Positions 1 to 64,000 of a DNA stretch of 64,000 nucleotides are shown piece after piece. Source of the DNA: a virus; IMG/VR virus record IMGVR_UViG_3300031951_000001, positions 1 through 64,000 of that record; one strand, 5' to 3'. Each line of letters opens with the position of its first letter. The first letter of the stretch is position 1. Below the pieces are notes generated by a model. That model was not told the origin of the DNA, made no database searches, and saw only the letters and a list, made by a program, of their open reading frames with translations. Position numbers and translations under genes: made by a program.

Positions 1-1032
1 GAGGAGAGAAGCTTCAATAAGGAGTGGGATATCGATAATCCTGATATTACTGAACTAGGTGAAAAGGCAAATGCTCTATATGATATGTTGGTTAAAGATA
101 GAGAAATCGAAGAACCTGATGAAGAACAACTTGATGAATTAAAGAATCTTGAAAATGAAATCAGGAGAGTTACTAATGAGATGGAACAGAGTGAGGACGA
201 AGAAAGGGCTAAACAGTTATACAACACTTTATCTGAATTACAAGACAGAGTCGAAGAATTAAGAGGTGAAATGGTAACAGTATATAACCTAATACCACTA
301 TACTACGATTATCATGGACTCCAACAATTTGAAGTTATTAGTAGTGACGCGGAAGGTAGAGAATATGCGGTTGGTGATGAAGATGAAATGGATGATGCGG
401 CATTTGAATACGCTAAAAATTATATTGATGAGGTTGGGGTTGAAGGTTTTAGAATGCATTTTTTAGAAAATTATTTGGACACTGACTCCATTGAAGATTA
501 TTTCAGAGATGTTTTTTACGATGATGTAAGACAGAATCCTGAAGTATATTTTGATGAAAGTGAAATGCCGACCACCGAAGAACAGGATAGACGTAGAGAA
601 GAACTGGAAGAATATATTGAAAATGTTAAAGGTGTCATTGAAAAGTTAAAAAGAAAACAAGATGACCTTAACAATACGATTGAAGACTTTGATGAATATA
701 AAAAACAATGGGATGAAATTGAAGAAAAGATAAGGATAATTCAAGGACATATTGATGACTCACAAGAAGAAATTGATAATATGGTTCCTGAAGGTGAAGT
801 TACAACTCAAATGGTGGAAGACAAAGTTGAATATTTGGTCTCTGAAAAAATGGCAGACCCAAGGGCGTCATTGGACGAATTTGGTATGAGTATAGAAGAT
901 TATATCGATAAGGATGCTTTAGCTCGAGGTTTAGTAGAAAGTGATGGATATGCTATTATGGGTTCATATGACGGTGCTGTTGATACGGAAAAAGTTAATG
1001 GTACGCATTACTATATCATGAGAATTAATTAA
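1..1032 (+). CDS. 5'-truncated acidic coiled-coil protein, unknown function
   Basis: The reading frame is open from base 1 with no stop, so the gene starts upstream of the window; the first internal ATG is at 85. The visible protein (about 343 residues) is very rich in Glu and Asp, with long heptad-like stretches (around codons 35-85 and 190-265 from base 1) that suggest coiled coils, and a more globular Tyr/Asp-rich middle. No enzyme motif is visible. It ends with TAA, 41 nt before the next ATG. Function not recognised; acidity and coiled coils would fit a scaffold-like or structural role, but this is inference. Confidence 0.75.
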   Translation, partial: EERSFNKEWDIDNPDITELGEKANALYDMLVKDREIEEPDEEQLDELKNLENEIRRVTNEMEQSEDEERAKQLYNTLSELQDRVEELRGEMVTVYNLIPLYYDYHGLQQFEVISSDAEGREYAVGDEDEMDDAAFEYAKNYIDEVGVEGFRMHFLENYLDTDSIEDYFRDVFYDDVRQNPEVYFDESEMPTTEEQDRRREELEEYIENVKGVIEKLKRKQDDLNNTIEDFDEYKKQWDEIEEKIRIIQGHIDDSQEEIDNMVPEGEVTTQMVEDKVEYLVSEKMADPRASLDEFGMSIEDYIDKDALARGLVESDGYAIMGSYDGAVDTEKVNGTHYYIMRIN

Positions 1033-1073
1033 ATCTTTTTTTTATCATTTTTATTTTGTATATTTTCTGTAGT

Positions 1074-1859
1074 ATGAATAAGACCCAGAAAATAAAGTTT
1101 GCCATGGACCCCGAATGGATTATTACGGGGTCAATCGATGCTGAACAAAAAGAATACAAGTTGATGGCTTATTTTCAGAAAATGAATGTTTTCTTGGAAG
1201 AAATTAAGTTATACCCAATGTTCATTGAGGTTTCCGTTCATTTGGGTAACATCCAAACAATCATCAATCAAAATAGAATTTTAAAAACCAAAAAAAAGTT
1301 TTTATCTCACGATGACGAACTGGTGGTTACTGATTTAGTTGTACATGACTTACCGGTAATGTCAGATGAAGAACAGGTAGAATTCAAAAAAATATTAAAA
1401 AATGTCCAACCAAAGTTATTTGATTACTTCAATATGGTTAAAGCTATATGGACTTTAGTATATGATTCTTTGACTGTTAATATCAAAAGAAATAGAAACA
1501 ATCTTAAATCTAAATCAGGGTTTTTTTATTACAGAGATGAGGGTATGACTTATGTTTGGAGATATGATATTCGGAGAGTTAGGAATTCTTTTAATCTAAC
1601 AAAGACACATGTTAAAATGATGTATAATGGTGATGGAGAGGATTTGACTATAACACAATTAATCTCTAAATTTTCTAAAACCTATAAAACCAAGAAAGAA
1701 AAAAGTTTTCCGGTGTTTGAAATTTTATCCACACAAAAATTTCCAATTGCTGAAACTTTGGTTCCGATTGCTAAAAGAAAGATAGTATCTTTGATTAATC
1801 AAAGTGCGAAGATTGAAAGGTTAGAGAGAGAAAAAAAACTAATAACAAATGGGGTTTAA
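1074..1859 (+). CDS. Conserved-looking phage protein of unknown function
   Basis: A 261-residue protein. An in-frame TTG at 1056 would add six residues, but the ATG at 1074 is preferred because the stretch before it is a T-rich promoter-like leader. The chain is basic (many Lys) with no membrane segment and no motif I recognise; the C-terminal 30 residues look like a charged helix. It overlaps the next gene by 11 nt, so the genes from here to 3284 probably form one operon with the downstream methyltransferase. Confidence 0.75.
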   Translation: MNKTQKIKFAMDPEWIITGSIDAEQKEYKLMAYFQKMNVFLEEIKLYPMFIEVSVHLGNIQTIINQNRILKTKKKFLSHDDELVVTDLVVHDLPVMSDEEQVEFKKILKNVQPKLFDYFNMVKAIWTLVYDSLTVNIKRNRNNLKSKSGFFYYRDEGMTYVWRYDIRRVRNSFNLTKTHVKMMYNGDGEDLTITQLISKFSKTYKTKKEKSFPVFEILSTQKFPIAETLVPIAKRKIVSLINQSAKIERLEREKKLITNGV

Positions 1860-2049
1860 TAAAAGATTCATATCGGAGGAAACGATTTCTAATACATTAA
1901 AAAATGGAGATTCGTTAAAAAGATTATTTTCCGCCGATGCGTTGTTATTTATGGATAATAAAGCTAGTGAAGTGTATCAACTTTATCAACAAGGATTAAG
2001 TGATACTAATATTAAACTTTTTATCGATGGAAAAAAACACAATAATTGA
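1849..2049 (+). CDS. Small protein of unknown function (66 aa)
   Basis: Starts with ATG inside the tail of the preceding gene and overlaps the following gene. Mostly helical composition, ending in a short basic tail (DGKKHNN). No recognised motif. Overlap on both sides supports translation-coupled expression in the 1074-3284 operon. Confidence 0.6.
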   Translation: MGFNKRFISEETISNTLKNGDSLKRLFSADALLFMDNKASEVYQLYQQGLSDTNIKLFIDGKKHNN

Positions 2050-2218
2050 AAAACTCCTGTCTAAATTAAGACAACCTGTGCATATTACTTACATATCTAA
2101 ACATTTGTTGAGAACATCAATGACTGAAACCGAAAGATTGATTAGTGAAATGATAGAGGAAGGATTGATTGAGGAGAGTAAGTATGGAAAGGGGTATTAC
2201 GTTGTAAAAAGTAAATAA
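2027..2218 (+). CDS. Small winged-helix-like DNA-binding protein (63 aa)
   Basis: The frame opens at a GTG (2000), but the ATG at 2027 gives a compact product. The sequence fits three helices followed by a beta hairpin: TYISKHLLRTSMTETERLIS then MIEEGLIEES and GKGYYVVK, the pattern of a winged helix (recognition helix followed by a YGKGYYVV wing). It overlaps its upstream neighbour by 23 nt and sits 2 nt before a DUF3310 gene. Inferred role: a small transcription regulator or DNA-binding accessory factor; no target site is visible. Confidence 0.55.
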   Translation: MEKNTIIEKLLSKLRQPVHITYISKHLLRTSMTETERLISEMIEEGLIEESKYGKGYYVVKSK

Positions 2219-2220
2219 TT

Positions 2221-2445
2221 ATGTCAAAAGAAATGGTTAATCATCCTGACCACTATGGTGGGGAGGAAAATGCGTATGAGGTTGTAAAGGTTGCGGAAGC
2301 ATGGGGACTTGACCATGACGCATATCTATTCAATGTGGTTAAATATGTGGCTCGTGCCGGTAAAAAGGACCCAAGTAAAGAACTACAAGATTTAAAAAAG
2401 GCTTTATGGTATTTGGACAGAAAAATTCAAAATTTAGAAAAATGA
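2221..2445 (+). CDS. DUF3310 family phage protein
   Basis: A 74-residue protein with the DUF3310 signature: NHPDHYGG near the N-terminus, then AWGLDHDAYLFNVVKYVARA, then DLKKALWYLDRKI. The family is widespread in tailed phages next to nucleotide-metabolism and replication genes; its biochemical role is not established. The stop codon overlaps the start of the methyltransferase gene (ATGA), indicating translational coupling. Confidence 0.85.
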   Translation: MSKEMVNHPDHYGGEENAYEVVKVAEAWGLDHDAYLFNVVKYVARAGKKDPSKELQDLKKALWYLDRKIQNLEK

Positions 2446-3284
2446 TAGAAAATTATATAAATAAAGTAATCAACGGTGATTGTGTTGAAGTAATGAGAGA
2501 GATGCCCGATTCATTCGTTGACTTGATTGTCACCTCACCACCTTACGGAGTAAACATTAAATATGATGTCCACGATGATGATATGGAGATAAGTCAATAT
2601 TTGGATTTTACTCGTAACTGGATGGCCGAAGCCTACAAGGTATTAAAGGATGATGGTCGTATTGCTGTTAATATTCCATATGAAATTAATCGTCAAGAAA
2701 AGGGTGGAAGAATCTTTTTGGTGTCTGAAGTTTATCAGGTGATGAAAGAAATTGGATTTAAGTTTTTCGGTATTGTAGATTTGGAAGAAGATAGTCCACA
2801 CCGCAGTAAGACAACCGCTTGGGGAAGTTGGATGAGTCCATCAAGTCCTTATATCTATAACCCAAAGGAGTGTGTAATTCTTGCTTATAAGAAACATCAT
2901 ATTAAGAAAGTGAAGGGAGAGCCACAATGGAAAGGAGAACCAATTCAAACCGAGGAAGGTAAAACTAAAATGTTGTATACTGAACAGGATAAGAAAGAAT
3001 TTATGGAATTGGTGTTCGGTCAATGGAAGTACCTCAACGATAGTAGACCAATGACAAAGGCGACATTTTCAATGGATATCCCAACAAAGGCAATTAAGAT
3101 ATTGAGTTATAAAAATGACGTTATTCTTGACCCATTCAACGGGAGCGGTACAAGTTGTGTGGCGGCAGAAACTTTAGATAGAAGATGGATAGGAATTGAG
3201 TTAAGTCATAATTATGCTGAAATATCTCGAGAACGAATACAATCGTTTATCAATCTAAAAAAACAACAAGAAATAGAATTTTAA
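2442..3284 (+). CDS. DNA methyltransferase (N4-cytosine/N6-adenine, beta class)
   Basis: Catalytic motif IV TSPPYG lies at residues 31-36 and the SAM-binding motif I DPFNGSGT follows near residue 230. The order IV before I defines the beta class. SPPY suggests cytosine-N4 methylation but does not exclude adenine-N6. Length (280 aa) is typical of solitary phage enzymes. The frame extends upstream to 2406, but the ATG at 2442 overlapping the DUF3310 stop is the natural start. There is no adjacent endonuclease, so it probably modifies phage DNA to evade host restriction. A strong terminator follows. Confidence 0.9.
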   Translation: MIENYINKVINGDCVEVMREMPDSFVDLIVTSPPYGVNIKYDVHDDDMEISQYLDFTRNWMAEAYKVLKDDGRIAVNIPYEINRQEKGGRIFLVSEVYQVMKEIGFKFFGIVDLEEDSPHRSKTTAWGSWMSPSSPYIYNPKECVILAYKKHHIKKVKGEPQWKGEPIQTEEGKTKMLYTEQDKKEFMELVFGQWKYLNDSRPMTKATFSMDIPTKAIKILSYKNDVILDPFNGSGTSCVAAETLDRRWIGIELSHNYAEISRERIQSFINLKKQQEIEF

Positions 3285-3290
3285 TATTGG

Positions 3291-3318
3291 GGTCACATTT
3301 TGTGACCTCTTTTTTTTG
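3291..3318 (+). terminator. Rho-independent terminator
   Basis: A perfect 7-bp stem GGTCACA/TGTGACC with a 3-nt loop is followed by an eight-T run, just after the methyltransferase stop and before the next late-type promoter. Confidence 0.85.
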
Positions 3319-3344
3319 TTTAGATATTTATAATAAAAAATCCT

Positions 3345-4469
3345 ATGTCGAAAACACTTAACGAATCAGAGTTACAGGAAAAAATGGTTCAAATCTACAA
3401 AGAAGAACAAAAAAAAGTTATTGAAGAAAAATGGCAAAAATTGTCAAATAAAGATAAAAAAATGGTATTGGAGATGTTAAAAATCCAATATCCTGAAAAA
3501 TCAATTTTAATTAGCGAATCAAAGTGGTACAATACTTTGGGGGATATTGTTGGCATATTTGACCCAACTGGTGTGGTTGATTTAATTAACGGTATTAGTT
3601 ATTGGAGACAAGGTGATAAGTTATTTGCCGTTTTGTCATGGATTTCCGTATTACCTTATGTAGGTGACTTAATTGCTAAACCAGTTATTGGTTTGTTTAA
3701 GATGGGAGGGGCTTCAGCGAAAGCATTCAAAGCCGCATCATTGGCCGGTGATGCCACTAAGATGGCTCAAATTGCTAAAAAAGGAGGACCGTTAGCAGGT
3801 CTTCTTACTAAAGTTAATACTTGGGCACCAAAAGTACTTGAACCTTTGGCAAAAGGAGTTAAAAAGATACCAGGTGTAGGACCGGGTTTTGTTAAAGGTG
3901 TTGAGGATTATATCAAATTATTTAAAGATGCTAATAATACTATGTCAGCAGGTGCAAAAACTGCGACAAGGCTTACTGCAAAATCAAGTAAGTTGGCGAA
4001 ACAAGGTTCAAAATTAAGTGCTGCTGAGGCAAAACAATTAAAAGCCGCATTGGATTCGGCGACGACATATAGAGGGTTTAGAGACTTCAAAGGGGGACAA
4101 AGTTGGTTAAAATACATGAAGTCAGACGCTACTTTATCATCTAAAATATCTGCCGGAGTTCCTAGATTGTGGGGAAATCCAGCAACAAGAGCTTTGATGA
4201 GAAAAACCAAATGGTATTTGGGATTGTTAGATTTTTTAGGTGTTGCTAATTTTGTTGGTCCTGATGAACTTGAAAATAAAATTGAAGATTTGGATTCTAA
4301 AATGGCCGAATACAATAATACGCCAGAGGCTCAACAAAATTGGAATGAAGATATCCAAACTACAGAACAACCGTCTCCCGAATATTCTCAGGAAGTTTCG
4401 GCGCCTGAACCACCAAAAGAAACAAATAATAAAAGTGGCGATGATATCTTTGGATTTTTATTTACATGA
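3345..4469 (+). CDS. Tagged late protein with pretoxin-like hydrophobic segment
   Basis: A 374-residue protein preceded by a late-type box (TATTTAT at 3326-3332, 12 nt before ATG). The N-terminus MSKTLNESELQEKM contains an L-N-E triplet like the leader family in this window. Residues about 65-115 hold a Gly/Pro-rich hydrophobic stretch (GDIVGIFDPTGVVDLINGIS and SWISVLPYVGDLIAKPVIGL), resembling linkers found ahead of toxin domains and membrane-inserting segments. The middle is Ala/Lys/Ser-rich and helical; the C-terminal 60 residues are a Pro/Gln/Glu-rich tail. A packaged, injected membrane-active protein is my inference. The stop overlaps the DHH gene start by 4 nt. Confidence 0.75.
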   Translation: MSKTLNESELQEKMVQIYKEEQKKVIEEKWQKLSNKDKKMVLEMLKIQYPEKSILISESKWYNTLGDIVGIFDPTGVVDLINGISYWRQGDKLFAVLSWISVLPYVGDLIAKPVIGLFKMGGASAKAFKAASLAGDATKMAQIAKKGGPLAGLLTKVNTWAPKVLEPLAKGVKKIPGVGPGFVKGVEDYIKLFKDANNTMSAGAKTATRLTAKSSKLAKQGSKLSAAEAKQLKAALDSATTYRGFRDFKGGQSWLKYMKSDATLSSKISAGVPRLWGNPATRALMRKTKWYLGLLDFLGVANFVGPDELENKIEDLDSKMAEYNNTPEAQQNWNEDIQTTEQPSPEYSQEVSAPEPPKETNNKSGDDIFGFLFT

Positions 4470-5872
4470 AAAAATTAATTAACGAAAGTGGTATTAGGGA
4501 TATTAATAAATTAGCCCAAAGGTACCCAAAAGCAGAAATATACTTTCACCAAGATTTGGATGGTGTAACAACGGCAATCGCCATGAAGAACTATTTGGAA
4601 CAACATGGTATTAAGGTTGTTGATGCTCACGTAATACAATATGGTGATAAAGAATTCTCCGTTAAGAAGAACGACGCTCAAGGAGATACGATGCCTGTAT
4701 TGGTAGATTTCGCACACGGAAAACCAATGTTCGTTATTCATACAGACCACCACGATAGACAAGCGGGCGCCGAAGATACGAAATCAACATCGTTTAGACA
4801 GTCAAGGTCAAACGTTGAAACCATATCACAAATAGTTTCACCAAAAGAAGTATTCCCCAGTGAAGACATACTTCTGATTTCAACTGTGGATTCGGCAAAT
4901 TTCGCATCTCAAAATATCTCAATTGATGATGTGATTAATTATGTTTTTCGTTTAGATAAAGATAATTCCTTAAAACGGAATAAAATGATGTTAGGACTTG
5001 TTACTAACAAATTGTTATTAGCATTCAAAAACAAACCAGGGTTTCTTGAGGAATTGGTTATGGTGTGTAAACCATCTATAATGAGTATTCTTCAAAACAT
5101 TAAAAGAATAATGGTTGAGAAGGGATATGCTAAAATACCTGAATTGGAGAAGAACAAAGAGATGTATTTTCAACAGATGAAAGACTCACCAAATGTTAAA
5201 ATCGACGGAAACATAATTGTACAATATGGTGGTGATAGTATGGTGAAACCAGGTTCTTATGATAGATACACACCTTTTAAAAATAATCCTGATAAGGATT
5301 TCTTAGTTATTGCTTGGCCAATGGGATTAGTACAAGCATCATGTAATCCTTTTAAGAAAGAAAGGGCGTTAAAAGGAATCGATTTAGGAAAAATCAAAGA
5401 TGAGGTATTATCTAAATGGGAAAGCCAACTCAAGGAGAGAGAAATACCAATCTCAACAATTAAATGGATTTCTGAAAATACGAAAGGATTTGGTCCTGAG
5501 TCGGTAGGTTTTACATTTAAGGATTTTGTGGCATTGTATGGTAAGAATTATAAGACCAAAGAAAACGGTAGAGAAGAATTGGTCCACATTGGTGAGATGA
5601 TGGAAGTACCTTTTAGTGAATTACCTGAAGAACATAGAGAGATGTTAGATAAGGTAACTGTAAACGCTTGGGATTTAATTGACGCGAGTTCAGGGGGTCA
5701 TAAATGTATAACTAACATATCAGGTCTTAATTATTTGGGTAGAAGTAATAGACCACCAAAAGGTAAGTACAAGTATGACCCTGATAAGGATGATAGTCCA
5801 TATGTTAAATTTACAAAAATGATACAGAATGAGTTTGTTAGACTGTTAAAAGAAAAGATAACAAATTCTTAA
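4466..5872 (+). CDS. DHH-superfamily phosphoesterase (RecJ/NrnA-like)
   Basis: A 468-residue protein with DHH-family metal-binding motifs: D30-x-D32 in HQDLDGV, D81 in VDFAHG, and the DHH triad at 94-96 in HTDHHD. The family comprises Mn2+-dependent 5'-3' DNA exonucleases (RecJ), oligoribonuclease-like NrnA and cyclic-dinucleotide phosphodiesterases; the sequence does not say which. A Gly/His-rich segment near residue 410 (SSGGHKC) could belong to the DHHA1-type substrate domain. The N-terminus MKKLINES carries an I-N-E triplet like the leader family, which would be unusual for a cytosolic enzyme. Translationally coupled to the upstream gene. Confidence 0.8.
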   Translation: MKKLINESGIRDINKLAQRYPKAEIYFHQDLDGVTTAIAMKNYLEQHGIKVVDAHVIQYGDKEFSVKKNDAQGDTMPVLVDFAHGKPMFVIHTDHHDRQAGAEDTKSTSFRQSRSNVETISQIVSPKEVFPSEDILLISTVDSANFASQNISIDDVINYVFRLDKDNSLKRNKMMLGLVTNKLLLAFKNKPGFLEELVMVCKPSIMSILQNIKRIMVEKGYAKIPELEKNKEMYFQQMKDSPNVKIDGNIIVQYGGDSMVKPGSYDRYTPFKNNPDKDFLVIAWPMGLVQASCNPFKKERALKGIDLGKIKDEVLSKWESQLKEREIPISTIKWISENTKGFGPESVGFTFKDFVALYGKNYKTKENGREELVHIGEMMEVPFSELPEEHREMLDKVTVNAWDLIDASSGGHKCITNISGLNYLGRSNRPPKGKYKYDPDKDDSPYVKFTKMIQNEFVRLLKEKITNS

Positions 5873-6210
5873 AACTCAACGAAGTCACCTTCAGATATAT
5901 TCATCCTTTTACAACTACCGCCCCTCAATTCTAAAATAGTATCGCCCTCGCTACAGTAGTTTTTACAGTCATCACCTTTACATGGGGGACAACTGTGAAA
6001 TATTTTTGTGATTTGGTTATCTTTAATGAATACTATATCTAAATCGATTACACAGTTTTTCATCCAAAAACAATTTTCAGAATTATCCATTAAAAATAAC
6101 ATTCCGTTAAAATCAGGACCGAATTTTCTACCCATCATTCCCTTTTGAGTGTGTTCAGGAGTGAAAACAGTTTTGACTTTGAATTTTCGATTATTTATAC
6201 TTATAATCAT
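5869..6210 (-). CDS. DUF192 family protein
   Basis: The frame opens at 6276, but the internal ATG at 6210 is chosen because it begins the conserved fold and leaves space for the divergent Nudix gene (start 6235). The 113-residue product has the DUF192 pattern: TPEHTQKGMMGR, GMLFLMDNSENCFWMKNC and DIVFIKDNQITKI. An inserted cysteine-rich loop (CPPCKGDDCKNYC) is unusual. The family is small and beta-rich, of unclear function, and often exported in bacteria; no signal peptide remains here. It converges on the DHH gene with a 4-nt overlap. Confidence 0.8.
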   Translation of the reverse strand: MIISINNRKFKVKTVFTPEHTQKGMMGRKFGPDFNGMLFLMDNSENCFWMKNCVIDLDIVFIKDNQITKIFHSCPPCKGDDCKNYCSEGDTILELRGGSCKRMNISEGDFVEF

Positions 6211-6234
6211 AAACATAAATATAACGAAAACTGA

Positions 6235-6660
6235 ATGGAGAACATAAAAAGGTACGCTGGGATAATTGTTAAGCACAAAGATGAAGTTTTATTGTGTAAA
6301 AGAAACGCTGATAATGATTTACCTGGTGTTTGGTCCATACCTGCCGGAAGATTAGAAGATGATGAAAACCCTACTTTGGGGGCTAAAAGAGAATTTCATG
6401 AAGAGACAAATGTTAAAGTAAAAGATAAGATTGAGCTTTGTGGGTTTATTAATAGAACAACTCGTGACGGTAAAAAAGTAAAAGGGTTGATGTATGTGTT
6501 TTTATGGGAGGTAAATAAGAAAGTAAAACCTGATTTGGAAAACGCTATTGACGGAGACGAACATACTGAATGTGGGTATTTTGGTATAGATAATTTACCC
6601 GAACACGATGAAAATGATAAATTGATGTCGTTAATCAAAAATATTTTGAAAAAATCGTGA
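6235..6660 (+). CDS. Nudix hydrolase
   Basis: A complete Nudix box GX5EX7REUXEEXGU-type is visible, from GRLEDDENPT through REFHEETNV at about residues 40-62; the usual G after EET is N. The enzyme hydrolyses nucleoside diphosphates linked to another moiety, using Mg2+ held by the REXXEE glutamates. At 141 aa it is a single-domain member, resembling the MutT/NTP-pyrophosphatase type. Transcribed divergently from DUF192. In phages such enzymes clean nucleotide pools or process NAD-capped or other derivatives; the substrate cannot be read from sequence. Confidence 0.9.
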   Translation: MENIKRYAGIIVKHKDEVLLCKRNADNDLPGVWSIPAGRLEDDENPTLGAKREFHEETNVKVKDKIELCGFINRTTRDGKKVKGLMYVFLWEVNKKVKPDLENAIDGDEHTECGYFGIDNLPEHDENDKLMSLIKNILKKS

Positions 6661-6732
6661 ATTTTTCAAAATTACAATATATTTATCTTTCACAAACGCC
6701 CAACAACCCTTTCTTTATAGTTGGTAATATTG

Positions 6733-6780
6733 AACCCTAACATTTTTTTGAAAGAAAAACTGTTAGGGTTTTTCTTTTTT
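6733..6780 (+). terminator. Rho-independent terminator
   Basis: A perfect 10-bp stem AACCCTAACA/TGTTAGGGTT (6733-6742 and 6761-6770) is followed by a T-rich run. It separates the Nudix gene from the smpB promoter. Confidence 0.85.
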
Positions 6781-6783
6781 GAT

Positions 6784-6791
6784 TATCTTTG
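6784..6791 (+). promoter_or_regulatory. Host-type -7 box for smpB
   Basis: TATCTTTG matches the Bacteroidota TAnnTTTG box; the smpB ATG begins 7 nt downstream, giving a very short or absent leader. Confidence 0.65.
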
Positions 6792-6798
6792 TCACATT

Positions 6799-7215
6799 AT
6801 GAAAAATTTCGAAGTAAAATTACAGAAAGTTAAGTTTGAATATGACTTCATCGAGACCTATGATGCGGGAATAGTACTTAAAGGAATTGAGGTGAAGGAA
6901 ATAAAGAAAAGGCATTTTTCGTTTATTGATGGATATTGTTATTTCAAAGACGGAGAACTTTTTGTTAAAAATGTCATAATAAATAACGCCGAAGAACCTA
7001 ACAGAGACAAAAAACTTTTGTTAAAAAAACATGAATTAACAAAATTGGAAAAAGAATTAACAAAAGGTTTGACAATGGTACCTTTCAGTTTCTTTACTAA
7101 TGATAGAGGTAGTATTAAATGTACGATAGTTTTGGGACGTAGAAACAAAAGTTACGAAAAGAAACAAAAACTAAAAGAAAAAGATTTAGAAAGAGAAAAA
7201 AAGTTGGAGGATTAA
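6799..7215 (+). CDS. smpB: SsrA-binding protein SmpB
   Basis: A 138-residue protein that aligns by eye to SmpB along its length: YDFIETYDAGIVLKGIEVKEI (helix and GxEVKS-like core), then DGYCYFKDGELFVKN, then the KKLLLKKHEL motif with the RDKKLLL tmRNA-contact region, and a basic Lys-rich tail (KNKSYEKKQKLKEKDLER region) that in bacteria probes the mRNA channel. SmpB delivers tmRNA to stalled ribosomes. The ATG at 6799 is chosen over an in-frame TTG at 6721, which would run through the terminator. I see no ssrA gene in the window, so it would act with host tmRNA. Phage-encoded SmpB is uncommon. Confidence 0.88.
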   Translation: MKNFEVKLQKVKFEYDFIETYDAGIVLKGIEVKEIKKRHFSFIDGYCYFKDGELFVKNVIINNAEEPNRDKKLLLKKHELTKLEKELTKGLTMVPFSFFTNDRGSIKCTIVLGRRNKSYEKKQKLKEKDLEREKKLED

Positions 7216-7225
7216 GTTTTTTGAC

Positions 7226-7233
7226 TATCTTTG
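7226..7233 (+). promoter_or_regulatory. Host-type -7 box
   Basis: TATCTTTG lies 15 nt before the ATG at 7249, directly after smpB, so the following genes can be expressed separately. Confidence 0.6.
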
Positions 7234-7248
7234 TAAAAATTATCACTG

Positions 7249-7524
7249 ATGACAACAATAACCCACACCGTAAAAATTCAGAACGAAAAGTTTGGCACAA
7301 TCCTCAACGAGAATTTTGTTGACCCAATACAATTCAAGTTATTCTTAAAGATGATACAAGGTTGTATTGAGCTCAAGAATGATTTGTCATTCTTTAATGG
7401 AGTTGAGTTTTTGGTACATATTCCTCACAGAATTTTAGTTGATTCTATTATTACAACTTCAATTGAAACTCTTGGAGTGTCAGATATTGTAAAAAGTAAA
7501 ATTGAAGCACTCGTAACACGATGA
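7249..7524 (+). CDS. Small protein of unknown function (91 aa)
   Basis: Own host-type promoter upstream. A soluble mixed alpha/beta composition with a single Cys and no recognised motif. It overlaps the next gene by 4 nt (ATGA), which encodes a membrane protein, so both may act together. Confidence 0.65.
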   Translation: MTTITHTVKIQNEKFGTILNENFVDPIQFKLFLKMIQGCIELKNDLSFFNGVEFLVHIPHRILVDSIITTSIETLGVSDIVKSKIEALVTR

Positions 7525-7793
7525 TATTAGATTCAAATACATTTGGATGGTTATTGGCAACGGGGATTGCTGTCTTCATCATAACTAAACATTGGAAACG
7601 TCTTATCAAACTTTTGATATTCGCAGGTGCTACTATGTTTGTATTGTTTGTTGTACAAATTAAAACAATGTATGATGCGGTTGTACTGGGTGAACCAAAA
7701 GAAAAACCAAAGGATGAAATAGAAATTAAGGCAGAATTGGATACTTTGAATAAAACTATCCACATTAAAGACGTACAGGTTAAACATAAATAA
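7521..7793 (+). CDS. Small membrane protein (90 aa)
   Basis: Two hydrophobic segments (about residues 7-22 and 29-46) separated by a short basic turn (KHWKR), followed by a charged cytoplasmic-looking tail with KEKPKDE. The layout predicts a helical hairpin in the inner membrane. No homology recognised. Coupled to the preceding gene. Confidence 0.65.
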   Translation: MILDSNTFGWLLATGIAVFIITKHWKRLIKLLIFAGATMFVLFVVQIKTMYDAVVLGEPKEKPKDEIEIKAELDTLNKTIHIKDVQVKHK

Positions 7794-7845
7794 TGGTTTC
7801 TTGATTTGTCCTAAAATTAAGTGGTGGACCCAAAGGAACGGGCTC

Positions 7846-7874
7846 AAAAAAAGGAGAGAAATCTCCTTTTTTTT
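7846..7874 (+). terminator. Rho-independent terminator
   Basis: Stem GGAGA/TCTCC extended by A7/T8 pairing with a GAAA loop. Symmetric A and T flanks allow function in both directions. A late-type box follows immediately (7876-7882). Confidence 0.8.
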
Positions 7875-7896
7875 ATATTTATAATAAAAGAACACA

Positions 7897-8202
7897 ATGA
7901 AAAATATCCTGATTACCCAAGAACAATTAAATAAGTTAGTTAATATCGTGAAGGAAAATCACGAAGGTGAAGATTCTATAACTAAAAAACAATTATTCAC
8001 AATTGCCACGTTGGCTTATAAAATGTGGGAATCGATGGATGATAATGAACAGTTGGAAGACTGGGAAGAAAGTAAGATTGCTCAATGTGAGCAGAGTATC
8101 ATTGCTGTGGTGAAGAATTATATGTATGATGAATTTGTTGATGACAATCAAACAACAGGGATGGATAAACTTAATTATGATGAGTTGGTGATAGGTAAAT
8201 GA
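7897..8202 (+). CDS. Tagged late protein, variant leader (101 aa)
   Basis: Begins MKNILITQEQLNKLVNIVKE, a variant of the MKxLITExQ leader in which the I-T-E triplet reads I-T-Q-E. A late-type box lies 14 nt upstream. The rest is acidic and helical with Trp-containing segments; unknown function. Together with 8210-8906 it forms a short late operon. Confidence 0.7.
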   Translation: MKNILITQEQLNKLVNIVKENHEGEDSITKKQLFTIATLAYKMWESMDDNEQLEDWEESKIAQCEQSIIAVVKNYMYDEFVDDNQTTGMDKLNYDELVIGK

Positions 8203-8209
8203 TAACCTT

Positions 8210-8659
8210 ATGGACACTAAAAGTTTGAAGTTGATAAAGATACAGTATGCGCTTGGAATAGAGGCGTTAGACAAACTATTGTATCAAAAGATGACGGAGG
8301 AAGAAAAGAAATGGACAAGAGAGTTGTCTGAAAAAGTGCCAAATGAAAGCATTATAGATGATTATGACGTTGTTCATGATATTCTACTGGTGGATGAAGA
8401 AAACAAAAAGAAAGTAGAAAAAATGCTTAATAGATTGGAGTTAATCTTTGATATCTATGATATTTCTGATGTATATTTCAAATATCCCGAATTAATCGGA
8501 AAAAAGTTATTTGAAGATATTGATAGTTTCGTTAAAAGTAATATTTTTTTAGATGATGTGTTAGACCATATCAATGAAGTTGGTCTTGATAACATCAATG
8601 AATTCGAAAAAAGATACTTGGCGATAACAGATGGAGATGATTCTAAAAATACACAGTAA
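8210..8659 (+). CDS. Acidic helical protein of unknown function (149 aa)
   Basis: Predominantly charged helices with several DD/EE pairs; no motif recognised. Seven nucleotides separate it from the upstream tagged gene and it overlaps the following gene by 29 nt, so it is part of the same operon. Confidence 0.65.
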   Translation: MDTKSLKLIKIQYALGIEALDKLLYQKMTEEEKKWTRELSEKVPNESIIDDYDVVHDILLVDEENKKKVEKMLNRLELIFDIYDISDVYFKYPELIGKKLFEDIDSFVKSNIFLDDVLDHINEVGLDNINEFEKRYLAITDGDDSKNTQ

Positions 8660-8906
8660 AAACCCAATCGTTATACCTTTACCAAAAGGTGAAACAATAG
8701 AGGTTTTTTTGGATTATTACGAAAAAGATAACACTGACACAATCTTACCAACTTACCATAAATTCAAAGGGTTTTATTACGATAAACCATCTCTCGGTTA
8801 CCTCACAGACAAAATCATAAATTACTACGTTTATAAGTTTTTCAAGAGCCACGTAAGATTTTTCTCAATCGAAGGTGATGTTGCCCTGAAATTAGACAAA
8901 AGGTAA
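8631..8906 (+). CDS. Small protein of unknown function (91 aa)
   Basis: Starts inside the preceding gene (ATG 8631; a second ATG at 8637 is equally possible). Beta-rich, aromatic composition (YYDKPSLGYLT, YYVYKFFKSHVRFF). No family recognised. Confidence 0.6.
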   Translation: MEMILKIHSKNPIVIPLPKGETIEVFLDYYEKDNTDTILPTYHKFKGFYYDKPSLGYLTDKIINYYVYKFFKSHVRFFSIEGDVALKLDKR

Positions 8907-8927
8907 TATTTATAGTAAAATATTCAA

Positions 8928-9383
8928 ATGAAAGACGAATCTAAATTAAAACAAGCCCTCCTCGAAGAAGTTAAGAAGAGAGGATTGTTAGAACAGGAAG
9001 AAAAACCATCAGGAGGAATGAAAGACATTATATCGGCGGCATTACACTCCAGAACTCAAGTACATATTTTTCATCTTCAAACGGACTCACAATCATCATT
9101 TGCTGAACATATGGCGTTAGGTGGATACTACGATGGTATAGGTGACTTGATTGACGGTTTAGTTGAAAGTTACCAAGGAAAACACGGAATTATCAAAGGA
9201 TATAGTATCGATAAGACACAAGATTATGAGAACGTAAAACAAGTTATATCTTATCTTGAGAAGGTTGATTCGATTATTGAGAAATCACGTAAATCAGTTA
9301 AAGAATCATACCTACAAAATCAAATAGATACCGTTCAGGAGTTAATCTATTCGACATTATACAAACTTAAGTTTTTGAAGTAA
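8928..9383 (+). CDS. DUF5856-like, ferritin/Dps-like helical protein
   Basis: A 151-residue protein with a late-type box shortly upstream. The segment TQVHIFHLQTDSQSSFAEHM followed by GGYYDGIGDLIDGLVESYQG resembles the four-helix phage family DUF5856, where spaced His, Glu and Asp residues recall Dps/ferritin-like iron sites. The N-terminal 30 residues (KLKQALLEEVKKRGLLEQEE) carry LLE triplets compatible with the leader/cleavage pattern of this phage. Function is inferred as a DNA-protection or structural helical bundle; it is not proven. Confidence 0.55.
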   Translation: MKDESKLKQALLEEVKKRGLLEQEEKPSGGMKDIISAALHSRTQVHIFHLQTDSQSSFAEHMALGGYYDGIGDLIDGLVESYQGKHGIIKGYSIDKTQDYENVKQVISYLEKVDSIIEKSRKSVKESYLQNQIDTVQELIYSTLYKLKFLK

Positions 9384-9402
9384 AACAATTATTCTTATCT
9401 TT

Positions 9403-9434
9403 GACCCTCACTTAACAGTGGGGGTTTATTTTTT
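9403..9434 (+). terminator. Rho-independent terminator
   Basis: Stem CCCTCAC/GTGGGGG (one G-T pair) with a 6-nt loop followed by TTTATTTTTT. Confidence 0.75.
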
Positions 9435-9452
9435 AATGATATTTATAAACAA

Positions 9453-9998
9453 ATGAACAGATTAGATAATTCAGTACTATCATACATTTCTACCGTTTCA
9501 GACGTTTCTGATTGCGATTTGAAAATCGAAGAACATGATGGGCAGAAGTTTTTGATTCTATACGTTGATGTCCCAAAAATTGACTACAATAATCCTAGTT
9601 TTGATACGAATTATCGTCGAAAAATTTTAGGGACTGACCTTAGAATGGCTCACCGAATACCAGGATTGGTTTCCTCAAGAGTATTTTTAAATCGTATGGT
9701 GAATGAAGCAAAAAAGTTTTTTGGAGATGAAATAAAGTATGAAACGGCTTTCTTTCCAAAGAATTACGAGTATTTAGATGAATATGAAAAGGAAATAGAA
9801 AAAATTGCTAAGGAAGTTGAACCACAAATGGATATTGAGATTGTTTGGGACCAAGATTATGCTGTACCTATTTTGAAATTTTATTTCAATGGTAAGATGG
9901 ATATTGAAACAAAAGACAAACTTTCGAAAAAAATAAAAGAAAGAATTAATTTAGATACTTTCAGAACAATTTTGGTTCACAACCCAAAAAAATCTTAA
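9453..9998 (+). CDS. Late protein of unknown function (181 aa)
   Basis: Preceded by a late-type box a few nucleotides before ATG. No leader tag. Two similar halves can be suspected: each has a beta-rich segment ending in a lysine/glutamate helix (NEAKKFF; DKLSKKIKERI), and the phrases KFLILYVDVP and VPILKFYFNG are alike. No enzyme motif. It converges with the next minus-strand gene with a 4-nt overlap. Confidence 0.65.
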   Translation: MNRLDNSVLSYISTVSDVSDCDLKIEEHDGQKFLILYVDVPKIDYNNPSFDTNYRRKILGTDLRMAHRIPGLVSSRVFLNRMVNEAKKFFGDEIKYETAFFPKNYEYLDEYEKEIEKIAKEVEPQMDIEIVWDQDYAVPILKFYFNGKMDIETKDKLSKKIKERINLDTFRTILVHNPKKS

Positions 9999-10669
9999 AA
10001 CTCAACGTAACCAACTGTTCCATCACTTAATTCATCCTCAACGTTTTCTTCATAGTCCAATTCGATTGTTCTTTCTTTAGAATTTATAATGAATTTACCT
10101 TGAGAACCCTCATTAATTTCCCAACCACCTGGTAATTTGTCGTAACACCAATCTTCTAAAGAGGCGGGAACTGGTTTATTACCAACACCGAAAACTTCCA
10201 TGTGGTCGCCAATATAACCTGAATCACCACCACCGTTGAATTCTAATTTTGCGGTATCACCACCCAATTCATTAAATACATCATCCATAACACCCTCGAA
10301 ATCACCTTCCTCATCGGACCATTCATATTTAGAGTCGTTAGTAGAATATTCTTTGTGATATCCATCAATCTTCAATTTACGTTCATTTACATCTATTTCG
10401 AATATTAATGTTCCATTTCCTTCATAATCGTAATAATCTAACATTTCTGTGCCACGAATAATATATTCTATCAAATCACTAATCTTATCGTAAGTGTCGA
10501 TTCTTGTGCCACTATCTGAATACCAATAGTTATCTACGTAGTCTATAGTACCATATTCGGCTAGATAAACATACCCGAAGGCGGTTTTAGCTCCGTGACT
10601 ACCACAATAATATGAGAACAATTTAAGTGTTTTTAATTGTTCAGGACTTAAGTTCAAATTTTTTACCAT
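9995..10669 (-). CDS. Acidic protein of unknown function (224 aa)
   Basis: Very acidic, with many Asp/Gly and Tyr residues. The N-terminus (LNLSPEQLKTLKLFSYYCG) is helical; the middle contains repeated EYxxxD strands and FNGGGDSGYIGDH. It resembles no family I can name with confidence. It is followed in the same direction by a DUF6915 gene upstream (10683-11033), 13 nt apart, suggesting one transcript. Confidence 0.6.
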   Translation of the reverse strand: MVKNLNLSPEQLKTLKLFSYYCGSHGAKTAFGYVYLAEYGTIDYVDNYWYSDSGTRIDTYDKISDLIEYIIRGTEMLDYYDYEGNGTLIFEIDVNERKLKIDGYHKEYSTNDSKYEWSDEEGDFEGVMDDVFNELGGDTAKLEFNGGGDSGYIGDHMEVFGVGNKPVPASLEDWCYDKLPGGWEINEGSQGKFIINSKERTIELDYEENVEDELSDGTVGYVEF

Positions 10670-10682
10670 ACCAATAAATATT

Positions 10683-11033
10683 CTAATCTAAATTTAAGTC
10701 CAATGTTCGTAACATCCACATTGGTTTTTCTTTGGATTCTATGGCTTGTATCCATTCACGAGCCGATGGTATATGATTATAACAATCCTCCTTAACGTGT
10801 TGCTCCCCAACGTAACGAGTATATACAGTTTTACCGTCACTATTTACGAATGACATACCAAACTTCTTTTCACACTCAAATATTCCTTCAGAGTGGTGTC
10901 TCATTATTCTATGATATGAACTACCAATCCATGCTTTGGTTTCATCGAACCAATTGTGAATATCTATGTAATCTTCTACCTTACCACCAAACTTTTTGAC
11001 TGAAGATTTTGCGTGTTGTAATGGGTGAGCCAT
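10683..11033 (-). CDS. DUF6915 family protein
   Basis: A 116-residue protein with the family pattern MAHPLQHAKSSVKKFGGKVE, IHNWFDETKA, HRIMRHHSEGIFECEKKFG and YVGEQHVKEDCYNHIPSAREW. Members occur in bacteria and phages. The clustered histidines (HRIMRHHSEG, GEQHVKED) suggest a metal-binding or catalytic site, but the function is unknown to me. Divergent from the tagged gene at 11069. Confidence 0.75.
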   Translation of the reverse strand: MAHPLQHAKSSVKKFGGKVEDYIDIHNWFDETKAWIGSSYHRIMRHHSEGIFECEKKFGMSFVNSDGKTVYTRYVGEQHVKEDCYNHIPSAREWIQAIESKEKPMWMLRTLDLNLD

Positions 11034-11068
11034 ACCTAAAAATAGTAATTACGATTATATTTATCAAT

Positions 11069-11608
11069 ATGAAGTTTATTATTAACGAACGCCAATATAA
11101 AATCATAAATGAACAGTTAGGATATTCTTCAGGAGGTTATCCTGAAGTTATGAAAACTAGTCAAAAAGAATTTGAAAAGCAATATCCTACTTTAACAAAT
11201 TTTTTAAGAGATTTATCCTTATGGTTTGTTCCATATATCGGTCCGTATTTGGTGGCGGCCAAAGGTACTTATGAAGGTATTGAATCCATAAAAAAAGGAG
11301 ATAATTTTATGGGTATGGTACAATTAATAACCAGCCCTTTGGCATTAGGAAAATATTTGAGGTTTGCCAAATTATACGGAATGGAACAAAATGAATTTAT
11401 GAAAATGTTAGAAATGATATATAAAAGTGGACTACCTGTTTTAAAAAATGAAGGGGTAGAGCAATTTTTTAGGTGGGGACAACAAAATTTCGGAACGACC
11501 AAATTTAATGCTTTTGTCGAAAACATAAAAGATACAACACAATTACAGAGTTTTTTAAACAGTTTAAATGATGAAGAAAAGAAAAAAATTGAAATTAAAA
11601 AAACATAA
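11069..11608 (+). CDS. Tagged late protein with membrane-inserting segment
   Basis: ATG 11069 lies 4 nt after a late-type box; an in-frame start at 11009 would read through the promoter and is rejected. The leader MKFIINERQYKIINEQ has two I-N-E triplets (ending at E7 and E15). Residues about 50-95 hold a hydrophobic Gly/Pro-rich stretch (WFVPYIGPYLVAAKGTYEGI and MVQLITSPLALGKYL) that resembles the one in the 3345-4469 protein. Inferred: a packaged protein that may enter or cross membranes. Three nucleotides separate it from the next tagged gene. Confidence 0.75.
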   Translation: MKFIINERQYKIINEQLGYSSGGYPEVMKTSQKEFEKQYPTLTNFLRDLSLWFVPYIGPYLVAAKGTYEGIESIKKGDNFMGMVQLITSPLALGKYLRFAKLYGMEQNEFMKMLEMIYKSGLPVLKNEGVEQFFRWGQQNFGTTKFNAFVENIKDTTQLQSFLNSLNDEEKKKIEIKKT

Positions 11609-11610
11609 TT

Positions 11611-12162
11611 ATGAAGTTTATAATCACTGAAGAACAACAAGATAGATTAAGTGCTTACGACAAAGCTCAAAAAATGTTTTTTAAGTATTGGGATAAGAAT
11701 GGACCCAAAGTTGACGATATGTTTTTTAAGTTGTTTGGTTTTACCAATTTTGGTTTAGAAATAGGTGGAAATGTCTTGAGGAGGGGTAATATCTATAGAA
11801 TGTTAATAAATTGGTATGGAGGTAAAAATGCGAAATTAAAGGCGATTGAAATGTTGAAAGAAAAAAACTTCACCGTTAATTATTGTGGTGGTTATAACTT
11901 TGATTTTAGTGTTATTGATTATACGGTTGAGGAAGATACGGGTGAAATTTATGTAACTGCCAAACCTGACATTGAAAACGGCACTGTAATATTAATCATG
12001 GTAGGAGGTGAGAGTCAATCATTAAAAGATGCTTTGAATAACGAAGAGTATGGATGGGAGATAGAAGGAGAAATAGCCGATTGTATCTATGAATTATTAC
12101 ATCAAAAAATCACAGAAACAACCGGCTATGAGATAGGAGTTGAAAAATTAATTATCGATTAA
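11611..12162 (+). CDS. Tagged late protein (183 aa)
   Basis: Leader MKFIITEEQ with I-T-E at residues 5-7. The body has an aromatic helical first half and a beta-rich second half ending EIGVEKLIID. It shares a transcript with the gene at 11069. No domain recognised. It converges with the YkuD-like gene with a 4-nt overlap. Confidence 0.7.
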   Translation: MKFIITEEQQDRLSAYDKAQKMFFKYWDKNGPKVDDMFFKLFGFTNFGLEIGGNVLRRGNIYRMLINWYGGKNAKLKAIEMLKEKNFTVNYCGGYNFDFSVIDYTVEEDTGEIYVTAKPDIENGTVILIMVGGESQSLKDALNNEEYGWEIEGEIADCIYELLHQKITETTGYEIGVEKLIID

Positions 12163-12767
12163 GAAATATCAGTCGATTCCAACAAAGTGTATGAGAATTT
12201 GTTACCGTGAATTTTAGCGGCTTTTCTACAAATTGACATAAACGCATCAAAATCCTTTACTCTTTTGAATACTTGACAACCTTCAGACCAGTTTTCAACC
12301 CACTGAGAGTCTTGACCTGCTTTGTGAATATTAATACCGAATACACCAGTATCGGTAACTTTTTCTTCAAAAATTAAATCTTTGTTAGCGTCTCTCCAAA
12401 CGGTAACTTCACCTAATCTTTGGCAAAGAGCCTCATATTTTCCCTGATGTTTGTCTATTTTCCAAACACCTCTGTATTGGTTAGGAACCAATCTAGCAAC
12501 ACCTTTTTTATTGTGGAATTGTTGAACCCCTTTCTTACCTGGGTCAGTCGTTGCGTTCCAACAGTAAAACTGCCAGTTTCCTGATTCATCTTTGTATGAG
12601 ATTGTAAGACAATCATCAAATACATTTGTAACTTTGTTTTTAATTGATGGATGACTATTTCTAACACCAACAATGTTAACATCATAACCTTGATTATCTG
12701 CGTCTTCAAACCATTTGTAATTCTTTGATTTTACCGCTCTTTCAATTTGTTCTCTTGTGTAGCACAT
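12159..12767 (-). CDS. YkuD/L,D-transpeptidase-like protein, possible lysin
   Basis: A 202-residue protein. Near the C-terminus it shows FGINIHKAG followed 10-15 residues later by WSEGCQVF. This matches the H...S-x-G-C catalytic arrangement of L,D-transpeptidase (YkuD)-like cysteine enzymes acting on peptidoglycan peptides. The preceding region (CLTISYKDESGNWQFYCWNA, then RGVWKIDKHQGKYEALCQR) is beta-rich. No signal peptide or N-terminal anchor is present, so release would need a holin or virion delivery. Call rests on one motif only; a structural role is an alternative. Confidence 0.45.
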   Translation of the reverse strand: MCYTREQIERAVKSKNYKWFEDADNQGYDVNIVGVRNSHPSIKNKVTNVFDDCLTISYKDESGNWQFYCWNATTDPGKKGVQQFHNKKGVARLVPNQYRGVWKIDKHQGKYEALCQRLGEVTVWRDANKDLIFEEKVTDTGVFGINIHKAGQDSQWVENWSEGCQVFKRVKDFDAFMSICRKAAKIHGNKFSYTLLESTDIS

Positions 12768-12822
12768 AATAATTATTTTTTTGTTTTATTTAACGATAAA
12801 TATTTATTAAAATATAAAGTGA

Positions 12823-13218
12823 ATGAGAAAAATCAGACAAATAATATTAGAAACGGCAGCTGAAAGGTTAATTGAGTTAATTAAAGATGACTTAAAAGGT
12901 AACAAAGAATATAAAGGTCGTTATAGTTTACCTTACTCTGATTCTAATGATGACATGGTTGATTTTATTATCACTTATCATGTCACCAAAGTTAAACTTT
13001 GGAAAACATTGACCCCACAATTTAGTTGTGCTTTTGAAGGCACCGTTTATATATCGGTCGACAACGTTTCAGTTGGTTTTGAAGGAACTGAGGATTGGGA
13101 AACCGCACATATACACGACTTACCAAGTTGGGTGGAGGAAGATTTCCAATATTCAATAGAAGAAAGATTAAAAATGTATCCAATCTGTGTAGATGTTGAT
13201 TATGATACTCAAAAATAA
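12823..13218 (+). CDS. Tagged late protein (131 aa)
   Basis: N-terminus MRKIRQIILETAAERLIELI has I-L-E at residues 8-10, a divergent form of the leader. A late-type box (AATATTTATT) lies upstream in the divergent spacer with the YkuD-like gene. The body is beta-rich and ends VDVDYDTQK. Unknown function. Confidence 0.65.
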   Translation: MRKIRQIILETAAERLIELIKDDLKGNKEYKGRYSLPYSDSNDDMVDFIITYHVTKVKLWKTLTPQFSCAFEGTVYISVDNVSVGFEGTEDWETAHIHDLPSWVEEDFQYSIEERLKMYPICVDVDYDTQK

Positions 13219-13221
13219 AAA

Positions 13222-13250
13222 AACCCCTCGTTTCGGAGGGGTTAATTTTT
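13222..13250. terminator. Bidirectional terminator between convergent genes
   Basis: An 8-bp stem AACCCCTC/GAGGGGTT with a short loop, A-rich on the left and T-rich on the right, lies between convergent genes at 12823 and 13623. Confidence 0.85.
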
Positions 13251-13263
13251 TTAGTCTATCAGT

Positions 13264-13623
13264 TTAGGCCTTAATTTTATAAGTCCTCAAACAATGTGCT
13301 GACCAAGCCAACAGACCGATTAAAATCGGCATGAAGACACCGTAACCTTTCAGATAAGAAAGGTGTAGAGCTACCGCTCCTGACATCATTGCGGTAATTC
13401 CAATTGCTCCAAAGATGGACGTTCTTGGATAAACCAAGAGAGCTAATGATGTCAATTCAAAAGCACCAATCCATGTCATGTGAGGAACCAACCAAAATAA
13501 AGTTAGATTCATTGTCATTTCCTCTGTGTGAGCAATTTTACCAAAACCGCTCATCCCAAGCATAAACACCACAACTGCGGTGATAAGCCATCCTAAATTT
13601 TTAAGTGTTAGATATTTTTTCAT
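13264..13623 (-). CDS. DoxX-like membrane protein
   Basis: The ATG at 13623 begins MKKYLTLKNLGWLITAVVVF; a host-type box (TATATTTG) lies 5 nt upstream, so the longer frame to 13812 is rejected. The 119-residue product has four hydrophobic helices and the DoxX-like pattern GMSGFGKI, then GAFELTSLALLVYPRTSIFGA, then MSGAVALHL. DoxX-like proteins are small quinone-linked or unknown-function membrane proteins, common in Bacteroidota. Looks host-derived. Confidence 0.75.
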   Translation of the reverse strand: MKKYLTLKNLGWLITAVVVFMLGMSGFGKIAHTEEMTMNLTLFWLVPHMTWIGAFELTSLALLVYPRTSIFGAIGITAMMSGAVALHLSYLKGYGVFMPILIGLLAWSAHCLRTYKIKA

Positions 13624-13669
13624 ACGGCAAATATACACAACAAATGTTATTATGTCAATATTTATGAAT

Positions 13670-14791
13670 ATGAGTTTGAAAATGTACGAACAAGAAGAAC
13701 CAAAGAAATCATCAAAAGATGAAGCATTGTTAAGTTTAATTGATGACTTCAATAATAACGAACTTGATTTAGAATTTTTGGATAATTTCATGGGTGGTTT
13801 GGAAAACTTCATATCACTTTTACAAAAGAAAGGTTGGTTAGATTTATTAGACCCTTTTGCTGAAGGGGCTCAATATATTCAAAATTCGTTATTATATTCT
13901 TTCTATAAAAATGACCCTGACTTTATATATGAAATTATAGAACATTACTTATCTGATATTACAAAAGTCGGAGAAGAATATTATTATGACGCTGATTATT
14001 CCGAACTCGCAAGCATGTTTCAAAGAGGTAATAGAGACATCGGTGAAAAAACAATTGAAGATATTTTGAGCGGTGAATATGATATCTATCAACATGGAGG
14101 TTATGATTCGGATGATGAATATAGAGACGTGTATGATAATTTGGACCACTACGCGAAAAGTGTGGTTGATGAGTTTATTGTAAATGAACTCAAAGCTATG
14201 GGAGTTCTGAAATTTTCTATATATAAAAGAACACCTGAATCATTAAAAGAAATTGCCGAGGAACAAGGTAGTGAAAATGAAATAAAATTGACCGATGAAA
14301 TAATCACCCGTTTGATGTCAGATGACGAGTGTCTTGAATATTTGATTAATAAAGAATTGGATGAGGTGAGAAGTAATTTGAATATGATATTTTCAAGTTG
14401 TTATGGAGATGGTTTGGTTGATTCGTGGTATAAAAGTTTATGGTATGAATTAGAAGGTGTTGTTGTTGATAATAAAGAAGGGGAGGTTTACACTTATAAA
14501 AAATATGGTTGGTCTAAAAATAATACAAGAGAAACCATCACGGCTTACGGTAAAAGATTTAAGGTAACCAAATGTGTTTATGATGTTGTTAAGGGTTGGT
14601 TGGATAGGAATAAAGGTAGAGATGGATACAGCGATAATACAATTGAATATTTTGCTACCTACACTAATCTACTTAAAGATTCTATGGATTACGGACCCAT
14701 GAATTGGTTGAGAGTACCACATTTAGCTGAATGGCCTGACAATAGAGAGTTTGAGAAGTGTATGAATAATAGTGTTGAAAGTTATTTTTAA
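13670..14791 (+). CDS. Large acidic late protein of unknown function (373 aa)
   Basis: The ATG at 13670 follows a late-type box by 4 nt; the frame upstream to 13580 overlaps the promoter and is rejected. The protein is acidic, rich in Asp-Tyr pairs, and helical at both ends. MSLKMYEQEEPKK at the start lacks the I/L-x-E leader. No domain recognised. Overlaps the next start by one base (TAATG). Confidence 0.7.
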   Translation: MSLKMYEQEEPKKSSKDEALLSLIDDFNNNELDLEFLDNFMGGLENFISLLQKKGWLDLLDPFAEGAQYIQNSLLYSFYKNDPDFIYEIIEHYLSDITKVGEEYYYDADYSELASMFQRGNRDIGEKTIEDILSGEYDIYQHGGYDSDDEYRDVYDNLDHYAKSVVDEFIVNELKAMGVLKFSIYKRTPESLKEIAEEQGSENEIKLTDEIITRLMSDDECLEYLINKELDEVRSNLNMIFSSCYGDGLVDSWYKSLWYELEGVVVDNKEGEVYTYKKYGWSKNNTRETITAYGKRFKVTKCVYDVVKGWLDRNKGRDGYSDNTIEYFATYTNLLKDSMDYGPMNWLRVPHLAEWPDNREFEKCMNNSVESYF

Positions 14792-15189
14792 TGGAATACA
14801 AAATTGAAGAAAATAGAATCAATAATTTAGTTTTCGATTTCTTGGAAGACTATTTTAAGAGTGATGAGATTCATTACCATAATCCATACGACCAATATAG
14901 AGATGAGTGGGGAGATGAGGTTGAGGGCGAAAACCCCAATGTAATTGAATATTATATAGGTGATTACTATGAAGACGATTTATTATTCAGATTATACTTC
15001 AAAGATTATTGGACTGGTACAAACTCAACTGCCGACAAGAGAAGAAGTGAATCGCCATTATTAACAATAGCGGATAATGATTTAGAAGATTCATTGAATG
15101 GAATGTTCAGCGAACAGAAAGTTTGGGAAGAAGGATTCAAAGTTTGGTTTACTCACAAATTTGATTTGAAAATAAACAGAATTAGATAA
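14791..15189 (+). CDS. Relative of the ITESKL paralogue family (132 aa)
   Basis: Begins MEYKIEENRINNLVFDFLED, which matches the MKYLITESKLxxIVFxYLDN start of the paralogues at 31.6-34.2 kb, but with the I-T-E triplet replaced by IEE. The C-terminus (VWFTHKFDLKINRIR) matches the family's closing amphipathic strand. Function unknown. Confidence 0.6.
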   Translation: MEYKIEENRINNLVFDFLEDYFKSDEIHYHNPYDQYRDEWGDEVEGENPNVIEYYIGDYYEDDLLFRLYFKDYWTGTNSTADKRRSESPLLTIADNDLEDSLNGMFSEQKVWEEGFKVWFTHKFDLKINRIR

Positions 15190-15196
15190 ATTTGTA

Positions 15197-15204
15197 TATA
15201 TTTG
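15197..15204 (+). promoter_or_regulatory. Host-type -7 box
   Basis: TATATTTG is followed by an A-rich leader and an ATG 15 nt downstream, driving an exported protein. Confidence 0.65.
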
Positions 15205-15219
15205 TAAAAAAAATCAAAA

Positions 15220-15603
15220 ATGAAGAATTTTATAATCACAATCCTGTTTTCACTTCTCACACTAATTTCTTTTTCACAAGATACAAGATTTGGTAGAGCT
15301 TATATGTATTACACTGGTTACAATGATGGTACCGAAGTAGTATGGAATCAATACCCAACCAAGTGTGATGTACTAGTACAGATAGAACCTGCTGAAATAA
15401 ACATTTACAGCGAAATACCGCAAACGTACCACATCATTCAAATTGATGTGAGAGAAGAAAATATGGCACGATGGACCGCAGTTAATAAAGATGGTGTCCG
15501 TTGTTATGTATATATGGGAAAATATGGTGAGTCAAATGAATTGGGTCTTACCATAGAGTTTAACGATTACGCTTGGACTTACGTTGTGGTATCTACTGAT
15601 TAA
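15220..15603 (+). CDS. Exported protein of unknown function (127 aa)
   Basis: N-terminus MKNFIITILFSLLTLISFSQ is a typical Bacteroidota Sec signal peptide with cleavage expected near SFSQ. The mature part is beta-rich and aromatic, with two cysteines. It starts from a host-type promoter, unlike neighbouring late genes. Convergent with the next gene (4-nt overlap). Confidence 0.7.
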   Translation: MKNFIITILFSLLTLISFSQDTRFGRAYMYYTGYNDGTEVVWNQYPTKCDVLVQIEPAEINIYSEIPQTYHIIQIDVREENMARWTAVNKDGVRCYVYMGKYGESNELGLTIEFNDYAWTYVVVSTD

Positions 15604-16355
15604 CTTAAATGTCTTGAAAGACAAATCGCAGCTTCTCTAGCATCCTTCCAATCTTTAATAACCTTTTTACCACGTTTATTAAACGGGATAACAGATTTGA
15701 TACCATCAGAAATCATCCACTTCTTATCAAATGGGTCTGCCTTATCCAATGAATTCTGATAATCGTAATAGAATTTATCCCATTCTTGTTGAGTGTAATC
15801 ACTTCTGTTTGGTAAATAATAGTTATCGAAAACTCTGTCACCTATTTTGAACAACGCACCACTACGGTGGGTATAACCAAAATAACCCTCAACATTATCG
15901 TTTTCAATTTGCTCGGTCACAAAATGCTCATACTCATCAAGTATATAATTTTTTAATCTAATGTTTGGGGTATATGTTTTCAATTTCAAAGCAACACCGG
16001 AAGGGTATTCCTGACAAACATAAAACTTGTTGTTGTAATACCACCAACCTGTTTTAATATCACCGATATACACCCCATTACTTGACATAAATGAATTTGG
16101 AAGTTGATTTTCCCCATCTCGGGAAGTATAAGTTCCAATCTTACCACCAGTATATTTGGTAATTAACTTAATACATTCACTATTAACAATCCATCCTTCC
16201 TCATTACGATAAGGTATCATACGGCTAACTAATTTGGTAAAACCAAGATTGAGATGTATTTTATTCAATAAACCACCACTACCACCTATGTAATGTGGGT
16301 ATTTTTCAAATTTTAGCTTTATATTTCCTACGTATGGTGTGTGGTTCTTTATCAT
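15600..16355 (-). CDS. Protein of unknown function (251 aa)
   Basis: The frame opens at 16382 (MFRFDYILRM), but that codon run overlaps a host-type promoter (TTTG about 20 nt upstream of TATATTTTG). The ATG at 16355, starting MIKNHTPYVGN and 5 nt after the box, is therefore preferred. The protein is rich in Tyr, Gly and Lys, with no recognised motif; the C-terminal 40 residues are basic (FNKRGKKVIKDWKDAREAA). Confidence 0.6.
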   Translation of the reverse strand: MIKNHTPYVGNIKLKFEKYPHYIGGSGGLLNKIHLNLGFTKLVSRMIPYRNEEGWIVNSECIKLITKYTGGKIGTYTSRDGENQLPNSFMSSNGVYIGDIKTGWWYYNNKFYVCQEYPSGVALKLKTYTPNIRLKNYILDEYEHFVTEQIENDNVEGYFGYTHRSGALFKIGDRVFDNYYLPNRSDYTQQEWDKFYYDYQNSLDKADPFDKKWMISDGIKSVIPFNKRGKKVIKDWKDAREAAICLSRHLS

Positions 16356-16412
16356 ACGCAAAATATAATCAAATCTGAACATAAAATCAAACCTTAATAT
16401 TTATATTATACA

Positions 16413-16862
16413 ATGGAAAATCCCGAATTACCCGAAAATATTAGAAAAGGAGTTGATTTATCTGTAAAGGCCCTCAAAAAAGTATATCCCTTTATTCTTG
16501 GTTGGGAATTGAGTGATACTTGGTATCAGTATAATACAACATTATATATTGAGTTAATAATGGATTTTGAAAAACTATCAGAAATTTTTACTTGGGAACC
16601 CTCACGGTATTTTATGAATAGAGTAGAAAGGGGTGAAGAAGTAAAATCCCCCGCAACACTGGTACCATTTGAATGGGGTGAGTATGGTTCTGAAGAATTT
16701 GAAACAAAATCGGAAATATCACATAAGTTGGGTAAAGACATTCGTAAAGCTCTAAATCAAGCTTATGATTTCTTACCTGATGGATATAAGAAAACTTGGG
16801 AAACTAGCTTCGGGAAAAGTCAATCAGAACTCGGAGTTGATTATTACATATTCAAACCCTGA
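16413..16862 (+). CDS. Late protein of unknown function (149 aa)
   Basis: A late-type box (ATATTTATATT) lies a few bases before ATG. Starts MENPELPENIRKGVDLSVKA; no I/L-x-E leader triplet in the canonical place. Aromatic alpha/beta composition; no motif recognised. Convergent with 16844-17221 (19-nt overlap). Confidence 0.6.
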   Translation: MENPELPENIRKGVDLSVKALKKVYPFILGWELSDTWYQYNTTLYIELIMDFEKLSEIFTWEPSRYFMNRVERGEEVKSPATLVPFEWGEYGSEEFETKSEISHKLGKDIRKALNQAYDFLPDGYKKTWETSFGKSQSELGVDYYIFKP

Positions 16863-17221
16863 TTTTCGTGTAACCATTTAATGGTGATATCACCAATACC
16901 GTTCTTATCATTTATAAATGACATCATAGATTTTACCTCCTTTTCAATAATAACCCTGAGTTGTTTATTGGCCACTATTTTACCCCTTCTAAATCCTTTA
17001 GGGGGTGAATGCCAAACGTTAGATATGGACCACCACTGACATTCGTTTAAATTAACGGTAATGTCGTATTTGGTGTCATATCGACTATAATAATCCTCAA
17101 CTACATACTTAAGTTTTTTTTCTTTGACTTTAACCAAAGTAAATTTTCCTTTGAATATTTGAGTTCTAAAAACAAATTCTTGACCCAAGATATATTTTTT
17201 GAAATTGCTAATGTTACTCAT
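16844..17221 (-). CDS. Basic protein of unknown function (125 aa)
   Basis: Starts MSNISNFKKYILGQEFVFRT; a host-type box (TATCTTTG) precedes the ATG by a few bases. Beta-rich with a lysine-rich middle (KVKEKKLKYVVEDYYSRYD). The C-terminal part (SFINDKNGIGDITIKWLHE) resembles that of many phage hypotheticals. No function assigned. Confidence 0.6.
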   Translation of the reverse strand: MSNISNFKKYILGQEFVFRTQIFKGKFTLVKVKEKKLKYVVEDYYSRYDTKYDITVNLNECQWWSISNVWHSPPKGFRRGKIVANKQLRVIIEKEVKSMMSFINDKNGIGDITIKWLHENQGLNM

Positions 17222-17267
17222 GAGGCAAAGATATGAAAAAATATTTTATACTTTATATTTATAGACA

Positions 17268-17942
17268 ATGAAACTTCAGAAATTTTTTAAATTATTACCT
17301 GACTTTATTAAAGATATTAATGTAGAAGGTATTATTATTAAACATACTGGTGAGTTTATCACCACCCCATACTCACGAAGATATGAAGTTGAAGTTCCGG
17401 TATATACGATAGAAAATCCTAATGATTTACCATATACCAAGGAATCTTTGACCACATGGCTGGCGGAAGAGTATTTAGGGTTTCAAAGATTTGTGAATAT
17501 TTTAGCCGGAGGACCAATAACGTACTTCGTTGAATTTGACAATTCGGTTAAGGATATATACATACCAAAACAAATTAAGGAAGAAATTGATAATTGTTTA
17601 GAATCTAAAAATTTCAATAAAGTGGCTTGGAGAAATCCTGAAAGTATCAGAGTTATTGGTGAATTCAAACGGTATAACACATTTGATACTGAAGACGATA
17701 GAATTATATGGCAAGTTGATTTTAAACCTCATAGAATTGAAATTGTTGATGAATCCGGAGTATTCAAAAAAGAAGTTAGTAAATCGGACTATGATTACAT
17801 TTTTGAAACATTGAGAGAGGATATAGAATTTTTCGAAAACAATATCTGGTCTTGTATTCAATATAAATTGGCCAATAGAAAGACATTCATAGATTTTGAT
17901 TGGATGAGTTGGTATACCCACGTAGATAACGTAAATTACTAA
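17268..17942 (+). CDS. Late protein of unknown function (224 aa)
   Basis: A late-type box (TATATTTAT) lies 5-6 nt before ATG. Begins MKLQKFFKLLPDFIKDINVE. Two beta-rich repeats may be present (IIIKHTGEFITTPYSRRYEV and RVIGEFKRYNTFDTEDDRII). No enzyme motif. The stop overlaps a small minus-strand gene. Confidence 0.65.
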   Translation: MKLQKFFKLLPDFIKDINVEGIIIKHTGEFITTPYSRRYEVEVPVYTIENPNDLPYTKESLTTWLAEEYLGFQRFVNILAGGPITYFVEFDNSVKDIYIPKQIKEEIDNCLESKNFNKVAWRNPESIRVIGEFKRYNTFDTEDDRIIWQVDFKPHRIEIVDESGVFKKEVSKSDYDYIFETLREDIEFFENNIWSCIQYKLANRKTFIDFDWMSWYTHVDNVNY

Positions 17943-18058
17943 CCTTTTCCTTCAACCCTACCCAATCTTTCCCTGATGACATCATTCATTGTCAAATCAG
18001 TTTGATTCATAATTTTTTGTAATTCTTGTTCAGTCAATCCTGATAAAATATCTTTCAT
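17939..18058 (-). CDS. Small helical protein (39 aa)
   Basis: An ORF below usual length cutoffs: ATG at 18058, 3 nt after the stop of the exported protein gene upstream, ending at TAG. The product begins MKDILSGLTEQELQKIMNQT and is a charged amphipathic helix. The tight spacing to its neighbour and clean codon use support it being real. Confidence 0.55.
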   Translation of the reverse strand: MKDILSGLTEQELQKIMNQTDLTMNDVIRERLGRVEGKG

Positions 18059-18061
18059 ACC

Positions 18062-18562
18062 TTATTTCTTTCCACCAAAAGTTTTGATTGTAAAATACCA
18101 ACTTGGTTTTATGTGTTTTGGGTCTTCTATAACCACATAGATTCTACCTGTTTCTAACCCTGTATTATCATCAGAAACCGCATCTTTACCAACGGCAACT
18201 GTCCAAATATATCCCTCTTCATCCTTTACCATACTTTGGATATACATTGAGTAACGGCTAAACCATTTCTCAACAATAAATCCATTGTTAGGTAATCCCT
18301 CTGAACTAAGTGTAAGTTTAGATGGATATTTGATACCAATCAAGGTTCCCTTGTTAGAAATATCAACATAAATCGCATGTTTCCCAGCCTTTACCTTCTT
18401 CTGTTCCCAATTTATTGAAATGGTGTCAGGAGGAATAAATGTTCCTTCTTCAAATGTTTGAACTACCCACAAATCTGATTTAAAAGACACCGGGTCTTTG
18501 TAAGTTTGTGAGAATGCGTTAAGCGTTACTATGGTGAATAGTAATAAAAATACGTGTTTCAT
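18062..18562 (-). CDS. Exported protein of unknown function (166 aa)
   Basis: Signal peptide MKHVFLLLFTIVTLNAFSQ, cleaved near AFSQ. The mature chain is beta-rich, including DTISINWEQKKVKAGKHAI and a C-terminal strand WYFTIKTFGGKK. No lipobox or sorting domain. Possibly a periplasmic protein changing the infected cell surface; inference only. Confidence 0.7.
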   Translation of the reverse strand: MKHVFLLLFTIVTLNAFSQTYKDPVSFKSDLWVVQTFEEGTFIPPDTISINWEQKKVKAGKHAIYVDISNKGTLIGIKYPSKLTLSSEGLPNNGFIVEKWFSRYSMYIQSMVKDEEGYIWTVAVGKDAVSDDNTGLETGRIYVVIEDPKHIKPSWYFTIKTFGGKK

Positions 18563-18629
18563 TTATTAGGTTTTATAGTAAATATCTTAAACAAAACGCG
18601 AGTTAAGATAGACTATAATTTTTTAGTTG

Positions 18630-18701
18630 TAGTCGGTAGGGGATTCGAACCCCTATGACAAGAATGAAAATCTTGTATCCTAACCCTTAGATGAACCGAC
18701 C
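18630..18701 (-). tRNA. tRNA-Glu (anticodon TTC)
   Basis: On the minus strand a full cloverleaf folds: acceptor GGTCGGT/ACCGACT (G-T end pair), D arm, anticodon stem CAAGA/TCTTG with loop TTTTCAT (anticodon TTC), and T arm AGGGG-TTCGAAT-CCCCT. The 3' CCA is not encoded. It is the only element of the cluster with a fully canonical anticodon arm. Confidence 0.9.
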
Positions 18702-18920
18702 ATATGTTAACACCCTCCTTTATCCAACTAACAGGTGTTGTGGCTGTCCTCAATTACTTGAGTTAGGAATAAACTGTCTTGCTCCCCTTCGTGATGGGTC
18801 TTACCGACCTTAGTAGTCAACTAGAAGGTAATATATATACAAACCTTCAACTCTTCCCTATGGCTATCACACCATTTCTCATCGTATGGGACATACTATC
18901 CGATGATTAGTCGGAACGTG
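18702..18920 (-). ncRNA. Structured non-coding spacer in the tRNA cluster
   Basis: No gene-like ORF and no T-arm motif. Several short hairpins are visible: AACACC/GGTGTT (18709-18739), CTCAA/TTGAG around 18753-18766, and CATCG/CGATG enclosing GTATG-GGA-CATAC near 18882-18907. It lies within the inferred RNA transcript; it may be a processed spacer or an unrecognised RNA. Confidence 0.4.
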
Positions 18921-19038
18921 TAGTCAGAACAGGATTCGAACCTGTATTTACACTTTACTTGTATTAGCTGTGTCCGATGGATTGGGTATCAATACATTTC
19001 CCTCACCACCTGCTCTTAACCATTAGAGCTACCTGACT
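18921..19038 (-). tRNA. tRNA-like gene with expanded anticodon region (118 nt)
   Basis: Minus strand: acceptor AGTCAGG/TCTGACT (last pair G-T), a textbook D arm GCTC...GAGC, and a T arm ACAGG-TTCGAAT-CCTGT. The section between D and T arms is about 66 nt, too long for a standard anticodon arm plus variable loop. One possible fold pairs GGTGG with CCATC around a 25-nt loop containing GGG/CCC, followed by an ACAC/GTGT variable arm. An inserted or remodelled anticodon loop is implied; isotype not assignable. Confidence 0.6.
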
Positions 19039-19093
19039 AACGAGAGTTATTAAGATTTTTGAATAGGTCTTTACTCTCAAATAAACCTACGAG

Positions 19094-19188
19094 TAGTCAG
19101 GACAGGAATCGAACCTGTATGATAACACGCCCTTTTATATTAACGATTGTTATCTACGTATAGCGTCTACCAATTCCGCCACCTGACT
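19094..19188 (-). tRNA. tRNA-like gene, Leu-type D arm, no normal anticodon arm
   Basis: Minus strand: perfect acceptor AGTCAGG/CCTGACT, a leucine-type D arm (GCGGAATTGGTAGACGC) and T arm ACAGG-TTCGATT-CCTGT. Scanning for a 5-bp stem with a 7-nt loop finds no match; instead a perfect 7-bp stem GATAACA/TGTTATC encloses 20 nt. Length (95 nt) is that of a class II tRNA. Possibly a degenerate or specialised tRNA. Confidence 0.6.
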
Positions 19189-19195
19189 ATATTTT

Positions 19196-19294
19196 TTACT
19201 TCGCTCTGCCGTAAATTAAATACCTTTCATATTCACCTTCGGCCAACACTACATACTGACCTGCAATTTTTACTACATACATTCTTTCTTTCAT
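19196..19294 (-). CDS. Small basic protein between tRNA genes (32 aa)
   Basis: Starts ATG 19294 and ends TAA, encoding MKERMYVVKIAGQYVVLAEG followed by a basic tail. It fills the gap between two tRNA-like genes. The codons are not biased in an obvious non-coding way, but at this length it may be chance. Confidence 0.4.
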   Translation of the reverse strand: MKERMYVVKIAGQYVVLAEGEYERYLIYGRAK

Positions 19295-19310
19295 AACATT
19301 TTATTTTTTG

Positions 19311-19408
19311 TAGTCAGGACAGGAATCGAACCTGATATCGCCCATTTGGATGCCTACTCCACCATAAGTGTCTCGGACTTGGTGCGTATGCCAACACGCC
19401 ACCTGACT
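19311..19408 (-). tRNA. tRNA-like gene with irregular anticodon arm (98 nt)
   Basis: Minus strand: acceptor AGTCAGG/CCTGACT, D arm GCGT...ACGC and T arm with TTCGATT. The anticodon region can pair CACCA/TGGTG and inner AGT/ACT with a 2-nt bulge around loop CCGAGAC, which would give anticodon GAG (Leu) but lacks the universal U33. An alternative hairpin TGGA-GTAGGCA-TCCA would give AGG. Neither is canonical. A host-type promoter lies just upstream (19433-19465). Confidence 0.6.
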
Positions 19409-19432
19409 ATATCTTATTTCAAATAACTTCTA

Positions 19433-19465
19433 CAAATATATGGTGGATTTTCTATCCCACCAAAT
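19433..19465 (-). promoter_or_regulatory. Host-type promoter for the tRNA-like cluster
   Basis: Minus strand TTTGG, 20-nt spacer, TATATTTG, then TAGAAGTTATTTGA. It is nearly the same sequence as the promoter at 19904-19936, implying duplication of the promoter unit. Confidence 0.7.
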
Positions 19466-19484
19466 CTAATTTGTTAAATTTTTG

Positions 19485-19605
19485 TGGCCAGGGTGAGACT
19501 CGAACTCACAACGATGCAACCCTATTACTTCTCGTGTCCAAATGGTTATGGACCGTGGTGTCTTTGGGATGTGATAGCCGTTTCCACATTACGCATTACC
19601 TGACC
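19485..19605 (-). tRNA. tRNA-like gene, irregular core (121 nt)
   Basis: Minus strand: 7-bp acceptor GGTCAGG/CCTGGCC (one T-G pair) with discriminator A and a perfect T arm GTGAG-TTCGAGT-CTCAC. The D and anticodon arms are not recognisable; the 90-nt core has hairpins ATGTG/CACAT and GTCCA/TGGAC with an 8-nt loop. It could be a tRNA with an insertion, or a tRNA-mimicking RNA. Confidence 0.5.
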
Positions 19606-19903
19606 AATTTGGGTGGGTTAATGAGTGGTTTCCCCCACCTCTTTTTACTCTGTATCAATCTACTTGCGAAGTAGTATCAACCTGCGCCACTCTGTGAATT
19701 TTGAGGATGAGAATCCCTCTGTGTTGTAGTGATGACTCTAGTGTCACTAAGCTCTACTCCTTTCCTTTCTCAAGGGAACAACACACAAGTATAGGATAAG
19801 TAGAAGATGGGGGAGTGGACATCTACTTTTACGATTGGCGTTTCTCGCTATTGTGCTAGCCCCAAAATCCCAATCAACCTTTTAGTATCTCAAAGAACTT
19901 CTA
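19606..19903 (-). ncRNA. Structured non-coding leader of the RNA cluster
   Basis: No convincing gene. Downstream of the promoter at 19904 the minus-strand RNA can form several stems: GTGTTGT/ACAACAC (19721-19727 with 19778-19784), TAGTGA/TCACTA inside it, CTACTT-CGC-AAGTAG near 19670 and GGTGG/CCACC-type stems near 19615-19640. Direct copies of ACTCTG and TATCAA flank the central hairpin. This suggests an additional folded RNA of unknown type. Confidence 0.45.
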
Positions 19904-19936
19904 CAAATATAAGGAGAATCTTTTATTCTACCAAAT
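19904..19936 (-). promoter_or_regulatory. Host-type promoter of the RNA cluster
   Basis: Minus strand TTTGG, 20-nt spacer, TATATTTG, followed by TAGAAGTTCTTTGAGATA. Matches the Bacteroidota -33/-7 layout. Confidence 0.7.
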
Positions 19937-20231
19937 CTTTTTCAATTACTTCATCCCAATCCTCAACCACAAACTTCAAACTAATCCACTCAACATCATC
20001 TTTGTTATTGTATGTGGCGTAAAATCCGCCTATTGCAATTGACATCTTTTCCTTAACGGCTTGTGTCAATAATCTTCTTGCCTCCGTGCGAATTTCACAT
20101 TCATCGGGAACCCTCATACCGTCATCAATACTTATCCATTTCCAATCGAGAGCTACCATTACCTTATGAACTCGACCAAAGTCAAAGTAGTCCATAACTT
20201 TACCAATTGCGTTAAATTCTTTTTCTTTCAT
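19923..20231 (-). CDS. Protein of unknown function (102 aa)
   Basis: Begins MKEKEFNAIGKVMDYFDFGR; the segment KVMVALDWKWISIDDGMRVP followed by a basic helix EARRLLTQAV and IAIGGFYATYN is reminiscent of small phage proteins, but I cannot name the family. Its own host-type promoter is at 20236-20268. The 3' end overlaps the next promoter. Confidence 0.65.
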   Translation of the reverse strand: MKEKEFNAIGKVMDYFDFGRVHKVMVALDWKWISIDDGMRVPDECEIRTEARRLLTQAVKEKMSIAIGGFYATYNNKDDVEWISLKFVVEDWDEVIEKDLVE

Positions 20232-20235
20232 TTGA

Positions 20236-20268
20236 CAAATATATGGTGACTTTTTTAGATGACCAAAT
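20236..20268 (-). promoter_or_regulatory. Host-type promoter, third copy of the same unit
   Basis: Minus strand GATTTGG, spacer, TATATTTGTC immediately before the ATG at 20231; closely matches the two promoters in the RNA cluster. Confidence 0.65.
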
Positions 20269-20395
20269 CTTTTTTTGTGATTTTACTAAACTCGTAACCT
20301 TCGTGAAACATTCTATCAAGAAGCTCAACAGTGATTTCATCAAGGTCAATCATACCAATCATTTTGCTTTTTTTGTAAACGCCAACGTACTCCAT
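20255..20395 (-). CDS. Small protein (46 aa)
   Basis: ATG at 20395, stop TAA; encodes MEYVGVYKKSKMIGMIDLDE and a charged helix ending KKDLVI. A host-type box (GTATATTTG near 20416-20424) lies upstream with TTTG/TTGAC-like sequence further up. Its tail overlaps the promoter of the next gene. Confidence 0.6.
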   Translation of the reverse strand: MEYVGVYKKSKMIGMIDLDEITVELLDRMFHEGYEFSKITKKDLVI

Positions 20396-20466
20396 AGTTT
20401 TTATTTTTAAGTAGGCAAATATACAACAAAATAGGTTACGGTAACATTAAGTTATTGACAAATTAA

Positions 20467-20886
20467 TTAAAATTTGTAGTCGAATGTTAGGCCATCATGG
20501 CATACAATATTCTTATCAACGATATCCCTCAATTTATCGGTAGGATAAGGACCCATTAATCTTTTTTTACATTCTTCTACATTATCTTCCATTAGGTCAA
20601 CACCATATGTGGTGGATAATGCTTCTTCTAATGAACATCCACTTCTTTCCATCTTTCGTATAACAATCTCACCCAAAAACTCACCATCACCGCAGCTGTT
20701 ATCAATGAATGTTTTGGTTGGGTCAGTGAATAATGACGGCTCTTGTTCTTCTAACTTATCAATCATTTCAATAACTAAATGATTGGGAGTAAAAACCTCG
20801 GCAGTTTGCTTAATCCTAAGTTTGTCCCTATCAACACCGGACATATAAGTTCGGTTTCTAATGTGATTAATATAATCATTTAACAT
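20467..20886 (-). CDS. Truncated adenine-methyltransferase-like protein
   Basis: Starts MLNDYINHIRNRTYMSGVDR (ATG 20886; an ATG at 20895 is also in frame) and overlaps the end of the larger methyltransferase gene. It has AEVFTPNHLVIEMIDKL and the SAM motif NSCGDGEFLGEI, like N6-adenine enzymes, but ends after about 139 residues without the NPPY catalytic motif. So it is either a SAM-domain remnant, a regulatory subunit or half of a split enzyme. Confidence 0.7.
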   Translation of the reverse strand: MLNDYINHIRNRTYMSGVDRDKLRIKQTAEVFTPNHLVIEMIDKLEEQEPSLFTDPTKTFIDNSCGDGEFLGEIVIRKMERSGCSLEEALSTTYGVDLMEDNVEECKKRLMGPYPTDKLRDIVDKNIVCHDGLTFDYKF

Positions 20887-22063
20887 TATTTTCAATATAT
20901 TGAATTTCTAAGTCAGTTAATTCAAATTTTTTGTATAAATCATAATCACTATAATTTGTGTCACTTGATATTTTTGGTATATTTTTGAGTACTTCACCGT
21001 GAAAAAATCCTGAAAACTTACTCAAATTTAAACAATGTTTATATAGTTTTGTATTTAGCAATTTAATCAAAAATTCCGCATCCGCTTTGGAGTCAAATAT
21101 GTGAAAAAAACTGTGTTGAGTTGTATTACAATTAGTATCTATTATAGGATTTAGATATCCACTGTCACTAATTACTACTTTTAATTTGGGATAATTTTCA
21201 GTCATAAAGCTTGAGTAGATTATTTTGCTGGCGTGATATGTTTTATATTTAAAAACATCATCTTTAGTAACCGATAACAAATGTTTTTTGTTAGTTTTAT
21301 GTAATTGACTATTACTTTCAAAGGTATACTTTTCTTTTTTGGAAAAAAATTTATTAAAAATTGAAAAATCAATCGGGTTAGATGAGTTAGGTAATATTTT
21401 ATCTTTAAGACTTATGGATTCTCCACCAATTTTACACAATCCATCATAATTTTTAGACCAATAATAATAACAAGCTTGAGTACCCACACCAATAAAAGGG
21501 GATTCATCGAATATTTTTAGTAATTTTAAACCTCCACTTTCATACATTTTTTTCAAAACTAAGTGATTTGGTGATAAAAAACTTGGTGGAGTTATAAAAA
21601 AAACATTATCGGAAATTTCCATAGATTTTATAATAAATTTGGACCAAAGGTTATTAGCACCGCCTTTACCACCACCCTTACTTTTACCGTTATTATCAAC
21701 TTCTTGATATGGAGGGTTACCAATCACAACATCAAATTTCATTTTAATTTTATCACTTAAAAAATCTTTATGATGGATATTAACATAACCTCTTCTTTTG
21801 AGTTTGTTAATGTATTTTATACGGATTTCATAACCGTAAACTCTAGATTTAGCGTCCAACTCACTATATCCATAAATATCAACCAAACGTCTCACAATCT
21901 CAGAAAGGAATGTCCCTGTGCCCATGCAAGGGTCTAAAAAGTTTGATTTTGAATTTAACCATACATCTGAAGGAATCTCATCTAAAATAAGATTAACCAA
22001 TTCGATAGGGGTAAATACTTCACCTTTAGAAGGGTCTGGCTTCCATTTTTTTAAGTTGTCCAT
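20876..22063 (-). CDS. N6-adenine DNA methyltransferase, Eco57I-like
   Basis: A 395-residue protein: GEVFTPIELVNLILDEI, SAM motif I LDPCMGTGTF (residues 43-52), catalytic N116PPY119, then a target-recognition-like C-terminal region. The order I then IV is the gamma class of type I/IIG-like enzymes. A host-type box TATCTTTG (22068-22075) sits 4 nt before ATG, with the helicase gene ending 1 nt upstream. The neighbouring GIY-YIG/helicase fusion makes this look like the modification half of a restriction-like cassette. Confidence 0.9.
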   Translation of the reverse strand: MDNLKKWKPDPSKGEVFTPIELVNLILDEIPSDVWLNSKSNFLDPCMGTGTFLSEIVRRLVDIYGYSELDAKSRVYGYEIRIKYINKLKRRGYVNIHHKDFLSDKIKMKFDVVIGNPPYQEVDNNGKSKGGGKGGANNLWSKFIIKSMEISDNVFFITPPSFLSPNHLVLKKMYESGGLKLLKIFDESPFIGVGTQACYYYWSKNYDGLCKIGGESISLKDKILPNSSNPIDFSIFNKFFSKKEKYTFESNSQLHKTNKKHLLSVTKDDVFKYKTYHASKIIYSSFMTENYPKLKVVISDSGYLNPIIDTNCNTTQHSFFHIFDSKADAEFLIKLLNTKLYKHCLNLSKFSGFFHGEVLKNIPKISSDTNYSDYDLYKKFELTDLEIQYIENNVK

Positions 22064-22064
22064 C

Positions 22065-24275
22065 TTACAAAGATAAAGTGTTTTCTTGTTTGTTGTAGGA
22101 CGTAATAATAGTGTTCAATAGTTTCTCAGACAAGGCTCCACCGAGGATGAGTTTTTTAACCGTATAAGAGTTAACACCAACTTCATAAATAAGCTCCTCA
22201 CCTAACTTCTTATCCTCAATCATATCAAGTACTTCAATAATGTTGTTTGATTCACAGTTGTTAATTTCAGATATCTCAACAATGTTTTTAACTATATTTG
22301 ATAATACTTCTTTCAGTTTAATTCTGAGGTTATCAATTACAACAGTATTTTGAGAAGAATTGTTTTCAGTCTCTTCATCTACTGACCTTTTAACTTTAGA
22401 TGAATCAATACCTTCAATTTTATCTTTTGATGAGTTATCACTAATCTCAACACCTGTCAATACTTTTACCATTTCTGAATCATTTATAACGGAATCGACA
22501 TTAACTGATTCTGAACCGATACGAATAAGTGAAGTAGAGTTAACTAATTTGTCGGCATATTCATCTAGAACAATCGGAGACATAACACCATTATCATTAA
22601 CAAATATATTTACAGAACGAAGGACTCGTAAAATGCCATCGGTTAATTCTTGAACCTGAACTCGTTCACCTTCATATACCAAATATTCATCAATCGGACT
22701 AATCTCTTCTCTATTAGGGTCAAGTGACAATGATATAACGTTACCAATGGTTTTAGGTTCACCATTATAAGTTAAACCTGGTGTTAATACCCTTGAAACT
22801 TTTTGGGCAACTGACGAATATGAGCCTCTATCAAACATTAACATTACCGTATCGATTTCAGGTATAGAGAAACTTCTTGAAGCCATGTCCTTACTTATGA
22901 AAACAACTTTCTTTCCTTGTCGTTTAGCAATTGCCACAATCTCCTTCGCCTCCTTCTCCGATTCGCGGTTAGAGGTTTCATCGCTATTAAACAATTTAAC
23001 CATATATTGAGGTCCTAATGTATCTTGAACTAGTTTATAAAACTTATTCTGTTCCTTACGATTAGGAGTACTGGCGAAAATCATTGTAACGTCTTTAGGA
23101 GATAACTCATCGGTATTTAAATCAACCAAATAAGTCATTCTACCATTATATGCACCAAATAATGATTTAATCAAATCAGTAAGAATACCTTTAGATTTTG
23201 AAACATCCATTAAAAGTTTATTCCAATCTGTACGGTACTCTTCAGGTATAGAATTAAATCTATCAATAATACCACCAATTGATAACTTTAAAAACTGAGG
23301 AGTTACGATACCACTTACCGATGATATGGATTCAGTTTTATTAGACAAATTGGCTTGTGACGGATGTAACCCATTCTTAACCATAAGCATGTCGGTATAC
23401 GACCAATGGATTATGTTATCACGAAGATTTGTAAGAGGGGCTGATACTTTCTCAAGACCGGTACCTGACATGTAAATATTCAAGTGGCAATCCAAGTACT
23501 CAATCTTATCTAAACTATTAATCCTGTGAGCTCCGAAGTCGGCTTCATCTATAATTGACATCTTTTCATTTGACGGAATATTTCTTAATGTTTCTAGCTT
23601 AGACTGATGTTCGGTCATGTGAAGAGAGGCGGCGACCACAATCATCTTATCACCGTAGTAATCATTGATTGATTCTTCTAAATCAGTAATATCGTCAACG
23701 AATACCATTGAGTCCGAAAACCCTTTAAATTTATAAAAATCAACTTCAAATGACGAGATTGCGGTCAGAACGTAGCTAGGAATAATACAAACCTTAATAC
23801 CTTTTTCAAGATATAAATTTTTAATCAGATTTAAAGACCATAATGTTTTACCGAATCTTGGTGCTAACTCTAAAGCAAAATCAATTTTTTTATATCCCGA
23901 TTGAATTTCTGAGTTGTATTTGTTTAGAAACAAATCACTTACAAAAGATTGAAAAAAACGAGTTTTAAATTCTACACGAGTATCTGAACCTGATTCAGAT
24001 ATTATTTTACTAACAGATGCCACGACTTCATCGTCAGATTTGAATCCACCAACCCATTCACGGGTTACTTTATGATAACCTAAAAGACGCAATGATTGTC
24101 TTACTTCATGGTCTGATAATGTAGTTTCACATTCAAAAATTGTTATAAATTCTTCAGATGAGCCGGTTTTTTGTTGACCAATTCTTTTTTTGGCGGTTTG
24201 TTTTCTAGACTCACCAATTTTGTATCGACCAAGTGACCTGTTGTATTCAGTGGTATAAATGTAGATTGTATTCAT
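22065..24275 (-). CDS. GIY-YIG (T5orf172-like) / SF2 helicase fusion
   Basis: A 736-residue protein. Residues about 3-75 resemble the T5orf172/MUG113 GIY-YIG nuclease type (IYIYTTEY...RYKIGESRK...AKKRIGQ). A superfamily 2 helicase follows: Walker A LAPRFGKT (137-144), DEAD box I-D-E-A-D at 242-246, a motif III-like MSGTGLE, and the second RecA domain with FISKDMASRSFSIPEIDTV and QKVSRVLTPG. The last 180 residues are Ser/Asn-rich and helical. Host-type box TACATTTG lies 4 nt before ATG. With the downstream methyltransferases it forms a compact restriction-modification-like or DNA-repair unit. Confidence 0.8.
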   Translation of the reverse strand: MNTIYIYTTEYNRSLGRYKIGESRKQTAKKRIGQQKTGSSEEFITIFECETTLSDHEVRQSLRLLGYHKVTREWVGGFKSDDEVVASVSKIISESGSDTRVEFKTRFFQSFVSDLFLNKYNSEIQSGYKKIDFALELAPRFGKTLWSLNLIKNLYLEKGIKVCIIPSYVLTAISSFEVDFYKFKGFSDSMVFVDDITDLEESINDYYGDKMIVVAASLHMTEHQSKLETLRNIPSNEKMSIIDEADFGAHRINSLDKIEYLDCHLNIYMSGTGLEKVSAPLTNLRDNIIHWSYTDMLMVKNGLHPSQANLSNKTESISSVSGIVTPQFLKLSIGGIIDRFNSIPEEYRTDWNKLLMDVSKSKGILTDLIKSLFGAYNGRMTYLVDLNTDELSPKDVTMIFASTPNRKEQNKFYKLVQDTLGPQYMVKLFNSDETSNRESEKEAKEIVAIAKRQGKKVVFISKDMASRSFSIPEIDTVMLMFDRGSYSSVAQKVSRVLTPGLTYNGEPKTIGNVISLSLDPNREEISPIDEYLVYEGERVQVQELTDGILRVLRSVNIFVNDNGVMSPIVLDEYADKLVNSTSLIRIGSESVNVDSVINDSEMVKVLTGVEISDNSSKDKIEGIDSSKVKRSVDEETENNSSQNTVVIDNLRIKLKEVLSNIVKNIVEISEINNCESNNIIEVLDMIEDKKLGEELIYEVGVNSYTVKKLILGGALSEKLLNTIITSYNKQENTLSL
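22068..22075 (-). promoter_or_regulatory. Host-type -7 box before methyltransferase
   Basis: TATCTTTG on the minus strand, inside the end of the helicase gene and 4 nt before the ATG at 22063; allows independent methylase expression. Confidence 0.55.
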
Positions 24276-24279
24276 GATA

Positions 24280-24287
24280 CAAATGTA
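24280..24287 (-). promoter_or_regulatory. Host-type -7 box before helicase
   Basis: TACATTTG on the minus strand with TTAACTT upstream; ATG 24275 follows after 4 nt. Confidence 0.6.
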
Positions 24288-24303
24288 ATGGTAAAAAAGT
24301 TAA

Positions 24304-24510
24304 CTAAAGTAAATCCCTCAAATGACGCTGAAGTGTAAAGTATTTTACTCTCCACTCATTTGCTTCATCCATATACTTCTTCATCATAATAGAATCGTTA
24401 TAACGAAGATTTTCGATTCTATCAATTATTTCATTAGAAAGATTAAACTCTTTAAGGTTTCTTTCCCAATGGCTACTCAATGGTAGTCTTTCTTCTGTAA
24501 TGTTTTCCAT
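24304..24510 (-). CDS. Small helical protein (68 aa)
   Basis: Begins MENITEERLPLSSHWERNLK; mostly charged helices suggestive of a short coiled coil (IIDRIENLRYNDSIMMKKYM). Located 3 nt after the upstream gene in the same operon. Unknown function. Confidence 0.6.
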   Translation of the reverse strand: MENITEERLPLSSHWERNLKEFNLSNEIIDRIENLRYNDSIMMKKYMDEANEWRVKYFTLQRHLRDLL

Positions 24511-24513
24511 ACC

Positions 24514-24783
24514 TCAAATATACTTGTTAAACAAATTTTCTAAAGTATCAATGTCATCAACTGACATTTGATGATATTTTTGAGAAAGTGATGTTAATTT
24601 CTCAACAAACTTTTCTTCCTGTGAGGTCATTTTAGTTTCATCAGGAACACCAAATTTACTCAAATAACCCTGATTAGAAAGGTACTTCAAAAGATTTTCA
24701 ATATCTCTTGTACTACAAGAATCAACAAATTCATCAATTTCTATGTCAACATCAATGTCGACTGTGGTGTAAATGGACGCCAT
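24514..24783 (-). CDS. Small acidic protein (89 aa)
   Basis: The N-terminus is a run of Asp-rich beta residues (TTVDIDVDIEIDEFV) followed by helices with KFGVPDETKMTSQEEKFVEK. A host-type box lies about 44 nt upstream. Unknown. Confidence 0.6.
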   Translation of the reverse strand: MASIYTTVDIDVDIEIDEFVDSCSTRDIENLLKYLSNQGYLSKFGVPDETKMTSQEEKFVEKLTSLSQKYHQMSVDDIDTLENLFNKYI

Positions 24784-24785
24784 AA

Positions 24786-24890
24786 TTATTTATTTTTTTC
24801 GGTTTTGATTGTTATTACTAAAACTAGGAACAAATATACGTAAAAAGATATAATTGCCAAAGCAAGATATAAATTTTCATTCGTTGTCAT
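24786..24890 (-). CDS. Possible single-pass membrane microprotein (34 aa)
   Basis: ATG at 24890 to TAA; encodes MTTNENLYLALAIISFYVYL followed by more hydrophobic residues and a basic tail (KTEKNK). TAAGTTTG lies 5 nt upstream. Its sequence also contains a TATATTTG promoter box for the next gene, so chance coding cannot be excluded. Confidence 0.45.
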   Translation of the reverse strand: MTTNENLYLALAIISFYVYLFLVLVITIKTEKNK

Positions 24891-24926
24891 CGAACAAACT
24901 TAAATAAAAAAAACCGAATGGTCAAA

Positions 24927-25259
24927 TTACTGTGGAATAATATCAGAACAAGTTTCTAACAATTGAATCAAACCAATGTTGATATCTTCTGACTCTAACT
25001 TCTTGATGATTCTTTTTAAACTTAAACCAACGATGAAGTGGTCCACACCACCTGCAGTGATTAAACCTATGAAGGCGAATGCCCATATTGCCAAAGGCCA
25101 CGATTGACCCATTATTGCTATAGATAAGACCGCAATAAAACTAATACCAAATGAAGTTTTTATTACGTTTTTATTTCTCTCCATCCATCTTAAGATTCCT
25201 AAATCAAAGTATTCCTCACTGAATACTTTTTTTACTCTGTTAATTTCTAATTGTGTCAT
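24927..25259 (-). CDS. Small membrane protein (110 aa)
   Basis: The ATG at 25259 (MTQLEINRVKKVFSEEYFDL) is preferred to one at 25283 because it avoids overlap with the upstream gene. Two transmembrane helices (SFGISFIAVLSIAIMG and PLAIWAFAFIGLITAGG) are flanked by basic residues; the C-terminal tail is soluble. Unknown function. Confidence 0.65.
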   Translation of the reverse strand: MTQLEINRVKKVFSEEYFDLGILRWMERNKNVIKTSFGISFIAVLSIAIMGQSWPLAIWAFAFIGLITAGGVDHFIVGLSLKRIIKKLESEDINIGLIQLLETCSDIIPQ

Positions 25260-25269
25260 AACTTTAATC

Positions 25270-25785
25270 TTATTTATATTCATCAGGTATTATTCTCAAA
25301 ACTTCTTCATCACTAACTCCACCCTTAATGTATTCAAAACTTTTACCATTTATTGATTCGGCATATATCCAAACCATTTTATCGTTTAACTTATTATCAT
25401 TGAATGAACCTACGGCAACTTCACCACCCATATCTGACAGGTAATCATCCAACCAAGTTAATAACATTTGCATGAGTGCTGGTGATTTTTGAATTTCAGG
25501 TATTATAACATCAACCGTGGCGTTATAATGATTAAAATCGTCTACATCTATTGCTTCTAAATCAGTCAATATAAAATTCAAAGAAAACATAACCATTTCT
25601 CCGTCCTCACCCTCGGCGGAACAATCCATAGAACCACCAAGTTTGGTCTGTATCATCGCATATAAATAAGGATATTTTTTTGTTACATTCAATAACTCAT
25701 GAACACTACCAAAGAATTTGGCAACATCAAAAACACTTTGACCCTTGTCTAACATTGATATTATGTTTTCGGCAACTCTGCTCAT
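25270..25785 (-). CDS. Protein of unknown function (171 aa)
   Basis: Minus-strand late-type box (GATATTTAT) lies 8 nt upstream. Helical N-terminus MSRVAENIISMLDKGQSVFD and an acidic body; no I/L-x-E in the first residues. Lies 10 nt upstream of the membrane protein gene. No domain recognised. Confidence 0.6.
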   Translation of the reverse strand: MSRVAENIISMLDKGQSVFDVAKFFGSVHELLNVTKKYPYLYAMIQTKLGGSMDCSAEGEDGEMVMFSLNFILTDLEAIDVDDFNHYNATVDVIIPEIQKSPALMQMLLTWLDDYLSDMGGEVAVGSFNDNKLNDKMVWIYAESINGKSFEYIKGGVSDEEVLRIIPDEYK

Positions 25786-25848
25786 ACCGTATAAATATCC
25801 CCAAGTATTATTTAGGTTTTTTCAATATTTATATTAAACGTATTTAGA

Positions 25849-25977
25849 ATGGCAAAAGCAAGAAAAGAAACAAAGAAAAAAGGTAACCGTGTGAATATCG
25901 TTAAAAATCTGAAAAGGATTGAAGAAAACGATAGAGTGTTGAAAATGTTGGTTGAGAAGATGGTGACCAAAAAATAA
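25849..25977 (+). CDS. Small basic protein (42 aa)
   Basis: ATG 25849 to TAA; encodes MAKARKETKKKGNRVNIVKN then a charged helix ending MVTKK. A TATTTAT box lies upstream (about 25827-25833). Strongly basic N-terminus suggests nucleic-acid binding. It is on the opposite strand from 25270 and precedes two membrane proteins. Confidence 0.6.
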   Translation: MAKARKETKKKGNRVNIVKNLKRIEENDRVLKMLVEKMVTKK

Positions 25978-25997
25978 ACCACTTAAAAAACAAAAAA

Positions 25998-26267
25998 ATG
26001 GATTTTCCTTTATTGTGGGCATGTATTTGGAAAACTTGGAAGTATCATCTTTCAGGTTGTATGTTTATTTTAACAATGTATATCTTTAATGAATGTGGAG
26101 TTTGGGAAGATGAGTTCAGTCTTTGGTATGTTTATGGACCTGTAAGTTTACTTATTCCACTTATCGTTGTGGTACCAGCCATTCTAATGGTCAGAGATTC
26201 ATATAAACATTACTTGGACATAAAAAAATACTATCCCAACGGATATAAAAACAGAGAAAAGAAATGA
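25998..26267 (+). CDS. Membrane protein (89 aa)
   Basis: Two transmembrane helices (HLSGCMFILTMYIF and SLLIPLIVVVPAILMV) and a basic tail ending NREKK. Overlaps the next gene by 4 nt (ATGA), also a membrane protein; they may form a complex. Confidence 0.65.
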   Translation: MDFPLLWACIWKTWKYHLSGCMFILTMYIFNECGVWEDEFSLWYVYGPVSLLIPLIVVVPAILMVRDSYKHYLDIKKYYPNGYKNREKK

Positions 26268-26656
26268 ATCTAATACATGTAATTCTATGTTTGATTGGTG
26301 CGGGATATGCTAAAGGTAGATTGGACCATATCGCTGACACAGGACAAAAGGGTGATGATTGGAAGAACAAATATAAACAAAAGGACGGACAACTCGTACC
26401 TTCAGGAAATCATTGGTGGTACTTTGGTTTATATAAACCAAACTTTCAAGAAAGGTTTCCATTCAGTTCAACTGTTATGGTTTTCGTAACTGATAGATGG
26501 CATTGGTGGCAATTTGCTATGTTGAGGTATTTTTATTTGGCGATTGCTTATGGCGTTGCGGATAACTTTATACATCAGATGTTATTGACATTTGTGGTAT
26601 TCCCCATTGTTCTTGGAGTGACATTCGAGTTAGTATATAAGTGTAAGAAGAAATGA
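26264..26656 (+). CDS. Membrane protein with aromatic loop (130 aa)
   Basis: N-terminal helix NLIHVILCLIGAGYAKG, a Trp-rich middle (NHWWYFGLY, DRWHWWQFA) and a C-terminal membrane segment TFVVFPIVLGVTFELVY. The Asp/His/Trp-rich central part might be catalytic, but no family is recognised. Overlaps neighbours on both sides by 4 nt. Confidence 0.6.
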   Translation: MNLIHVILCLIGAGYAKGRLDHIADTGQKGDDWKNKYKQKDGQLVPSGNHWWYFGLYKPNFQERFPFSSTVMVFVTDRWHWWQFAMLRYFYLAIAYGVADNFIHQMLLTFVVFPIVLGVTFELVYKCKKK

Positions 26657-27054
26657 AATTTTTAATCACCGAACAACAAAATGAAAAGATAGTTGAGTTT
26701 GTGCTTAACAAAGAAATGCCCAAAAAGTTTGATTGGTGGAAAGGACTCAAAGTAGTTGACTTTAAAAGAATGATGACCCTAAGACCCAAGCTTGTTAAAT
26801 TGGAAGGGGTTTTAACGGTTGATTCAGAATGGGCGGATAAACAGTGGCCAAGATTTAATCGTGATAAAGAACCATCTTTCGGTGATATAGAACACCCTAC
26901 GTTGTTATCTGAAATTGTTTCAGTTGGAGAGGCGGATGACGTTAGAGATGCTATTAGTGATGTTCTTACTTATACGTTGGGTGAAGAAACATTTACACCA
27001 TCATTAAACCATATAGAAATTAAGTTACAATACTCTGATGATACTGACAAATAA
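26653..27054 (+). CDS. Tagged protein (133 aa)
   Basis: Leader MKFLITEQQNEKIVEFVLNK with I-T-E at residues 5-7. Here the gene overlaps an upstream membrane protein gene rather than having its own late box. The body has basic and acidic patches; the C-terminal half contains HPTLLSEIVSVGEADDVRDA. Unknown function. Confidence 0.7.
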   Translation: MKFLITEQQNEKIVEFVLNKEMPKKFDWWKGLKVVDFKRMMTLRPKLVKLEGVLTVDSEWADKQWPRFNRDKEPSFGDIEHPTLLSEIVSVGEADDVRDAISDVLTYTLGEETFTPSLNHIEIKLQYSDDTDK

Positions 27055-27373
27055 GTTATTAGATAAGTTATTAAATAGTGATTTAATCAAACAGGTATAT
27101 CCTATGGTTGACAATATTAAAACCAGAGTGCTTTGGGATGGGGATGAAGAACTTCCTTTTTATGATATTGCTGTAAAAATATACGTTAATGATGAGGATA
27201 TGACCACGTTCAATATGTTTGAAAAAGGGTTGGACCCTCATTATTTAATTGACTTTTATATGATAGATTTACTTAAATTTGTTAATGTATCAAGAAGAGA
27301 ACTTAATCAAGTATATATTAGAGTGCTCGGCCCAAATGGGGAATCAATCTATGGTGAAATTGGTATAGTTTAA
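27038..27373 (+). CDS. Protein of unknown function (111 aa)
   Basis: Starts MILTNKLLDKLLNSDLIKQV within the previous gene (17-nt overlap). Alpha/beta composition with KIYVNDEDMTTFNM and VYIRVLGPNGESI. Possibly an untagged member of the same late operon. Confidence 0.6.
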   Translation: MILTNKLLDKLLNSDLIKQVYPMVDNIKTRVLWDGDEELPFYDIAVKIYVNDEDMTTFNMFEKGLDPHYLIDFYMIDLLKFVNVSRRELNQVYIRVLGPNGESIYGEIGIV

Positions 27374-27377
27374 TAAT

Positions 27378-28193
27378 ATGAATCTGAAAGAAACAATAAA
27401 AAAAATATTAAGGGAAGAGATGAGACCTTATAAAGCAATGAGAAGAACTAGCTTAATTGATAGTGAAATCGTAAGGTTATTAGATATAGTATATTATGAT
27501 AAAAGAATTTGTGGAAGGTATGAGGACGCGGACATGTTTGTTCGTGTTGTAACTGAGGCTGTGGTCGAGAACCTATACTTCAATACATTTTATATGATGG
27601 ATGATACGTCAGAAGAATGGGAGAAATCAGTTGATTTTATATATGATTATATCAAAGATAGCCACGGAAAAAATCTAAAAGATTACTTCAATAATATGTG
27701 TAATGAACGGGTTGAGATAGATGAATCACTAGTAACGGAACAAATCGAAGATTTTGGAGAAAAAACCAAATTAGAAAAATCAGTAATGAGATTTATTAAT
27801 GCGTATCTTAAAGGTAAAGAACTACCTGAAAACTTTTATGGTGTTGTTGCCGACACATTTGGTGGAAAATACGGAGAAGGTTGTACCATCACATTTTTAA
27901 TGAAAAAACCATTCAAAGTACAAGACTCGGATGATTTACAAGAATTGGGGTTAGATGTAAAAAAATTAATCAAAGATTTTTTTTCAGATGAATTTAGATA
28001 TGGTATTAATATATCAACAACTACCGTCGAACACTATAAAGAATTAAAAAATCGTTTCTTTAATAAACAGAAGGGTGAGTTTACTGAAGGCGAAATAACA
28101 GAAAAGTGCTGGCCAGGTTATACACAAAAAGGAATGAAGACAATGTTTGGTAAAAGATACCCAAACTGCGTAAAGAAAACAAAGAAGAATTAA
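27378..28193 (+). CDS. Two-module tagged protein with C-terminal Cys motif
   Basis: A 271-residue protein with leader MNLKETIKKILREE (L-R-E at 11-13). A second signal DESLVTEQ occurs at residues 115-122, separating a helical module related to those of the 29788 polyprotein from a second domain. The C-terminus has the cysteine-containing sequence CWPGYTQKGMKTMFGKRYPN followed by a CVKK tail. I infer a packaged protein processed between modules; the C-terminal motif may be an assembly or metal-binding element. Confidence 0.7.
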   Translation: MNLKETIKKILREEMRPYKAMRRTSLIDSEIVRLLDIVYYDKRICGRYEDADMFVRVVTEAVVENLYFNTFYMMDDTSEEWEKSVDFIYDYIKDSHGKNLKDYFNNMCNERVEIDESLVTEQIEDFGEKTKLEKSVMRFINAYLKGKELPENFYGVVADTFGGKYGEGCTITFLMKKPFKVQDSDDLQELGLDVKKLIKDFFSDEFRYGINISTTTVEHYKELKNRFFNKQKGEFTEGEITEKCWPGYTQKGMKTMFGKRYPNCVKKTKKN

Positions 28194-28588
28194 TAAACAG
28201 GAGGTTTGTCTCGTTTGGGATAAATTGATACCTCATCAATATCAACTCCAAACTTTTCGCTAACCCAATCGGCAACTATATCTATTACTTTTGTTTCCCT
28301 AATCAAAATCATCTGACGCATTGTGTCGATAATATTAGGATGTACTTGTAACAGTCCATGACCGTAATGTTTTGTCCCTTCACCACCTGGACCCCAATCG
28401 TCGTATTCACCAGTCCCGAAGAAGTAATATGCGATTTTTTCAGAACCTGTATTGGCGAACAATTCAATTCTATATGCGTCAGGATTGTGGGCATTTACAA
28501 TTTTTTTACCATCTGATTCTGAAAACTTCTCATCTAAATAATTGTAGATGATTGAATGTAATTGACCTTGTGTAATAAAGTATCTCAT
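28190..28588 (-). CDS. ITESKL-family relative (132 aa)
   Basis: ATG 28588 begins MRYFITQGQLHSIIYNYLDE, a variant leader (ITQ for ITE); the upstream MYLYY codons overlap the promoter (TATCTTTG and TATTTAT both present). The protein has a Gly-rich loop GEYDDWGPGGEGTKHYGHG, and a C-terminus VADWVSEKFGVDIDEVSIYP like the 31.6-34.2 kb paralogues. Confidence 0.65.
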   Translation of the reverse strand: MRYFITQGQLHSIIYNYLDEKFSESDGKKIVNAHNPDAYRIELFANTGSEKIAYYFFGTGEYDDWGPGGEGTKHYGHGLLQVHPNIIDTMRQMILIRETKVIDIVADWVSEKFGVDIDEVSIYPKRDKPPVY

Positions 28589-28653
28589 ATAATATAAATA
28601 CAAAGATAAATCATTTCCGTTTTATGACAAAAATGGGAATAAAAGGAAATAAA

Positions 28654-28685
28654 AAACCCCACTCATGAGGTGGGGTTTAATTTTA
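28654..28685. terminator. Terminator hairpin
   Basis: A 9-bp stem AAACCCCAC/GTGGGGTTT with 7-nt loop, A-rich left flank and T-rich right flank. It ends the 28683-28988 minus-strand gene. Confidence 0.75.
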
Positions 28686-28988
28686 TTGTTTTCTTAATTT
28701 GGCTCGTTTGATTGTAGGGGAGTTCTTGGAATAGAACTTTTTATACATAGGGTCGATAACATCATCATCTACATCCCTAGTAGAGATGTTCTCAATATCA
28801 AGTTCATCATCTGAATATTCTTCGGGTTCACCCTGATTCATAAAAGAATTTTTATACCACTTTCCACTACCCATAGATGATGGGTCATGGTAGAGATAAT
28901 CATTATCCTGTTCTTCTTCACTTTCTTTTATAATTCTTTTAACGAGTTTAATCAAATCAGATTCAGTTAATCTTACAACTTTTTTCAT
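28683..28988 (-). CDS. RLTESDL-tagged protein (101 aa)
   Basis: ATG 28988 starts MKKVVRLTESDLIKLVKRII and K-E-S, with L-T-E at 7-9 and I-K-E at 20-22. A late-type box GTATATTTAT lies upstream; the longer frame to 29018 is rejected. The mature part is an acidic, disordered-looking stretch rich in Asp, Ser and Glu, ending basic (TIKRAKLRKQ). Unknown function. Confidence 0.75.
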   Translation of the reverse strand: MKKVVRLTESDLIKLVKRIIKESEEEQDNDYLYHDPSSMGSGKWYKNSFMNQGEPEEYSDDELDIENISTRDVDDDVIDPMYKKFYSKNSPTIKRAKLRKQ

Positions 28989-29081
28989 AGCATAATTTTT
29001 ATATATAAATATACCCACCTTTACTTAAATACCATTTTCAACTATCCTTACCACAGAAAATAAAAGTTAAACAATAATACA

Positions 29082-29711
29082 ATGGAATTATTAAAGTCAT
29101 TACAGTGGAGATATGCCACAAAGAAAATGAATGGGGAGAAAATCCCCCAAGATAAGTTAGACCGAATTTTAGAAGCAACACGACTTGCTCCAAGTTCATA
29201 CGGTCTAACACCATACCAAATCATTGTGGTGGAGAATCAAGAACTAAAGGAGCAACTTGTGCCGGCTTGCTATGGTCAAACACAACTGGCCGACTCATCT
29301 GCGGTATTGGTATTTGCAACATGGGACACAATCACGGAATCATCTGTGGATAAGTACATGAATGAAATCGCTACACAGAGAAACATCAGCGTTGATATGT
29401 TGGGAGATTTCAGTGGTATGGTTAAAGGTACGGTTAATAGTTTGACCGAAGAACAGAAAATCACATGGGCTCAAAAACAGGCATACATCGGACTTGGATT
29501 TGCTTTGGTTGCTGCGGCAACGGAAGAAGTTGACTCAACACCAATGGAGGGATTTGTTCCGACAAAGGTGGATGAGGTATTGGGTCTTAATGAAATGGGT
29601 CTGAAGTCATGTGTTATTCTTACATTGGGTTACAGAGATTCGGACAATGATTATCTATCGGCTCTGAAGAAAGTAAGATGGGATAGCGAGAGTTTGTTTT
29701 TGCGTAAGTAA
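29082..29711 (+). CDS. Nitroreductase-family flavoprotein (NfsB-like)
   Basis: A 209-residue protein with RYATKKMNGEKI, LEATRLAPSSYGLTPYQIIV (FMN-binding) and later AQKQAYIGLGFALVAAATE plus LGYRDSDND. Matches NAD(P)H-dependent FMN nitroreductases acting on nitroaromatics or quinones, and dihydropteridine reductase-like members. Length is normal. Codon use looks somewhat richer in GC than neighbours. It is followed by a terminator. A host-derived auxiliary metabolic gene is likely. Confidence 0.9.
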   Translation: MELLKSLQWRYATKKMNGEKIPQDKLDRILEATRLAPSSYGLTPYQIIVVENQELKEQLVPACYGQTQLADSSAVLVFATWDTITESSVDKYMNEIATQRNISVDMLGDFSGMVKGTVNSLTEEQKITWAQKQAYIGLGFALVAAATEEVDSTPMEGFVPTKVDEVLGLNEMGLKSCVILTLGYRDSDNDYLSALKKVRWDSESLFLRK

Positions 29712-29735
29712 TTTAACAAGAACATTAATAAGAAT

Positions 29736-29762
29736 GGGGACTCAATTTGGGTCCCCTTTTTT
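29736..29762 (+). terminator. Rho-independent terminator
   Basis: Stem GGGGAC/GTCCCC with a 9-nt loop and a T-run, following the nitroreductase. The in-frame extension of the next ORF into it (ATG 29734) is rejected for this reason. Confidence 0.85.
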
Positions 29763-29787
29763 CTGTATATTAGGTATTTATTATAGT

Positions 29788-31644
29788 ATGAATCTCAAAG
29801 AATCAATTAAAAGAATATTAAGGGAAGAAACCGATATACCACTTAAAATTAGAAGGAGGATTTTACCCAAACTAATTGAAAATGCGTTTCAAACGGCATT
29901 GGACGGTAATACAATGTTGAAAACCAAGCCAGGTTCCATGTTACACAAAGCTTCTTTTATAACGTTCGCAAATTTCGTTATTGATGATATGGTTGAGTAT
30001 ATGGAGGACCAAATAAACATGGATGGAAATTCATATTATTATGGTAATGACGATGCTTATATCGAAGAAGTGAGAAACCCGCTCCTTAAACATTATGGTG
30101 ATAGAATAAAAAAGAGATATGATGATATTGTTGGGGGGGATGTTTTTGAATCAGTATTAGAAGAAACAAATATACCACTCCAAGTTAAAAGGAGGATTAA
30201 TGGTGACTCATTGGCCGAATTAATACATGATATTAAAAGTTTAATTGATTCTGGCTACGATGAGTCAGATGCGATATACGATACGGTAAGACAATTTATC
30301 GCTTCAAAACAATTCAAACTTAACAATGATTCAGAACAATCTTATTGGGATTCATACATTGAAGTGGAAGAACCATTAGTTGATTATCTGAAAAGTAAAT
30401 TGAATATACGAGAGTCCGTATTAAGGGAAGAAACCGAAGAATATAAAGTAAAATTGGTTACAAATATAATCTATACTTTATATGATAATATATCATTTAT
30501 AAAACAATCAACTTTCAACGGAAAACCTTTACTTATAATTTATTTTGACTCTGATGATACTGCAGCAAACATTGAGTCGTGGTTTGATGAAAAAATATCA
30601 AGAGATATTGAGGAATGGACTTCAGGAAATATTGTTGTTTGTCCAGATTGGATATTTAATTGGGATTCGAGAAAGAAAAATGCTGATGTGTTTATAAACA
30701 CTGAACTTATAAAATATGATAACTTGGGGAATGTTGTTAATGAGTCAATATTAAGGGAAGAAATGAGCTCAATGATGAGAAGAATATTCAGAAGGGTTGA
30801 CCCCGAAAAGATGGACGGAATATTCGGAGAAGGTCTTGATACAATGACAACAAGATACATTCAGAACCAACATAATTGGCACGCAATGAACTTAGATAAG
30901 TTTAAGTCAGGTATTGTATCATATGTTATTGTTGATTTATGTATGAAATACTCTGACGTATGTTTTGGAGCTGGGGATTTTTACAACCAAGTATGGGAAT
31001 TCTTATTGAGTCATTATTCGGATGTAATGGAAGAAAGATGGAATGAGATTATGTCGGGAGAGGTTAATGAATCGGTATTAAAGGAAGATAGAAAGGCAAA
31101 AGAAACTATAAGTGATTTGGTTAAAGAGTTTGGTTTGATTAAAACTTCAGATATGGTTGGGTTGTCGATATCACAAATTGTTAAAGTAACTAATATACCG
31201 ATTGATTCAGATACCGCCAACCAAATTTTGGTCGAAATGATGAATAACGATGAATTGAAAACCAAATACAAAGATTTTAATATTCACGCAAGTTCAAATG
31301 ACGTGTTTTATTGGGAAGCAATGGTAAAAACAGGACATTTCCATGATGATATGATTGAAAACATAACAGTTGCGGCAACACCATTTTGGGATGGAGTCAA
31401 ATATACACCTGTTGAAATAGAATGGTATACATTACTTAATTATTATGGGGTAACTGTTTATGAAACATCAGGTGAAGGAAATTTTTATAAAGAACTTAAA
31501 CATCAAACAAATTTTGAAAGTGTTGATGAGTTATTGAATTGGTATGAGGAATTCTATTTACCTGAAGTGTATAATATGGTAATGAATACGTTATTACCAA
31601 AAATGCATAAGTTGGTTGATTACGAAATAAAACAAAGAGGTTAG
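29788..31644 (+). CDS. Five-module tagged polyprotein
   Basis: A 618-residue protein that starts MNLKESIKRILREE (L-R-E ending at 13) and repeats the signal at ESVLEE (121-126), RESVLREE (208-215), NESILREE (318-325) and NESVLKED (427-434). Modules of about 90-112 residues lie between signals; modules 1, 2 and 4 look related to each other (KIRRRILPKL, QVKRRINGD, RIFRRVDPEK) and to the 27378 protein, and the fifth resembles the 32732 protein (SDLVKEFGLIKTSDM). The spacing suggests cleavage after each L-x-E, releasing five small proteins. A late-type box precedes ATG. Confidence 0.8.
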   Translation: MNLKESIKRILREETDIPLKIRRRILPKLIENAFQTALDGNTMLKTKPGSMLHKASFITFANFVIDDMVEYMEDQINMDGNSYYYGNDDAYIEEVRNPLLKHYGDRIKKRYDDIVGGDVFESVLEETNIPLQVKRRINGDSLAELIHDIKSLIDSGYDESDAIYDTVRQFIASKQFKLNNDSEQSYWDSYIEVEEPLVDYLKSKLNIRESVLREETEEYKVKLVTNIIYTLYDNISFIKQSTFNGKPLLIIYFDSDDTAANIESWFDEKISRDIEEWTSGNIVVCPDWIFNWDSRKKNADVFINTELIKYDNLGNVVNESILREEMSSMMRRIFRRVDPEKMDGIFGEGLDTMTTRYIQNQHNWHAMNLDKFKSGIVSYVIVDLCMKYSDVCFGAGDFYNQVWEFLLSHYSDVMEERWNEIMSGEVNESVLKEDRKAKETISDLVKEFGLIKTSDMVGLSISQIVKVTNIPIDSDTANQILVEMMNNDELKTKYKDFNIHASSNDVFYWEAMVKTGHFHDDMIENITVAATPFWDGVKYTPVEIEWYTLLNYYGVTVYETSGEGNFYKELKHQTNFESVDELLNWYEEFYLPEVYNMVMNTLLPKMHKLVDYEIKQRG

Positions 31645-32024
31645 ACGATACGTCCGCTTCTTACATCAAAGACCTTATAGTCGGGGAGCATAGATTCAAA
31701 AGCATCAGAGATAAAGTATTTACCATTGGTCATCCAAACAGGGTGAGGTAACATCTCCTCAAAAAACCCATCATACTTATGGCTGTAGTATAAATCACCC
31801 GTTTTACCATCACTAAAAATAGAAAACATCATCATAGGATTACCGGCTGAATCGTATAGGACAATTCTATTACTATCCTCACTATATGATTCAATCTCAT
31901 CAACAATATAAGGAACGATGATATGTTTAAACTTATTGTATAGGTCCTCATACTCAAAATCCATCCAATGACGTTCAAGTTCGGATATAAGATTAAGTTG
32001 TGATTCGGTGATAAGGTATTTCAT
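31641..32024 (-). CDS. Tagged paralogue, ITES family (127 aa)
   Basis: Leader MKYLITESQLNLISELERHW, I-T-E at 5-7; late-type box 5 nt before ATG. The body (IVPYIVDEIESYSED...) is more divergent than the other four. C-terminus KVFDVRSGRIV. Converges with the polyprotein gene (4-nt overlap). Confidence 0.75.
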   Translation of the reverse strand: MKYLITESQLNLISELERHWMDFEYEDLYNKFKHIIVPYIVDEIESYSEDSNRIVLYDSAGNPMMMFSIFSDGKTGDLYYSHKYDGFFEEMLPHPVWMTNGKYFISDAFESMLPDYKVFDVRSGRIV

Positions 32025-32036
32025 ATAAGATAAATA

Positions 32037-32372
32037 TTACATTGATAGTTCGGCGTCACCTATCAGACCACCGTATACTTTGACATCCGAAGGTTCAATC
32101 TTACCGGAGTTAGAGTTTTCCTCAACAAAATGGGTGAGAATTAATTCGGCCTCATCCTTATCAATAGAAAAGAATTCACATACACTGTTTATAAAATCTT
32201 CGGATATTATTAAAGTACCTGACCTTCTTCTATACCTCATAACGGCGTGTGTATCGTCTAAAGAATAAACAAAACTTATATAACTTGTCCAATAAACCGC
32301 CTCAAGATTTAGTGAATTAATATAATTAAAAATAATACTGTTTAATTTAGATTCGGTGATTAGGAATTTCAT
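32037..32372 (-). CDS. Tagged paralogue, ITESKL family (111 aa)
   Basis: Leader MKFLITESKLNSIIFNYINS; then a beta-rich middle and the family's SVCEFFSIDKDEAELILTHF helix. Late-type box 5 nt before ATG. Member of the minus-strand tandem array; each has its own promoter box. Confidence 0.75.
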   Translation of the reverse strand: MKFLITESKLNSIIFNYINSLNLEAVYWTSYISFVYSLDDTHAVMRYRRRSGTLIISEDFINSVCEFFSIDKDEAELILTHFVEENSNSGKIEPSDVKVYGGLIGDAELSM

Positions 32373-32387
32373 ATAAGATAAATATAA

Positions 32388-32699
32388 TTAATACCCAACA
32401 ATCGGACTGGCAACTTCCACATTAATAGATTTTATTCCGAGTTTATTTTCAATCCATTTATTAATTACATTAATGGAGTCCCCATAATCTAAAGAAAAGA
32501 ATTTGCTAACTTCGTCGACCAAGTCGTAGTGTATTGTACACCAGCGGTCTTTCGGATGATATCTAACTTGAGCATATTCATCATCTTCAGAGTTGACATA
32601 GTATAATCTATTCCCCATTTTAATTACAACGAAGTCCTGATTGTCAAGATACTTAAAAACTATACTATCAAATTTAGATTCGGTGATAAGATATTTCAT
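32388..32699 (-). CDS. Tagged paralogue, ITESKL family (103 aa)
   Basis: Leader MKYLITESKFDSIVFKYLDN, I-T-E at 5-7. Family core: RLYYVNSEDDEYAQVRYHPK, then HYDLVDEVSKFFSLDYGDSI and INKWIENKLGIK. Closely related to the copy at 33856. Late-type box 5 nt upstream of ATG. Confidence 0.8.
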   Translation of the reverse strand: MKYLITESKFDSIVFKYLDNQDFVVIKMGNRLYYVNSEDDEYAQVRYHPKDRWCTIHYDLVDEVSKFFSLDYGDSINVINKWIENKLGIKSINVEVASPIVGY

Positions 32700-32731
32700 A
32701 TAAGATAAATATATGTAATATTTATTATCAT

Positions 32732-33157
32732 ATGAGTATTAAAGAATCCATAAGAAGAATATTAAGGGAAGAAACTTTACTTAAAACCAATATAAAAGAC
32801 ATGATTTCCAAACATGGATTTTATATAACGTCCAAAATGTTAGGTGGAGTTGATATTATGAATAGTATTCTTAATATAAAAGGTTCACAGGAAGAAATGA
32901 TTTTCATTGTTAAAGCCATAATGGAACATGATGTTGAAGTTTTGGGTAATGTATGTAACTATCAAATAGTTCCGACCATGTACTCATTTAAACTATATGT
33001 AGAAATACCAAAATATTATCCCAACCATTCCGATGATTATTACCCAAACAAACAAAAAACATTTGAGGCGAGAGATTATATATCTGACTTAATAAAAAAG
33101 TTTGGAAATGAAAAGGTGAGAGGATATAATATATACGTTCAGGTAGGAAATTGTTAA
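32732..33157 (+). CDS. Tagged protein related to polyprotein module 5
   Basis: Leader MSIKESIRRILREETLLKTN with L-R-E at 11-13; late-type box in the short divergent spacer with the minus-strand paralogue. The body DMISKHGFYITSKMLGGVDI resembles the last polyprotein module (DLVKEFGLIKTSDMVGLSIS). The C-terminal half has IPKYYPNHSDDYYPNKQKTF and FGNEKVRGYNIYVQVG. Unknown function. Confidence 0.75.
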   Translation: MSIKESIRRILREETLLKTNIKDMISKHGFYITSKMLGGVDIMNSILNIKGSQEEMIFIVKAIMEHDVEVLGNVCNYQIVPTMYSFKLYVEIPKYYPNHSDDYYPNKQKTFEARDYISDLIKKFGNEKVRGYNIYVQVGNC

Positions 33158-33158
33158 A

Positions 33159-33476
33159 TTAGTCAGCTCCGTAATCAGAGAAGATATAGTCAAAATCAAA
33201 ATCAATTTTGGTTTTAATCCATTCACCAATAATATTCAAAGCGGTCTCCAAGTCCAAACTAAAGAATGATGCGACCTCAACAACTAAATCTGAACTTACA
33301 AAACATTCTTTATTAACACGATTTGTGTTGATTGATATATATCCACCACTTTCCCAACTCTCCTTAGAGTCCCAAAAGACATAACCAGAGTGATACTTCA
33401 TTTTATAAAAGTCCTGGTTATTTAAGTAGTCAAAGACAAGATTAGTAAGTTTAGATTCGGTGATAAGGAATTTCAT
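33159..33476 (-). CDS. Tagged paralogue, ITESKL family (105 aa)
   Basis: Leader MKFLITESKLTNLVFDYLNN; family core with SDLVVEVASFFSLDLETALN and IIGEWIKTKIDF. The stop is 4 nt from the polyprotein-related gene; the start overlaps the upstream paralogue by 4 nt, and it lacks its own late box. Confidence 0.75.
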   Translation of the reverse strand: MKFLITESKLTNLVFDYLNNQDFYKMKYHSGYVFWDSKESWESGGYISINTNRVNKECFVSSDLVVEVASFFSLDLETALNIIGEWIKTKIDFDFDYIFSDYGAD

Positions 33477-33838
33477 TCGGTTTTAACAATTAATCTGTGA
33501 GAAGACCCACTGTTGATAGTGTTTTCTATTTTACCAACCTTAATACCCAAAGTATCACTAACCCATACTTTTATTATCTCTAAACAATCCAAATCATCAA
33601 TAGAGAAGAAATCAGATAATTCCTTAATTAAATCATAATTCACATATACCCAATTCCTAACAAAACCAAAAGAGTTTATGTGATAAACACTAATCTGAGC
33701 GTAAAGGTCGGACTCATTGTTTAAGAAGTATATGTAGTTGTCAAATTTCTTCTTGTTGTCATATACTATAAAATCCTGATTATCCAAATACATAGACACT
33801 GTATTATACAATTTAGATTCTGTGATTAAGTATTTCAT
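33473..33838 (-). CDS. Tagged paralogue, ITESKL family (121 aa)
   Basis: Leader MKYLITESKLYNTVSMYLDN; core includes YDLIKELSDFFSIDDLDCLE and VWVSDTLGIKVGK, plus a longer C-terminal tail. Late-type box 6 nt before ATG. Confidence 0.75.
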   Translation of the reverse strand: MKYLITESKLYNTVSMYLDNQDFIVYDNKKKFDNYIYFLNNESDLYAQISVYHINSFGFVRNWVYVNYDLIKELSDFFSIDDLDCLEIIKVWVSDTLGIKVGKIENTINSGSSHRLIVKTE

Positions 33839-33855
33839 ATGATAATAAATATGAT

Positions 33856-34179
33856 TTAGTTAGGTATTACCAACGCATAACCTGAACTCGGAGCAACACC
33901 GATGCTTTCGACCTCCATTTTTATGATATTCTCAACCCATTTAACAATAACTTTATCAAAGTCAGAATCTTGTAAAGAAAAGAACATAGAAATTTCATTA
34001 TATAAATCGTAAGATACGTAACACCGACCATCTTTGTCAAATCTTATTTGAGCATATTCATCTGATTCAGAATTGACAAAGTATATGCTTTCTCTATTTT
34101 TAAACCGAATAAAGTCCTGATTGTCCAAATACTGAAGGATAATACTATCCAATTTAGATTCGGTGATTAGGTATTTCAT
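33856..34179 (-). CDS. Tagged paralogue, ITESKL family (107 aa)
   Basis: Leader MKYLITESKLDSIILQYLDN; core SIYFVNSESDEYAQIRFDKD and SYDLYNEISMFFSLQDSDFD. First gene of the minus-strand array, reading away from the inverted-repeat-rich spacer. Confidence 0.8.
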   Translation of the reverse strand: MKYLITESKLDSIILQYLDNQDFIRFKNRESIYFVNSESDEYAQIRFDKDGRCYVSYDLYNEISMFFSLQDSDFDKVIVKWVENIIKMEVESIGVAPSSGYALVIPN

Positions 34180-34973
34180 ATGATAATAAATATAAAGAAA
34201 TTACGAACTAAACAAACTCACTCATTCATCCCCCACTTTGTGGGTCGTTCCGTTCCACTAGCGTTTCACTCCACTGATGTATTCGTTCATTTGTTTATTT
34301 CCTAATTTCTCCCCCATTAATTAAGGACACATATGAGGGGACAATATATTATACCTTATGGTATAATACTGAAAGGTATAAAAGAATACCCTATCGGGTA
34401 TTAATTTGTGGTATACATGTGGTATTATACCTTATCGGGTATAGAGTAACCCACAACCCACACTATATTGTGATTTATATGTAACATTGTAATGTTATGA
34501 TAACAAACTATGGTAAATCCATATTATAGTGTGATTTTAACAGGGTTATATAGTTGTCCCCATATAAGGTGTCAGTGTTGAAGGGGAATATAATACCCCA
34601 CTAAAGTGGTCTCGTTGAAGAATTATTAATGGTCTATTTAGGGTCTATCCTAACACACTACGTGTTTCCCCGCTCCACATACTATAACTTACATTTTTTG
34701 CTGGGGTTTATATACATATAAAAAACTGGTCCTTACGACCCCTACAGAGGGGAAAAATCCCCATTCTAATACCCTACATGACCAATAGTGGTGGTAAATT
34801 GTGGTAAGACATGGTGGTAAAAGGTGGGAGAAAAGTGTCAGAGGGGATTATCCCCATCGTCAAGTGAGACTGACATTTTGACAAAATCAAGTTTTTTAAC
34901 ATAATTAACAAAGAAAAATTACACCTGACATGATGTCATCCCCAACCTGATTGACTTTTTACTACATGTTATT
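34180..34973. other. 794-bp gene-free spacer rich in inverted repeats
   Basis: No credible ORF. Palindromes include TATTATACC/GGTATAATA (9 bp, loop TTAT), AATACCC/GGGTATT, AACATT/AATGTT, CCACT/AGTGG, GGGGATTATCCCC, GGGGAAAAATCCCC, TGACATGATGTCA and distant TGTCAG/CTGACA. It lies between divergent gene sets. Composition (GGGG and CCCC runs in an AT-rich setting) differs from neighbours. Candidate replication origin or control region. Confidence 0.5.
34186..34192 (-). promoter_or_regulatory. Late-type box of the paralogue array
   Basis: TATTTAT on the minus strand, 6 nt before the ATG at 34179; the same box and spacing recur before other array members. Confidence 0.6.
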
Positions 34974-35291
34974 ATGTTTAGTTATATGTACCTTAATAAC
35001 TTTAGAACCGATGTTACAAGACACGGGGATGACTACATCGTTAATTATGAGGGTGATGACTCATATGGACATTGTATATACAAACAGTTAGACCTTACGG
35101 GGAGTAACAAACCTATACGACAGAATGTGATGTTATTAACACACTGTCAGATGGGGGGAATAATAGATAACATAAATAAAAAGTCCCCACTCAAAGAGGG
35201 GGACCATGACAACCTGTCCAAAGAGATTAGGGAACACTCGTTATCTATTTTGACATCTTACCTCGAAGGTCAGACAGAAGATAACGATTAA
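34974..35291 (+). CDS. Protein of unknown function (105 aa), island gene
   Basis: Begins MFSYMYLNNFRTDVTRHGDD. Codon use includes more GGG/CCC than in most of the window, like the surrounding island. Body is hydrophilic, ending SYLEGQTEDND. It converges with the minus-strand metalloprotease-like gene (47-nt overlap), which is unusual here. Real but unassigned; could also be a chance ORF. Confidence 0.45.
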   Translation: MFSYMYLNNFRTDVTRHGDDYIVNYEGDDSYGHCIYKQLDLTGSNKPIRQNVMLLTHCQMGGIIDNINKKSPLKEGDHDNLSKEIREHSLSILTSYLEGQTEDND

Positions 35292-35646
35292 GTTTCTTCT
35301 CCATCTTTCGAGCTTCCACTTCAAAGGGGTTGTTCCAATAACCAAACTCTGCGTTGGCCGAAGCATACTTGGTGGTGACAGGTTGTAAGTAGTGAGTATA
35401 TTCATGAATGAAGGTGGAGGTCAAACGTCCAACTGTCTTACACTCATTCACACATATGCGAATGTGATTAACGTATGGACAATAGAAACCATAGAACCCT
35501 TCCCCATCATTACCATAAGAATATGTTAGGTCGCTACGCTTTCTGTTATTAACCCCCATATTCTCATGACACCATTTAGCACAGAACCGAAGAACTTTCT
35601 TTACTTGTTTCTTGGATAAGGTTGAGGTTTTTGTGTTGCTGTACAT
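35245..35646 (-). CDS. HExxH zinc metallopeptidase-like protein
   Basis: A 133-residue protein with FIHEYTHYLQ (HExxH zinc-binding and catalytic Glu) and, 26 residues on, NPFEVEARKME supplying a probable third ligand glutamate. This resembles the gluzincin-like ImmA/IrrE and SprT-type small peptidases. The N-terminus is basic (TSTLSKKQVKKVLRF). Overlaps the upstream gene by 71 nt. Located in the compositionally distinct island. Target unknown. Confidence 0.6.
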   Translation of the reverse strand: MYSNTKTSTLSKKQVKKVLRFCAKWCHENMGVNNRKRSDLTYSYGNDGEGFYGFYCPYVNHIRICVNECKTVGRLTSTFIHEYTHYLQPVTTKYASANAEFGYWNNPFEVEARKMEKKLNRYLLSDLRGKMSK

Positions 35647-35998
35647 TGGTTTTCTTTTTATAGGTTATCTTTCCGAGTTTCGATGAGTGGATATTGTAGA
35701 ACTTTAATAAGGTATGAAGGAGGGTATTGTTATATGACCAATAGATATCGTTGTTCCTTCTACGGGTGATGAGAGCTTGACTACGTCCCCACTGTTTATA
35801 GTTGATACACATCTTGGAGTCCTCAATGATATCAACTTCAACATTGACAACACCCCAACTATAACCTTCCCCATAGTTATATGCTAGCTCCCTAATGGAA
35901 ACGAAGCGAAAGGTTCCCTTCATAGTTCCATACTCAAAGGGGAAGGTCTGCTTACCGAGTCCCTTCTTAATAATCTTGGTGAGTTGTTTGTTATCCAT
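35576..35998 (-). CDS. Protein of unknown function (140 aa), island gene
   Basis: Starts MDNKQLTKIIKKGLGKQTFP after a host-type box (36003-36010). Beta-rich and aromatic centre (NYGEGYSWGVVNVEVDII), basic C-terminal third. The last 71 nt overlap the metallopeptidase-like gene, so one of the two start choices may be wrong. Confidence 0.55.
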   Translation of the reverse strand: MDNKQLTKIIKKGLGKQTFPFEYGTMKGTFRFVSIRELAYNYGEGYSWGVVNVEVDIIEDSKMCINYKQWGRSQALITRRRNNDIYWSYNNTLLHTLLKFYNIHSSKLGKITYKKKTNVQQHKNLNLIQETSKESSSVLC

Positions 35999-36002
35999 GA
36001 CA

Positions 36003-36010
36003 CAAATATA
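36003..36010 (-). promoter_or_regulatory. Host-type -7 box
   Basis: TATATTTG on the minus strand, 4 nt before ATG 35998. Confidence 0.6.
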
Positions 36011-36095
36011 CGGCGAAACTCTTCTCCCACAATGGAATAGTCAAGTAGTTATCAACAAATAAAAATGTTAAATCTCTTGGTTGGTATTCATTCCC

Positions 36096-36160
36096 GCCGT
36101 AACTTTGGTTGATGCTTTTCTGTGTGGGGGAAACAATAAAGCATCATGCTAAGTTACGGC
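36096..36160. ncRNA. Long two-part stem-loop, possible structured RNA
   Basis: Perfect 10-bp stem GCCGTAACTT/AAGTTACGGC, a symmetric 5/5 internal loop, then 8-bp GATGCTTT/AAAGCATC capped by a 19-nt loop containing GGGGG. Too long and too GC-poor to be a usual terminator, with no T-run after it. Confidence 0.5.
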
Positions 36161-36334
36161 CCCCAAGGTTATCCACCAAACAATTTAACATATAAACTTC
36201 GTTCCTCAGGTCGAGAAGTTATTAACAATGCTTGTATATGTCCCCATTCTGACATGACATCATTAGAGACCATTACAGACAGGGGGGACCTATTCTGTCA
36301 GACTGTCATAACGGTAGGGGGACTCCCTCATTTA

Positions 36335-36381
36335 CCCCCTATACACGGGGGATACCCCTCCCCTCCCCGTATCCTCCCCCC
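36335..36381 (-). other. G-quadruplex-prone tract on the minus strand
   Basis: Minus strand has runs G6, G4, G4, G4 and G5 with loops of 7, 1, 1 and 15 nt. In the opposite sense GGATAC/GTATCC flank the C-runs, so a hairpin is also possible. Confidence 0.5.
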
Positions 36382-36499
36382 ATATATGACATTTTGACGG
36401 TCAAAAAGGGGGGGATAATCCCCTAATCAAAGTATGTATATAAAAAAACTTCCAGAAAAATTTTTGGAAAATTTTGGGTATTTATTATAAAACACTAAT

Positions 36500-36877
36500 A
36501 TGAAAAAAACAGTTAGACTTACAGAATCAGATTTAGTTAATTTGATTAAGAGAATTATAAAAGAAGAAGAGGGAACGGACTTATCTAATGTTAGAGCCGA
36601 GTTTATAGATTTAATAAAGAGTATGAATTGGGAGTTTAATCCAAATCATAACATGTCAGGGTTTGCGTTTGTCCCTAAAAAAGGGGACATTGGATATAGT
36701 GGGTTTAAGCAAGACAGTTTCAATATGTATATTGGCAAACCATTAATCTTTAATGGTAGTGATGATAATGAATATTGTTATTTAGATAAGAATAATAATT
36801 TTGTTCTCAAGAGATTTGGTAAAAAGTCAACCTCCCCTTTATCATCAGGGATTGGTGGTATTAAGAATTTATTGTGA
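36500..36877 (+). CDS. RLTESDL-tagged protein (125 aa)
   Basis: Leader MKKTVRLTESDLVNLIKRII then KEE, with L-T-E at 7-9 and I-K-E at 20-22. The mature part has a beta-rich domain (MSGFAFVPKKGDIGYSGFKQ) and a Ser/Gly tail. Late-type box (GGTATTTATTAT) upstream. Unknown function. Confidence 0.75.
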   Translation: MKKTVRLTESDLVNLIKRIIKEEEGTDLSNVRAEFIDLIKSMNWEFNPNHNMSGFAFVPKKGDIGYSGFKQDSFNMYIGKPLIFNGSDDNEYCYLDKNNNFVLKRFGKKSTSPLSSGIGGIKNLL

Positions 36878-36914
36878 GATATTAACCCCTCCGATGATAG
36901 TATTGTCGGACCGA

Positions 36915-36942
36915 CCCCTCCCACAAAGAGGGGTTTTTTATT
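36915..36942 (+). terminator. Rho-independent terminator
   Basis: Stem CCCCTC/GAGGGG, 7-nt loop, six T's. Confidence 0.8.
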
Positions 36943-37045
36943 TTCCCGTATATTGACCCCCCATTCTATAAAGGTCCCATATACTGAAAAAAAATTTCTG
37001 GAAAAAATTTGATAAATTGGGAACTGTGTATTATCCTTATACTCT

Positions 37046-37171
37046 ATGAAAAATTTCTTTATTAAATATAAGAAACCTATTGTGGTAACATTGTCTATAA
37101 CCATCCTTCAACTGCTTTTTGGGTTTGACCCCAAGTTTACATTGATTAATATTATTTGGTTATTTCTATAA
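37046..37171 (+). CDS. Small membrane protein (41 aa)
   Basis: ATG 37046 to TAA; encodes MKNFFIKYKKPIVVTLSITI, then a second hydrophobic stretch LINIIWLFL at the end. Basic N-terminus followed by hydrophobic helix predicts N-in membrane insertion. Lies between the terminator and the first CCCCCTTTTTT cassette. Confidence 0.55.
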   Translation: MKNFFIKYKKPIVVTLSITILQLLFGFDPKFTLINIIWLFL

Positions 37172-37246
37172 TTTTTTCCCTTCGGGTTGTCAATCCCCCT
37201 ACCCCCTTTTTTGTTTTATGATATATTTATATATAAAATTAATAAT
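37172..37246 (+). repeat. CCCCCTTTTTT/late-promoter cassette, copy 1
   Basis: TTCCCTTCGGG, then CCCCCTACCCCCTTTTTT, then GATATATTTAT (37220-37230), 16 nt before ATG. Same order as at 37622, 38034, 38435 and 39037. Confidence 0.65.
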
Positions 37247-37621
37247 ATGAAAAAAGTTATAAGATTAACCGAATCGGATTTAGTTCGTTTAGTAAAACAA
37301 GTTATAAATGAGCAATCTATTCCTGAACCCGAAAAGATTTCCGCTGACCATGCTAAATTTGAGGAATATGTAAAGACAAAATGGGGTTGGAAGGAAGACC
37401 CTTATGCTTCAATTGACTTTGAAGGAGGTGATAACAAGTTTACAATATGTGATGGTCCGTGTGGTTCACTTATTCCTGGTACAGATGTTAATAGTGTTAC
37501 ATGGGATGGAAAAACTAAAACGGTATATGGAACCGTATCATTTGGAGTTGACCCCAAACCAATTTCATGGAGTTATAAATTTAACCAAATGAAAACATGG
37601 TTTGATTCTTCTTTCGGATAA
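37247..37621 (+). CDS. RLTESDL-tagged protein (124 aa)
   Basis: ATG 37247; leader MKKVIRLTESDLVRLVKQVI then NEQ, with L-T-E at 7-9 and I-N-E at 20-22. Mature region starts SIPEPEKISADHAKFEEYVK and contains a cysteine pair (ICDGPCGS). The frame to 37187 runs through the promoter cassette and is rejected. Confidence 0.75.
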   Translation: MKKVIRLTESDLVRLVKQVINEQSIPEPEKISADHAKFEEYVKTKWGWKEDPYASIDFEGGDNKFTICDGPCGSLIPGTDVNSVTWDGKTKTVYGTVSFGVDPKPISWSYKFNQMKTWFDSSFG

Positions 37622-37646
37622 ATCAAATATGATTCATTAAAAATAC

Positions 37647-37677
37647 ACCCCCTATTCAATGAGTAGGGGTTTTTTGT
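37647..37677 (+). terminator. Rho-independent terminator
   Basis: Stem CCCCTA/TAGGGG followed by six T's; lies within cassette copy 2. Confidence 0.75.
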
Positions 37678-37724
37678 TTTCTATAACACGACCCCCTTTT
37701 TTATTCTGATATATTTATTCTTAT
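37678..37724 (+). repeat. CCCCCTTTTTT/late-promoter cassette, copy 2
   Basis: GACCCCCTTTTTTATTCT followed by GATATATTTAT (37708-37718), 6 nt before ATG. Confidence 0.65.
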
Positions 37725-38033
37725 ATGAGATATATTATAACGGAAGAACAAAATAATATTATTCGTGTCCTACGAAGAATTGACCAAGACCATGATTTGA
37801 TTCAGGATATTGTTGTTGAGGGAATGGAAATGTATTTGTGTGATTATGACCCCTTTAATTATTTTTATGAATTTTTATGTCGGAACTCAGCATTTACTTA
37901 TCTTTTAAATTATTTTGATAACCCACGTCAAGAAGGGTTCATGAAAATGGAAGATTATATGACTGATTATATTAAGGAAAACTTTAAGGAAATGATTGTT
38001 ACCTATTGGGAAGATAATAAGGAATATTGTTAA
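37725..38033 (+). CDS. Tagged protein (102 aa)
   Basis: Leader MRYIITEEQNNIIRVLRRID with I-T-E at 5-7. Remainder is acidic and aromatic with two cysteines (MYLCDYDPFNYFYEFLCRNS). Unknown function; own cassette promoter. Confidence 0.75.
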   Translation: MRYIITEEQNNIIRVLRRIDQDHDLIQDIVVEGMEMYLCDYDPFNYFYEFLCRNSAFTYLLNYFDNPRQEGFMKMEDYMTDYIKENFKEMIVTYWEDNKEYC

Positions 38034-38095
38034 AAAATTTTTTTCCGTTCCGATTCCCCCTACCCCCTTTTTTATTTTGATGTATTTATTGTTAT
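38034..38095 (+). repeat. CCCCCTTTTTT/late-promoter cassette, copy 3
   Basis: CCCCCTACCCCCTTTTTT then GATGTATTTAT (38079-38089), 6 nt before ATG. Confidence 0.65.
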
Positions 38096-38434
38096 ATGAA
38101 TCTCACAGAATTATCACATGTTTTAACGAAGGTGTATAACAAACTTGGAAACAAGTATCTTGTTGATAATTATATTACCGAGCCGTTTGAGTTTGAGGTT
38201 AAGGTAAAATATGGTGACCCATATGAATATTATAAGTATTATGCCGAGGTTTATAGTATTCCTGATATGCCACATGATTTTAGGTATAGACCTGAAGTTA
38301 GAAAAGAAAAAAAGAAGTATGCCGTTGGAGCCGATATTAGCGTTGTTGGGAGTGATTTTAAAAGTATGATTGAATATGTTGACCCTGAAAAGAAACAGTC
38401 CATTGGTGTTAACTTTATGAATGTTAAAAAATAA
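38096..38434 (+). CDS. Late protein with short leader (112 aa)
   Basis: Starts MNLTELSHVLTKVYNKLGNK; L-T-E at 3-5 is a weak match to the leader rule. Aromatic middle EYYKYYAEVYSIPDMPHDF and basic segment VRKEKKKYAVGADISVVG. Own cassette promoter. Confidence 0.65.
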   Translation: MNLTELSHVLTKVYNKLGNKYLVDNYITEPFEFEVKVKYGDPYEYYKYYAEVYSIPDMPHDFRYRPEVRKEKKKYAVGADISVVGSDFKSMIEYVDPEKKQSIGVNFMNVKK

Positions 38435-38496
38435 TTTTTTCCCTTCGGGTTTGTAATCCCCCTACCCCCTTTTTTGTTTGAGATATATTTATCTAT
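38435..38496 (+). repeat. CCCCCTTTTTT/late-promoter cassette, copy 4
   Basis: TTCCCTTCGGG, CCCCCTACCCCCTTTTTT and GATATATTTAT (38482-38492), 4 nt before ATG. Confidence 0.65.
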
Positions 38497-39036
38497 ATGA
38501 AATACATTCTTACGGAGTCACAGTATGCTGGGCTGATGAAACTAATTAAAAAACAAGAAGAGGATTTGAGTTTTTTGAAAAGTAGTGTGGTCTCTACAAT
38601 CGAACATGACGTAACAGATTTTTTAAACTCCAAGTTTCAAGGTAGATTTGGACACTATGGTTATACGCAATATCCCGTATTTTTTATTTATCCTGATAAA
38701 TTAACCTCTGAACTTACAAAATATAATAGGAGAGAACCGGCTTTGGTTATTGCTTATAATATAAAAAAATCTACAGGCAAAGTTGAAATTAATATTTTTT
38801 GGAATACTAAAGTGAGTTTTAATTATAAAACAGAAGATGGTAAATGGAAAAGAAATAAGTATCCCCAAAATACCATTAAGTGGGATTATATGAATAACCC
38901 TGACGGAGAAGAGGAATTCTTATCTAAATTGGAAAAGACCATTAACGGAAGAATAAGTGAAAGGGCTCAAAACAAAATTATTGATGATTTTGAAAAACTT
39001 TATAGAGAAGAATATCAAACTAGTATATTAAATTAA
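38497..39036 (+). CDS. Tagged protein (179 aa)
   Basis: Leader MKYILTESQYAGLMKLIKKQ with L-T-E at 5-7. A helical first third is followed by a beta-rich region (PALVIAYNIKKSTGKVEINI) with several aromatic residues. No family recognised. Confidence 0.75.
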   Translation: MKYILTESQYAGLMKLIKKQEEDLSFLKSSVVSTIEHDVTDFLNSKFQGRFGHYGYTQYPVFFIYPDKLTSELTKYNRREPALVIAYNIKKSTGKVEINIFWNTKVSFNYKTEDGKWKRNKYPQNTIKWDYMNNPDGEEEFLSKLEKTINGRISERAQNKIIDDFEKLYREEYQTSILN

Positions 39037-39106
39037 TTTTCTAAAATTTTTTCCTTCGGGCCGGCAATCCCATACCCACTTTTTTATTTCCGATATATTT
39101 ATATAT
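39037..39106 (+). repeat. CCCCCTTTTTT/late-promoter cassette, copy 5 (diverged)
   Basis: TTCCTTCGGG, CCCATACCCACTTTTTT and GATATATTTAT (39092-39102), 4 nt before ATG. Confidence 0.6.
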
Positions 39107-39478
39107 ATGAAAAAGATAATTAGACTTACCGAATCCGAACTAATCAAAGTTGTAAAACGTATTATTAACGAACAGCATTTTGATGAATTTATGACATCAT
39201 CTGAAACATCTTCAGTCTCTAATGTCGTACAAAATCTTGAAAGAGAAATGGGTGATTACAAAAATAAAATGGATGGATTTTTATCCGATTTGAAATCATC
39301 AGGTGATATTGATTGGAATAGATTCTTGAAGCAAGTTAGAAATCAAACAAGTGAAATATTTCATAAGTATGATGATGAATCTTTATCTAGGGAGGACTCA
39401 TTAAACCTCTTCAATACATTCTCCCAACTCCAATCAAACCTTCTTAATCATTATAAAGGACAATACAGAAATTCTTAA
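39107..39478 (+). CDS. RLTESEL-tagged helical protein (123 aa)
   Basis: Leader MKKIIRLTESELIKVVKRII then NEQ; triplets L-T-E (7-9) and I-N-E (20-22). The mature part is Ser/Asn/Asp-rich and helical, like a small scaffold or DNA-condensing protein; no motif. Confidence 0.75.
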   Translation: MKKIIRLTESELIKVVKRIINEQHFDEFMTSSETSSVSNVVQNLEREMGDYKNKMDGFLSDLKSSGDIDWNRFLKQVRNQTSEIFHKYDDESLSREDSLNLFNTFSQLQSNLLNHYKGQYRNS

Positions 39479-39491
39479 TTAATATAATATT

Positions 39492-39770
39492 ATGAAAAAG
39501 ATAATTAGACTTACAGAATCAGATTTAACAAGAATTGTTAAACGTGCTATTAACGAATCGGACCGAGCTTATGGTCATGAAGAAATAGGTAAACTATATT
39601 CTAAATTGGGAGACGATGAGGATGTTGAATTGAGTGACGAGTCTGGCGAATTGTCAGGTGGGATTGTTAAGAAGATTGACTATGTAAAGAATATGCTGAG
39701 AAAAGCCATAAAGAATGAGGATTGGGAAATGGTTAATAGAGCCATGAGTTATCTTAACATGAAATTATAA
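39492..39770 (+). CDS. RLTESDL-tagged protein (92 aa)
   Basis: Leader MKKIIRLTESDLTRIVKRAI then NES. Mature part is acidic with alternating Asp/Glu and Lys-rich helix (KKIDYVKNMLRKAIKNEDWE). Thirteen nt after the previous gene, so shared transcript. Confidence 0.75.
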   Translation: MKKIIRLTESDLTRIVKRAINESDRAYGHEEIGKLYSKLGDDEDVELSDESGELSGGIVKKIDYVKNMLRKAIKNEDWEMVNRAMSYLNMKL

Positions 39771-39810
39771 AAAATAGTTTTTTCATTATATTTATAATAA
39801 AACAATTATA

Positions 39811-40065
39811 ATGGGAAAAAAAATTCGATTGACCGAATCTGAGTTAACCAAATTAATAAAGAAAATGATTTCGGAAGACTTGGAAATGATGGACGTTTCC
39901 TCAGATTCTGATTATTATAAAGCAAGAAAACGAGAAGTATCCATACCCAAAGACGATTTGGCGTTACTAGGTCATATGGCCACAAGGTATTGTGAAAGAA
40001 AAGAAAATCTACCAGATTGTCAAAGAGTTCAGGATTTGTATTCCCGTTATCAATTATTTATGTAA
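39811..40065 (+). CDS. RLTESEL-tagged protein (84 aa)
   Basis: Leader MGKKIRLTESELTKLIKKMI then SED; triplets L-T-E and I-S-E at 7-9 and 20-22. A late-type box (TATATTTATAAT) lies upstream. Mature part has a possible helix with MATRYCERKENLPDCQRVQD. Confidence 0.75.
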   Translation: MGKKIRLTESELTKLIKKMISEDLEMMDVSSDSDYYKARKREVSIPKDDLALLGHMATRYCERKENLPDCQRVQDLYSRYQLFM

Positions 40066-40076
40066 AATTAAAGAAA

Positions 40077-40325
40077 ATGAAAAAACCTATTAGATTAACC
40101 GAATCCGACCTTAATAGAATTGTTAAAAAAACAATTATGGAAATGGGAGGTATGACCAATTCAATTGAGATGTATGACTTCAATAAAAGAAAAATGATAA
40201 ATGGATTACATCAATTGAAATCCTCCATAGATAGTGGAGATAATGAAACTGCATCACATATTGTACAAGTTTTACTTTTAACATTAAACGAACTTGATTC
40301 TTATGTTGATGAAATGAAAAGATAA
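40077..40325 (+). CDS. RLTESDL-tagged protein (82 aa)
   Basis: ATG 40077 begins MKKPIRLTESDLNRIVKKTI then MEM; I-M-E at 20-22. The longer frame to 40017 overlaps the previous gene and is rejected. The rest is a short helical domain. Confidence 0.75.
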   Translation: MKKPIRLTESDLNRIVKKTIMEMGGMTNSIEMYDFNKRKMINGLHQLKSSIDSGDNETASHIVQVLLLTLNELDSYVDEMKR

Positions 40326-40329
40326 CATT

Positions 40330-41223
40330 ATGAAAAATTTATATTTTTTAGACAACTCAGAAAGAGAAAGAATTCTCAATCTACATGAATCGGCAACCAA
40401 GAATCAATATTTGATTAACGAACAATCGGCAGATAAAGATATTGCCGGTAGAATATATAAAGCATCGTATGGACCTGGTACAGGTAGTGATTTTTTAACC
40501 GCAATACAAGCAATATCTAGTTTACAACAATTGAAAAATGTTGATGCTCTTTTGAAGAGTGGTTATGGTCAACTTGGTCTACAAGGTCAAATTAACGATG
40601 AATTTAACCCACAAGAAGCAACCGATAGAGCAAGCTTAAAGGCGTTTCAGAGTCACTTGGCTAAACTTGGTGCTACGATGACATTCGACCAAAATAGAAA
40701 CGAAAGTGTTGTTATTAATTACCAATCAACCGTTCAAGCTCAACCTGAGACACAAAAAACAGAAGAGCAACAAGTGGCTGATTGGTCACAAAAATTCCCA
40801 TGTGTTGTAAACTATCCCGGAGCCCAAAAAATTGCCAATCCCCGTACCGATACTAATGTTTCAGGCACTGTTGCTTATAAAATAGGTGAATTTACTTATT
40901 TTATTGATGGTAACCAATATGGTAAAGGAAGTTATAGTACCTACACATGTGATGATGCATTTTTCAAAAATTCGTCAAGAGTACAAGCCAATCCAGAACA
41001 AAAGGGAGGTAAGACAAGTGGTGCTCCACAACCTTACAAACATGCTCAACATGTAACAAATGTTCAGAACAAATTAAAGGAGATTGACCCGGCCTTCGCT
41101 GGTGGAGTTACAAAAACAGGTCAAATGGACCAAGCTACTATAAACAAGCTCATGGAAATACTTATGTCAAAAAAGATGCCTGAGACTAAAGTTGAGACAC
41201 CGGCTCCTGAAGCTGAAGGTTAA
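40330..41223 (+). CDS. Tagged protein with C-terminal peptidoglycan-binding-like domain
   Basis: A 297-residue protein with two leader triplets, L-H-E (18-20) and I-N-E (29-31, ...YLINEQ). Central region is Gln/Ala/Gly-rich with FDQNRNESVVINYQST and a beta segment (GTVAYKIGEFTYFIDGNQYG). The C-terminal 70 residues contain HVTNVQNKLKEIDPAFAGGV and TGQMDQATINKLMEIL, matching the pattern of peptidoglycan-binding domain 1. Inferred: packaged cell-wall-binding protein. Confidence 0.65.
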   Translation: MKNLYFLDNSERERILNLHESATKNQYLINEQSADKDIAGRIYKASYGPGTGSDFLTAIQAISSLQQLKNVDALLKSGYGQLGLQGQINDEFNPQEATDRASLKAFQSHLAKLGATMTFDQNRNESVVINYQSTVQAQPETQKTEEQQVADWSQKFPCVVNYPGAQKIANPRTDTNVSGTVAYKIGEFTYFIDGNQYGKGSYSTYTCDDAFFKNSSRVQANPEQKGGKTSGAPQPYKHAQHVTNVQNKLKEIDPAFAGGVTKTGQMDQATINKLMEILMSKKMPETKVETPAPEAEG

Positions 41224-41237
41224 AAAAGATACCAATT

Positions 41238-42449
41238 ATGAAATTTATAATTACCGAAGAGGAAAAAAAATATATTAAGGGACTCTATGGGTTGATAACT
41301 GAACAGACCAATGTTTCTAATGTTGTCATACCCGACAATATTTTGGAATATTCATATGACGAATGGGTAAAATGGTATAATGAAAATATAAAACCATTCA
41401 ACTCTACAACTCTAAGGAAAATAGTAAAAAATCGTATACCCGATAACCCTGATTTATTATTATCAGATGGTATAAGAAGCATCACTAAAACTCCGGATGA
41501 TAGAAGTAAATTCAATGGATTATTGAAAAAGTTTAACACTCCTCTATCTTCAAGTGCGACTATTTCAGAAAGAGATTCATTAATTTCAGCCTTCGAGCTA
41601 GCTCAAAATCTTGTTAATGAAGTTTATGAAAAATGGAATGATAGTTTGAAAAAAAATATGGTATTAACCATAACAGAAACAACAGAAACCGTTCCTGGCG
41701 AATCTATCGGTGGTACGGTAGAATTCCCAATTGAATGGAATCCTGATACCAATATTCAGTTATATGTTAATAATGAGTGGGAGTTGTCTCCAGAAGCCAT
41801 TGAATCTTATAATCAAAATATTCTAAGTAAAGTAAATATTGCGAAAGAACAATTCCCAAATGCGATAATATCATTGAAGTCATTGGATATTCAAACTTCT
41901 GCATCAAGATATAGAAATACCGGGCGGGCATCCGATTTAACTTTTCAAGAGCTATCAGGATATAGAAACAATTCTGCCAAAGATTATATAATTAATTCAT
42001 TAAAAGAAAATGGTGTCACCGAGACGGATACCGTAACCCCAACTCAACAATATTTAGGAAGTAATGGTGATGGTACCACAGGACCTAATCCTCCTGAGCC
42101 AAATGCTTATGTTAATGGAGGTAATGTTAAAATGAATACAACATCTACCGAACCAAGAAACCAATTTGGAGAACCTCACGCAACACCTGAAGAATATAAC
42201 CAATACAAATATTTAAAAGTGAAAATTGTTTTAGCCGCCACGATAGAGACAGAGGAAACCACACAGTCACCTGTTGAAGTTTTCAATTACTCATTGGATA
42301 TTGACGGTAAAATTATACCACCACCAACTCCGGTTAAAAGACCAAAACCAAAAGGTAAGTCATCCTCATTTAATTTCAGGGATAAATTAGCAGGATTTTT
42401 GAGTATAAATCCTAAATTATGTGCCGCTTATCAATCAGGAGGAAACTAA
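41238..42449 (+). CDS. Tagged protein of unknown function (403 aa)
   Basis: Leader MKFIITEEEKKYIKGLYGLI then TEQ: triplets I-T-E at 5-7 and 20-22. Middle: beta-rich region with GESIGGTVEFPIEWNPDTNI and an OmpA-like-looking SASRYRNTGRASDLTFQELS; the Pro/Gly-rich and Thr-rich C-terminal third (NGDGTTGPNPPEPNAYVNGG) is probably extended. A virion or exported structural role is likely. Confidence 0.65.
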   Translation: MKFIITEEEKKYIKGLYGLITEQTNVSNVVIPDNILEYSYDEWVKWYNENIKPFNSTTLRKIVKNRIPDNPDLLLSDGIRSITKTPDDRSKFNGLLKKFNTPLSSSATISERDSLISAFELAQNLVNEVYEKWNDSLKKNMVLTITETTETVPGESIGGTVEFPIEWNPDTNIQLYVNNEWELSPEAIESYNQNILSKVNIAKEQFPNAIISLKSLDIQTSASRYRNTGRASDLTFQELSGYRNNSAKDYIINSLKENGVTETDTVTPTQQYLGSNGDGTTGPNPPEPNAYVNGGNVKMNTTSTEPRNQFGEPHATPEEYNQYKYLKVKIVLAATIETEETTQSPVEVFNYSLDIDGKIIPPPTPVKRPKPKGKSSSFNFRDKLAGFLSINPKLCAAYQSGGN

Positions 42450-43028
42450 TACAAAACAAGCGACCATTTCGTTTTCTTTATTGTATGAGATGCCCACTGC
42501 AAAAGTTTGACCATCACTCAATAATGTGTCATTATGACCAGGACTTAATATCCAGCATTTTAACACTACCAAACTCAAACAGTCATAATAATTCATTCCT
42601 TCTTCATAAACAATAAGGACGGGATAAATCATGTGACCCATCATTAGGTTTTCACGAACGTCAACATAATTAACACCATACAAATCGCATCTCTCATCAA
42701 CGTCTTCTTTTGAAGATGTAGGTTGTTTGTGGTCCAAGTAACCATTCTTCAAACAGTAAGAAGATTGTTCAGTTGCAACCTTTACGATTGATTTATCGTA
42801 TGAAACAAATTCTAAACCTTTTGATTTACGGTATTTATTGTAATTTTTTTCAAAATACACATTGAATGAATCAATCGAGAACGTCTTTACGTTCGGTTTA
42901 ATAACCAACATAGTTTTTTCTAATTCGTCAACTGTCATTACTTTATTGCCCAAAGTTTTTTCTGTGGATTGACAGTATGAAAAAATGTTCAGGGACAAAA
43001 AAAGTGAGGTAATTAATAGTGGTTTCAT
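42435..43028 (-). CDS. Exported CAP/SCP-domain protein
   Basis: Signal peptide MKPLLITSLFLSLNIFSYCQ. CAP-domain pattern follows: FNVYFEKNYNKYRKSKGLEF near the N-terminus and the C-terminal SPGHNDTLLSDGQTFAVGIS, equivalent to the SPGH...L.....VGIG signature of cysteine-rich secretory/allergen proteins. Family members bind sterols or act as secreted virulence or competition factors; bacterial CAP domains are poorly understood. It overlaps the upstream lipoprotein gene by 4 nt. Confidence 0.75.
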   Translation of the reverse strand: MKPLLITSLFLSLNIFSYCQSTEKTLGNKVMTVDELEKTMLVIKPNVKTFSIDSFNVYFEKNYNKYRKSKGLEFVSYDKSIVKVATEQSSYCLKNGYLDHKQPTSSKEDVDERCDLYGVNYVDVRENLMMGHMIYPVLIVYEEGMNYYDCLSLVVLKCWILSPGHNDTLLSDGQTFAVGISYNKENEMVACFVLVSS

Positions 43029-43405
43029 TTTGTTATATGATATTCTAAAGTATCTAAAATTTGTACAACACCTACAGTATTATAATCCCAAAATTCACTC
43101 CCAACAGGAATGGTTTGTTCGTATGTTAAATTATTACGCAAATCTAATACCAAAAAACGATTTTTGGGTAAGGTGTCGATAAAAATACTATCTACGATAA
43201 TAAATTCTACATCAACATTTGTGTTCTCAAGAAGTTTTACATCATCTTCAGTTACTTCTGACAAACTTTGTTCAAATGAATTATCAATAATACGTTCGTA
43301 TTTTTTTTTACTAATACGAGAACCGTCAGACAACTGAACATTCTTTCTTGTTACACAAGATGATGTTAGTAGAATTACTATGATATATGTGAATATATTT
43401 TTCAT
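43025..43405 (-). CDS. Lipoprotein of unknown function (126 aa)
   Basis: Signal MKNIFTYIIVILLTSSC with a lipobox ending at Cys17, so a diacylglycerol anchor is expected. Mature part is acidic with a beta-rich end. Driven by the host-type box at 43415-43422. Operon with the CAP protein. Confidence 0.75.
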   Translation of the reverse strand: MKNIFTYIIVILLTSSCVTRKNVQLSDGSRISKKKYERIIDNSFEQSLSEVTEDDVKLLENTNVDVEFIIVDSIFIDTLPKNRFLVLDLRNNLTYEQTIPVGSEFWDYNTVGVVQILDTLEYHITK

Positions 43406-43414
43406 TATTTCCTA

Positions 43415-43422
43415 CAAATATA
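43415..43422 (-). promoter_or_regulatory. Host-type -7 box
   Basis: TATATTTG on the minus strand, 9 nt before the lipoprotein start. Confidence 0.65.
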
Positions 43423-43477
43423 CTAAATTTTTTCATATCCAATTTTTTTTCTTAAAATTTTTTCCTATAATTAATTT

Positions 43478-43678
43478 ATGAATATAAATTTTGAAACCCC
43501 CCAACTAATGTTTAAACTCACCAAGTATTTTGGTGAAATGGAAGATGGACGAACATTTGCTATAGTTGTTCGTTCAGGAGATGATTATGATTCAGTGGAA
43601 GATATTGAAACTGATGACGATGAATTCACACAAGAAGAGCTTGATGCTATTGAAAAAAGTTTTTATGATTCTTTATAA
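43478..43678 (+). CDS. Small acidic protein (66 aa)
   Basis: Starts MNINFETPQLMFKLTKYFGE; C-terminal half is Asp/Glu rich (SVEDIETDDDEFTQEELDAI). The acidity recalls DNA-mimic proteins, but it may simply be a small structural protein. Nine nt before the next gene. Confidence 0.6.
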   Translation: MNINFETPQLMFKLTKYFGEMEDGRTFAIVVRSGDDYDSVEDIETDDDEFTQEELDAIEKSFYDSL

Positions 43679-43687
43679 TTTATAACT

Positions 43688-44026
43688 ATGAAAAAAGAAA
43701 AAGCAAAAATGGCCGCGCCAAAGAAAGAAAAAAAGAAAAAGGTTGCCGAAAAAACAATTGTAACCGCTCCGAAAACAATTTCAGTTAAAATGGTAGAGTA
43801 TTATAATACCATGGTTGTACACGAACCAATTGAAATCAATGTTGAGGATTATCCCGAACTAAACGGGATGTCAGAGGAACAAATTAAGGATTACATTAAA
43901 GAGAATTGGTCTGACATGAAATCAACGAATGAGGAATGGTACGAATCCCTTTATGACGAATGTAGTCAATCCGACGTAATGAGAGAAAAGATTACAGGTG
44001 AAGAACAAGAATGTTACTTCGATTAA
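43688..44026 (+). CDS. Protein with basic head and acidic body (112 aa)
   Basis: Lysine-rich N-terminus (MKKEKAKMAAPKKEKKKKVA) followed by an acidic region ending EEQECYFD. Such bipartite chains can bind nucleic acid through the head. Unknown. Confidence 0.65.
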   Translation: MKKEKAKMAAPKKEKKKKVAEKTIVTAPKTISVKMVEYYNTMVVHEPIEINVEDYPELNGMSEEQIKDYIKENWSDMKSTNEEWYESLYDECSQSDVMREKITGEEQECYFD

Positions 44027-44033
44027 TTGAATT

Positions 44034-44081
44034 ATAGTACTATTTATAAGTAATAAACCATTAACAAAAAAATAGTACTAT
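44034..44081 (+). promoter_or_regulatory. Palindromic repeats around a late-type box
   Basis: The palindrome ATAGTACTAT occurs at 44034-44043 and 44072-44081, flanking TATTTAT (44041-44047), with the second copy ending at the ATG of the microprotein. Operator-like arrangement. Confidence 0.55.
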
Positions 44082-44115
44082 GAAAAACGGTGGTGGTTGT
44101 GGTTGTGGAAAATAA
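44080..44115 (+). CDS. Microprotein MKNGGGCGCGK (11 aa)
   Basis: ATG 44080 to TAA codes for eleven residues: MKNGGGCGCGK. The unit has its own late-type box and a strong terminator, and no other ORF fits between them. The CxC in a glycine-rich context could be modified, bind metal, or link to a partner. Alternatively the transcript functions as RNA. Confidence 0.45.
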   Translation: MKNGGGCGCGK

Positions 44116-44142
44116 TTTCCCAAACACGTTAAACAGAACAAA

Positions 44143-44168
44143 GGGAAGAGTAATCTTCCCTTTTTTTT
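44143..44168 (+). terminator. Rho-independent terminator
   Basis: Stem GGGAAGA/TCTTCCC with 4-nt loop, then eight T's. It isolates the microprotein unit. Confidence 0.85.
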
Positions 44169-44190
44169 CATATAAACTATAATTATTTTT

Positions 44191-44379
44191 ATGACAAACG
44201 AACAAAAAGCACAACAATACGGAGAGTTATTGAACGAACACACAAGATTGGGTAATCAGATTAACGAAATTAAAGGACAAAGTATTGATTTGAATCAAAA
44301 TCAGTTGAGTCAAATCGGAAGACTGGAAACCCAACAAATTCGAATTATGAATTACATTAATAGACTGCTCTCACAGTAA
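44191..44379 (+). CDS. Small coiled-coil protein (62 aa)
   Basis: MTNEQKAQQYGELLNEHTRL followed by repeated leucine/isoleucine heptads (NQINEIKGQ, QLSQIGRLETQ). Glutamine- and asparagine-rich. Probably oligomeric; unknown function. Confidence 0.65.
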   Translation: MTNEQKAQQYGELLNEHTRLGNQINEIKGQSIDLNQNQLSQIGRLETQQIRIMNYINRLLSQ

Positions 44380-44402
44380 TCATCTATTGTATATTTATAT
44401 AC

Positions 44403-44732
44403 ATGAAGATTGTATTAACAGAATCTCAAATGGAAAAGTTGATTGATGAGCAATTGACTAAACCTAAAGAGACCGAGGATTTTTCAGAGTATATCAGAAA
44501 ATTTAACACGATTAAACTTAATAATAAGACATTTACTCCTGACGATTTTTTATCGAAGTTAAATAATTCACCAATCCAACTTAATTTATTCCATATTCAA
44601 ACAGATGGGTATAATATCGGAACGGGAGCTTTATCTGCTAAAGGTAAAATTGGTAATCTCAATTTGATATTGAGTGTGAAACCGGTAGGAGATTTCAAAA
44701 CAGGTTTGGTTACAATAACAAAAACGATATAA
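44403..44732 (+). CDS. Tagged protein (109 aa)
   Basis: Leader MKIVLTESQMEKLIDEQL: triplets L-T-E (5-7) and I-D-E (14-16). Late-type box (TATATTTATAT) a few nt before ATG. The mature part is beta-rich (IGTGALSAKGKIGNLNLILS). No family recognised. Confidence 0.75.
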   Translation: MKIVLTESQMEKLIDEQLTKPKETEDFSEYIRKFNTIKLNNKTFTPDDFLSKLNNSPIQLNLFHIQTDGYNIGTGALSAKGKIGNLNLILSVKPVGDFKTGLVTITKTI

Positions 44733-44760
44733 ACCTTATATTTATTATAAAACAAAAGAT

Positions 44761-45174
44761 ATGAAACATTTATTGAATGACTTATCCGAAGAGGAAAAAA
44801 ATAGAATTCGTGAGCAACACACTGGCGGTAAGAAACTTGTAATCGAAAATTTCGATAAACTTGTTAATACCAAACTTGGTGATGTTAAACCATTGTTGCG
44901 GGAACAAACTGAGGAAGCAAATATTACAAAATCTATTCAGTGTTTTTTAAATAAAAGAATGAATGCGGGTTTAGTAGTTGATGGTTTAGCCGGTGATAAT
45001 ACAAGTAAAGCCGTTGAAAAATACCAAAGTAACATTGGAGTTTTTCCTACTGATGGGATATTGGGCCCCGATACAAAAGATAAAATGCCACAATCTGACG
45101 TTAAAATATTAGAGGAATGTATAAATGAACATTCGGATATTATTGATAAAGTATTAAGGTGGTTTGGATTTTAA
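44761..45174 (+). CDS. Tagged peptidoglycan-binding-domain protein
   Basis: A 137-residue protein. The N-terminus MKHLLNDLSEEEKNRIREQH has L-S-E and I-R-E triplets, with LLRE near residue 47. The C-terminal part (SIQCFLNKRMNAGLVVDGLA, then GDNTSKAVEKYQSNIGVFPT) is the peptidoglycan-binding domain 1 type, which has DGxxGxxT and a repeated helix. An N-terminal, possibly removed leader followed by a wall-binding domain resembles the 40330 protein. Confidence 0.75.
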   Translation: MKHLLNDLSEEEKNRIREQHTGGKKLVIENFDKLVNTKLGDVKPLLREQTEEANITKSIQCFLNKRMNAGLVVDGLAGDNTSKAVEKYQSNIGVFPTDGILGPDTKDKMPQSDVKILEECINEHSDIIDKVLRWFGF

Positions 45175-45182
45175 AACTATAA

Positions 45183-45206
45183 AAGGGGTCTTATGACCCC
45201 TTTTTT
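45183..45206 (+). terminator. Rho-independent terminator
   Basis: Perfect stem AAGGGGTC/GACCCCTT, TTAT loop, T-run. Confidence 0.85.
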
Positions 45207-45405
45207 AATGACGGTTACACGGAGCTTTGAAATGAACCAAGTCGTTTCCTTTATTCATTTTCTGAACTTTCTTTGAATGCTTTTGTCCTCGTTTTGCATG
45301 TGCCGAATAATTGTAACCACGTTGAGGTGATGAACAAGAACCGAGAAACAGGATTGACAAAATGATTGTTGCGAACAGAACAAATGCTTTGAATGGGTTT
45401 TTCAT
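45205..45405 (-). CDS. Small basic lipoprotein (66 aa)
   Basis: Signal segment FVLFATIILSILFLGSC with lipobox LGSC. The mature part is His/Lys/Asn-rich (SAHAKRGQKHSKKVQKMNKG) and ends CNRH. A host-type box upstream. A short lipidated peptide may sit in the outer membrane. Confidence 0.7.
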   Translation of the reverse strand: MKNPFKAFVLFATIILSILFLGSCSSPQRGYNYSAHAKRGQKHSKKVQKMNKGNDLVHFKAPCNRH

Positions 45406-45482
45406 AATTGTATGGGTTTAAAATTGTGGTACAAATATACTTCACTTTTTTAAATCTACAAATATTTTTTATAAAAAAACTT

Positions 45483-46154
45483 ATGAACATAGTACATAGT
45501 CCAGGAGGACCGGTGGTTAAAGAACTTGATGATTTTTTGAGGAGTGATAGATGTCCTGTCTCCGAATACCCAATACAAGTAAGACATTCTCATGGGGATG
45601 AAAAACACATAACTTTTATGATTGAACAATTAACCGAAGATATTGTGAAAGACCCTATGGTATTAGGCCCACTACATAGGGATGCGGTCCATGAAGTTTG
45701 GACATTTAGCGAATACAACATTCATCTAATGAATCAAGCGGGGATTACTAAAGCGAGATTGATTAAATTAGAACCTACCGATGAGTATAGGGCGGAAATT
45801 CTTTCATACAATCCTGACAACACTTATGACTATGATGTATCTTTCTTTGGTTGGATGAGTGAAAGAAGATACAATATGATGTACCAATTACAAAGTAGAG
45901 GATTGAGGGTTATGTATGGACAGGATGGTTGGGGTGAGCATAGAGACAGAATTATTGCTAAAAGCAAAGTTATGGTTAACGTACATTATGCGGAAGATTT
46001 TAAATGTTTTGAACAAATCAGATGTTTTCCTTGGATGTGTACCGGTAAAATAGTTGTGAGTGAAACTAGTTATGATACGGACGAAAGAGTAATATTCGCC
46101 GATTATGACAAATTAGCCGATACTGTTGCCGAAGTAATTAGAACAAGATTTTAA
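45483..46154 (+). CDS. Glycosyltransferase-like protein
   Basis: ATG 45483 (MNIVHSPGGPVVKELDDFLR); a longer frame to 45408 crosses the promoter region. The C-terminal half YDVSFFGWMSERRYNMMYQL, then RVMYGQDGWGEHRDRIIAKS and NVHYAEDFKCFEQIRCFPWM, matches the glycosyltransferase-family C-terminal pattern seen in viral and phage proteins: a nucleotide-sugar site with E in FEQIR. It probably transfers a sugar to phage or host polymer; substrate unknown. 223 residues, with a shortened N-terminal domain. Confidence 0.6.
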   Translation: MNIVHSPGGPVVKELDDFLRSDRCPVSEYPIQVRHSHGDEKHITFMIEQLTEDIVKDPMVLGPLHRDAVHEVWTFSEYNIHLMNQAGITKARLIKLEPTDEYRAEILSYNPDNTYDYDVSFFGWMSERRYNMMYQLQSRGLRVMYGQDGWGEHRDRIIAKSKVMVNVHYAEDFKCFEQIRCFPWMCTGKIVVSETSYDTDERVIFADYDKLADTVAEVIRTRF

Positions 46155-46184
46155 AAAAAACAATATTTATTATAAAATAATATT

Positions 46185-46604
46185 GTGATTAACTTAAATG
46201 AAGAAGTAAGAAAGTTTGGATACCTTTCATTGTATAAAAGAGGTGTGGTTATTTCCGAACAAACAACAGGCACAACTAGTACTAGCGGTGTAACTTCAGG
46301 TTTAACTACAGTAGAAACTACCTTACTCGGTTTTCTAAATGACGTTGTTCAAAAAAGTTTAACCCAAGACCCATCAAATGTTTCTTTCAGTGGATTAACC
46401 GATGATGTCGAGAAAAGAAAACAAATGACTGATTTGAGTAATCAATTAATACAAAAAAGAGATACTGGTTCGGTAGATGTAAATCAAAGTAATTTTCAAT
46501 TATATCTCAATACGATGAACAGTATGTTTCCTAATACGGAAGACAAACTCCCATTTTATCAATTGGGGTTAGGTGTTAAAAAGATGGAACAGAAAACCAT
46601 TTAG
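46185..46604 (+). CDS. Tagged protein with GTG start (139 aa)
   Basis: GTG 46185 (MINLNEEVRKFGYLSLYKRG) with triplets L-N-E (4-6) and I-S-E (23-25). A late-type box is present upstream. The mature region is Thr/Ser/Gly-rich (TTGTTSTSGVTSGLTTVETT) and then helical. It converges with 46576-47058 (29-nt overlap). Confidence 0.7.
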   Translation: MINLNEEVRKFGYLSLYKRGVVISEQTTGTTSTSGVTSGLTTVETTLLGFLNDVVQKSLTQDPSNVSFSGLTDDVEKRKQMTDLSNQLIQKRDTGSVDVNQSNFQLYLNTMNSMFPNTEDKLPFYQLGLGVKKMEQKTI

Positions 46605-47058
46605 GTACTAATCCATGTTTCCATACCGCGAAACTTGATTTCGCACCACGGTAATAATTCCTATATGACTCCACAACATCGGATACTTTATATTCATCAG
46701 GCATTGCCTTTGGTGGTTCAGTAAATCCAACATCATTAATTGTTGGTTTATTTGACAAACACCACTCAATAACATCCTGTGATTTATGACGTTTTTCGTA
46801 ACGACTGGTGTATTCTTTACAAAGGGCGAGTCCAAGTTCGCAAAGATAAAGATAGTTCGATAATGAGGACCTGGTCCATATAGAACAGGGGTGATTCTTG
46901 TGGGATAACTTATACGGTACTTGGTCGGTCGGTTGGTCGGTCATGTAATGTGCCGAACAAAGTAGTTGAGCCGTCTCAAGAATCATTTTGACCACATGTT
47001 TATCACAATGGTCTTTAGCACATTTTTCTACATCCCAATCTAAAAAGAAAATATTCAT
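46576..47058 (-). CDS. Conserved phage protein (LDWDxxxCAxxHCDKHVVKM family)
   Basis: The ATG at 47058 follows a TATCTTTG box; the longer frame (47154) is rejected. A 160-residue protein with MNIFFLDWDVEKCAKDHCDK, HVVKMILETAQLLC, and later SHKNHPCSIW and AMPDEYK. The pattern is familiar from many tailed phages, but I know no proven function; the conserved His, Cys and Asp suggest a metal-dependent enzyme. Confidence 0.75.
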   Translation of the reverse strand: MNIFFLDWDVEKCAKDHCDKHVVKMILETAQLLCSAHYMTDQPTDQVPYKLSHKNHPCSIWTRSSLSNYLYLCELGLALCKEYTSRYEKRHKSQDVIEWCLSNKPTINDVGFTEPPKAMPDEYKVSDVVESYRNYYRGAKSSFAVWKHGLVPKWFSVPSF

Positions 47059-47089
47059 AGTACAAAGATATTTATAAAAAAACAAAGAT

Positions 47090-47299
47090 ATGAAAAAGTC
47101 ATTAGTTATGTTATCACTATTCTCATTTTTATTTGCTGGTTGTACATTGACCATTGGAGATGGATGTAAATGTGGTGAGAATGGATGTAGTAAGCCTGCG
47201 CAAATTCAAATAATTGAAAAAGAACCTCAAGTTGAGGAAACAACAGATTTTCCATCTGACGAATTCCATGTAGTTGAGGACACCACAGAAAATTTCTAA
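47090..47299 (+). CDS. Small cysteine-rich lipoprotein (69 aa)
   Basis: MKKSLVMLSLFSFLFAGC gives a lipobox (FAGC at residues 15-18). The mature part has CKCGENGC, then an acidic Thr-rich tail. Both late-type and host-type boxes lie upstream. Probably surface-anchored. Confidence 0.7.
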   Translation: MKKSLVMLSLFSFLFAGCTLTIGDGCKCGENGCSKPAQIQIIEKEPQVEETTDFPSDEFHVVEDTTENF

Positions 47300-47302
47300 A
47301 AA

Positions 47303-47635
47303 ATGGTTTTTACAATAACTGAAAAGAAAAAACAGGCTTTATTGTCGGTCCTACAATCATTCTTCGATGGTAAGCTAGAAGAATATAGGGATTTGGATGA
47401 TGCCGGTGAATTGGAATATTTTACCGGAGCATTTGTAAATAACATAGATAAAATAGAGATTGCTGACATCAGAAGGTCCGAAGGTATATGGTCCGTTGAT
47501 TTGATATTCCATATGAATAGAATTTACTCATATGCTGATGAAGATTTGATTTATGATTTATCTTCAGGATTAACCGATTATATTGGTGAAAACGATATAA
47601 ACGTATCACAACAAGAAGCGGAATATGGCATCTGA
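47303..47635 (+). CDS. Tagged protein (110 aa)
   Basis: Begins MVFTITEKKKQALLSVLQSF: I-T-E at 5-7. Acidic body with IYSYADEDLIYDLSSGLTDY. Overlaps the next gene by 11 nt. Confidence 0.7.
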   Translation: MVFTITEKKKQALLSVLQSFFDGKLEEYRDLDDAGELEYFTGAFVNNIDKIEIADIRRSEGIWSVDLIFHMNRIYSYADEDLIYDLSSGLTDYIGENDINVSQQEAEYGI

Positions 47636-48110
47636 ATTAGAAAGACTGTCTGATAAAGTATTGTTTCAAATTATAAAACAAATCGATGAAAATTGTGAGT
47701 CTAATAGTATTTCGTTAGAATCTGAATTTGGTGATGAAATTATCACTGTTATTGACCAAACTCTCAAAATTTTTGGAATAATTGATAATCCAAAATATAT
47801 TGATGATGAATTCTTATGGACAGTATTGAAAATGAACATGAATAAATTATCTGATGATAGATTGGTGGGAAATTTAGAACGGCCAGAAATTAAGGAATAT
47901 GAATTTGATATTGATGTAAGTGAGACGGTTTATCAGACAAGTTCATGGACACATCGAATAGAATCATATGGAAATCCATATAGAATAGCGAGAGCCATGG
48001 AATATAACGGAGATTTAGATTATTGGGAGGGAAGACAAGGTTATACCGATATTAACGACTCAGAAACTAATGAGATAAGAATAGATAAAAGAAGTTTCAA
48101 AGAGATTTAA
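47625..48110 (+). CDS. Protein of unknown function (161 aa)
   Basis: Acidic N-terminal helices (MASELERLSDKVLFQIIKQI) and a C-terminal beta region (EYEFDIDVSETVYQTSSWTH). Not tagged. Converges with the DnaJ-like gene (4-nt overlap). Confidence 0.6.
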   Translation: MASELERLSDKVLFQIIKQIDENCESNSISLESEFGDEIITVIDQTLKIFGIIDNPKYIDDEFLWTVLKMNMNKLSDDRLVGNLERPEIKEYEFDIDVSETVYQTSSWTHRIESYGNPYRIARAMEYNGDLDYWEGRQGYTDINDSETNEIRIDKRSFKEI

Positions 48111-48874
48111 TCCAACTCTCCCAAGTTATCCACATTTATTCTACCGTTCAATCTTTTTCCAAACTTTGGTTCATCTATCGCTTCGTAAAAATACGTATCG
48201 TCTTTCTCTAATGTTTGATTCATAGGCTCTACAATAGGTGTTTGGACTCTCATTAAACTTATAGTTTTATTGTTTGGGTATATTGAGTCAGGTGCCATTT
48301 CATCCCATTCATCTAACTCCATAAATTCATTCATTAACTCTGTATCATATGAGGCATAAAACCACTGACTAATCTCTCTTTTATCATAATCGTCGTAAGT
48401 TCCACTACCACCACATTCATTACAATTTACTTGTCCATCGCCTGCACAGTAATCACAATCTAAATCACCATCGCCATCACAAAGCCCGCAAGTATCATCT
48501 TCCTCATCTCGTCCACTACCACTACAATCACTACATTCTTCGCGGCCAGTACCATCACAGTAATCACAATTTTCATATCCATCACCATCACATTGAGGAC
48601 ATTGGGTCTCTGAATAATCCAAATCTATTTCAATTAATGAGTAGGCAAATAAATTATTAACTATTTCATCATACTTTTTATCTAAAACTTCGGGAGTATC
48701 TACGAGCGGTAAAAGAAAAGAAGAAATTATAATATCTTTAGCCGTCATTCCCTCTGCTAATTTATTATAAGGGAAAGTAGAATGAAAGTAGGTATAGATG
48801 TCTGTGGGTTGTATGTTGCTGAAATTAGGTTGATGTATTTTTTTTACAACCGAAATTAATTTATTTTTTTCCAT
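48107..48874 (-). CDS. DnaJ-type zinc-finger protein with six CxxCxGxG repeats
   Basis: The ATG at 48874 follows a late-type box; the frame to 48931 runs through it. A 255-residue protein. Residues about 90-160 contain six CxxCxGxG motifs (CPQCDGDG, CDYCDGTG, CSDCSGSG, CGLCDGDG, CDYCAGDG, CNECGGSG), where DnaJ has four. There is no J domain (no HPD), so it cannot stimulate DnaK in the usual way. Likely a zinc-bound substrate-binding or oxidoreductase-like module. N- and C-terminal parts are unfamiliar. Confidence 0.75.
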   Translation of the reverse strand: MEKNKLISVVKKIHQPNFSNIQPTDIYTYFHSTFPYNKLAEGMTAKDIIISSFLLPLVDTPEVLDKKYDEIVNNLFAYSLIEIDLDYSETQCPQCDGDGYENCDYCDGTGREECSDCSGSGRDEEDDTCGLCDGDGDLDCDYCAGDGQVNCNECGGSGTYDDYDKREISQWFYASYDTELMNEFMELDEWDEMAPDSIYPNNKTISLMRVQTPIVEPMNQTLEKDDTYFYEAIDEPKFGKRLNGRINVDNLGELD

Positions 48875-48936
48875 ATTAATAAATAGTCTATGGGCACGCT
48901 TGTTGATATTTATACAATAATATACAAACAAAAAAA

Positions 48937-49269
48937 ATGAAAAAGATAATTACTTTGGTTTTTTTGATGATGTCCATTATGTCTTTTGGACAAAAATTTA
49001 ATGCCGAGTATAATTTGGTTATTGATTACAATGGTAAGGAAAGACTTGAAAAAAATCATTCAGGAGTTTGGACCGTATCCGACTCAACCTTGTATCAGTT
49101 TTATGATAACGACACTTTAGAATATAAAATTTCAGAAATAAAAGGTAGAAATGTTTTTCATGTAAATGATTTTGGAGAAACAGTTAAATTTTTATTTAAC
49201 GCAAATGGAGATGTTGTAAGAACTAATATGACAAGACCAAATCAATATCTTATTTACAGAAAAAGATAA
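48937..49269 (+). CDS. Exported protein of unknown function (110 aa)
   Basis: Signal peptide MKKIITLVFLMMSIMSFGQ, cleaved near SFGQ. Mature part resembles short secreted beta proteins of Bacteroidota (NLVIDYNGKERLEKNHSGVW and DTLEYKISEIKGRNVFH). Starts 6 nt after a divergent gene start codon. Confidence 0.7.
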   Translation: MKKIITLVFLMMSIMSFGQKFNAEYNLVIDYNGKERLEKNHSGVWTVSDSTLYQFYDNDTLEYKISEIKGRNVFHVNDFGETVKFLFNANGDVVRTNMTRPNQYLIYRKR

Positions 49270-49285
49270 TTTTGTATTTATTAGT

Positions 49286-49987
49286 ATGGAAAATCTTGAT
49301 TACTTGAAACTTCAAAAGAAAATCGTCAATTCTGAAAATTTAGATGAGTTAAAGGACGCGGTAAAAGAAGTTAATCAATTTGTCAAAGATAAAAAAATAA
49401 AATCAGGTTCTGACGAGTTTAAAAAACTACAGGAAAGAATCAACATAGTATTAATCAAATTGAGAAAGAAATTAAAAACAGAACAAAAAACTATTGTTGT
49501 TACAGAGCAACAATTAAGTAGAATAGTTAAATTATTGTCGGAAGTTGATTCAACGTCACAGGACATTATTGATAGAATTCTTGACCAAATTTCAAAACAC
49601 GGGGAAGAATCATTGTCTCCATCACAAAAGAAAAAGTTACAAGATTTTAGTTCGGGTAAATCATTAGAATATGATAAACCAAAATTCAGAGATAGACCAG
49701 GTGTAACATTTGAATCACAAGAAGAACCCACTGTTTCATTTACATTACTTGAAACAATTGAAACTGAAGATGGTCATGAATACTTGGGTGAAGTTGTGTT
49801 TATGGAAAATGAATACACCGGATTTGTAACTACCGATGAGAATGAAGAACTCACATCAATTGAGTTTGAAAACTTAAATACACAAAAAGATTTATTAGAA
49901 GACGCGGGAGACAATGTCCCCCACATCGTAAGTTTTTTCGAAGGTGTGGTAATGGGATTAGCCGATGAGGACAATCCTTACGATTGA
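49286..49987 (+). CDS. Protein with internal tag and DUF6576-like segment
   Basis: A 233-residue protein. N-terminal 65 residues are a charged coil. Residues about 69-90 read KTIVVTEQQLSRIVKLLSEV, the same layout as the leader family but internal. Next comes IIDRILDQISKHGEESLSPS, resembling DUF6576 found at the C-terminus of rhomboid proteins. The C-terminal 90 residues are acidic beta. An internal leader implies cleavage after the coil. Late-type box (GTATTTATTAG) before ATG. Confidence 0.65.
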   Translation: MENLDYLKLQKKIVNSENLDELKDAVKEVNQFVKDKKIKSGSDEFKKLQERINIVLIKLRKKLKTEQKTIVVTEQQLSRIVKLLSEVDSTSQDIIDRILDQISKHGEESLSPSQKKKLQDFSSGKSLEYDKPKFRDRPGVTFESQEEPTVSFTLLETIETEDGHEYLGEVVFMENEYTGFVTTDENEELTSIEFENLNTQKDLLEDAGDNVPHIVSFFEGVVMGLADEDNPYD

Positions 49988-50169
49988 GTTTTTGGTTTTC
50001 TACCCCTTTTCTTTTTTTCAGGTACTGGAGTTGGCGTCGGGGCGTTAATAGATAATTCAGTTAATTCAACACCATCCTCATCATCCTTGTGAAGTTTTTT
50101 GTAATTTTTCCAAGAAATTAGAAAACCAATAAAAATTAGTGAGATAAAGATTAAGATAGTTATTAGCAT
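49978..50169 (-). CDS. Small membrane protein with basic tail (63 aa)
   Basis: One transmembrane helix (ITILIFISLIFIGFLISW) and a Pro-rich linker ending KKRGRKPKTQS, which includes an AT-hook-like RGRKP. Could tether DNA at the membrane; inference. Confidence 0.6.
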   Translation of the reverse strand: MLITILIFISLIFIGFLISWKNYKKLHKDDEDGVELTELSINAPTPTPVPEKKKRGRKPKTQS

Positions 50170-50194
50170 AGTTTTTCAGATAAATATATAAAAA

Positions 50195-50217
50195 AACCCC
50201 TTTTAGTAGGGGTTTTT
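50195..50217. terminator. Bidirectional terminator hairpin
   Basis: AAACCCC/GGGGTTT stem with an 8-nt loop, A-run left, T-run right, between the two minus-strand genes. Confidence 0.7.
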
Positions 50218-50238
50218 AATTATTTGGTTAATTTAATT

Positions 50239-50469
50239 TTATCGTTTCTTCTCCAAGACGTGAGCTCGTTCGATTGCCATTTCTTGAGTTTTAAATCCTT
50301 TTTCTACCAATTTCTTGGCGTGATAGATTTGAAAGTCAGTTGATGCTACTTCGGGACCCATGTGTTTGGATGACCCATCTTTTTTTGGACGGAATGAATC
50401 TTTACCATAAATGTCGTAGTGACCTACTTTGGTCATATAACGACCTCGTGAATTACCTTTTGTTGCCAT
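50239..50469 (-). CDS. Small basic protein (76 aa)
   Basis: Starts MATKGNSRGRYMTKVGHYDI; basic and Gly/Lys-rich, ending ERAHVLEKKR. A host-type box (TATATTTG) lies upstream. Possibly DNA binding; unknown. Confidence 0.65.
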   Translation of the reverse strand: MATKGNSRGRYMTKVGHYDIYGKDSFRPKKDGSSKHMGPEVASTDFQIYHAKKLVEKGFKTQEMAIERAHVLEKKR

Positions 50470-50591
50470 GTTTATATAAAATTATTAATTTTGTTTGATG
50501 GTACAAATATATGAAACAAATCGATTGAAAACAGAAAAAAAATAAAAAATATTTTTTGATACCATATATTTTTTCACTTACATTTGTTCAA

Positions 50592-50810
50592 ATGAAAATA
50601 CAATTAAACCCTTTCTCGCAAGTATTGTTGAGTGAATCTCACAAAGAAATTGTTTTGTTACCCTCACCCCAATTACATTATTACGATAAAGTAATGGGGA
50701 AAAACGATTGGACTATCGTCTTATCTATTAAGTTTATTATATGGGAAGTAGGATTGGCTATGGTTAAACCTGCGGAAATTATTAATACCAATAAAAATCA
50801 AGAACTGTAA
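50592..50810 (+). CDS. Small protein (72 aa)
   Basis: ATG 50592 (MKIQLNPFSQVLLSESHKEI) after a host-type TACATTTG box; the longer frame to 50556 overlaps the box. A short hydrophobic segment (IIWEVGLAMVKPAEII) is present. Stop overlaps the next start by one base. Confidence 0.65.
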   Translation: MKIQLNPFSQVLLSESHKEIVLLPSPQLHYYDKVMGKNDWTIVLSIKFIIWEVGLAMVKPAEIINTNKNQEL

Positions 50811-51334
50811 TGAGTAAAATATTAAGTAATTTTAAGAACATACATTTCTTGTGGTTAGTAGGTGTAATTTGTTTTTTGTCATTCTACATTCCTGTTGCTT
50901 GTTTTACAACATATTCAGATTATGTTCCCGAATGGACTCTACCGATATTTGTTTTTTCAACCATGATTCCACTTTGGTTTCATGAGTTTTTATGGAGGAC
51001 CGCTCAAATAGGGTCGGCTTCATATTTGGGGTTTCATGAGTTACATTTTGAGGATAGAAAATGGAAAAAGAAAACTTGTAATCCATTTTACTTTTTGTTT
51101 CACTATTTTTGGTGGTTAAGAAGAAAACCAATATTTTGGTTAATGACTTTAGCAATTATCGGGAGTCTTATTTACGGATATGTTGCTCCCTACGATGAGG
51201 ATGGGATTCACCCATTCACTCCTTTCCACGGTATAAATGCTATTTGGTGGCTTGGAATTATAAAAGATTTTGTTATATTTAGAAACGACGCTAAAGAAGG
51301 ATTAATTAGACATTATAGACACAATTACGAATGA
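50810..51334 (+). CDS. Membrane protein with 3-4 helices (174 aa)
   Basis: Hydrophobic segments at about residues 11-31 (FLWLVGVICFLSFYIPVACF), 43-63 and 108-125 (FWLMTLAIIGSLIYGY), with conserved-looking Trp/His residues (GFHELHFEDRKW). No family recognised. Overlaps the T9SS-cargo gene start by 4 nt. Confidence 0.7.
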   Translation: MSKILSNFKNIHFLWLVGVICFLSFYIPVACFTTYSDYVPEWTLPIFVFSTMIPLWFHEFLWRTAQIGSASYLGFHELHFEDRKWKKKTCNPFYFLFHYFWWLRRKPIFWLMTLAIIGSLIYGYVAPYDEDGIHPFTPFHGINAIWWLGIIKDFVIFRNDAKEGLIRHYRHNYE

Positions 51335-53145
51335 AACATTTAATTTTATTACTATCAATTTTACTATCGTCTCTAACTTCATTTTCACAATGTGGTGGAG
51401 CTCTTACATTTGATTTAAGTACCCCACCAGCCGCTGACGGAACATACCCCCCCAACACAACCATAGAACTTTGTGTTACAATGACCGGATGGAATGGTAA
51501 TGCCCAAGGGTCTAATTGGATGGAAGGTTTCGGATTAACATTGGGAGCGGGATGGGTAGTTGTGAATCCAACACTTCCTCCTGACGATGCTGACGCAGAT
51601 GCAAGCGGAACTTGGTTATGGATGAATACTGTAACTTCTGATGCCACAGGTTTGGTGGCAGGTCCTGGTTATTTCTTTGAAGGTCCGACAGGCCCAACAG
51701 ATGGTAACCCCGGTAATGACTGGGGTGACTATTGTATGAATGGAGATTGTGTTTGGACTTTCTGTGTCGAACTTACTTCATCGGGTAATAGTGGTGACCC
51801 TTTAAATATTGAGGTACAAAACTTTTCTGATGGTACTATGGGGAGTTGGGGTAATGCCGATTGTGTAGGTCAAGACCCACCTGTTAGTATTTTTATTGGA
51901 GAGGTTGGATGTAACACATATGGATGTACAAACGCTGCGGCTTGTAACTATGATGCCAACGCGGCTTGTGATGATGGTAGTTGTATTTTACCAGGTTGTA
52001 CCGACCCACTTGCCTGTAACTTTGATTTAAACGCACCCTGTGATGACGGTAGTTGTACTTATGGTGGATGTACCGACCCAATTGCCTGTAACTTCAATCC
52101 ACTTGCGGGATGTGATGACGGAACTTGTAACTATTTCAGTATGGGGGACATAACCCATAATTTTATCCCATGTCCTGACACAACTTGTACTGGTTCAGAG
52201 GTAATGTATTCAGTTACAGGAAATATTACTTCCACATATGATTGGCAAGTTTCAGGTGGAGGACTTGTAACTACTGACCTCACAAAAGATTGTGAAATTA
52301 TTTGGGGGGACATTCCTGGAACATATACAATTACGGTACAAGAAACTACGGAGGAAGGATGTGTCGGAGTAATTAAAACTTGTGAAGTTGAACTTATCAT
52401 ACCCGATATTATATTCAATCATAACTCATTTTCAATGTGCTTAAATTCGTCGGATGAGATTATACCGTTTCCGCAAGGTGGAAGTTGGTCTTCAGAGTTT
52501 ATGAATGGAAACACATTTGTTGGAACCAAACCTGGAACATATCATCCATCCTACCTTACTAATATTCACGGATGTGACATCCAAGAAGAAGTTGAGGTTG
52601 TTGTTAAAAGAAAATACGAAGCTCCAAATATTATTTATAGTGCCGAGTTAATTGACCTTTGTTTTGATTCGGGAGTTCAAACATATATTGCTGAAGATAC
52701 AGTTGGTGTAACATACGGATGGTTTATCGACGAAGTTAAACAATTATCGAACGAAAATAATATGACAATCGAATGGTATGATACTACACGAACTTATATT
52801 GTTAAGGTGATTGCTTACGACGAGATTGGTTGTGAAAGTGAACCAAAATTAATATCCGTAAAAACCGAATCCTGTCAGAGATTTTTCGCACCAAACTCAT
52901 TTACGCCTAATGGTGATGGAACAAACGACATTTTTGAAGTCAGAGGATTGTCAGTTTATAGACCAATGATGAGAGTATTCAATAGGTGGGGTGTGGTAGT
53001 TTATGAATCATCAAATCTTTGGTGGACTGGTGATAGTGGAAGTGGTTACTATTGTGACAATGGAATCTATAATTGGATAATTGAATATAAAGATAAATTC
53101 GGACAGAATAAACAAGAGTCCGGTTATGTAACACTTATTAGGTAA
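51331..53145 (+). CDS. Exported T9SS type-B cargo-like protein
   Basis: A 604-residue protein. Signal peptide MKHLILLLSILLSSLTSFSQ. After an N-terminal beta domain, residues about 197-267 hold three copies of a cysteine-rich unit (GCTDPxACNxDxNAxCDDGSC). Further beta domains follow. The last about 85 residues begin FAPNSFTPNGDGTNDIFEVR and end IYNWIIEYKDKFG...GYVTLIR, the gliding-motility-associated/type-B C-terminal sorting domain (CHU_C) that directs export by the T9SS and surface attachment. Such a gene in a phage-like genome is rare. Overlaps both neighbours. Confidence 0.85.
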   Translation: MKHLILLLSILLSSLTSFSQCGGALTFDLSTPPAADGTYPPNTTIELCVTMTGWNGNAQGSNWMEGFGLTLGAGWVVVNPTLPPDDADADASGTWLWMNTVTSDATGLVAGPGYFFEGPTGPTDGNPGNDWGDYCMNGDCVWTFCVELTSSGNSGDPLNIEVQNFSDGTMGSWGNADCVGQDPPVSIFIGEVGCNTYGCTNAAACNYDANAACDDGSCILPGCTDPLACNFDLNAPCDDGSCTYGGCTDPIACNFNPLAGCDDGTCNYFSMGDITHNFIPCPDTTCTGSEVMYSVTGNITSTYDWQVSGGGLVTTDLTKDCEIIWGDIPGTYTITVQETTEEGCVGVIKTCEVELIIPDIIFNHNSFSMCLNSSDEIIPFPQGGSWSSEFMNGNTFVGTKPGTYHPSYLTNIHGCDIQEEVEVVVKRKYEAPNIIYSAELIDLCFDSGVQTYIAEDTVGVTYGWFIDEVKQLSNENNMTIEWYDTTRTYIVKVIAYDEIGCESEPKLISVKTESCQRFFAPNSFTPNGDGTNDIFEVRGLSVYRPMMRVFNRWGVVVYESSNLWWTGDSGSGYYCDNGIYNWIIEYKDKFGQNKQESGYVTLIR

Positions 53146-53399
53146 TGTACGATAGAAAAGTTATGTTAAGATTATTTTGGTCCATTGTTTTCATTATATT
53201 GTTATGTATAATGACATTATTGGTCGGATGTACGAGTAGAGAAAAACAAAAAGAAATTAGTGTATATGATGTTGATACATTAGATACAGAATACTCCGTT
53301 TATATAATTGATAGTTGTGAGTATATAATTTTTTACGGAGGTAGTTCGACTTGGGGAAGTCATAAAGGAAATTGTAGTAATCCGATTCACAATAGATAA
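53145..53399 (+). CDS. Lipoprotein of unknown function (84 aa)
   Basis: Hydrophobic segment FIILLCIMTLLVGC with lipobox LVGC. C-terminus DSCEYIIFYGGSSTWGSHKG then NCSNPIHNR resembles a motif frequent in Bacteroidota phage proteins. Overlaps the upstream stop (TAATG). Confidence 0.7.
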   Translation: MYDRKVMLRLFWSIVFIILLCIMTLLVGCTSREKQKEISVYDVDTLDTEYSVYIIDSCEYIIFYGGSSTWGSHKGNCSNPIHNR

Positions 53400-53418
53400 T
53401 TTGCCGTATATTCGCGGT

Positions 53419-54480
53419 ATGAATGAGGTTTTGAATAGATATTATGAGGAAGGATTGGTGTATAAACAAGTACATCCGACCCTTCCTTTGACTATTTGGA
53501 ATTATTCTGAAAAGGTTCAGTATGATAATTTATGGGATGATATAACTTTACAAACTCGAGGTCTTGTAACTGATGACGAGGGTAATATAATCGCAAGACC
53601 ATTTCGTAAATTTTTCAATGACACTGAAGGAAGACATACTCCGACAGAAGAATTTGATGTTTATGAAAAAATGGACGGTTCTTTAGGTATCCTATTTAAT
53701 TATCAAGGTGAATGGGTTATGGCTACCCGAGGGTCATTTGTATCTGAACAAGCAATCAAAGGTTTTGAGATTCTCAAGAATTATGATTATGAAAAACTTC
53801 ACAAGAATTACACTTACCTGTTTGAGATAATCTATAAGGAAAACAGAATAGTGGTTCAGTATGATTATGATGACTTAATCCTTATTGGTGTGATAGAAAC
53901 CAAAACCGGATACGAAGTTGATTTACATGATGGAGAAAATGATATCAGGTTGAGGAATATGATACATAATCTTGGGTTTAAATTGGTAAAAAAATACGAC
54001 CAACTTAAAAATTTTTCTCACTTGAAAGATTTTATACCCGACAATAAAGAAGGGTATGTTATAAAATTTTCTAACGGCGAAAGAATAAAAATCAAAGGTG
54101 AAGAATACTTAAGATTACATAAACTGATGACAAATGTCTCAACAACTGCGGTTTGGGAAATGTTAAGTGAGGGTCGTGATGTCTTGGAAATACTGAAAGA
54201 TGTTCCTGATGAATTCTATAAAAGAATAAAGATGTATGTTTTAGATTTGAGATATTCTTATTTATCTTATAGTGAATACGCGGGAAAAATGCATGACAAA
54301 TTCCGTTACGGTAAATTTAACGATAGATATCCCGAGCCGACCAAAAAAGAATTTGCGGAATTTTTGACATTGAATAATATTGACCCGAAGGTGAAAGCAT
54401 TATGCTTTGCGATATGGGACAATAAGAATTATGATAAAATGATATGGAAATATATAAAACCTGAATTTAAAAGATTATGA
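53419..54480 (+). CDS. RNA ligase, T4 Rnl1-like
   Basis: A 353-residue ATP-dependent RNA ligase. ATG 53419 lies 5 nt after a TATATTCG-type promoter; a TTG in frame at 53401 is rejected. Nucleotidyltransferase motif I is EKMDGSLG with Lys84 as AMP acceptor; preceded by TRGLV and RPFRKFFN; motif IV is EGYVIKF and motif V RIKIKGEEY. The C-terminal 110 residues form the helical domain of the Rnl1 group. T4 Rnl1 repairs host tRNAs cut in the anticodon loop, a defence response; the same role is plausible given the odd tRNA-like genes here. Confidence 0.92.
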   Translation: MNEVLNRYYEEGLVYKQVHPTLPLTIWNYSEKVQYDNLWDDITLQTRGLVTDDEGNIIARPFRKFFNDTEGRHTPTEEFDVYEKMDGSLGILFNYQGEWVMATRGSFVSEQAIKGFEILKNYDYEKLHKNYTYLFEIIYKENRIVVQYDYDDLILIGVIETKTGYEVDLHDGENDIRLRNMIHNLGFKLVKKYDQLKNFSHLKDFIPDNKEGYVIKFSNGERIKIKGEEYLRLHKLMTNVSTTAVWEMLSEGRDVLEILKDVPDEFYKRIKMYVLDLRYSYLSYSEYAGKMHDKFRYGKFNDRYPEPTKKEFAEFLTLNNIDPKVKALCFAIWDNKNYDKMIWKYIKPEFKRL

Positions 54481-55151
54481 ACATTTTAATTAAATACCCC
54501 TCGAGAGGAAGACCCGAGTTGTTTAAACAAACAACACAAAAATTTATAGATAAATTATCAGCTAAACACGATGTTAAATTTGTTTTTTCTCTTGATATAG
54601 ATGATAAAACTATGAATAATTCTGAAATTATTGAGTTTATGATGTCATTACCCATCAAGAAGAAGATAAATTTTAGAAATAATAAAAGTAAAGTAGATGC
54701 GATAAACACAGATTTGGACGATGAAAAATTTGATATTTTAATCTATATACAGGATGATTTGACACCAATTATTCATGGGTATGATGATTTGATTGCAAAC
54801 CAATTTGAAAAATCGGAGTATGGTCTGGATTGTATGATACATTTTCAGACCCCAAGATGGTCCGATTCTTTGGACATATATTGTGTGATGGGTAAAAAAT
54901 ATTATGATAGATTTGGATATGTATATCATCCGTCTTATAAGGCTCTTTTTTGTGATGACGAATACACCGAAGTTTCTAAATTATTAGGTAGAAATGTTTT
55001 TGTACCCGGCATTGACCCATTTCATCATAATCATGGTTTAATACAAGGGGATGAAGTTGAAATGACAAATAGGTCTCATGGAAATGAGGATTGGGCTCTT
55101 TTACAGCAAAGAAGAGAGAATAATTTTTATTTGGATTTATCATCAAATTAA
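54477..55151 (+). CDS. GT-A fold glycosyltransferase-like protein
   Basis: A 224-residue protein. N-terminus MNILIKYPSRGRPELFKQTT and FVFSLDIDDKTMN match the nucleotide-sugar-binding start of GT2-like enzymes; YIQDDLTPIIHGYDDLIANQ supplies a DxD-like metal site. No membrane segment. Overlaps the RNA ligase by 4 nt. Target unknown. Confidence 0.65.
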   Translation: MNILIKYPSRGRPELFKQTTQKFIDKLSAKHDVKFVFSLDIDDKTMNNSEIIEFMMSLPIKKKINFRNNKSKVDAINTDLDDEKFDILIYIQDDLTPIIHGYDDLIANQFEKSEYGLDCMIHFQTPRWSDSLDIYCVMGKKYYDRFGYVYHPSYKALFCDDEYTEVSKLLGRNVFVPGIDPFHHNHGLIQGDEVEMTNRSHGNEDWALLQQRRENNFYLDLSSN

Positions 55152-55168
55152 CAATAATTTTTTTTAAT

Positions 55169-55873
55169 ATGAAAGCGATTGTGTTAGGAAAAGGGAAGTT
55201 GGGAAGTGAAATTGTTAAACAAACGGGATGGGACTACTTGTGTAGGGCTGAACATGAAATTACAATTGATAATTTCGATGAGTGGAAAAATAAAATGGAC
55301 GATTACGATGTGGTTGTTAATTGTATTGCAAACACCGATACGTATTCGGATGACAAGGACAAACATTGGAAAGCCAATTACGAGTTAGTAACTTACTTGG
55401 CGGAGTATTGTGATGACTACGGAAAGAAGTTGGTTCATATATCGACCGATTACCTTTATCAAAATTCGGTAACAGAAGCAACCGAAGAAGACGAACCATT
55501 GTTTGACCATACTTGGTATATGTTCACTAAATTATTGGCTGATGAATATTTGAAAGAACATGCGAAAAATTATTTGATTTGTAGATTGTCACATAAACCA
55601 TATCCATTTCCTTATCATAGTGCTTGGACTGATGTGATGACAAACGCCGATTATACACCAGTAATTTCTGATTTAGTTATTAAATTAATTGAAGGAGGTG
55701 CTAGTGGTTTGTATAATGTTGGTACAGAAAAAAAGTCAATTTACCAACTGGCCAAAAGAACCAAAGAAGATGTTAAAGAAATATTTTCACCACCACACGT
55801 ACCAAAAGATATTTCGATGAATTTGTCAAAAATGGAAAAATTCTTATTAAATTTGTATCAAGTATCGGAGTAA
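55169..55873 (+). CDS. RmlD-like NAD(P)-dependent sugar reductase
   Basis: A 234-residue protein: Rossmann motif VLGKGKLGSE at the N-terminus, VVNCIANTDTYSDDKDKHWK, VHISTDYLYQNS and a catalytic-type YMFTK (YxxxK). Resembles dTDP-4-dehydrorhamnose reductase and short-chain dehydrogenase epimerases. With the preceding glycosyltransferase it suggests modification of a sugar on virion or host surface. C-terminal part is short. Confidence 0.8.
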   Translation: MKAIVLGKGKLGSEIVKQTGWDYLCRAEHEITIDNFDEWKNKMDDYDVVVNCIANTDTYSDDKDKHWKANYELVTYLAEYCDDYGKKLVHISTDYLYQNSVTEATEEDEPLFDHTWYMFTKLLADEYLKEHAKNYLICRLSHKPYPFPYHSAWTDVMTNADYTPVISDLVIKLIEGGASGLYNVGTEKKSIYQLAKRTKEDVKEIFSPPHVPKDISMNLSKMEKFLLNLYQVSE

Positions 55874-55879
55874 ATTATT

Positions 55880-56092
55880 ATGGATAAAAAATTATATGTT
55901 ATAAAACTAAAACATAATTTGACCGACATTGTTTTGGGTGAAAAAATTATTATACCACAAGGGGAAATTATTTTAAATAATATCAGCAGTGATACTTTAT
56001 CTCTGATTGATTTTCCCCTTGTGGTGAGAGAATACGGAAACGGTATTAAGACATTCGCACAAAAAACTGACTGTACAATTGAAGAGATATGA
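55880..56092 (+). CDS. Small protein (70 aa)
   Basis: MDKKLYVIKLKHNLTDIVLG followed by beta strands and a C-terminal helix KTFAQKTDCTIEEI. Seven nt after the reductase; overlaps the next gene by 4 nt. Unknown. Confidence 0.6.
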   Translation: MDKKLYVIKLKHNLTDIVLGEKIIIPQGEIILNNISSDTLSLIDFPLVVREYGNGIKTFAQKTDCTIEEI

Positions 56093-56364
56093 AGATTAGA
56101 TTAGTTGAAACGGATACACCATCGAGAGTTAGCTTCATGGGTAAAAAATTATCTTTTTATTCCAAAGATGTTTATCACAGAACTAAAATCTCGAACCCAC
56201 AACATATAATTGTTGTTGATGAGAATGAAAAAATGATTTCATCTAGCTCGTCAGAACTAACTCCGGATTTTATAATATCAGATGATGATATTAAGTCAAT
56301 CGTTGAATTTCACAACAGAACAGGTAATTTACCTGACTTTTATTTGTTTGAAAAGGATGTTTGA
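56089..56364 (+). CDS. Small protein (91 aa)
   Basis: Starts MKIRLVETDTPSRVSFMGKK; contains SSSSSELTPDFIISDDDI-like acidic region. Unknown; coupled to 55880. Confidence 0.6.
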   Translation: MKIRLVETDTPSRVSFMGKKLSFYSKDVYHRTKISNPQHIIVVDENEKMISSSSSELTPDFIISDDDIKSIVEFHNRTGNLPDFYLFEKDV

Positions 56365-56366
56365 TA

Positions 56367-56374
56367 TATCTTTG
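56367..56374 (+). promoter_or_regulatory. Host-type -7 box
   Basis: TATCTTTG, 14 nt before ATG 56389. Confidence 0.6.
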
Positions 56375-56388
56375 TAAAATTATTAGAA

Positions 56389-56664
56389 ATGGATAAAGAT
56401 TTTATATCGGATGAGCTGAAAATTCGGCTCATAGAATATGGGTTTGATATACCCGATGTTGATGATGTTTTGTATCAACAAGCATTTAGATGGTTTAGAG
56501 AAAACAAAAATTTATTTGGGTTTGTAGAACAAATAACTAAACACACATATAAATTTTTTGTAAAAGATTTTAGTGAAAATAAAGGATTGGTATTTTCTAG
56601 TTATGTTTATGATAACTATGAGGAAGCTCAATTGGAATGTCTAAAGAAACTATTTGAAATTTAA
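56389..56664 (+). CDS. Conserved small phage-type protein (91 aa)
   Basis: MDKDFISDELKIRLIEYGFD, then YQQAFRWFRENKNLFGFVEQ and YDNYEEAQLECLKKLFEI. The pattern AFRWFRE...YEEAxLxCLKKL occurs in many Bacteroidota phages and prophages; function unknown. Confidence 0.7.
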   Translation: MDKDFISDELKIRLIEYGFDIPDVDDVLYQQAFRWFRENKNLFGFVEQITKHTYKFFVKDFSENKGLVFSSYVYDNYEEAQLECLKKLFEI

Positions 56665-56668
56665 TTAT

Positions 56669-56917
56669 ATGACAAGGTTAGAACGCAAAAGCAATTTTCA
56701 AGAACAGGACAGTATGGACGCAGGTCGCGGGGTATTTGGTCTCATGGATGGAGTTATGATGAAAGTTTTTCGGATTAATGATGATGAACTTGATAAGATT
56801 TGTGAATTGGCAACCGACGATGAGTTGGAACTTTTTACAAAGGAGGATAGAACAATCAGTGAGTCAAAACAATTACTAATGTTTCTAAAAGAAAAAATTT
56901 ACATCAATGGAAAATAA
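56669..56917 (+). CDS. Small acidic protein (82 aa)
   Basis: ATG 56669 (MTRLERKSNFQEQDSMDAGR), chosen over TTG 56654. Middle is hydrophobic (GVFGLMDGVMMKVFRI), C-terminal half is acidic. Overlaps the next gene by 11 nt. Unknown. Confidence 0.6.
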   Translation: MTRLERKSNFQEQDSMDAGRGVFGLMDGVMMKVFRINDDELDKICELATDDELELFTKEDRTISESKQLLMFLKEKIYINGK

Positions 56918-57089
56918 ATGGTTTAACTTCAAGACAAAGGTCATCCAAAAAATTGCTCAAATTTTTGGAGTAAAGGTTCATGTCTTCCAAAGTTTGTCTA
57001 ACATAAAAACAATAGACACTGACGACATCGAATCTCCTAACGATTACAAACAACCAACAAGCGTACCCGAGCGCCAAATCGGAGATTAA
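56907..57089 (+). CDS. Small protein (60 aa)
   Basis: MENKWFNFKTKVIQKIAQIF, then a Ser/Asp-rich region ending SVPERQIGD. One nt before the repeat-protein gene. Unknown. Confidence 0.55.
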   Translation: MENKWFNFKTKVIQKIAQIFGVKVHVFQSLSNIKTIDTDDIESPNDYKQPTSVPERQIGD

Positions 57090-57090
57090 A

Positions 57091-58179
57091 ATGTTATCAG
57101 ATAAAATTAAAAATATAATATTCGAATATCTTTTAGATGAAATCTATAAAGTTGAGATAATCTATTATCGCGACAGTGTATGGTTTATTGACAGAGAGAA
57201 TCGGTATTGGTATTTTGAATATCACAAAGTGGACAAACACCTTTGGTGGAGATGGTCTCATTTTACCACGGCTCTAACAATGTTTTCAATGGAGGCTGAA
57301 AAGGAACAGTATTTATTAGGTGAACTGGTTAATATGATTTTAACCAAGAAACAAAAACTTGAATCAAAGTATCCAAACAAGATATTCAAGACCGTTGGAA
57401 GTGTTATGAATTTTGGGGATAAGGTGGACGAGGTATTAAATAGCGAGGTAGAAACAACTCTTCATCGAAGGTTAGACCGTCGTTATCAGGTGGATGAGGT
57501 CCTAAATAACGAGGTAGAAACAACTGATGGTTATGGATGGAAACCAAGATTTGTGGTGGATGAGGTATTAAATAACGAGATAGAAACAACGGAAATGCAT
57601 CTCACCCCAAGGCAGTGGAAGGTGGACGATGTATTAAATAACGAGGTGGAAACAACATCCGGGTCTGACATAGCAATATCGCAAGGGTTGGGTGAGGTCC
57701 TAAATAACGAGGCGAAAACAACCGACAAAGTAGGTTCTCAATTCTGCGTAGAGGCGGATGCTGTCATAACTTTTGAGGTTGAAAAAACTAGTCATGGGAC
57801 ACTGATTGATGAAGATAAAATAATAGATGAGGTATTATCAGTTGACATTGAAACAATTGGATATTCAAAAACGCATAGGCTTCGTCCTGTAACAGGAGCA
57901 CTTGATTACAATGATAATCCGATTGAAATAAAATCAATTAGAAAATTAAAAGGTGAAAGTCCCCTCCAAGATGTTATCGTCAGTCAAATTCTTGATGAAT
58001 CAGATAAGGTGACCGACAAGCTCAAGATTAAAGAGGATGATTATGTTAAAACATATAGTCACGATGTTTATATGTGTGACCACCTTGTTCAGAATGTTTT
58101 AGATGTTGGTGTTAATTCAATACATTATGATGCTGAATCACACACTCCACTTATTGACGGAATACTAAAAAAGGCTTAA
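57091..58179 (+). CDS. Protein with tandem 22-residue repeats (362 aa)
   Basis: ATG 57091. The N-terminal domain (about 100 residues, FEYLLDEIYKVEIIYYRDSV and WYFEYHKVDKHLWWRWSHFT) distantly resembles the ITESKL family. Residues about 111-265 carry seven imperfect 22-residue repeats with core VDEVLNNEVETT separated by variable ten-residue linkers; the first four are nearly exact, the later three are degraded. The C-terminal third is different. Tandem repeats and the variable linkers suggest a rod-like or interaction surface evolving by duplication. Confidence 0.75.
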   Translation: MLSDKIKNIIFEYLLDEIYKVEIIYYRDSVWFIDRENRYWYFEYHKVDKHLWWRWSHFTTALTMFSMEAEKEQYLLGELVNMILTKKQKLESKYPNKIFKTVGSVMNFGDKVDEVLNSEVETTLHRRLDRRYQVDEVLNNEVETTDGYGWKPRFVVDEVLNNEIETTEMHLTPRQWKVDDVLNNEVETTSGSDIAISQGLGEVLNNEAKTTDKVGSQFCVEADAVITFEVEKTSHGTLIDEDKIIDEVLSVDIETIGYSKTHRLRPVTGALDYNDNPIEIKSIRKLKGESPLQDVIVSQILDESDKVTDKLKIKEDDYVKTYSHDVYMCDHLVQNVLDVGVNSIHYDAESHTPLIDGILKKA

Positions 58180-58188
58180 ATTTGTAAA

Positions 58189-58437
58189 ATGAAAGATATT
58201 AACGACCTTCACCAAGAACTTGATGATTTGACTTACCTTAACGCAAAGATGAGAGATGAGGGATTTGATTATTGTTTCCGTCATTATTCATCATTTGAAG
58301 AAATTAAGGATGAGAAGTTTCACGAACTCAGGTTGAAGTACATTCAAATTGCCGAGGAACTTGAGAACTATGTGAACACTCAATATGAATTGAAACAAGA
58401 CGAAATTGATAACTACGAAGAAAAAGATGAAAATTAA
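58189..58437 (+). CDS. Small coiled-coil protein (82 aa)
   Basis: MKDINDLHQELDDLTYLNAK with heptads; tail ends ENYVNTQYELKQDEIDNY... Acidic. A short TAAATTTG host-type box precedes it. Stop overlaps the next gene. Confidence 0.6.
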   Translation: MKDINDLHQELDDLTYLNAKMRDEGFDYCFRHYSSFEEIKDEKFHELRLKYIQIAEELENYVNTQYELKQDEIDNYEEKDEN

Positions 58438-58717
58438 TATGAATATAACTCGGCATTTTTTTTATGTCTTGTTAACGGTTTTTATTTTATCTGGTTGTGG
58501 AGAATCAGTCAATGAAAAAAACTTTGATATAAGTATGCAGAAAATAAATGGTGAATGGATACGCGAATCACATTCATTACCTGAAGACGCAGATTTTTTC
58601 ATTGACACTTTCAATGGCAGTTATTCATTACGATATATTAGAGGTGAAGGTAATTGTTTTTCCAAAAGAGAGAAACTTGTGAGAAACGGGATTATTGATT
58701 ATAGGATTAATAACTAA
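58427..58717 (+). CDS. Lipoprotein of unknown function (96 aa)
   Basis: ATG 58427 (MKINMNITRHFFYVLLTVFI); the frame also opens at a TTG, 58406. Lipobox ILSGC. Mature part contains MQKINGEWIRESHSLPEDAD, then RGEGNCFSKREK. Overlaps the previous gene. Probably anchored in the inner or outer membrane. Confidence 0.7.
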   Translation: MKINMNITRHFFYVLLTVFILSGCGESVNEKNFDISMQKINGEWIRESHSLPEDADFFIDTFNGSYSLRYIRGEGNCFSKREKLVRNGIIDYRINN

Positions 58718-58728
58718 TAATTACGAAT

Positions 58729-58902
58729 ATGAAAATAACATTTGGCGACCTCAAAACAGGGGACAGAATTAAGACAAGATACTCAGGTATGGCAACGGTA
58801 GTTGAAACTGGTTGTTATAAAGGAACAATGGTTAAACTGAAATGTGATACCCCAAAGTGGTGCTGTCCTTATTTTTATGAACACGAATTAGAATTAATAT
58901 GA
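58729..58902 (+). CDS. Small cysteine-containing protein (57 aa)
   Basis: ATG 58729 to TGA, encoding MKITFGDLKTGDRIKTRYSG then KLKCDTPKWCCPYFYEHELE. Cysteines cluster as CDTPKWCC. Stop overlaps the following start by 4 nt (ATGA), supporting it. Confidence 0.65.
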   Translation: MKITFGDLKTGDRIKTRYSGMATVVETGCYKGTMVKLKCDTPKWCCPYFYEHELELI

Positions 58903-59204
58903 ATAATACAGAAATAACACCGGTACCTGAAATCACCGCCGACACCACAAGAGTATGTGAAATCAGATTTGATTGTTTGGTTACAATGCATGATGTGGGA
59001 TATAGAAAATATGAAGGGATGTGGGGTCAGGAGAAACAATCAAAGACACCACAATGGTTCAGAGCGAATCATAAAATAACACTTGAAAGCGTTAAACACG
59101 CTGACCCATATGAACTTGGGATGAGAATAAAACAAATGTTTCACGAATTAGAAAATACAATTAAAAAATATGAAAACGGAACAACCTATCAAAGTCATGA
59201 ATAA
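58899..59204 (+). CDS. Protein of unknown function (101 aa)
   Basis: MNNTEITPVPEITADTTRVC, then CLVTMHDVGYRKYEGMWGQE and a helical tail. No family recognised. Overlaps the next gene. Confidence 0.6.
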   Translation: MNNTEITPVPEITADTTRVCEIRFDCLVTMHDVGYRKYEGMWGQEKQSKTPQWFRANHKITLESVKHADPYELGMRIKQMFHELENTIKKYENGTTYQSHE

Positions 59205-59457
59205 AGAACAACAACAGATTATTGATGAGGTGTATGAGAGATATTGGAGTAGTATTGAAACTTCAGAATATGATGGGATTGGTCCTACATCAATTAAGTT
59301 ACCAACACTAATGAAAGAAGAGTTCATCAACAAATGTAAAACAGACCCAGAGTTCTCTGAAAAGTGGGGGTTGAAGATTTATACCAAAGTAGATGGTGAT
59401 AAGGTTTGGATGGGAATGGTTTATAATGATAATGCTGTTGAAATTAGATTAAAATAG
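59197..59457 (+). CDS. Protein of unknown function (86 aa)
   Basis: ATG 59197 (MNKEQQQIIDEVYERYWSSI) is preferred over ATG 59170, which would deepen the overlap. Segment KLPTLMKEEFINKCKTDPEF then WGLKIYTKVDGD is distinctive but unassigned. Confidence 0.55.
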   Translation: MNKEQQQIIDEVYERYWSSIETSEYDGIGPTSIKLPTLMKEEFINKCKTDPEFSEKWGLKIYTKVDGDKVWMGMVYNDNAVEIRLK

Positions 59458-59463
59458 AAAGTT

Positions 59464-59805
59464 ATGAATGAAATACGTAGGCTAATTAAAAAAATTGAAT
59501 ACACACATTATATAGAGTATAAGGGAAAACAATATACTAGAAAAGAAGTTATTATACCAAAGGCTTTTTCTTGGGAAGGTACACCTGATAAACTTGAGGA
59601 TATACATACTATTTCGTGGCAAGATTATGATTATGAGGTTTATCAAAATAATGGAAATATTCATTATTTTAGTTGTGACCACGGATGGGCTAAAAATGGC
59701 GTGATGGATAAATCAAATCCTGTGCCTAAAATAGAAAAATGTTTCAAAAAAACTATTGGTAAAGATTTAATATATTTCAACGAAACAATAGAAAGTTATG
59801 AGTAA
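59464..59805 (+). CDS. Protein of unknown function (113 aa)
   Basis: MNEIRRLIKKIEYTHYIEYK; beta-rich with YFSCDHGWAKNG and KIEKCFKKTIGKD. Overlaps thyA by 8 nt. Unknown. Confidence 0.6.
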   Translation: MNEIRRLIKKIEYTHYIEYKGKQYTRKEVIIPKAFSWEGTPDKLEDIHTISWQDYDYEVYQNNGNIHYFSCDHGWAKNGVMDKSNPVPKIEKCFKKTIGKDLIYFNETIESYE

Positions 59806-61102
59806 AATACAAGTAACACAACCAACATTTCTAATCAATTTAGATAATCCGACAGAAGTTAGTTATGTGCCAATGGAAGGTAATTGGAAATCAATTATAG
59901 TTGAAACATATCAACATGGGTTTCCTGAAATACAAGATGATGAAATTCTTTATGTCTATAAAGAAAATAGAGGTTATATTAAAAAACAAGTTATGACTAA
60001 TACATTAGACAAACAATACCAAGACCTACTCCAAACAATTTTGGATTTTGGTTGTACGAAGAGTGACAGGACTGGAACTGGAACCAAATCAATTTTTGGT
60101 TACACCATCCGTCATAATATGAAAAACGGATTCCCACTTCTTACAACAAAGAAGATGGCGTTTAAAACAATGGTAACCGAGTTGTTATGGTTCTTGAGAG
60201 GTGATACTAACATCAAATACCTTGTTGACAATAATTGTCATATCTGGGACGGAGACGCTTTCAAAAACTACATCAGTAAAACTAATGAATTCAAAGGTGA
60301 TTGGCCGGACACAATGGAAGAATTCATCAACAAAATAAAAACGGATGATGGGTTTGCTAAAAAATATGGGGAATTGGGTTCCATCTATGGGAAACAATGG
60401 AGAAGATGGACTAAAAAGAAAATGTATCTATCAACAGATGGTTCATATGAAAACATTTATGATGAGGCAGACCAAACAGTTATAGACCAAATAGCAATCC
60501 TCATTAACGAACTCAAAACAAACCCAGACTCAAGACGACTAATGGTTTCAGCTTGGAATGTAGGTGAATTAGACCAAATGGTTCTTCCACCTTGTCATTA
60601 TGGATTTCAAGTTTATACAAGAGAGTTGAGTTATGATGAAAAAAGAAACATTTATAATTCAGACCCAATGAGTTATGGAGGTACAGCGTCTCCATTACCA
60701 CCAAATTCTGAAGAAATTAAATTTGACCCCCATCACGCAGAGAAAGATTGGGACAATAATTACGCAAGTAAAAAGATTCCAACCAGAGCAATCTCATTAA
60801 TGTGGAATCAACGTTCCGTCGACACATTATTGGGGCTCCCATTCAATATAGCATCATACGGATTACTATTAACAATAATTGCCAAAGAAGTTAATATGGT
60901 ACCTGATGAATTGATTGGAAATTTGGGTGATACCCATTTATACCTCAACCATATTGAACAAGCAAAAGAACAGATTGGTAGAGAACCATTTGAATTACCA
61001 AATTTAGTAATAGAACATAGTAGTTTAGAGCCGGTTGAATTGGTTTATAAGTTAGAAAACTATCAATCACATCCAGCAATTAAGGCACCACTATCCAACT
61101 AA
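59798..61102 (+). CDS. thyA: Thymidylate synthase with N-terminal extension
   Basis: ThyA motifs: DRTGTGTKSIFG, LTTKKMAFKTMVTELLWFLR, catalytic PPC(266)H, QRSVDTLLGLPFNIASYGLL and HLYLNHIEQ. Makes dTMP from dUMP using methylene-tetrahydrofolate. The 434 residues exceed the usual 264 by a 65-residue N-terminal extension and an insertion after PPCHYGFQVYTRELSYD that carries SDPMSYGGTASPLPPNS. Overlaps both neighbours; supplies nucleotides for phage DNA synthesis. Confidence 0.95.
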   Translation: MSKIQVTQPTFLINLDNPTEVSYVPMEGNWKSIIVETYQHGFPEIQDDEILYVYKENRGYIKKQVMTNTLDKQYQDLLQTILDFGCTKSDRTGTGTKSIFGYTIRHNMKNGFPLLTTKKMAFKTMVTELLWFLRGDTNIKYLVDNNCHIWDGDAFKNYISKTNEFKGDWPDTMEEFINKIKTDDGFAKKYGELGSIYGKQWRRWTKKKMYLSTDGSYENIYDEADQTVIDQIAILINELKTNPDSRRLMVSAWNVGELDQMVLPPCHYGFQVYTRELSYDEKRNIYNSDPMSYGGTASPLPPNSEEIKFDPHHAEKDWDNNYASKKIPTRAISLMWNQRSVDTLLGLPFNIASYGLLLTIIAKEVNMVPDELIGNLGDTHLYLNHIEQAKEQIGREPFELPNLVIEHSSLEPVELVYKLENYQSHPAIKAPLSN

Positions 61103-61641
61103 TGAATAAAATTATTATAATATTTTTTATATTATTGAGTTTGGTTTCACATTCTCAAAAATATATTGTCTCACAAAATAACACAAAATCTAATGAGTGG
61201 GTAATTGTTTGGGGTGGAAAACCAAGCACTAGTTATGGTGCGGAATACATGGTTGATAAGGCCTCATTGCACCTAAATTGTAATAATGTTATTTACGCCG
61301 ATTACCAATTATCAAGACAAAAGTGTGATGAAATTATAAAAAAGGTTTCACCAAATGGGGTTGTTACTGAAGTTTATGGATTTTCAAGGGGTGGATATAA
61401 CGCCTTTATGGAAATAGGAAAAGTTAAATATGTTTGGTTAATTGACCCCCTTATACCACAAAAATATGATACCCCATTTGGTATTACAAATGTCTTTATG
61501 ATTTACAATCCATCGGTATGGGATGGGGGTAATAGCTCAAGATTAAAAAACTTTTCAACCAAATTAAAACCTGTCAACTCGGTAAGGGTTGATATGTCTC
61601 ACCTTAAAATACCGAACTATTTTTTTAATACTTACCGATAA
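61102..61641 (+). CDS. Exported alpha/beta-hydrolase-like protein
   Basis: Signal peptide MNKIIIIFFILLSLVSHSQ. The mature part has a nucleophile elbow GFSRGG (Ser95), an acid in LIDPL (Asp115) and a histidine in MSHLKIP (His167), in the order expected of an alpha/beta hydrolase. At 179 residues it is short, so a minimal lipase/esterase or peptidase is possible. Exported to periplasm or medium. Its stop precedes the next gene by 3 nt. Confidence 0.6.
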   Translation: MNKIIIIFFILLSLVSHSQKYIVSQNNTKSNEWVIVWGGKPSTSYGAEYMVDKASLHLNCNNVIYADYQLSRQKCDEIIKKVSPNGVVTEVYGFSRGGYNAFMEIGKVKYVWLIDPLIPQKYDTPFGITNVFMIYNPSVWDGGNSSRLKNFSTKLKPVNSVRVDMSHLKIPNYFFNTYR

Positions 61642-61644
61642 CAA

Positions 61645-62100
61645 ATGGAAGATGACCTGTGGTGTAATTATTCTGACCTACCAAGTGTAATGAGTTACGA
61701 ACAACCAAAAAAGAAATATCCCGACAATGTTGTATGGAGTGAAGAGCGTGGATATTATGCTCACCTACTACCATATGCGACAAACATCGGAGCTCCGGTC
61801 ATTAAACCCGACAATGTATCAACTTGGAAGAACGAGAAGATACTAAAGACAAACCATTACTTCAATAGAAAATACGAGGAGATAAAAGAACAATACCAAA
61901 AACTCATTGAGGAGTTTGAATGGAACAATATTGTTTATAACGCAACTTATAATTTTCAACCAATAATCGGTCAAAATTACTTTCTCTATCGTAGAAATAG
62001 TGGAGAATATTTCTTATCTTTAATAAAACCAACCGAATGGAAACAAGAATTCATTGGTGAGTTTGAACTTGATTCAGATAATAAATGGAAAAAAATATAA
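61645..62100 (+). CDS. Protein of unknown function (151 aa)
   Basis: Starts MEDDLWCNYSDLPSVMSYEQ. Rich in Tyr, Trp, Lys and Pro, with a long helix (NRKYEEIKEQYQKLIEEFEW). No motif recognised. Confidence 0.6.
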   Translation: MEDDLWCNYSDLPSVMSYEQPKKKYPDNVVWSEERGYYAHLLPYATNIGAPVIKPDNVSTWKNEKILKTNHYFNRKYEEIKEQYQKLIEEFEWNNIVYNATYNFQPIIGQNYFLYRRNSGEYFLSLIKPTEWKQEFIGEFELDSDNKWKKI

Positions 62101-62103
62101 ATT

Positions 62104-62289
62104 ATGGAAAATCTATTATTAAAATCAGAACCAGTGGACGCACCTTCTTTTACATTTAGTCTAGAAGAAAAGACAATCATTGTTATTGACTCAAAAGGAT
62201 TTAGTTATAAAGGAGAGTTAATTGAAGATGCCGGAGAAGTGTATAATTTATTTAAAAGTTTTTTGGAACAATCATTAAATAACTACTAA
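62104..62289 (+). CDS. Small protein (61 aa)
   Basis: MENLLLKSEPVDAPSFTFSL; mixed beta with a C-terminal helix. Four nt after the previous gene; unknown. Confidence 0.55.
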   Translation: MENLLLKSEPVDAPSFTFSLEEKTIIVIDSKGFSYKGELIEDAGEVYNLFKSFLEQSLNNY

Positions 62290-62300
62290 AAATAAAACCA

Positions 62301-62528
62301 ATGGCACGCTATAGAGTATTAGAAATCACAGATAAGTTAATTTATAACGGAAGACCATATTGGGTTATTGAAAAAAAAATACTAGGTCTATGGTGGACTC
62401 AGTATTTTGAAGAACATTCAGAGTGGGGAGCAACCTATTATGAAAAAGATAAGGCGATGACCTGGTATGAATATCACTGCGATAATGACTCAAGAATAAA
62501 AACCAAAGTAATTGCTCAAAACAAATGA
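62301..62528 (+). CDS. Small aromatic protein (75 aa)
   Basis: MARYRVLEITDKLIYNGRPY, then WTQYFEEHSEWGATYYEKDK. Beta-rich with Trp/Tyr. Stop overlaps the next start (ATGATGG). Confidence 0.6.
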   Translation: MARYRVLEITDKLIYNGRPYWVIEKKILGLWWTQYFEEHSEWGATYYEKDKAMTWYEYHCDNDSRIKTKVIAQNK

Positions 62529-62857
62529 TGGAAGACCTCAAACATAGATGGGAACAAATTGACGAGGACGATTATGTTGCCAAATATCGTGATATGATGC
62601 TCCGAGTTGAAAAGATGGAGGAGCAACAATGGTGGTGGGCGGTTTATAGAGGAAAAGAAGAACTATGTCCCGAGAAACCATTTGCGAGAAAGAAAGATTA
62701 TGCGATGAAGATGGCAGAGGAATGTGCCGAGGAAAACATTGAACCATATGTTTCAGATGATTTTCAGATTGGACCGGATGGTGCGTTTGAATATACTGAC
62801 GATGAAATATCAGAGTGGGACGGAACATTAATGGACGGACTTGAAGAAGAGGAATAA
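62525..62857 (+). CDS. Acidic protein (110 aa)
   Basis: ATG 62525 or 62528. Charged, with WEQIDEDDYVAKYRDMMLRV and AFEYTDDEISEWDGTLMDGL. Overlaps the TTG-started PKD gene by 17 nt. Unknown. Confidence 0.6.
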   Translation: MMEDLKHRWEQIDEDDYVAKYRDMMLRVEKMEEQQWWWAVYRGKEELCPEKPFARKKDYAMKMAEECAEENIEPYVSDDFQIGPDGAFEYTDDEISEWDGTLMDGLEEEE

Positions 62858-63998
62858 GAATATTATTTGGTTAATAATTCTCACATTAAGTGGATTGGTG
62901 TCGCTCGCCCAATGTCCTAACGCAAATTTTGAATTTGGTACCTTTACTAACTGGACTGGTAAGAGAGGAACTTGTTGTCCGATTAATCTACCATTTGTAG
63001 GTATATTGGCAGGTAGACAAACAATTGTAAGTGCCGGACTTGACCCCCATTCTTGTGGGGGACTAAACAGAGTATATCAAGGTAATTTTTCGGCAAGATT
63101 GGGTAATGACCAAAACAATTCAAGAGCCGAAGGGTTGTATTATACATTTACCGTAAGCCCCGCAACAACGTTAGTTCAGTATGCTTATGCTGTTGTTTTA
63201 CAAGACCCTGGACATAATGACGGAGCTCAACCAAGATTCCAATCAAGGGTTAGATTATCTAATGGTAGTATTATACCTTGCACAGAATATGTTGTAACTG
63301 CGGGACCTAACCTTCCTGGTTATAATTATTGTATGGAAAATGATATTTTTGGAAATCCAGTACAGGTTGCTTATAGTGATTGGAGGGTTATTTCAATTGA
63401 TTTATCTTCTTATGTTGGACAAAGTGTTACACTTGAATTTGAGACAGGTGATTGTGATTTAGGTGCTCACTATGGTTACGCATATATTGACGCAATATCT
63501 TGTGGACCAATTGAGACAGAAATTTATTATTGTCAAGCAAGTGACTCTATTTTGATTGAGGGACCTGAAGGTTTTGCAACATATGAGTGGGTTGAAACTG
63601 GTGACACAACAAGGGTTATAACAATTCCCCCATTAGTTTATGATACGTTAAATTTAAATGTTACAACTGTTACTGGATGTGAATTAACTCTCCAAATTAT
63701 TTTGGACCCAATTCCACTTCTTGCAAATATTATTTGTGAGGATGTTTGTTTTCCTGATTCTAATAATTTTATTAATCTTACTCCTACCATAGAAGGATAT
63801 AATGTAAAATTTTTATGGGATTTTGACGACGGAAATATATCTGATGATATATCACCAACTCACCAGTACTTGTCACCAGGTGTTTATAATGTAACAATGA
63901 CCGCAAATGTATTAAATACAAACTGCACGGATATTGTAAATTGCGAGGTTGAGGTCTTCGATATTCCTGTAATTCCTGGAATTATTAGTCACGATTAG
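62841..63998 (+). CDS. Exported adhesin-like protein with PKD domain, TTG start
   Basis: TTG 62841 starts MKKRNKNIIWLIILTLSGLV then SLAQ, a clear signal peptide. A 385-residue protein: N-terminal Bacteroidota-type lectin-like/MAM-like domain (GTFTNWTGKRGTCCPINLPF, LQDPGHNDGAQPRFQSRVRL), then Ig-like domains and a PKD domain (LWDFDDGNISDDISPTHQYL). Stop at 63996-63998 near the window end; no CHU_C sorting domain, so it may be truncated or the tail may lie in another frame downstream. Confidence 0.75.
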   Translation: MKKRNKNIIWLIILTLSGLVSLAQCPNANFEFGTFTNWTGKRGTCCPINLPFVGILAGRQTIVSAGLDPHSCGGLNRVYQGNFSARLGNDQNNSRAEGLYYTFTVSPATTLVQYAYAVVLQDPGHNDGAQPRFQSRVRLSNGSIIPCTEYVVTAGPNLPGYNYCMENDIFGNPVQVAYSDWRVISIDLSSYVGQSVTLEFETGDCDLGAHYGYAYIDAISCGPIETEIYYCQASDSILIEGPEGFATYEWVETGDTTRVITIPPLVYDTLNLNVTTVTGCELTLQIILDPIPLLANIICEDVCFPDSNNFINLTPTIEGYNVKFLWDFDDGNISDDISPTHQYLSPGVYNVTMTANVLNTNCTDIVNCEVEVFDIPVIPGIISHD

Positions 63999-64000
63999 TC

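What the first reader, a model, noticed from the sequence alone, without database searches (positions are those of the whole stretch)
3345..49987. About 30 unrelated proteins share short N-terminal leaders with (I/L)-x-E cleavage-like triplets
Leaders fall into three types: MK(Y/F)(L/I)ITE(S/E/Q); MKK(I/V)(I/V)RLTES(D/E)L...I(N/K/S)E; and MNLKESIKRILREE. Downstream sequences are mostly unrelated. Triplets end at residues 7-9, and in the RLTES type also exactly at 22 (also in the ITE-type protein at 41238). The position ruler and the (I/L)-x-E pattern match the recognition of T4-type prohead protease, whose internal proteins carry capsid-targeting leaders. I infer a general packaging tag that delivers a large protein arsenal with the DNA.
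Basis: partly seen in the sequence, partly recalled or inferred. Interest (0 to 1): 0.9.

Follow-up and report, generated by a model that had tools for sequence, protein, structure and literature searches.

The report
Phage protein-packaging tags, massively expanded
A giant virus of Bacteroidota bacteria appears to fit about 40 otherwise unrelated proteins with short removable address tags that would send them into its head, as phage T4 does with only a handful, so such phages may inject a large and changeable set of proteins together with their DNA.

Summary
The window is part of a 322-kb T4-type jumbo phage of the Bacteroidota-infecting, bS21-bearing group. A strict census finds 38 leader proteins in it (0.4 expected after shuffling), about 49 with looser cases; 28-34 lie in the window. 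There are four leader types, not three.

The decisive evidence is comparative. Homologous bodies carry different leaders in different phages, joined exactly after (I/L)xE in nine families (...RMITE|SGIRD, MKKLINE|SGIRD, ...KMLIKE|SGIRD). Conservation of the RLTES leader ends abruptly after E22, or E26 in a sister clade. The genome encodes a gp21-type prohead protease, and its capsid-protein site LINE60|A aligns with T4 gp23 FLTE65|A. Leader genes share the head genes' late-promoter-like motif (23/24). Selection acts on protein, not DNA.

One correction: the first triplet (E7/E9) in the RLTES and most ITE leaders is probably a helix cap within the targeting element. The likely cut is the last triplet (E15-16, E22, E26).

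Packaging, cleavage and delivery remain inferred, because no virion proteome was available. It works like T4's capsid-targeting sequences but is greatly expanded, modular and unrelated in sequence: a new variant of a known kind.

The parts
3345..4469 (+). Protein with a long propeptide-like N-terminus (LNE7, LQE12, ISE58|SKWYNTL; relative L102 has INE59|ATGWNTL)
4466..5872 (+). DHH/RecJ-like protein, short leader MKKLINE|SGIRD; relatives carry RLTES- and ITE-type leaders joined at the same point
   Evidence: weak Pfam DHH hit; fold search
7897..8202 (+). ITE-type variant with ITQ first triplet, MKNILITQEQLNKLVNIVKE20|N
11069..11608 (+). ITE type, MKFIINERQYKIINE15|Q
11611..12162 (+). ITE type, MKFIITEEQQDRL
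26653..27054 (+). ITE type, MKFLITEQQNEKIVE15|F
27378..28193 (+). KES type, MNLKETIKKILRE13|E
28190..28588 (-). ITE-type variant with ITQ first triplet, MRYFITQGQLHSIIYNYLDE20
28683..28988 (-). RLTES type, ...RIIKE22|S
29788..31644 (+). KES type, MNLKESIKRILRE13|E, 618 aa; listed ORF start 29734 is 54 bases upstream of this likely start
31641..32024 (-). ITE type, MKYLITESQLNLISE15|L
32037..32372 (-). ITE type, MKFLITESKLNSII
32388..32699 (-). ITE type, tandem paralogue family YLDNQDF
32732..33157 (+). KES type, MSIKESIRRILRE13|E
33159..33476 (-). ITE type, paralogue family
33473..33838 (-). ITE type, paralogue family
33856..34179 (-). ITE type, paralogue family
36500..36877 (+). RLTES type, ...RIIKE22|E
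37247..37621 (+). RLTES type, ...QVINE22|Q
37725..38033 (+). ITE type, MRYIITEEQNNII
38096..38434 (+). Loose member, MNLTE5...NYITE29|P, late motif
38497..39036 (+). ITE type, MKYILTESQYAGL
39107..39478 (+). RLTES type, ...RIINE22|Q
39492..39770 (+). RLTES type, ...RAINE22|S
39811..40065 (+). RLTES type, ...KMISE22|D
40077..40325 (+). RLTES type, ...KTIME22|M
40330..41223 (+). LH type, MKNLYFLDNSERERILNLHESATKNQYLINE31|Q; 82% identical to relatives over 28 residues only, bodies unrelated
41238..42449 (+). LH type, MKFIITEEEKKYIKGLYGLITE22|Q
44403..44732 (+). ITE type, MKIVLTESQMEKLIDE16|Q
44761..45174 (+). LH type with peptidoglycan-binding domain (PF01471)
46185..46604 (+). Loose member, MINLNE6...VVISE25|Q, late motif
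49286..49987 (+). Leader-like element inside the protein, KTIVVTEQQLSRIVKLLSE|VDSTSQDIIDRILDQIS; homologues L201/L173 have it at the N-terminus

Best explanation
These leaders are capsid-targeting propeptides. Each is a short N-terminal element, in the longer types a capped amphipathic helix, that is thought to dock the protein onto the scaffold core of the assembling head. It ends in a recognition site, (I/L)-x-E, for the phage's gp21-type prohead protease. After head assembly the protease would cut after that Glu, drop the leader, and leave the unrelated mature proteins inside the head with the DNA, to be ejected into the host cell. Shown at sequence level: the shared leaders; their end at (I/L)xE; their exchange between homologous bodies at exactly that point; the matching protease and capsid-protein site; the shared late-promoter-like motif; selection on protein. 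Inferred: binding to the core, actual cleavage, presence in the virion, injection, and cargo function.
For: Protease: PF03420, 87 bits, at 117245-117670 of the same genome, inside a T4-type head cluster with portal, protease and major capsid protein hits. Capsid protein: predicted prodomain site LINE60|A is conserved as [IL]xE|A in 27 relatives and aligns with T4 gp23 FLTE65|A. Boundary: over 126 RLTES leaders with non-redundant bodies, information is 2.90 bits at residue 22, 1.10 at 23 and below 0.2 afterwards; of the 16 leaders without E22, 13 have Glu at 26, in a clade whose helix is one turn longer. Swaps: nine body families carry leaders of different type or length joined exactly after (I/L)xE; where BLAST homology starts at the first residue after Glu, 39 of 96 pairs have [ILVM]xE in that very column, against at most 12 at any other offset. 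Glu specificity: the LTE pattern gives at least 119 viral loci, the same pattern with LTD gives 2; in T4, Asp at the site blocks processing but not targeting (PMC9026906). Viral specificity: only 4 loci in 257 Gb of bacterial and archaeal genomes. Linkage: 18 of 23 large leader-bearing or protease-bearing records encode PF03420, and the other five also lack the capsid gene, so look like fragments without the head cluster. Late class: TATTTAT upstream of 23/24 leader genes against 56/144 others (p 1e-7), repeated in G006 (15/16) and G015 (10/10). Cargo domains include SOD, NUDIX, GNAT, lysozyme/peptidoglycan-binding and GH19. T4 Alt begins MELITE, IPII/IPIII MKTYQEFIAE, IPI has ITE ending at 19.
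Against: No virion proteomics, no N-terminal peptides and no cultured host. Several ITE-type proteins (the 32-34 kb paralogues) have only the E7 triplet, and two have ITQ there, so whether they are cleaved is unclear. The first triplet fits a helix N-cap as well as a protease site. The leaders have no sequence similarity to T4's leader beyond the final triplet. 13% of the first RLTES set lack E22, explained mostly by the E26 clade. (I/L)xE is a short motif that also occurs by chance in any protein.
Confidence: 0.74

Rival explanations
1. The leaders do target proteins to the prohead and are cut, but the proteins are core or scaffold components consumed during head maturation rather than cargo kept in the virion and injected.
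For: Some members are acidic or rich in (I/L)xE throughout, like T4 core proteins (115604, 119143, 306427). T4 core proteins gp22, gp67 and gp68 are broken up by gp21 (PMC9026906).
Against: Several leader proteins have few sites after the leader and several carry enzyme domains unlikely in a scaffold (SOD, NUDIX, GNAT, GH19). The repertoire varies between relatives, which fits accessory cargo.
Confidence: 0.12
2. The leader is a permanent docking helix (to head core, tail, membrane or another phage complex) that is not cleaved; the final Glu is structural.
For: The longer leaders look like capped amphipathic helices (L12, I15, V16, V19, I20). The first Glu fits an N-cap role, and two proteins have Gln there.
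Against: Conservation stops sharply after Glu. Leaders as short as MKKLINE or MSNKKLNE keep only the triplet before the body. The genome has the matching protease and capsid site. Helices 22 and 26 long both end in (I/L)xE.
Confidence: 0.09
3. The shared starts reflect a DNA or RNA element (a promoter or translation-start cassette) copied in front of genes, with no protein function.
For: Leader genes share the TATTTAT upstream motif, and leaders are plainly exchanged between genes.
Against: Codon entropy inside leaders matches that of the bodies at nearly all positions, so synonymous sites vary freely. One leader-start stretch tested has no RNA structure (z 0.72). Glu to Asp almost abolishes the pattern.
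Confidence: 0.02
4. The proteins are diverged paralogues of one family whose N-terminus is simply the best conserved part.
For: One true tandem paralogue family exists at 32-34 kb.
Against: 194 RLTES-type proteins fall into 149 body clusters. Bodies include unrelated known folds. The same body occurs with different leader types.
Confidence: 0.02

Closest known systems
T4 capsid-targeting sequences (IPI, IPII, IPIII, Alt) cut by gp21
   Same: Short N-terminal propeptide on otherwise unrelated proteins, ending in a hydrophobic-x-Glu site of a Peptidase_S77 prohead protease; same kind of site in the major capsid protein; T4 Alt starts MELITE, close to MKYLITE.
   Different: T4 has four such proteins with leaders of about 6-19 residues. 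This genome has about 38-49, in four leader types unrelated in sequence to MKTYQEFIAE; typical leaders are 15-31 residues with a capped helix, and some proteins also have internal or C-terminal copies.
Injected internal proteins of T-even relatives, anti-restriction cargo (PMC12373910)
   Same: Many unrelated small proteins found by a common leader that directs packaging; at least 10 reported across related phages.
   Different: Here tens in one genome, with enzymes and proteins up to 618 aa, in Bacteroidota jumbo phages.
Ejection proteins of phiKZ-like giant phages (SPN3US, PMC10052503)
   Same: A giant phage packs many head proteins; some lose N-terminal propeptides to a prohead protease that cuts after Glu.
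   Different: SPN3US has nine known substrates with mostly long propeptides (111-254 residues). Here the capsid and protease are T4-type and the leaders are a few standard modules.
bS21-bearing Bacteroidetes jumbo phages (PMC9723584)
   Same: Same arrangement: reverse-strand bS21 within the terminase/portal/protease/capsid cluster; same genome size class and predicted hosts.
   Different: The passages of that paper that I read report no leaders or packaged proteins, apart from a suggestion that bS21 itself might be encapsidated.

Membership tests
T4-type capsid-targeting sequence (CTS) proteins | Common short N-terminal leader on unrelated proteins | tested here: met
   38 strict leaders against 0.4 expected; 35 body clusters
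T4-type capsid-targeting sequence (CTS) proteins | Leader ends in a hydrophobic-x-Glu prohead protease site | tested here: met
   Conservation cliff after E22/E26 and leader swaps at (I/L)xE
T4-type capsid-targeting sequence (CTS) proteins | Genome encodes a gp21-type (Peptidase_S77) protease and a gp23-type capsid protein with a matching site | tested here: met
   PF03420 87 bits; phrog_138 capsid protein; LINE60|A aligned to gp23 E65|A
T4-type capsid-targeting sequence (CTS) proteins | Leader homologous in sequence to T4 MKTYQEFIAE | tested here: not met
   None of the four types resembles it beyond the last triplet
T4-type capsid-targeting sequence (CTS) proteins | Made late, with the head genes | tested here: inconclusive
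   Shared upstream motif TATTTAT; no transcript data for this phage
T4-type capsid-targeting sequence (CTS) proteins | Protein present inside the virion, leader removed, protein injected | not testable with these tools
   Needs virion proteomics
phiKZ/SPN3US-type ejection proteins | phiKZ-type head proteins and individual, mostly long propeptides | tested here: not met
   Capsid, portal and protease match T4-type families; leaders are short and shared
bS21 Bacteroidetes jumbo phage group | Reverse-strand bS21 inside the conserved head cluster | tested here: met
   PF01165 above cut-off at 116317-116505 (-), between portal and protease genes

The most novel reading that the evidence does not exclude
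A modular cargo-address system: at least four interchangeable tag types, possibly docking to different partners or positions in the head, usable at N-termini, C-termini or inside polyproteins that the prohead protease would then split (e.g. superoxide dismutase plus nuclease-like domain), so that one phage ships about 40 different proteins and swaps tags and cargo freely.
Probability: 0.3. Interest if true: 0.85.

Novelty: new variant of a known kind. Interest (0 to 1): 0.74.

Why it matters
If right, a 14-26-residue N-terminal signature lets anyone read the cargo list of uncultured Bacteroidota jumbo phages from sequence alone: dozens of proteins of unknown function gain a place (inside the head) and a time of action (the first minutes of infection). 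T4's few internal proteins are anti-restriction and host-takeover factors; here the set is about tenfold larger and differs between relatives, so it is a rich source of counter-defence candidates. The tags could also be used to load chosen proteins into phage heads for Bacteroidota.

Tried and rejected
Searching known phages with 23- and 31-residue leader consensus sequences gave no match; that search is weak for such short queries. The cultured Flavobacterium phage immuto has the same head genes and TATTTAT motif but only 2 leaders of these types; it carries a different repeated leader (FLxENxLTxNxxLxxE, three proteins). The model of 118104 is too poor to use (pLDDT 49). The 4466 body gives only a DHH/RecJ-superfamily fold match with low TM-scores. 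A DNA/RNA-level explanation was tested and disfavoured. Ungapped extrapolation over all homologous pairs was blurred by indels and replaced by pairs whose homology starts at the junction. The first promoter count used a hand-extended leader list (28/28); the strict pattern list (23/24) is the figure to trust. My notebook entry of 15/16 leaders with E26 was a miscount; the list shows 13 of 16. No paper printing the RLTES motif was found.
Full report
WHAT WAS CHECKED. The window is bases 1-64000 of a 322,372-base virus record. I read the rest of the record, called about 350 genes and tested the claim on the whole genome. [IL]xE ends at residue 7, 9 and 22 far more often than in shuffled proteins (28 vs 4.6, 16 vs 4.2, 17 vs 4.4), while [IL]xD shows nothing at 7 and 9. 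A strict pattern census gives 38 leader proteins (0.4 expected after shuffling); two relatives have 31 each, two more distant ones 10 and 13. There are four types: R (MKKIIRLTESDLTRIVKRVINE|), I (MKYIITESQYKKLIxE), N (MNLKESIKRILRE|E) and H (MKKLLITEEEKNRILNLH...INE|Q).

THE PHAGE. It has a T4-type head cluster at about 112-122.5 kb: terminase, gp20-type portal, Peptidase_S77 protease and gp23-type capsid protein, with a reverse-strand ribosomal protein S21 gene between portal and protease. That arrangement marks a published group of Bacteroidetes jumbo phages of lakes (PMC9723584).

WHERE THE LEADER ENDS. In 126 R leaders with non-redundant bodies, conservation is high to residue 22 (E22, 2.90 bits), weak at 23 (Q preferred) and absent beyond. 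Of the 16 leaders without E22, 13 have Glu at 26; they belong to a variant with a helix one turn longer. In the I type, conservation runs through E7 and Q9 to residue 14, and 19 of 65 have [ILV]xE at 15 or 16. So E7/E9 in these types lies inside the conserved element, where T/S-E-x-D/E/Q looks like a helix cap (my inference); two window proteins even have Gln there. The last triplet is the better candidate for cleavage.

LEADER SWAPS. The strongest evidence is that homologous bodies carry different leaders joined after (I/L)xE. DHH-like family...TQVIKRMITE|SGIRDIN (L102), MKKLINE|SGIRDIN (window 4466), MKIIITESQYKMLIKE|SGIRDIN (L199), MRKIISE|SGIRNIR (G006). YMFFSNLEQ family: R type ...LVKRVLSE|SHEEGSDRYMFF against N-like MKNLNSIIRKVIRE|THEEKSSRYMFF. 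L173/L201...EILIE|NQKYVDSLLDKIS against ...NRVINE|NQEEVDRILDKIS. The 127606 family has leaders of 8-16 residues that, one fragment aside, all end in [IL]xE. Nine such families were found; where BLAST homology starts at the first residue after Glu, 39 of 96 pairs have a triplet in exactly that column, against at most 12 at any other offset.

LINK TO THE PROTEASE. The capsid protein's candidate site LINE60|A is kept in 27 relatives and aligns with T4 gp23's cleavage site after residue 65 (65-residue gp23 propeptide in PMC9026906). T4's own packaged proteins show the same logic: Alt MELITE, IPII/IPIII MKTYQEFIAE, IPI with ITE at 19. In T4, Asp at the last leader position allows targeting but blocks processing (PMC9026906); here replacing LTE by LTD in a degenerate search drops the count from at least 119 loci to 2. 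Of 23 large related records (21 found by the leader pattern, 2 by the protease) 18 encode the protease, and the other five lack the capsid gene as well. Bacterial and archaeal genomes give only four loci in 257 Gb.

EXPRESSION AND LEVEL OF SELECTION. TATTTAT lies within 35 bases upstream of 23 of 24 leader genes that have room for a promoter, against 56 of 144 other genes; it recurs in two relatives (15/16, 10/10) and precedes structural genes here and in the cultured Flavobacterium phage immuto. A host-type motif, TAnnTTTG, marks other genes but no leader genes in the promoter count. Codon use inside leaders is about as varied as in bodies, so the protein sequence is what is kept.

CARGO. Most bodies match nothing. 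Named domains are Fe/Mn superoxide dismutase, NUDIX, GNAT, peptidoglycan-binding, LysM, lysozyme, GH19, OmpA and a DHH/RecJ-like fold. One protein joins superoxide dismutase to a nuclease-like domain, with (I/L)xE at the joints; a relative joins the dismutase to a metallopeptidase-like domain, again with [IL]xE just before it (the nuclease-like and metallopeptidase-like labels are read by eye). The 127606 family has a leader-like helix at its C-terminus too; T4 Alt is also cut at both ends (PMC9026906).

CONCLUSION. The sequence evidence fits capsid-targeting propeptides much better than any rival, with the cut at the last triplet. Packaging, cleavage and injection are inferred from T4 and need virion proteomics. 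The kind is known from T4; the scale, the four exchangeable tag types, and the internal and C-terminal copies are new as far as the searched literature shows.

Noticed in passing
record position 116317-116505 (-) (L004:12317-12505:-): Ribosomal protein S21 (PF01165) on the reverse strand inside the head cluster, placing the phage in the bS21 group of PMC9723584.
   Followed up: yes
record position 212077-213618 (-); L206:2197-3288:-: Superoxide dismutase fused to a nuclease-like domain with (I/L)xE at the joints; a relative fuses the dismutase to a HEWVH metallopeptidase-like domain instead.
   Followed up: partly
record position 127606-128337 (+); L040, L041, L093, L175 relatives: Leader-like helix at the C-terminus as well as an N-terminal leader (e.g. 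SIRLSENQLESLVKSIVKE at the C-terminus in L040).
   Followed up: partly
upstream regions genome-wide: Two promoter-like classes: TATTTAT (head, tail and leader genes) and TAnnTTTG (Bacteroidota host type, other genes); TATTTATA is the reverse complement of T4's late TATAAATA.
   Followed up: partly
G014:C1:96515-97099 (+): A 194-aa protein with a capsid-protein-like propeptide (site IFE75|AV) followed by a body not recognisable as capsid protein.
   Followed up: no
L217, L218 (Flavobacterium phage immuto): Three proteins share a different repeated N-terminus, NFxLxxFLxENxLTxNxxLxxE; a possible fifth leader type in a cultured phage.
   Followed up: partly
window 7897-8202 and 28190-28588: Leaders with ITQ instead of ITE at the first triplet but a later (I/L)xE.
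   Followed up: no
window 18629-18701 (-): tRNA-Glu gene.
   Followed up: no
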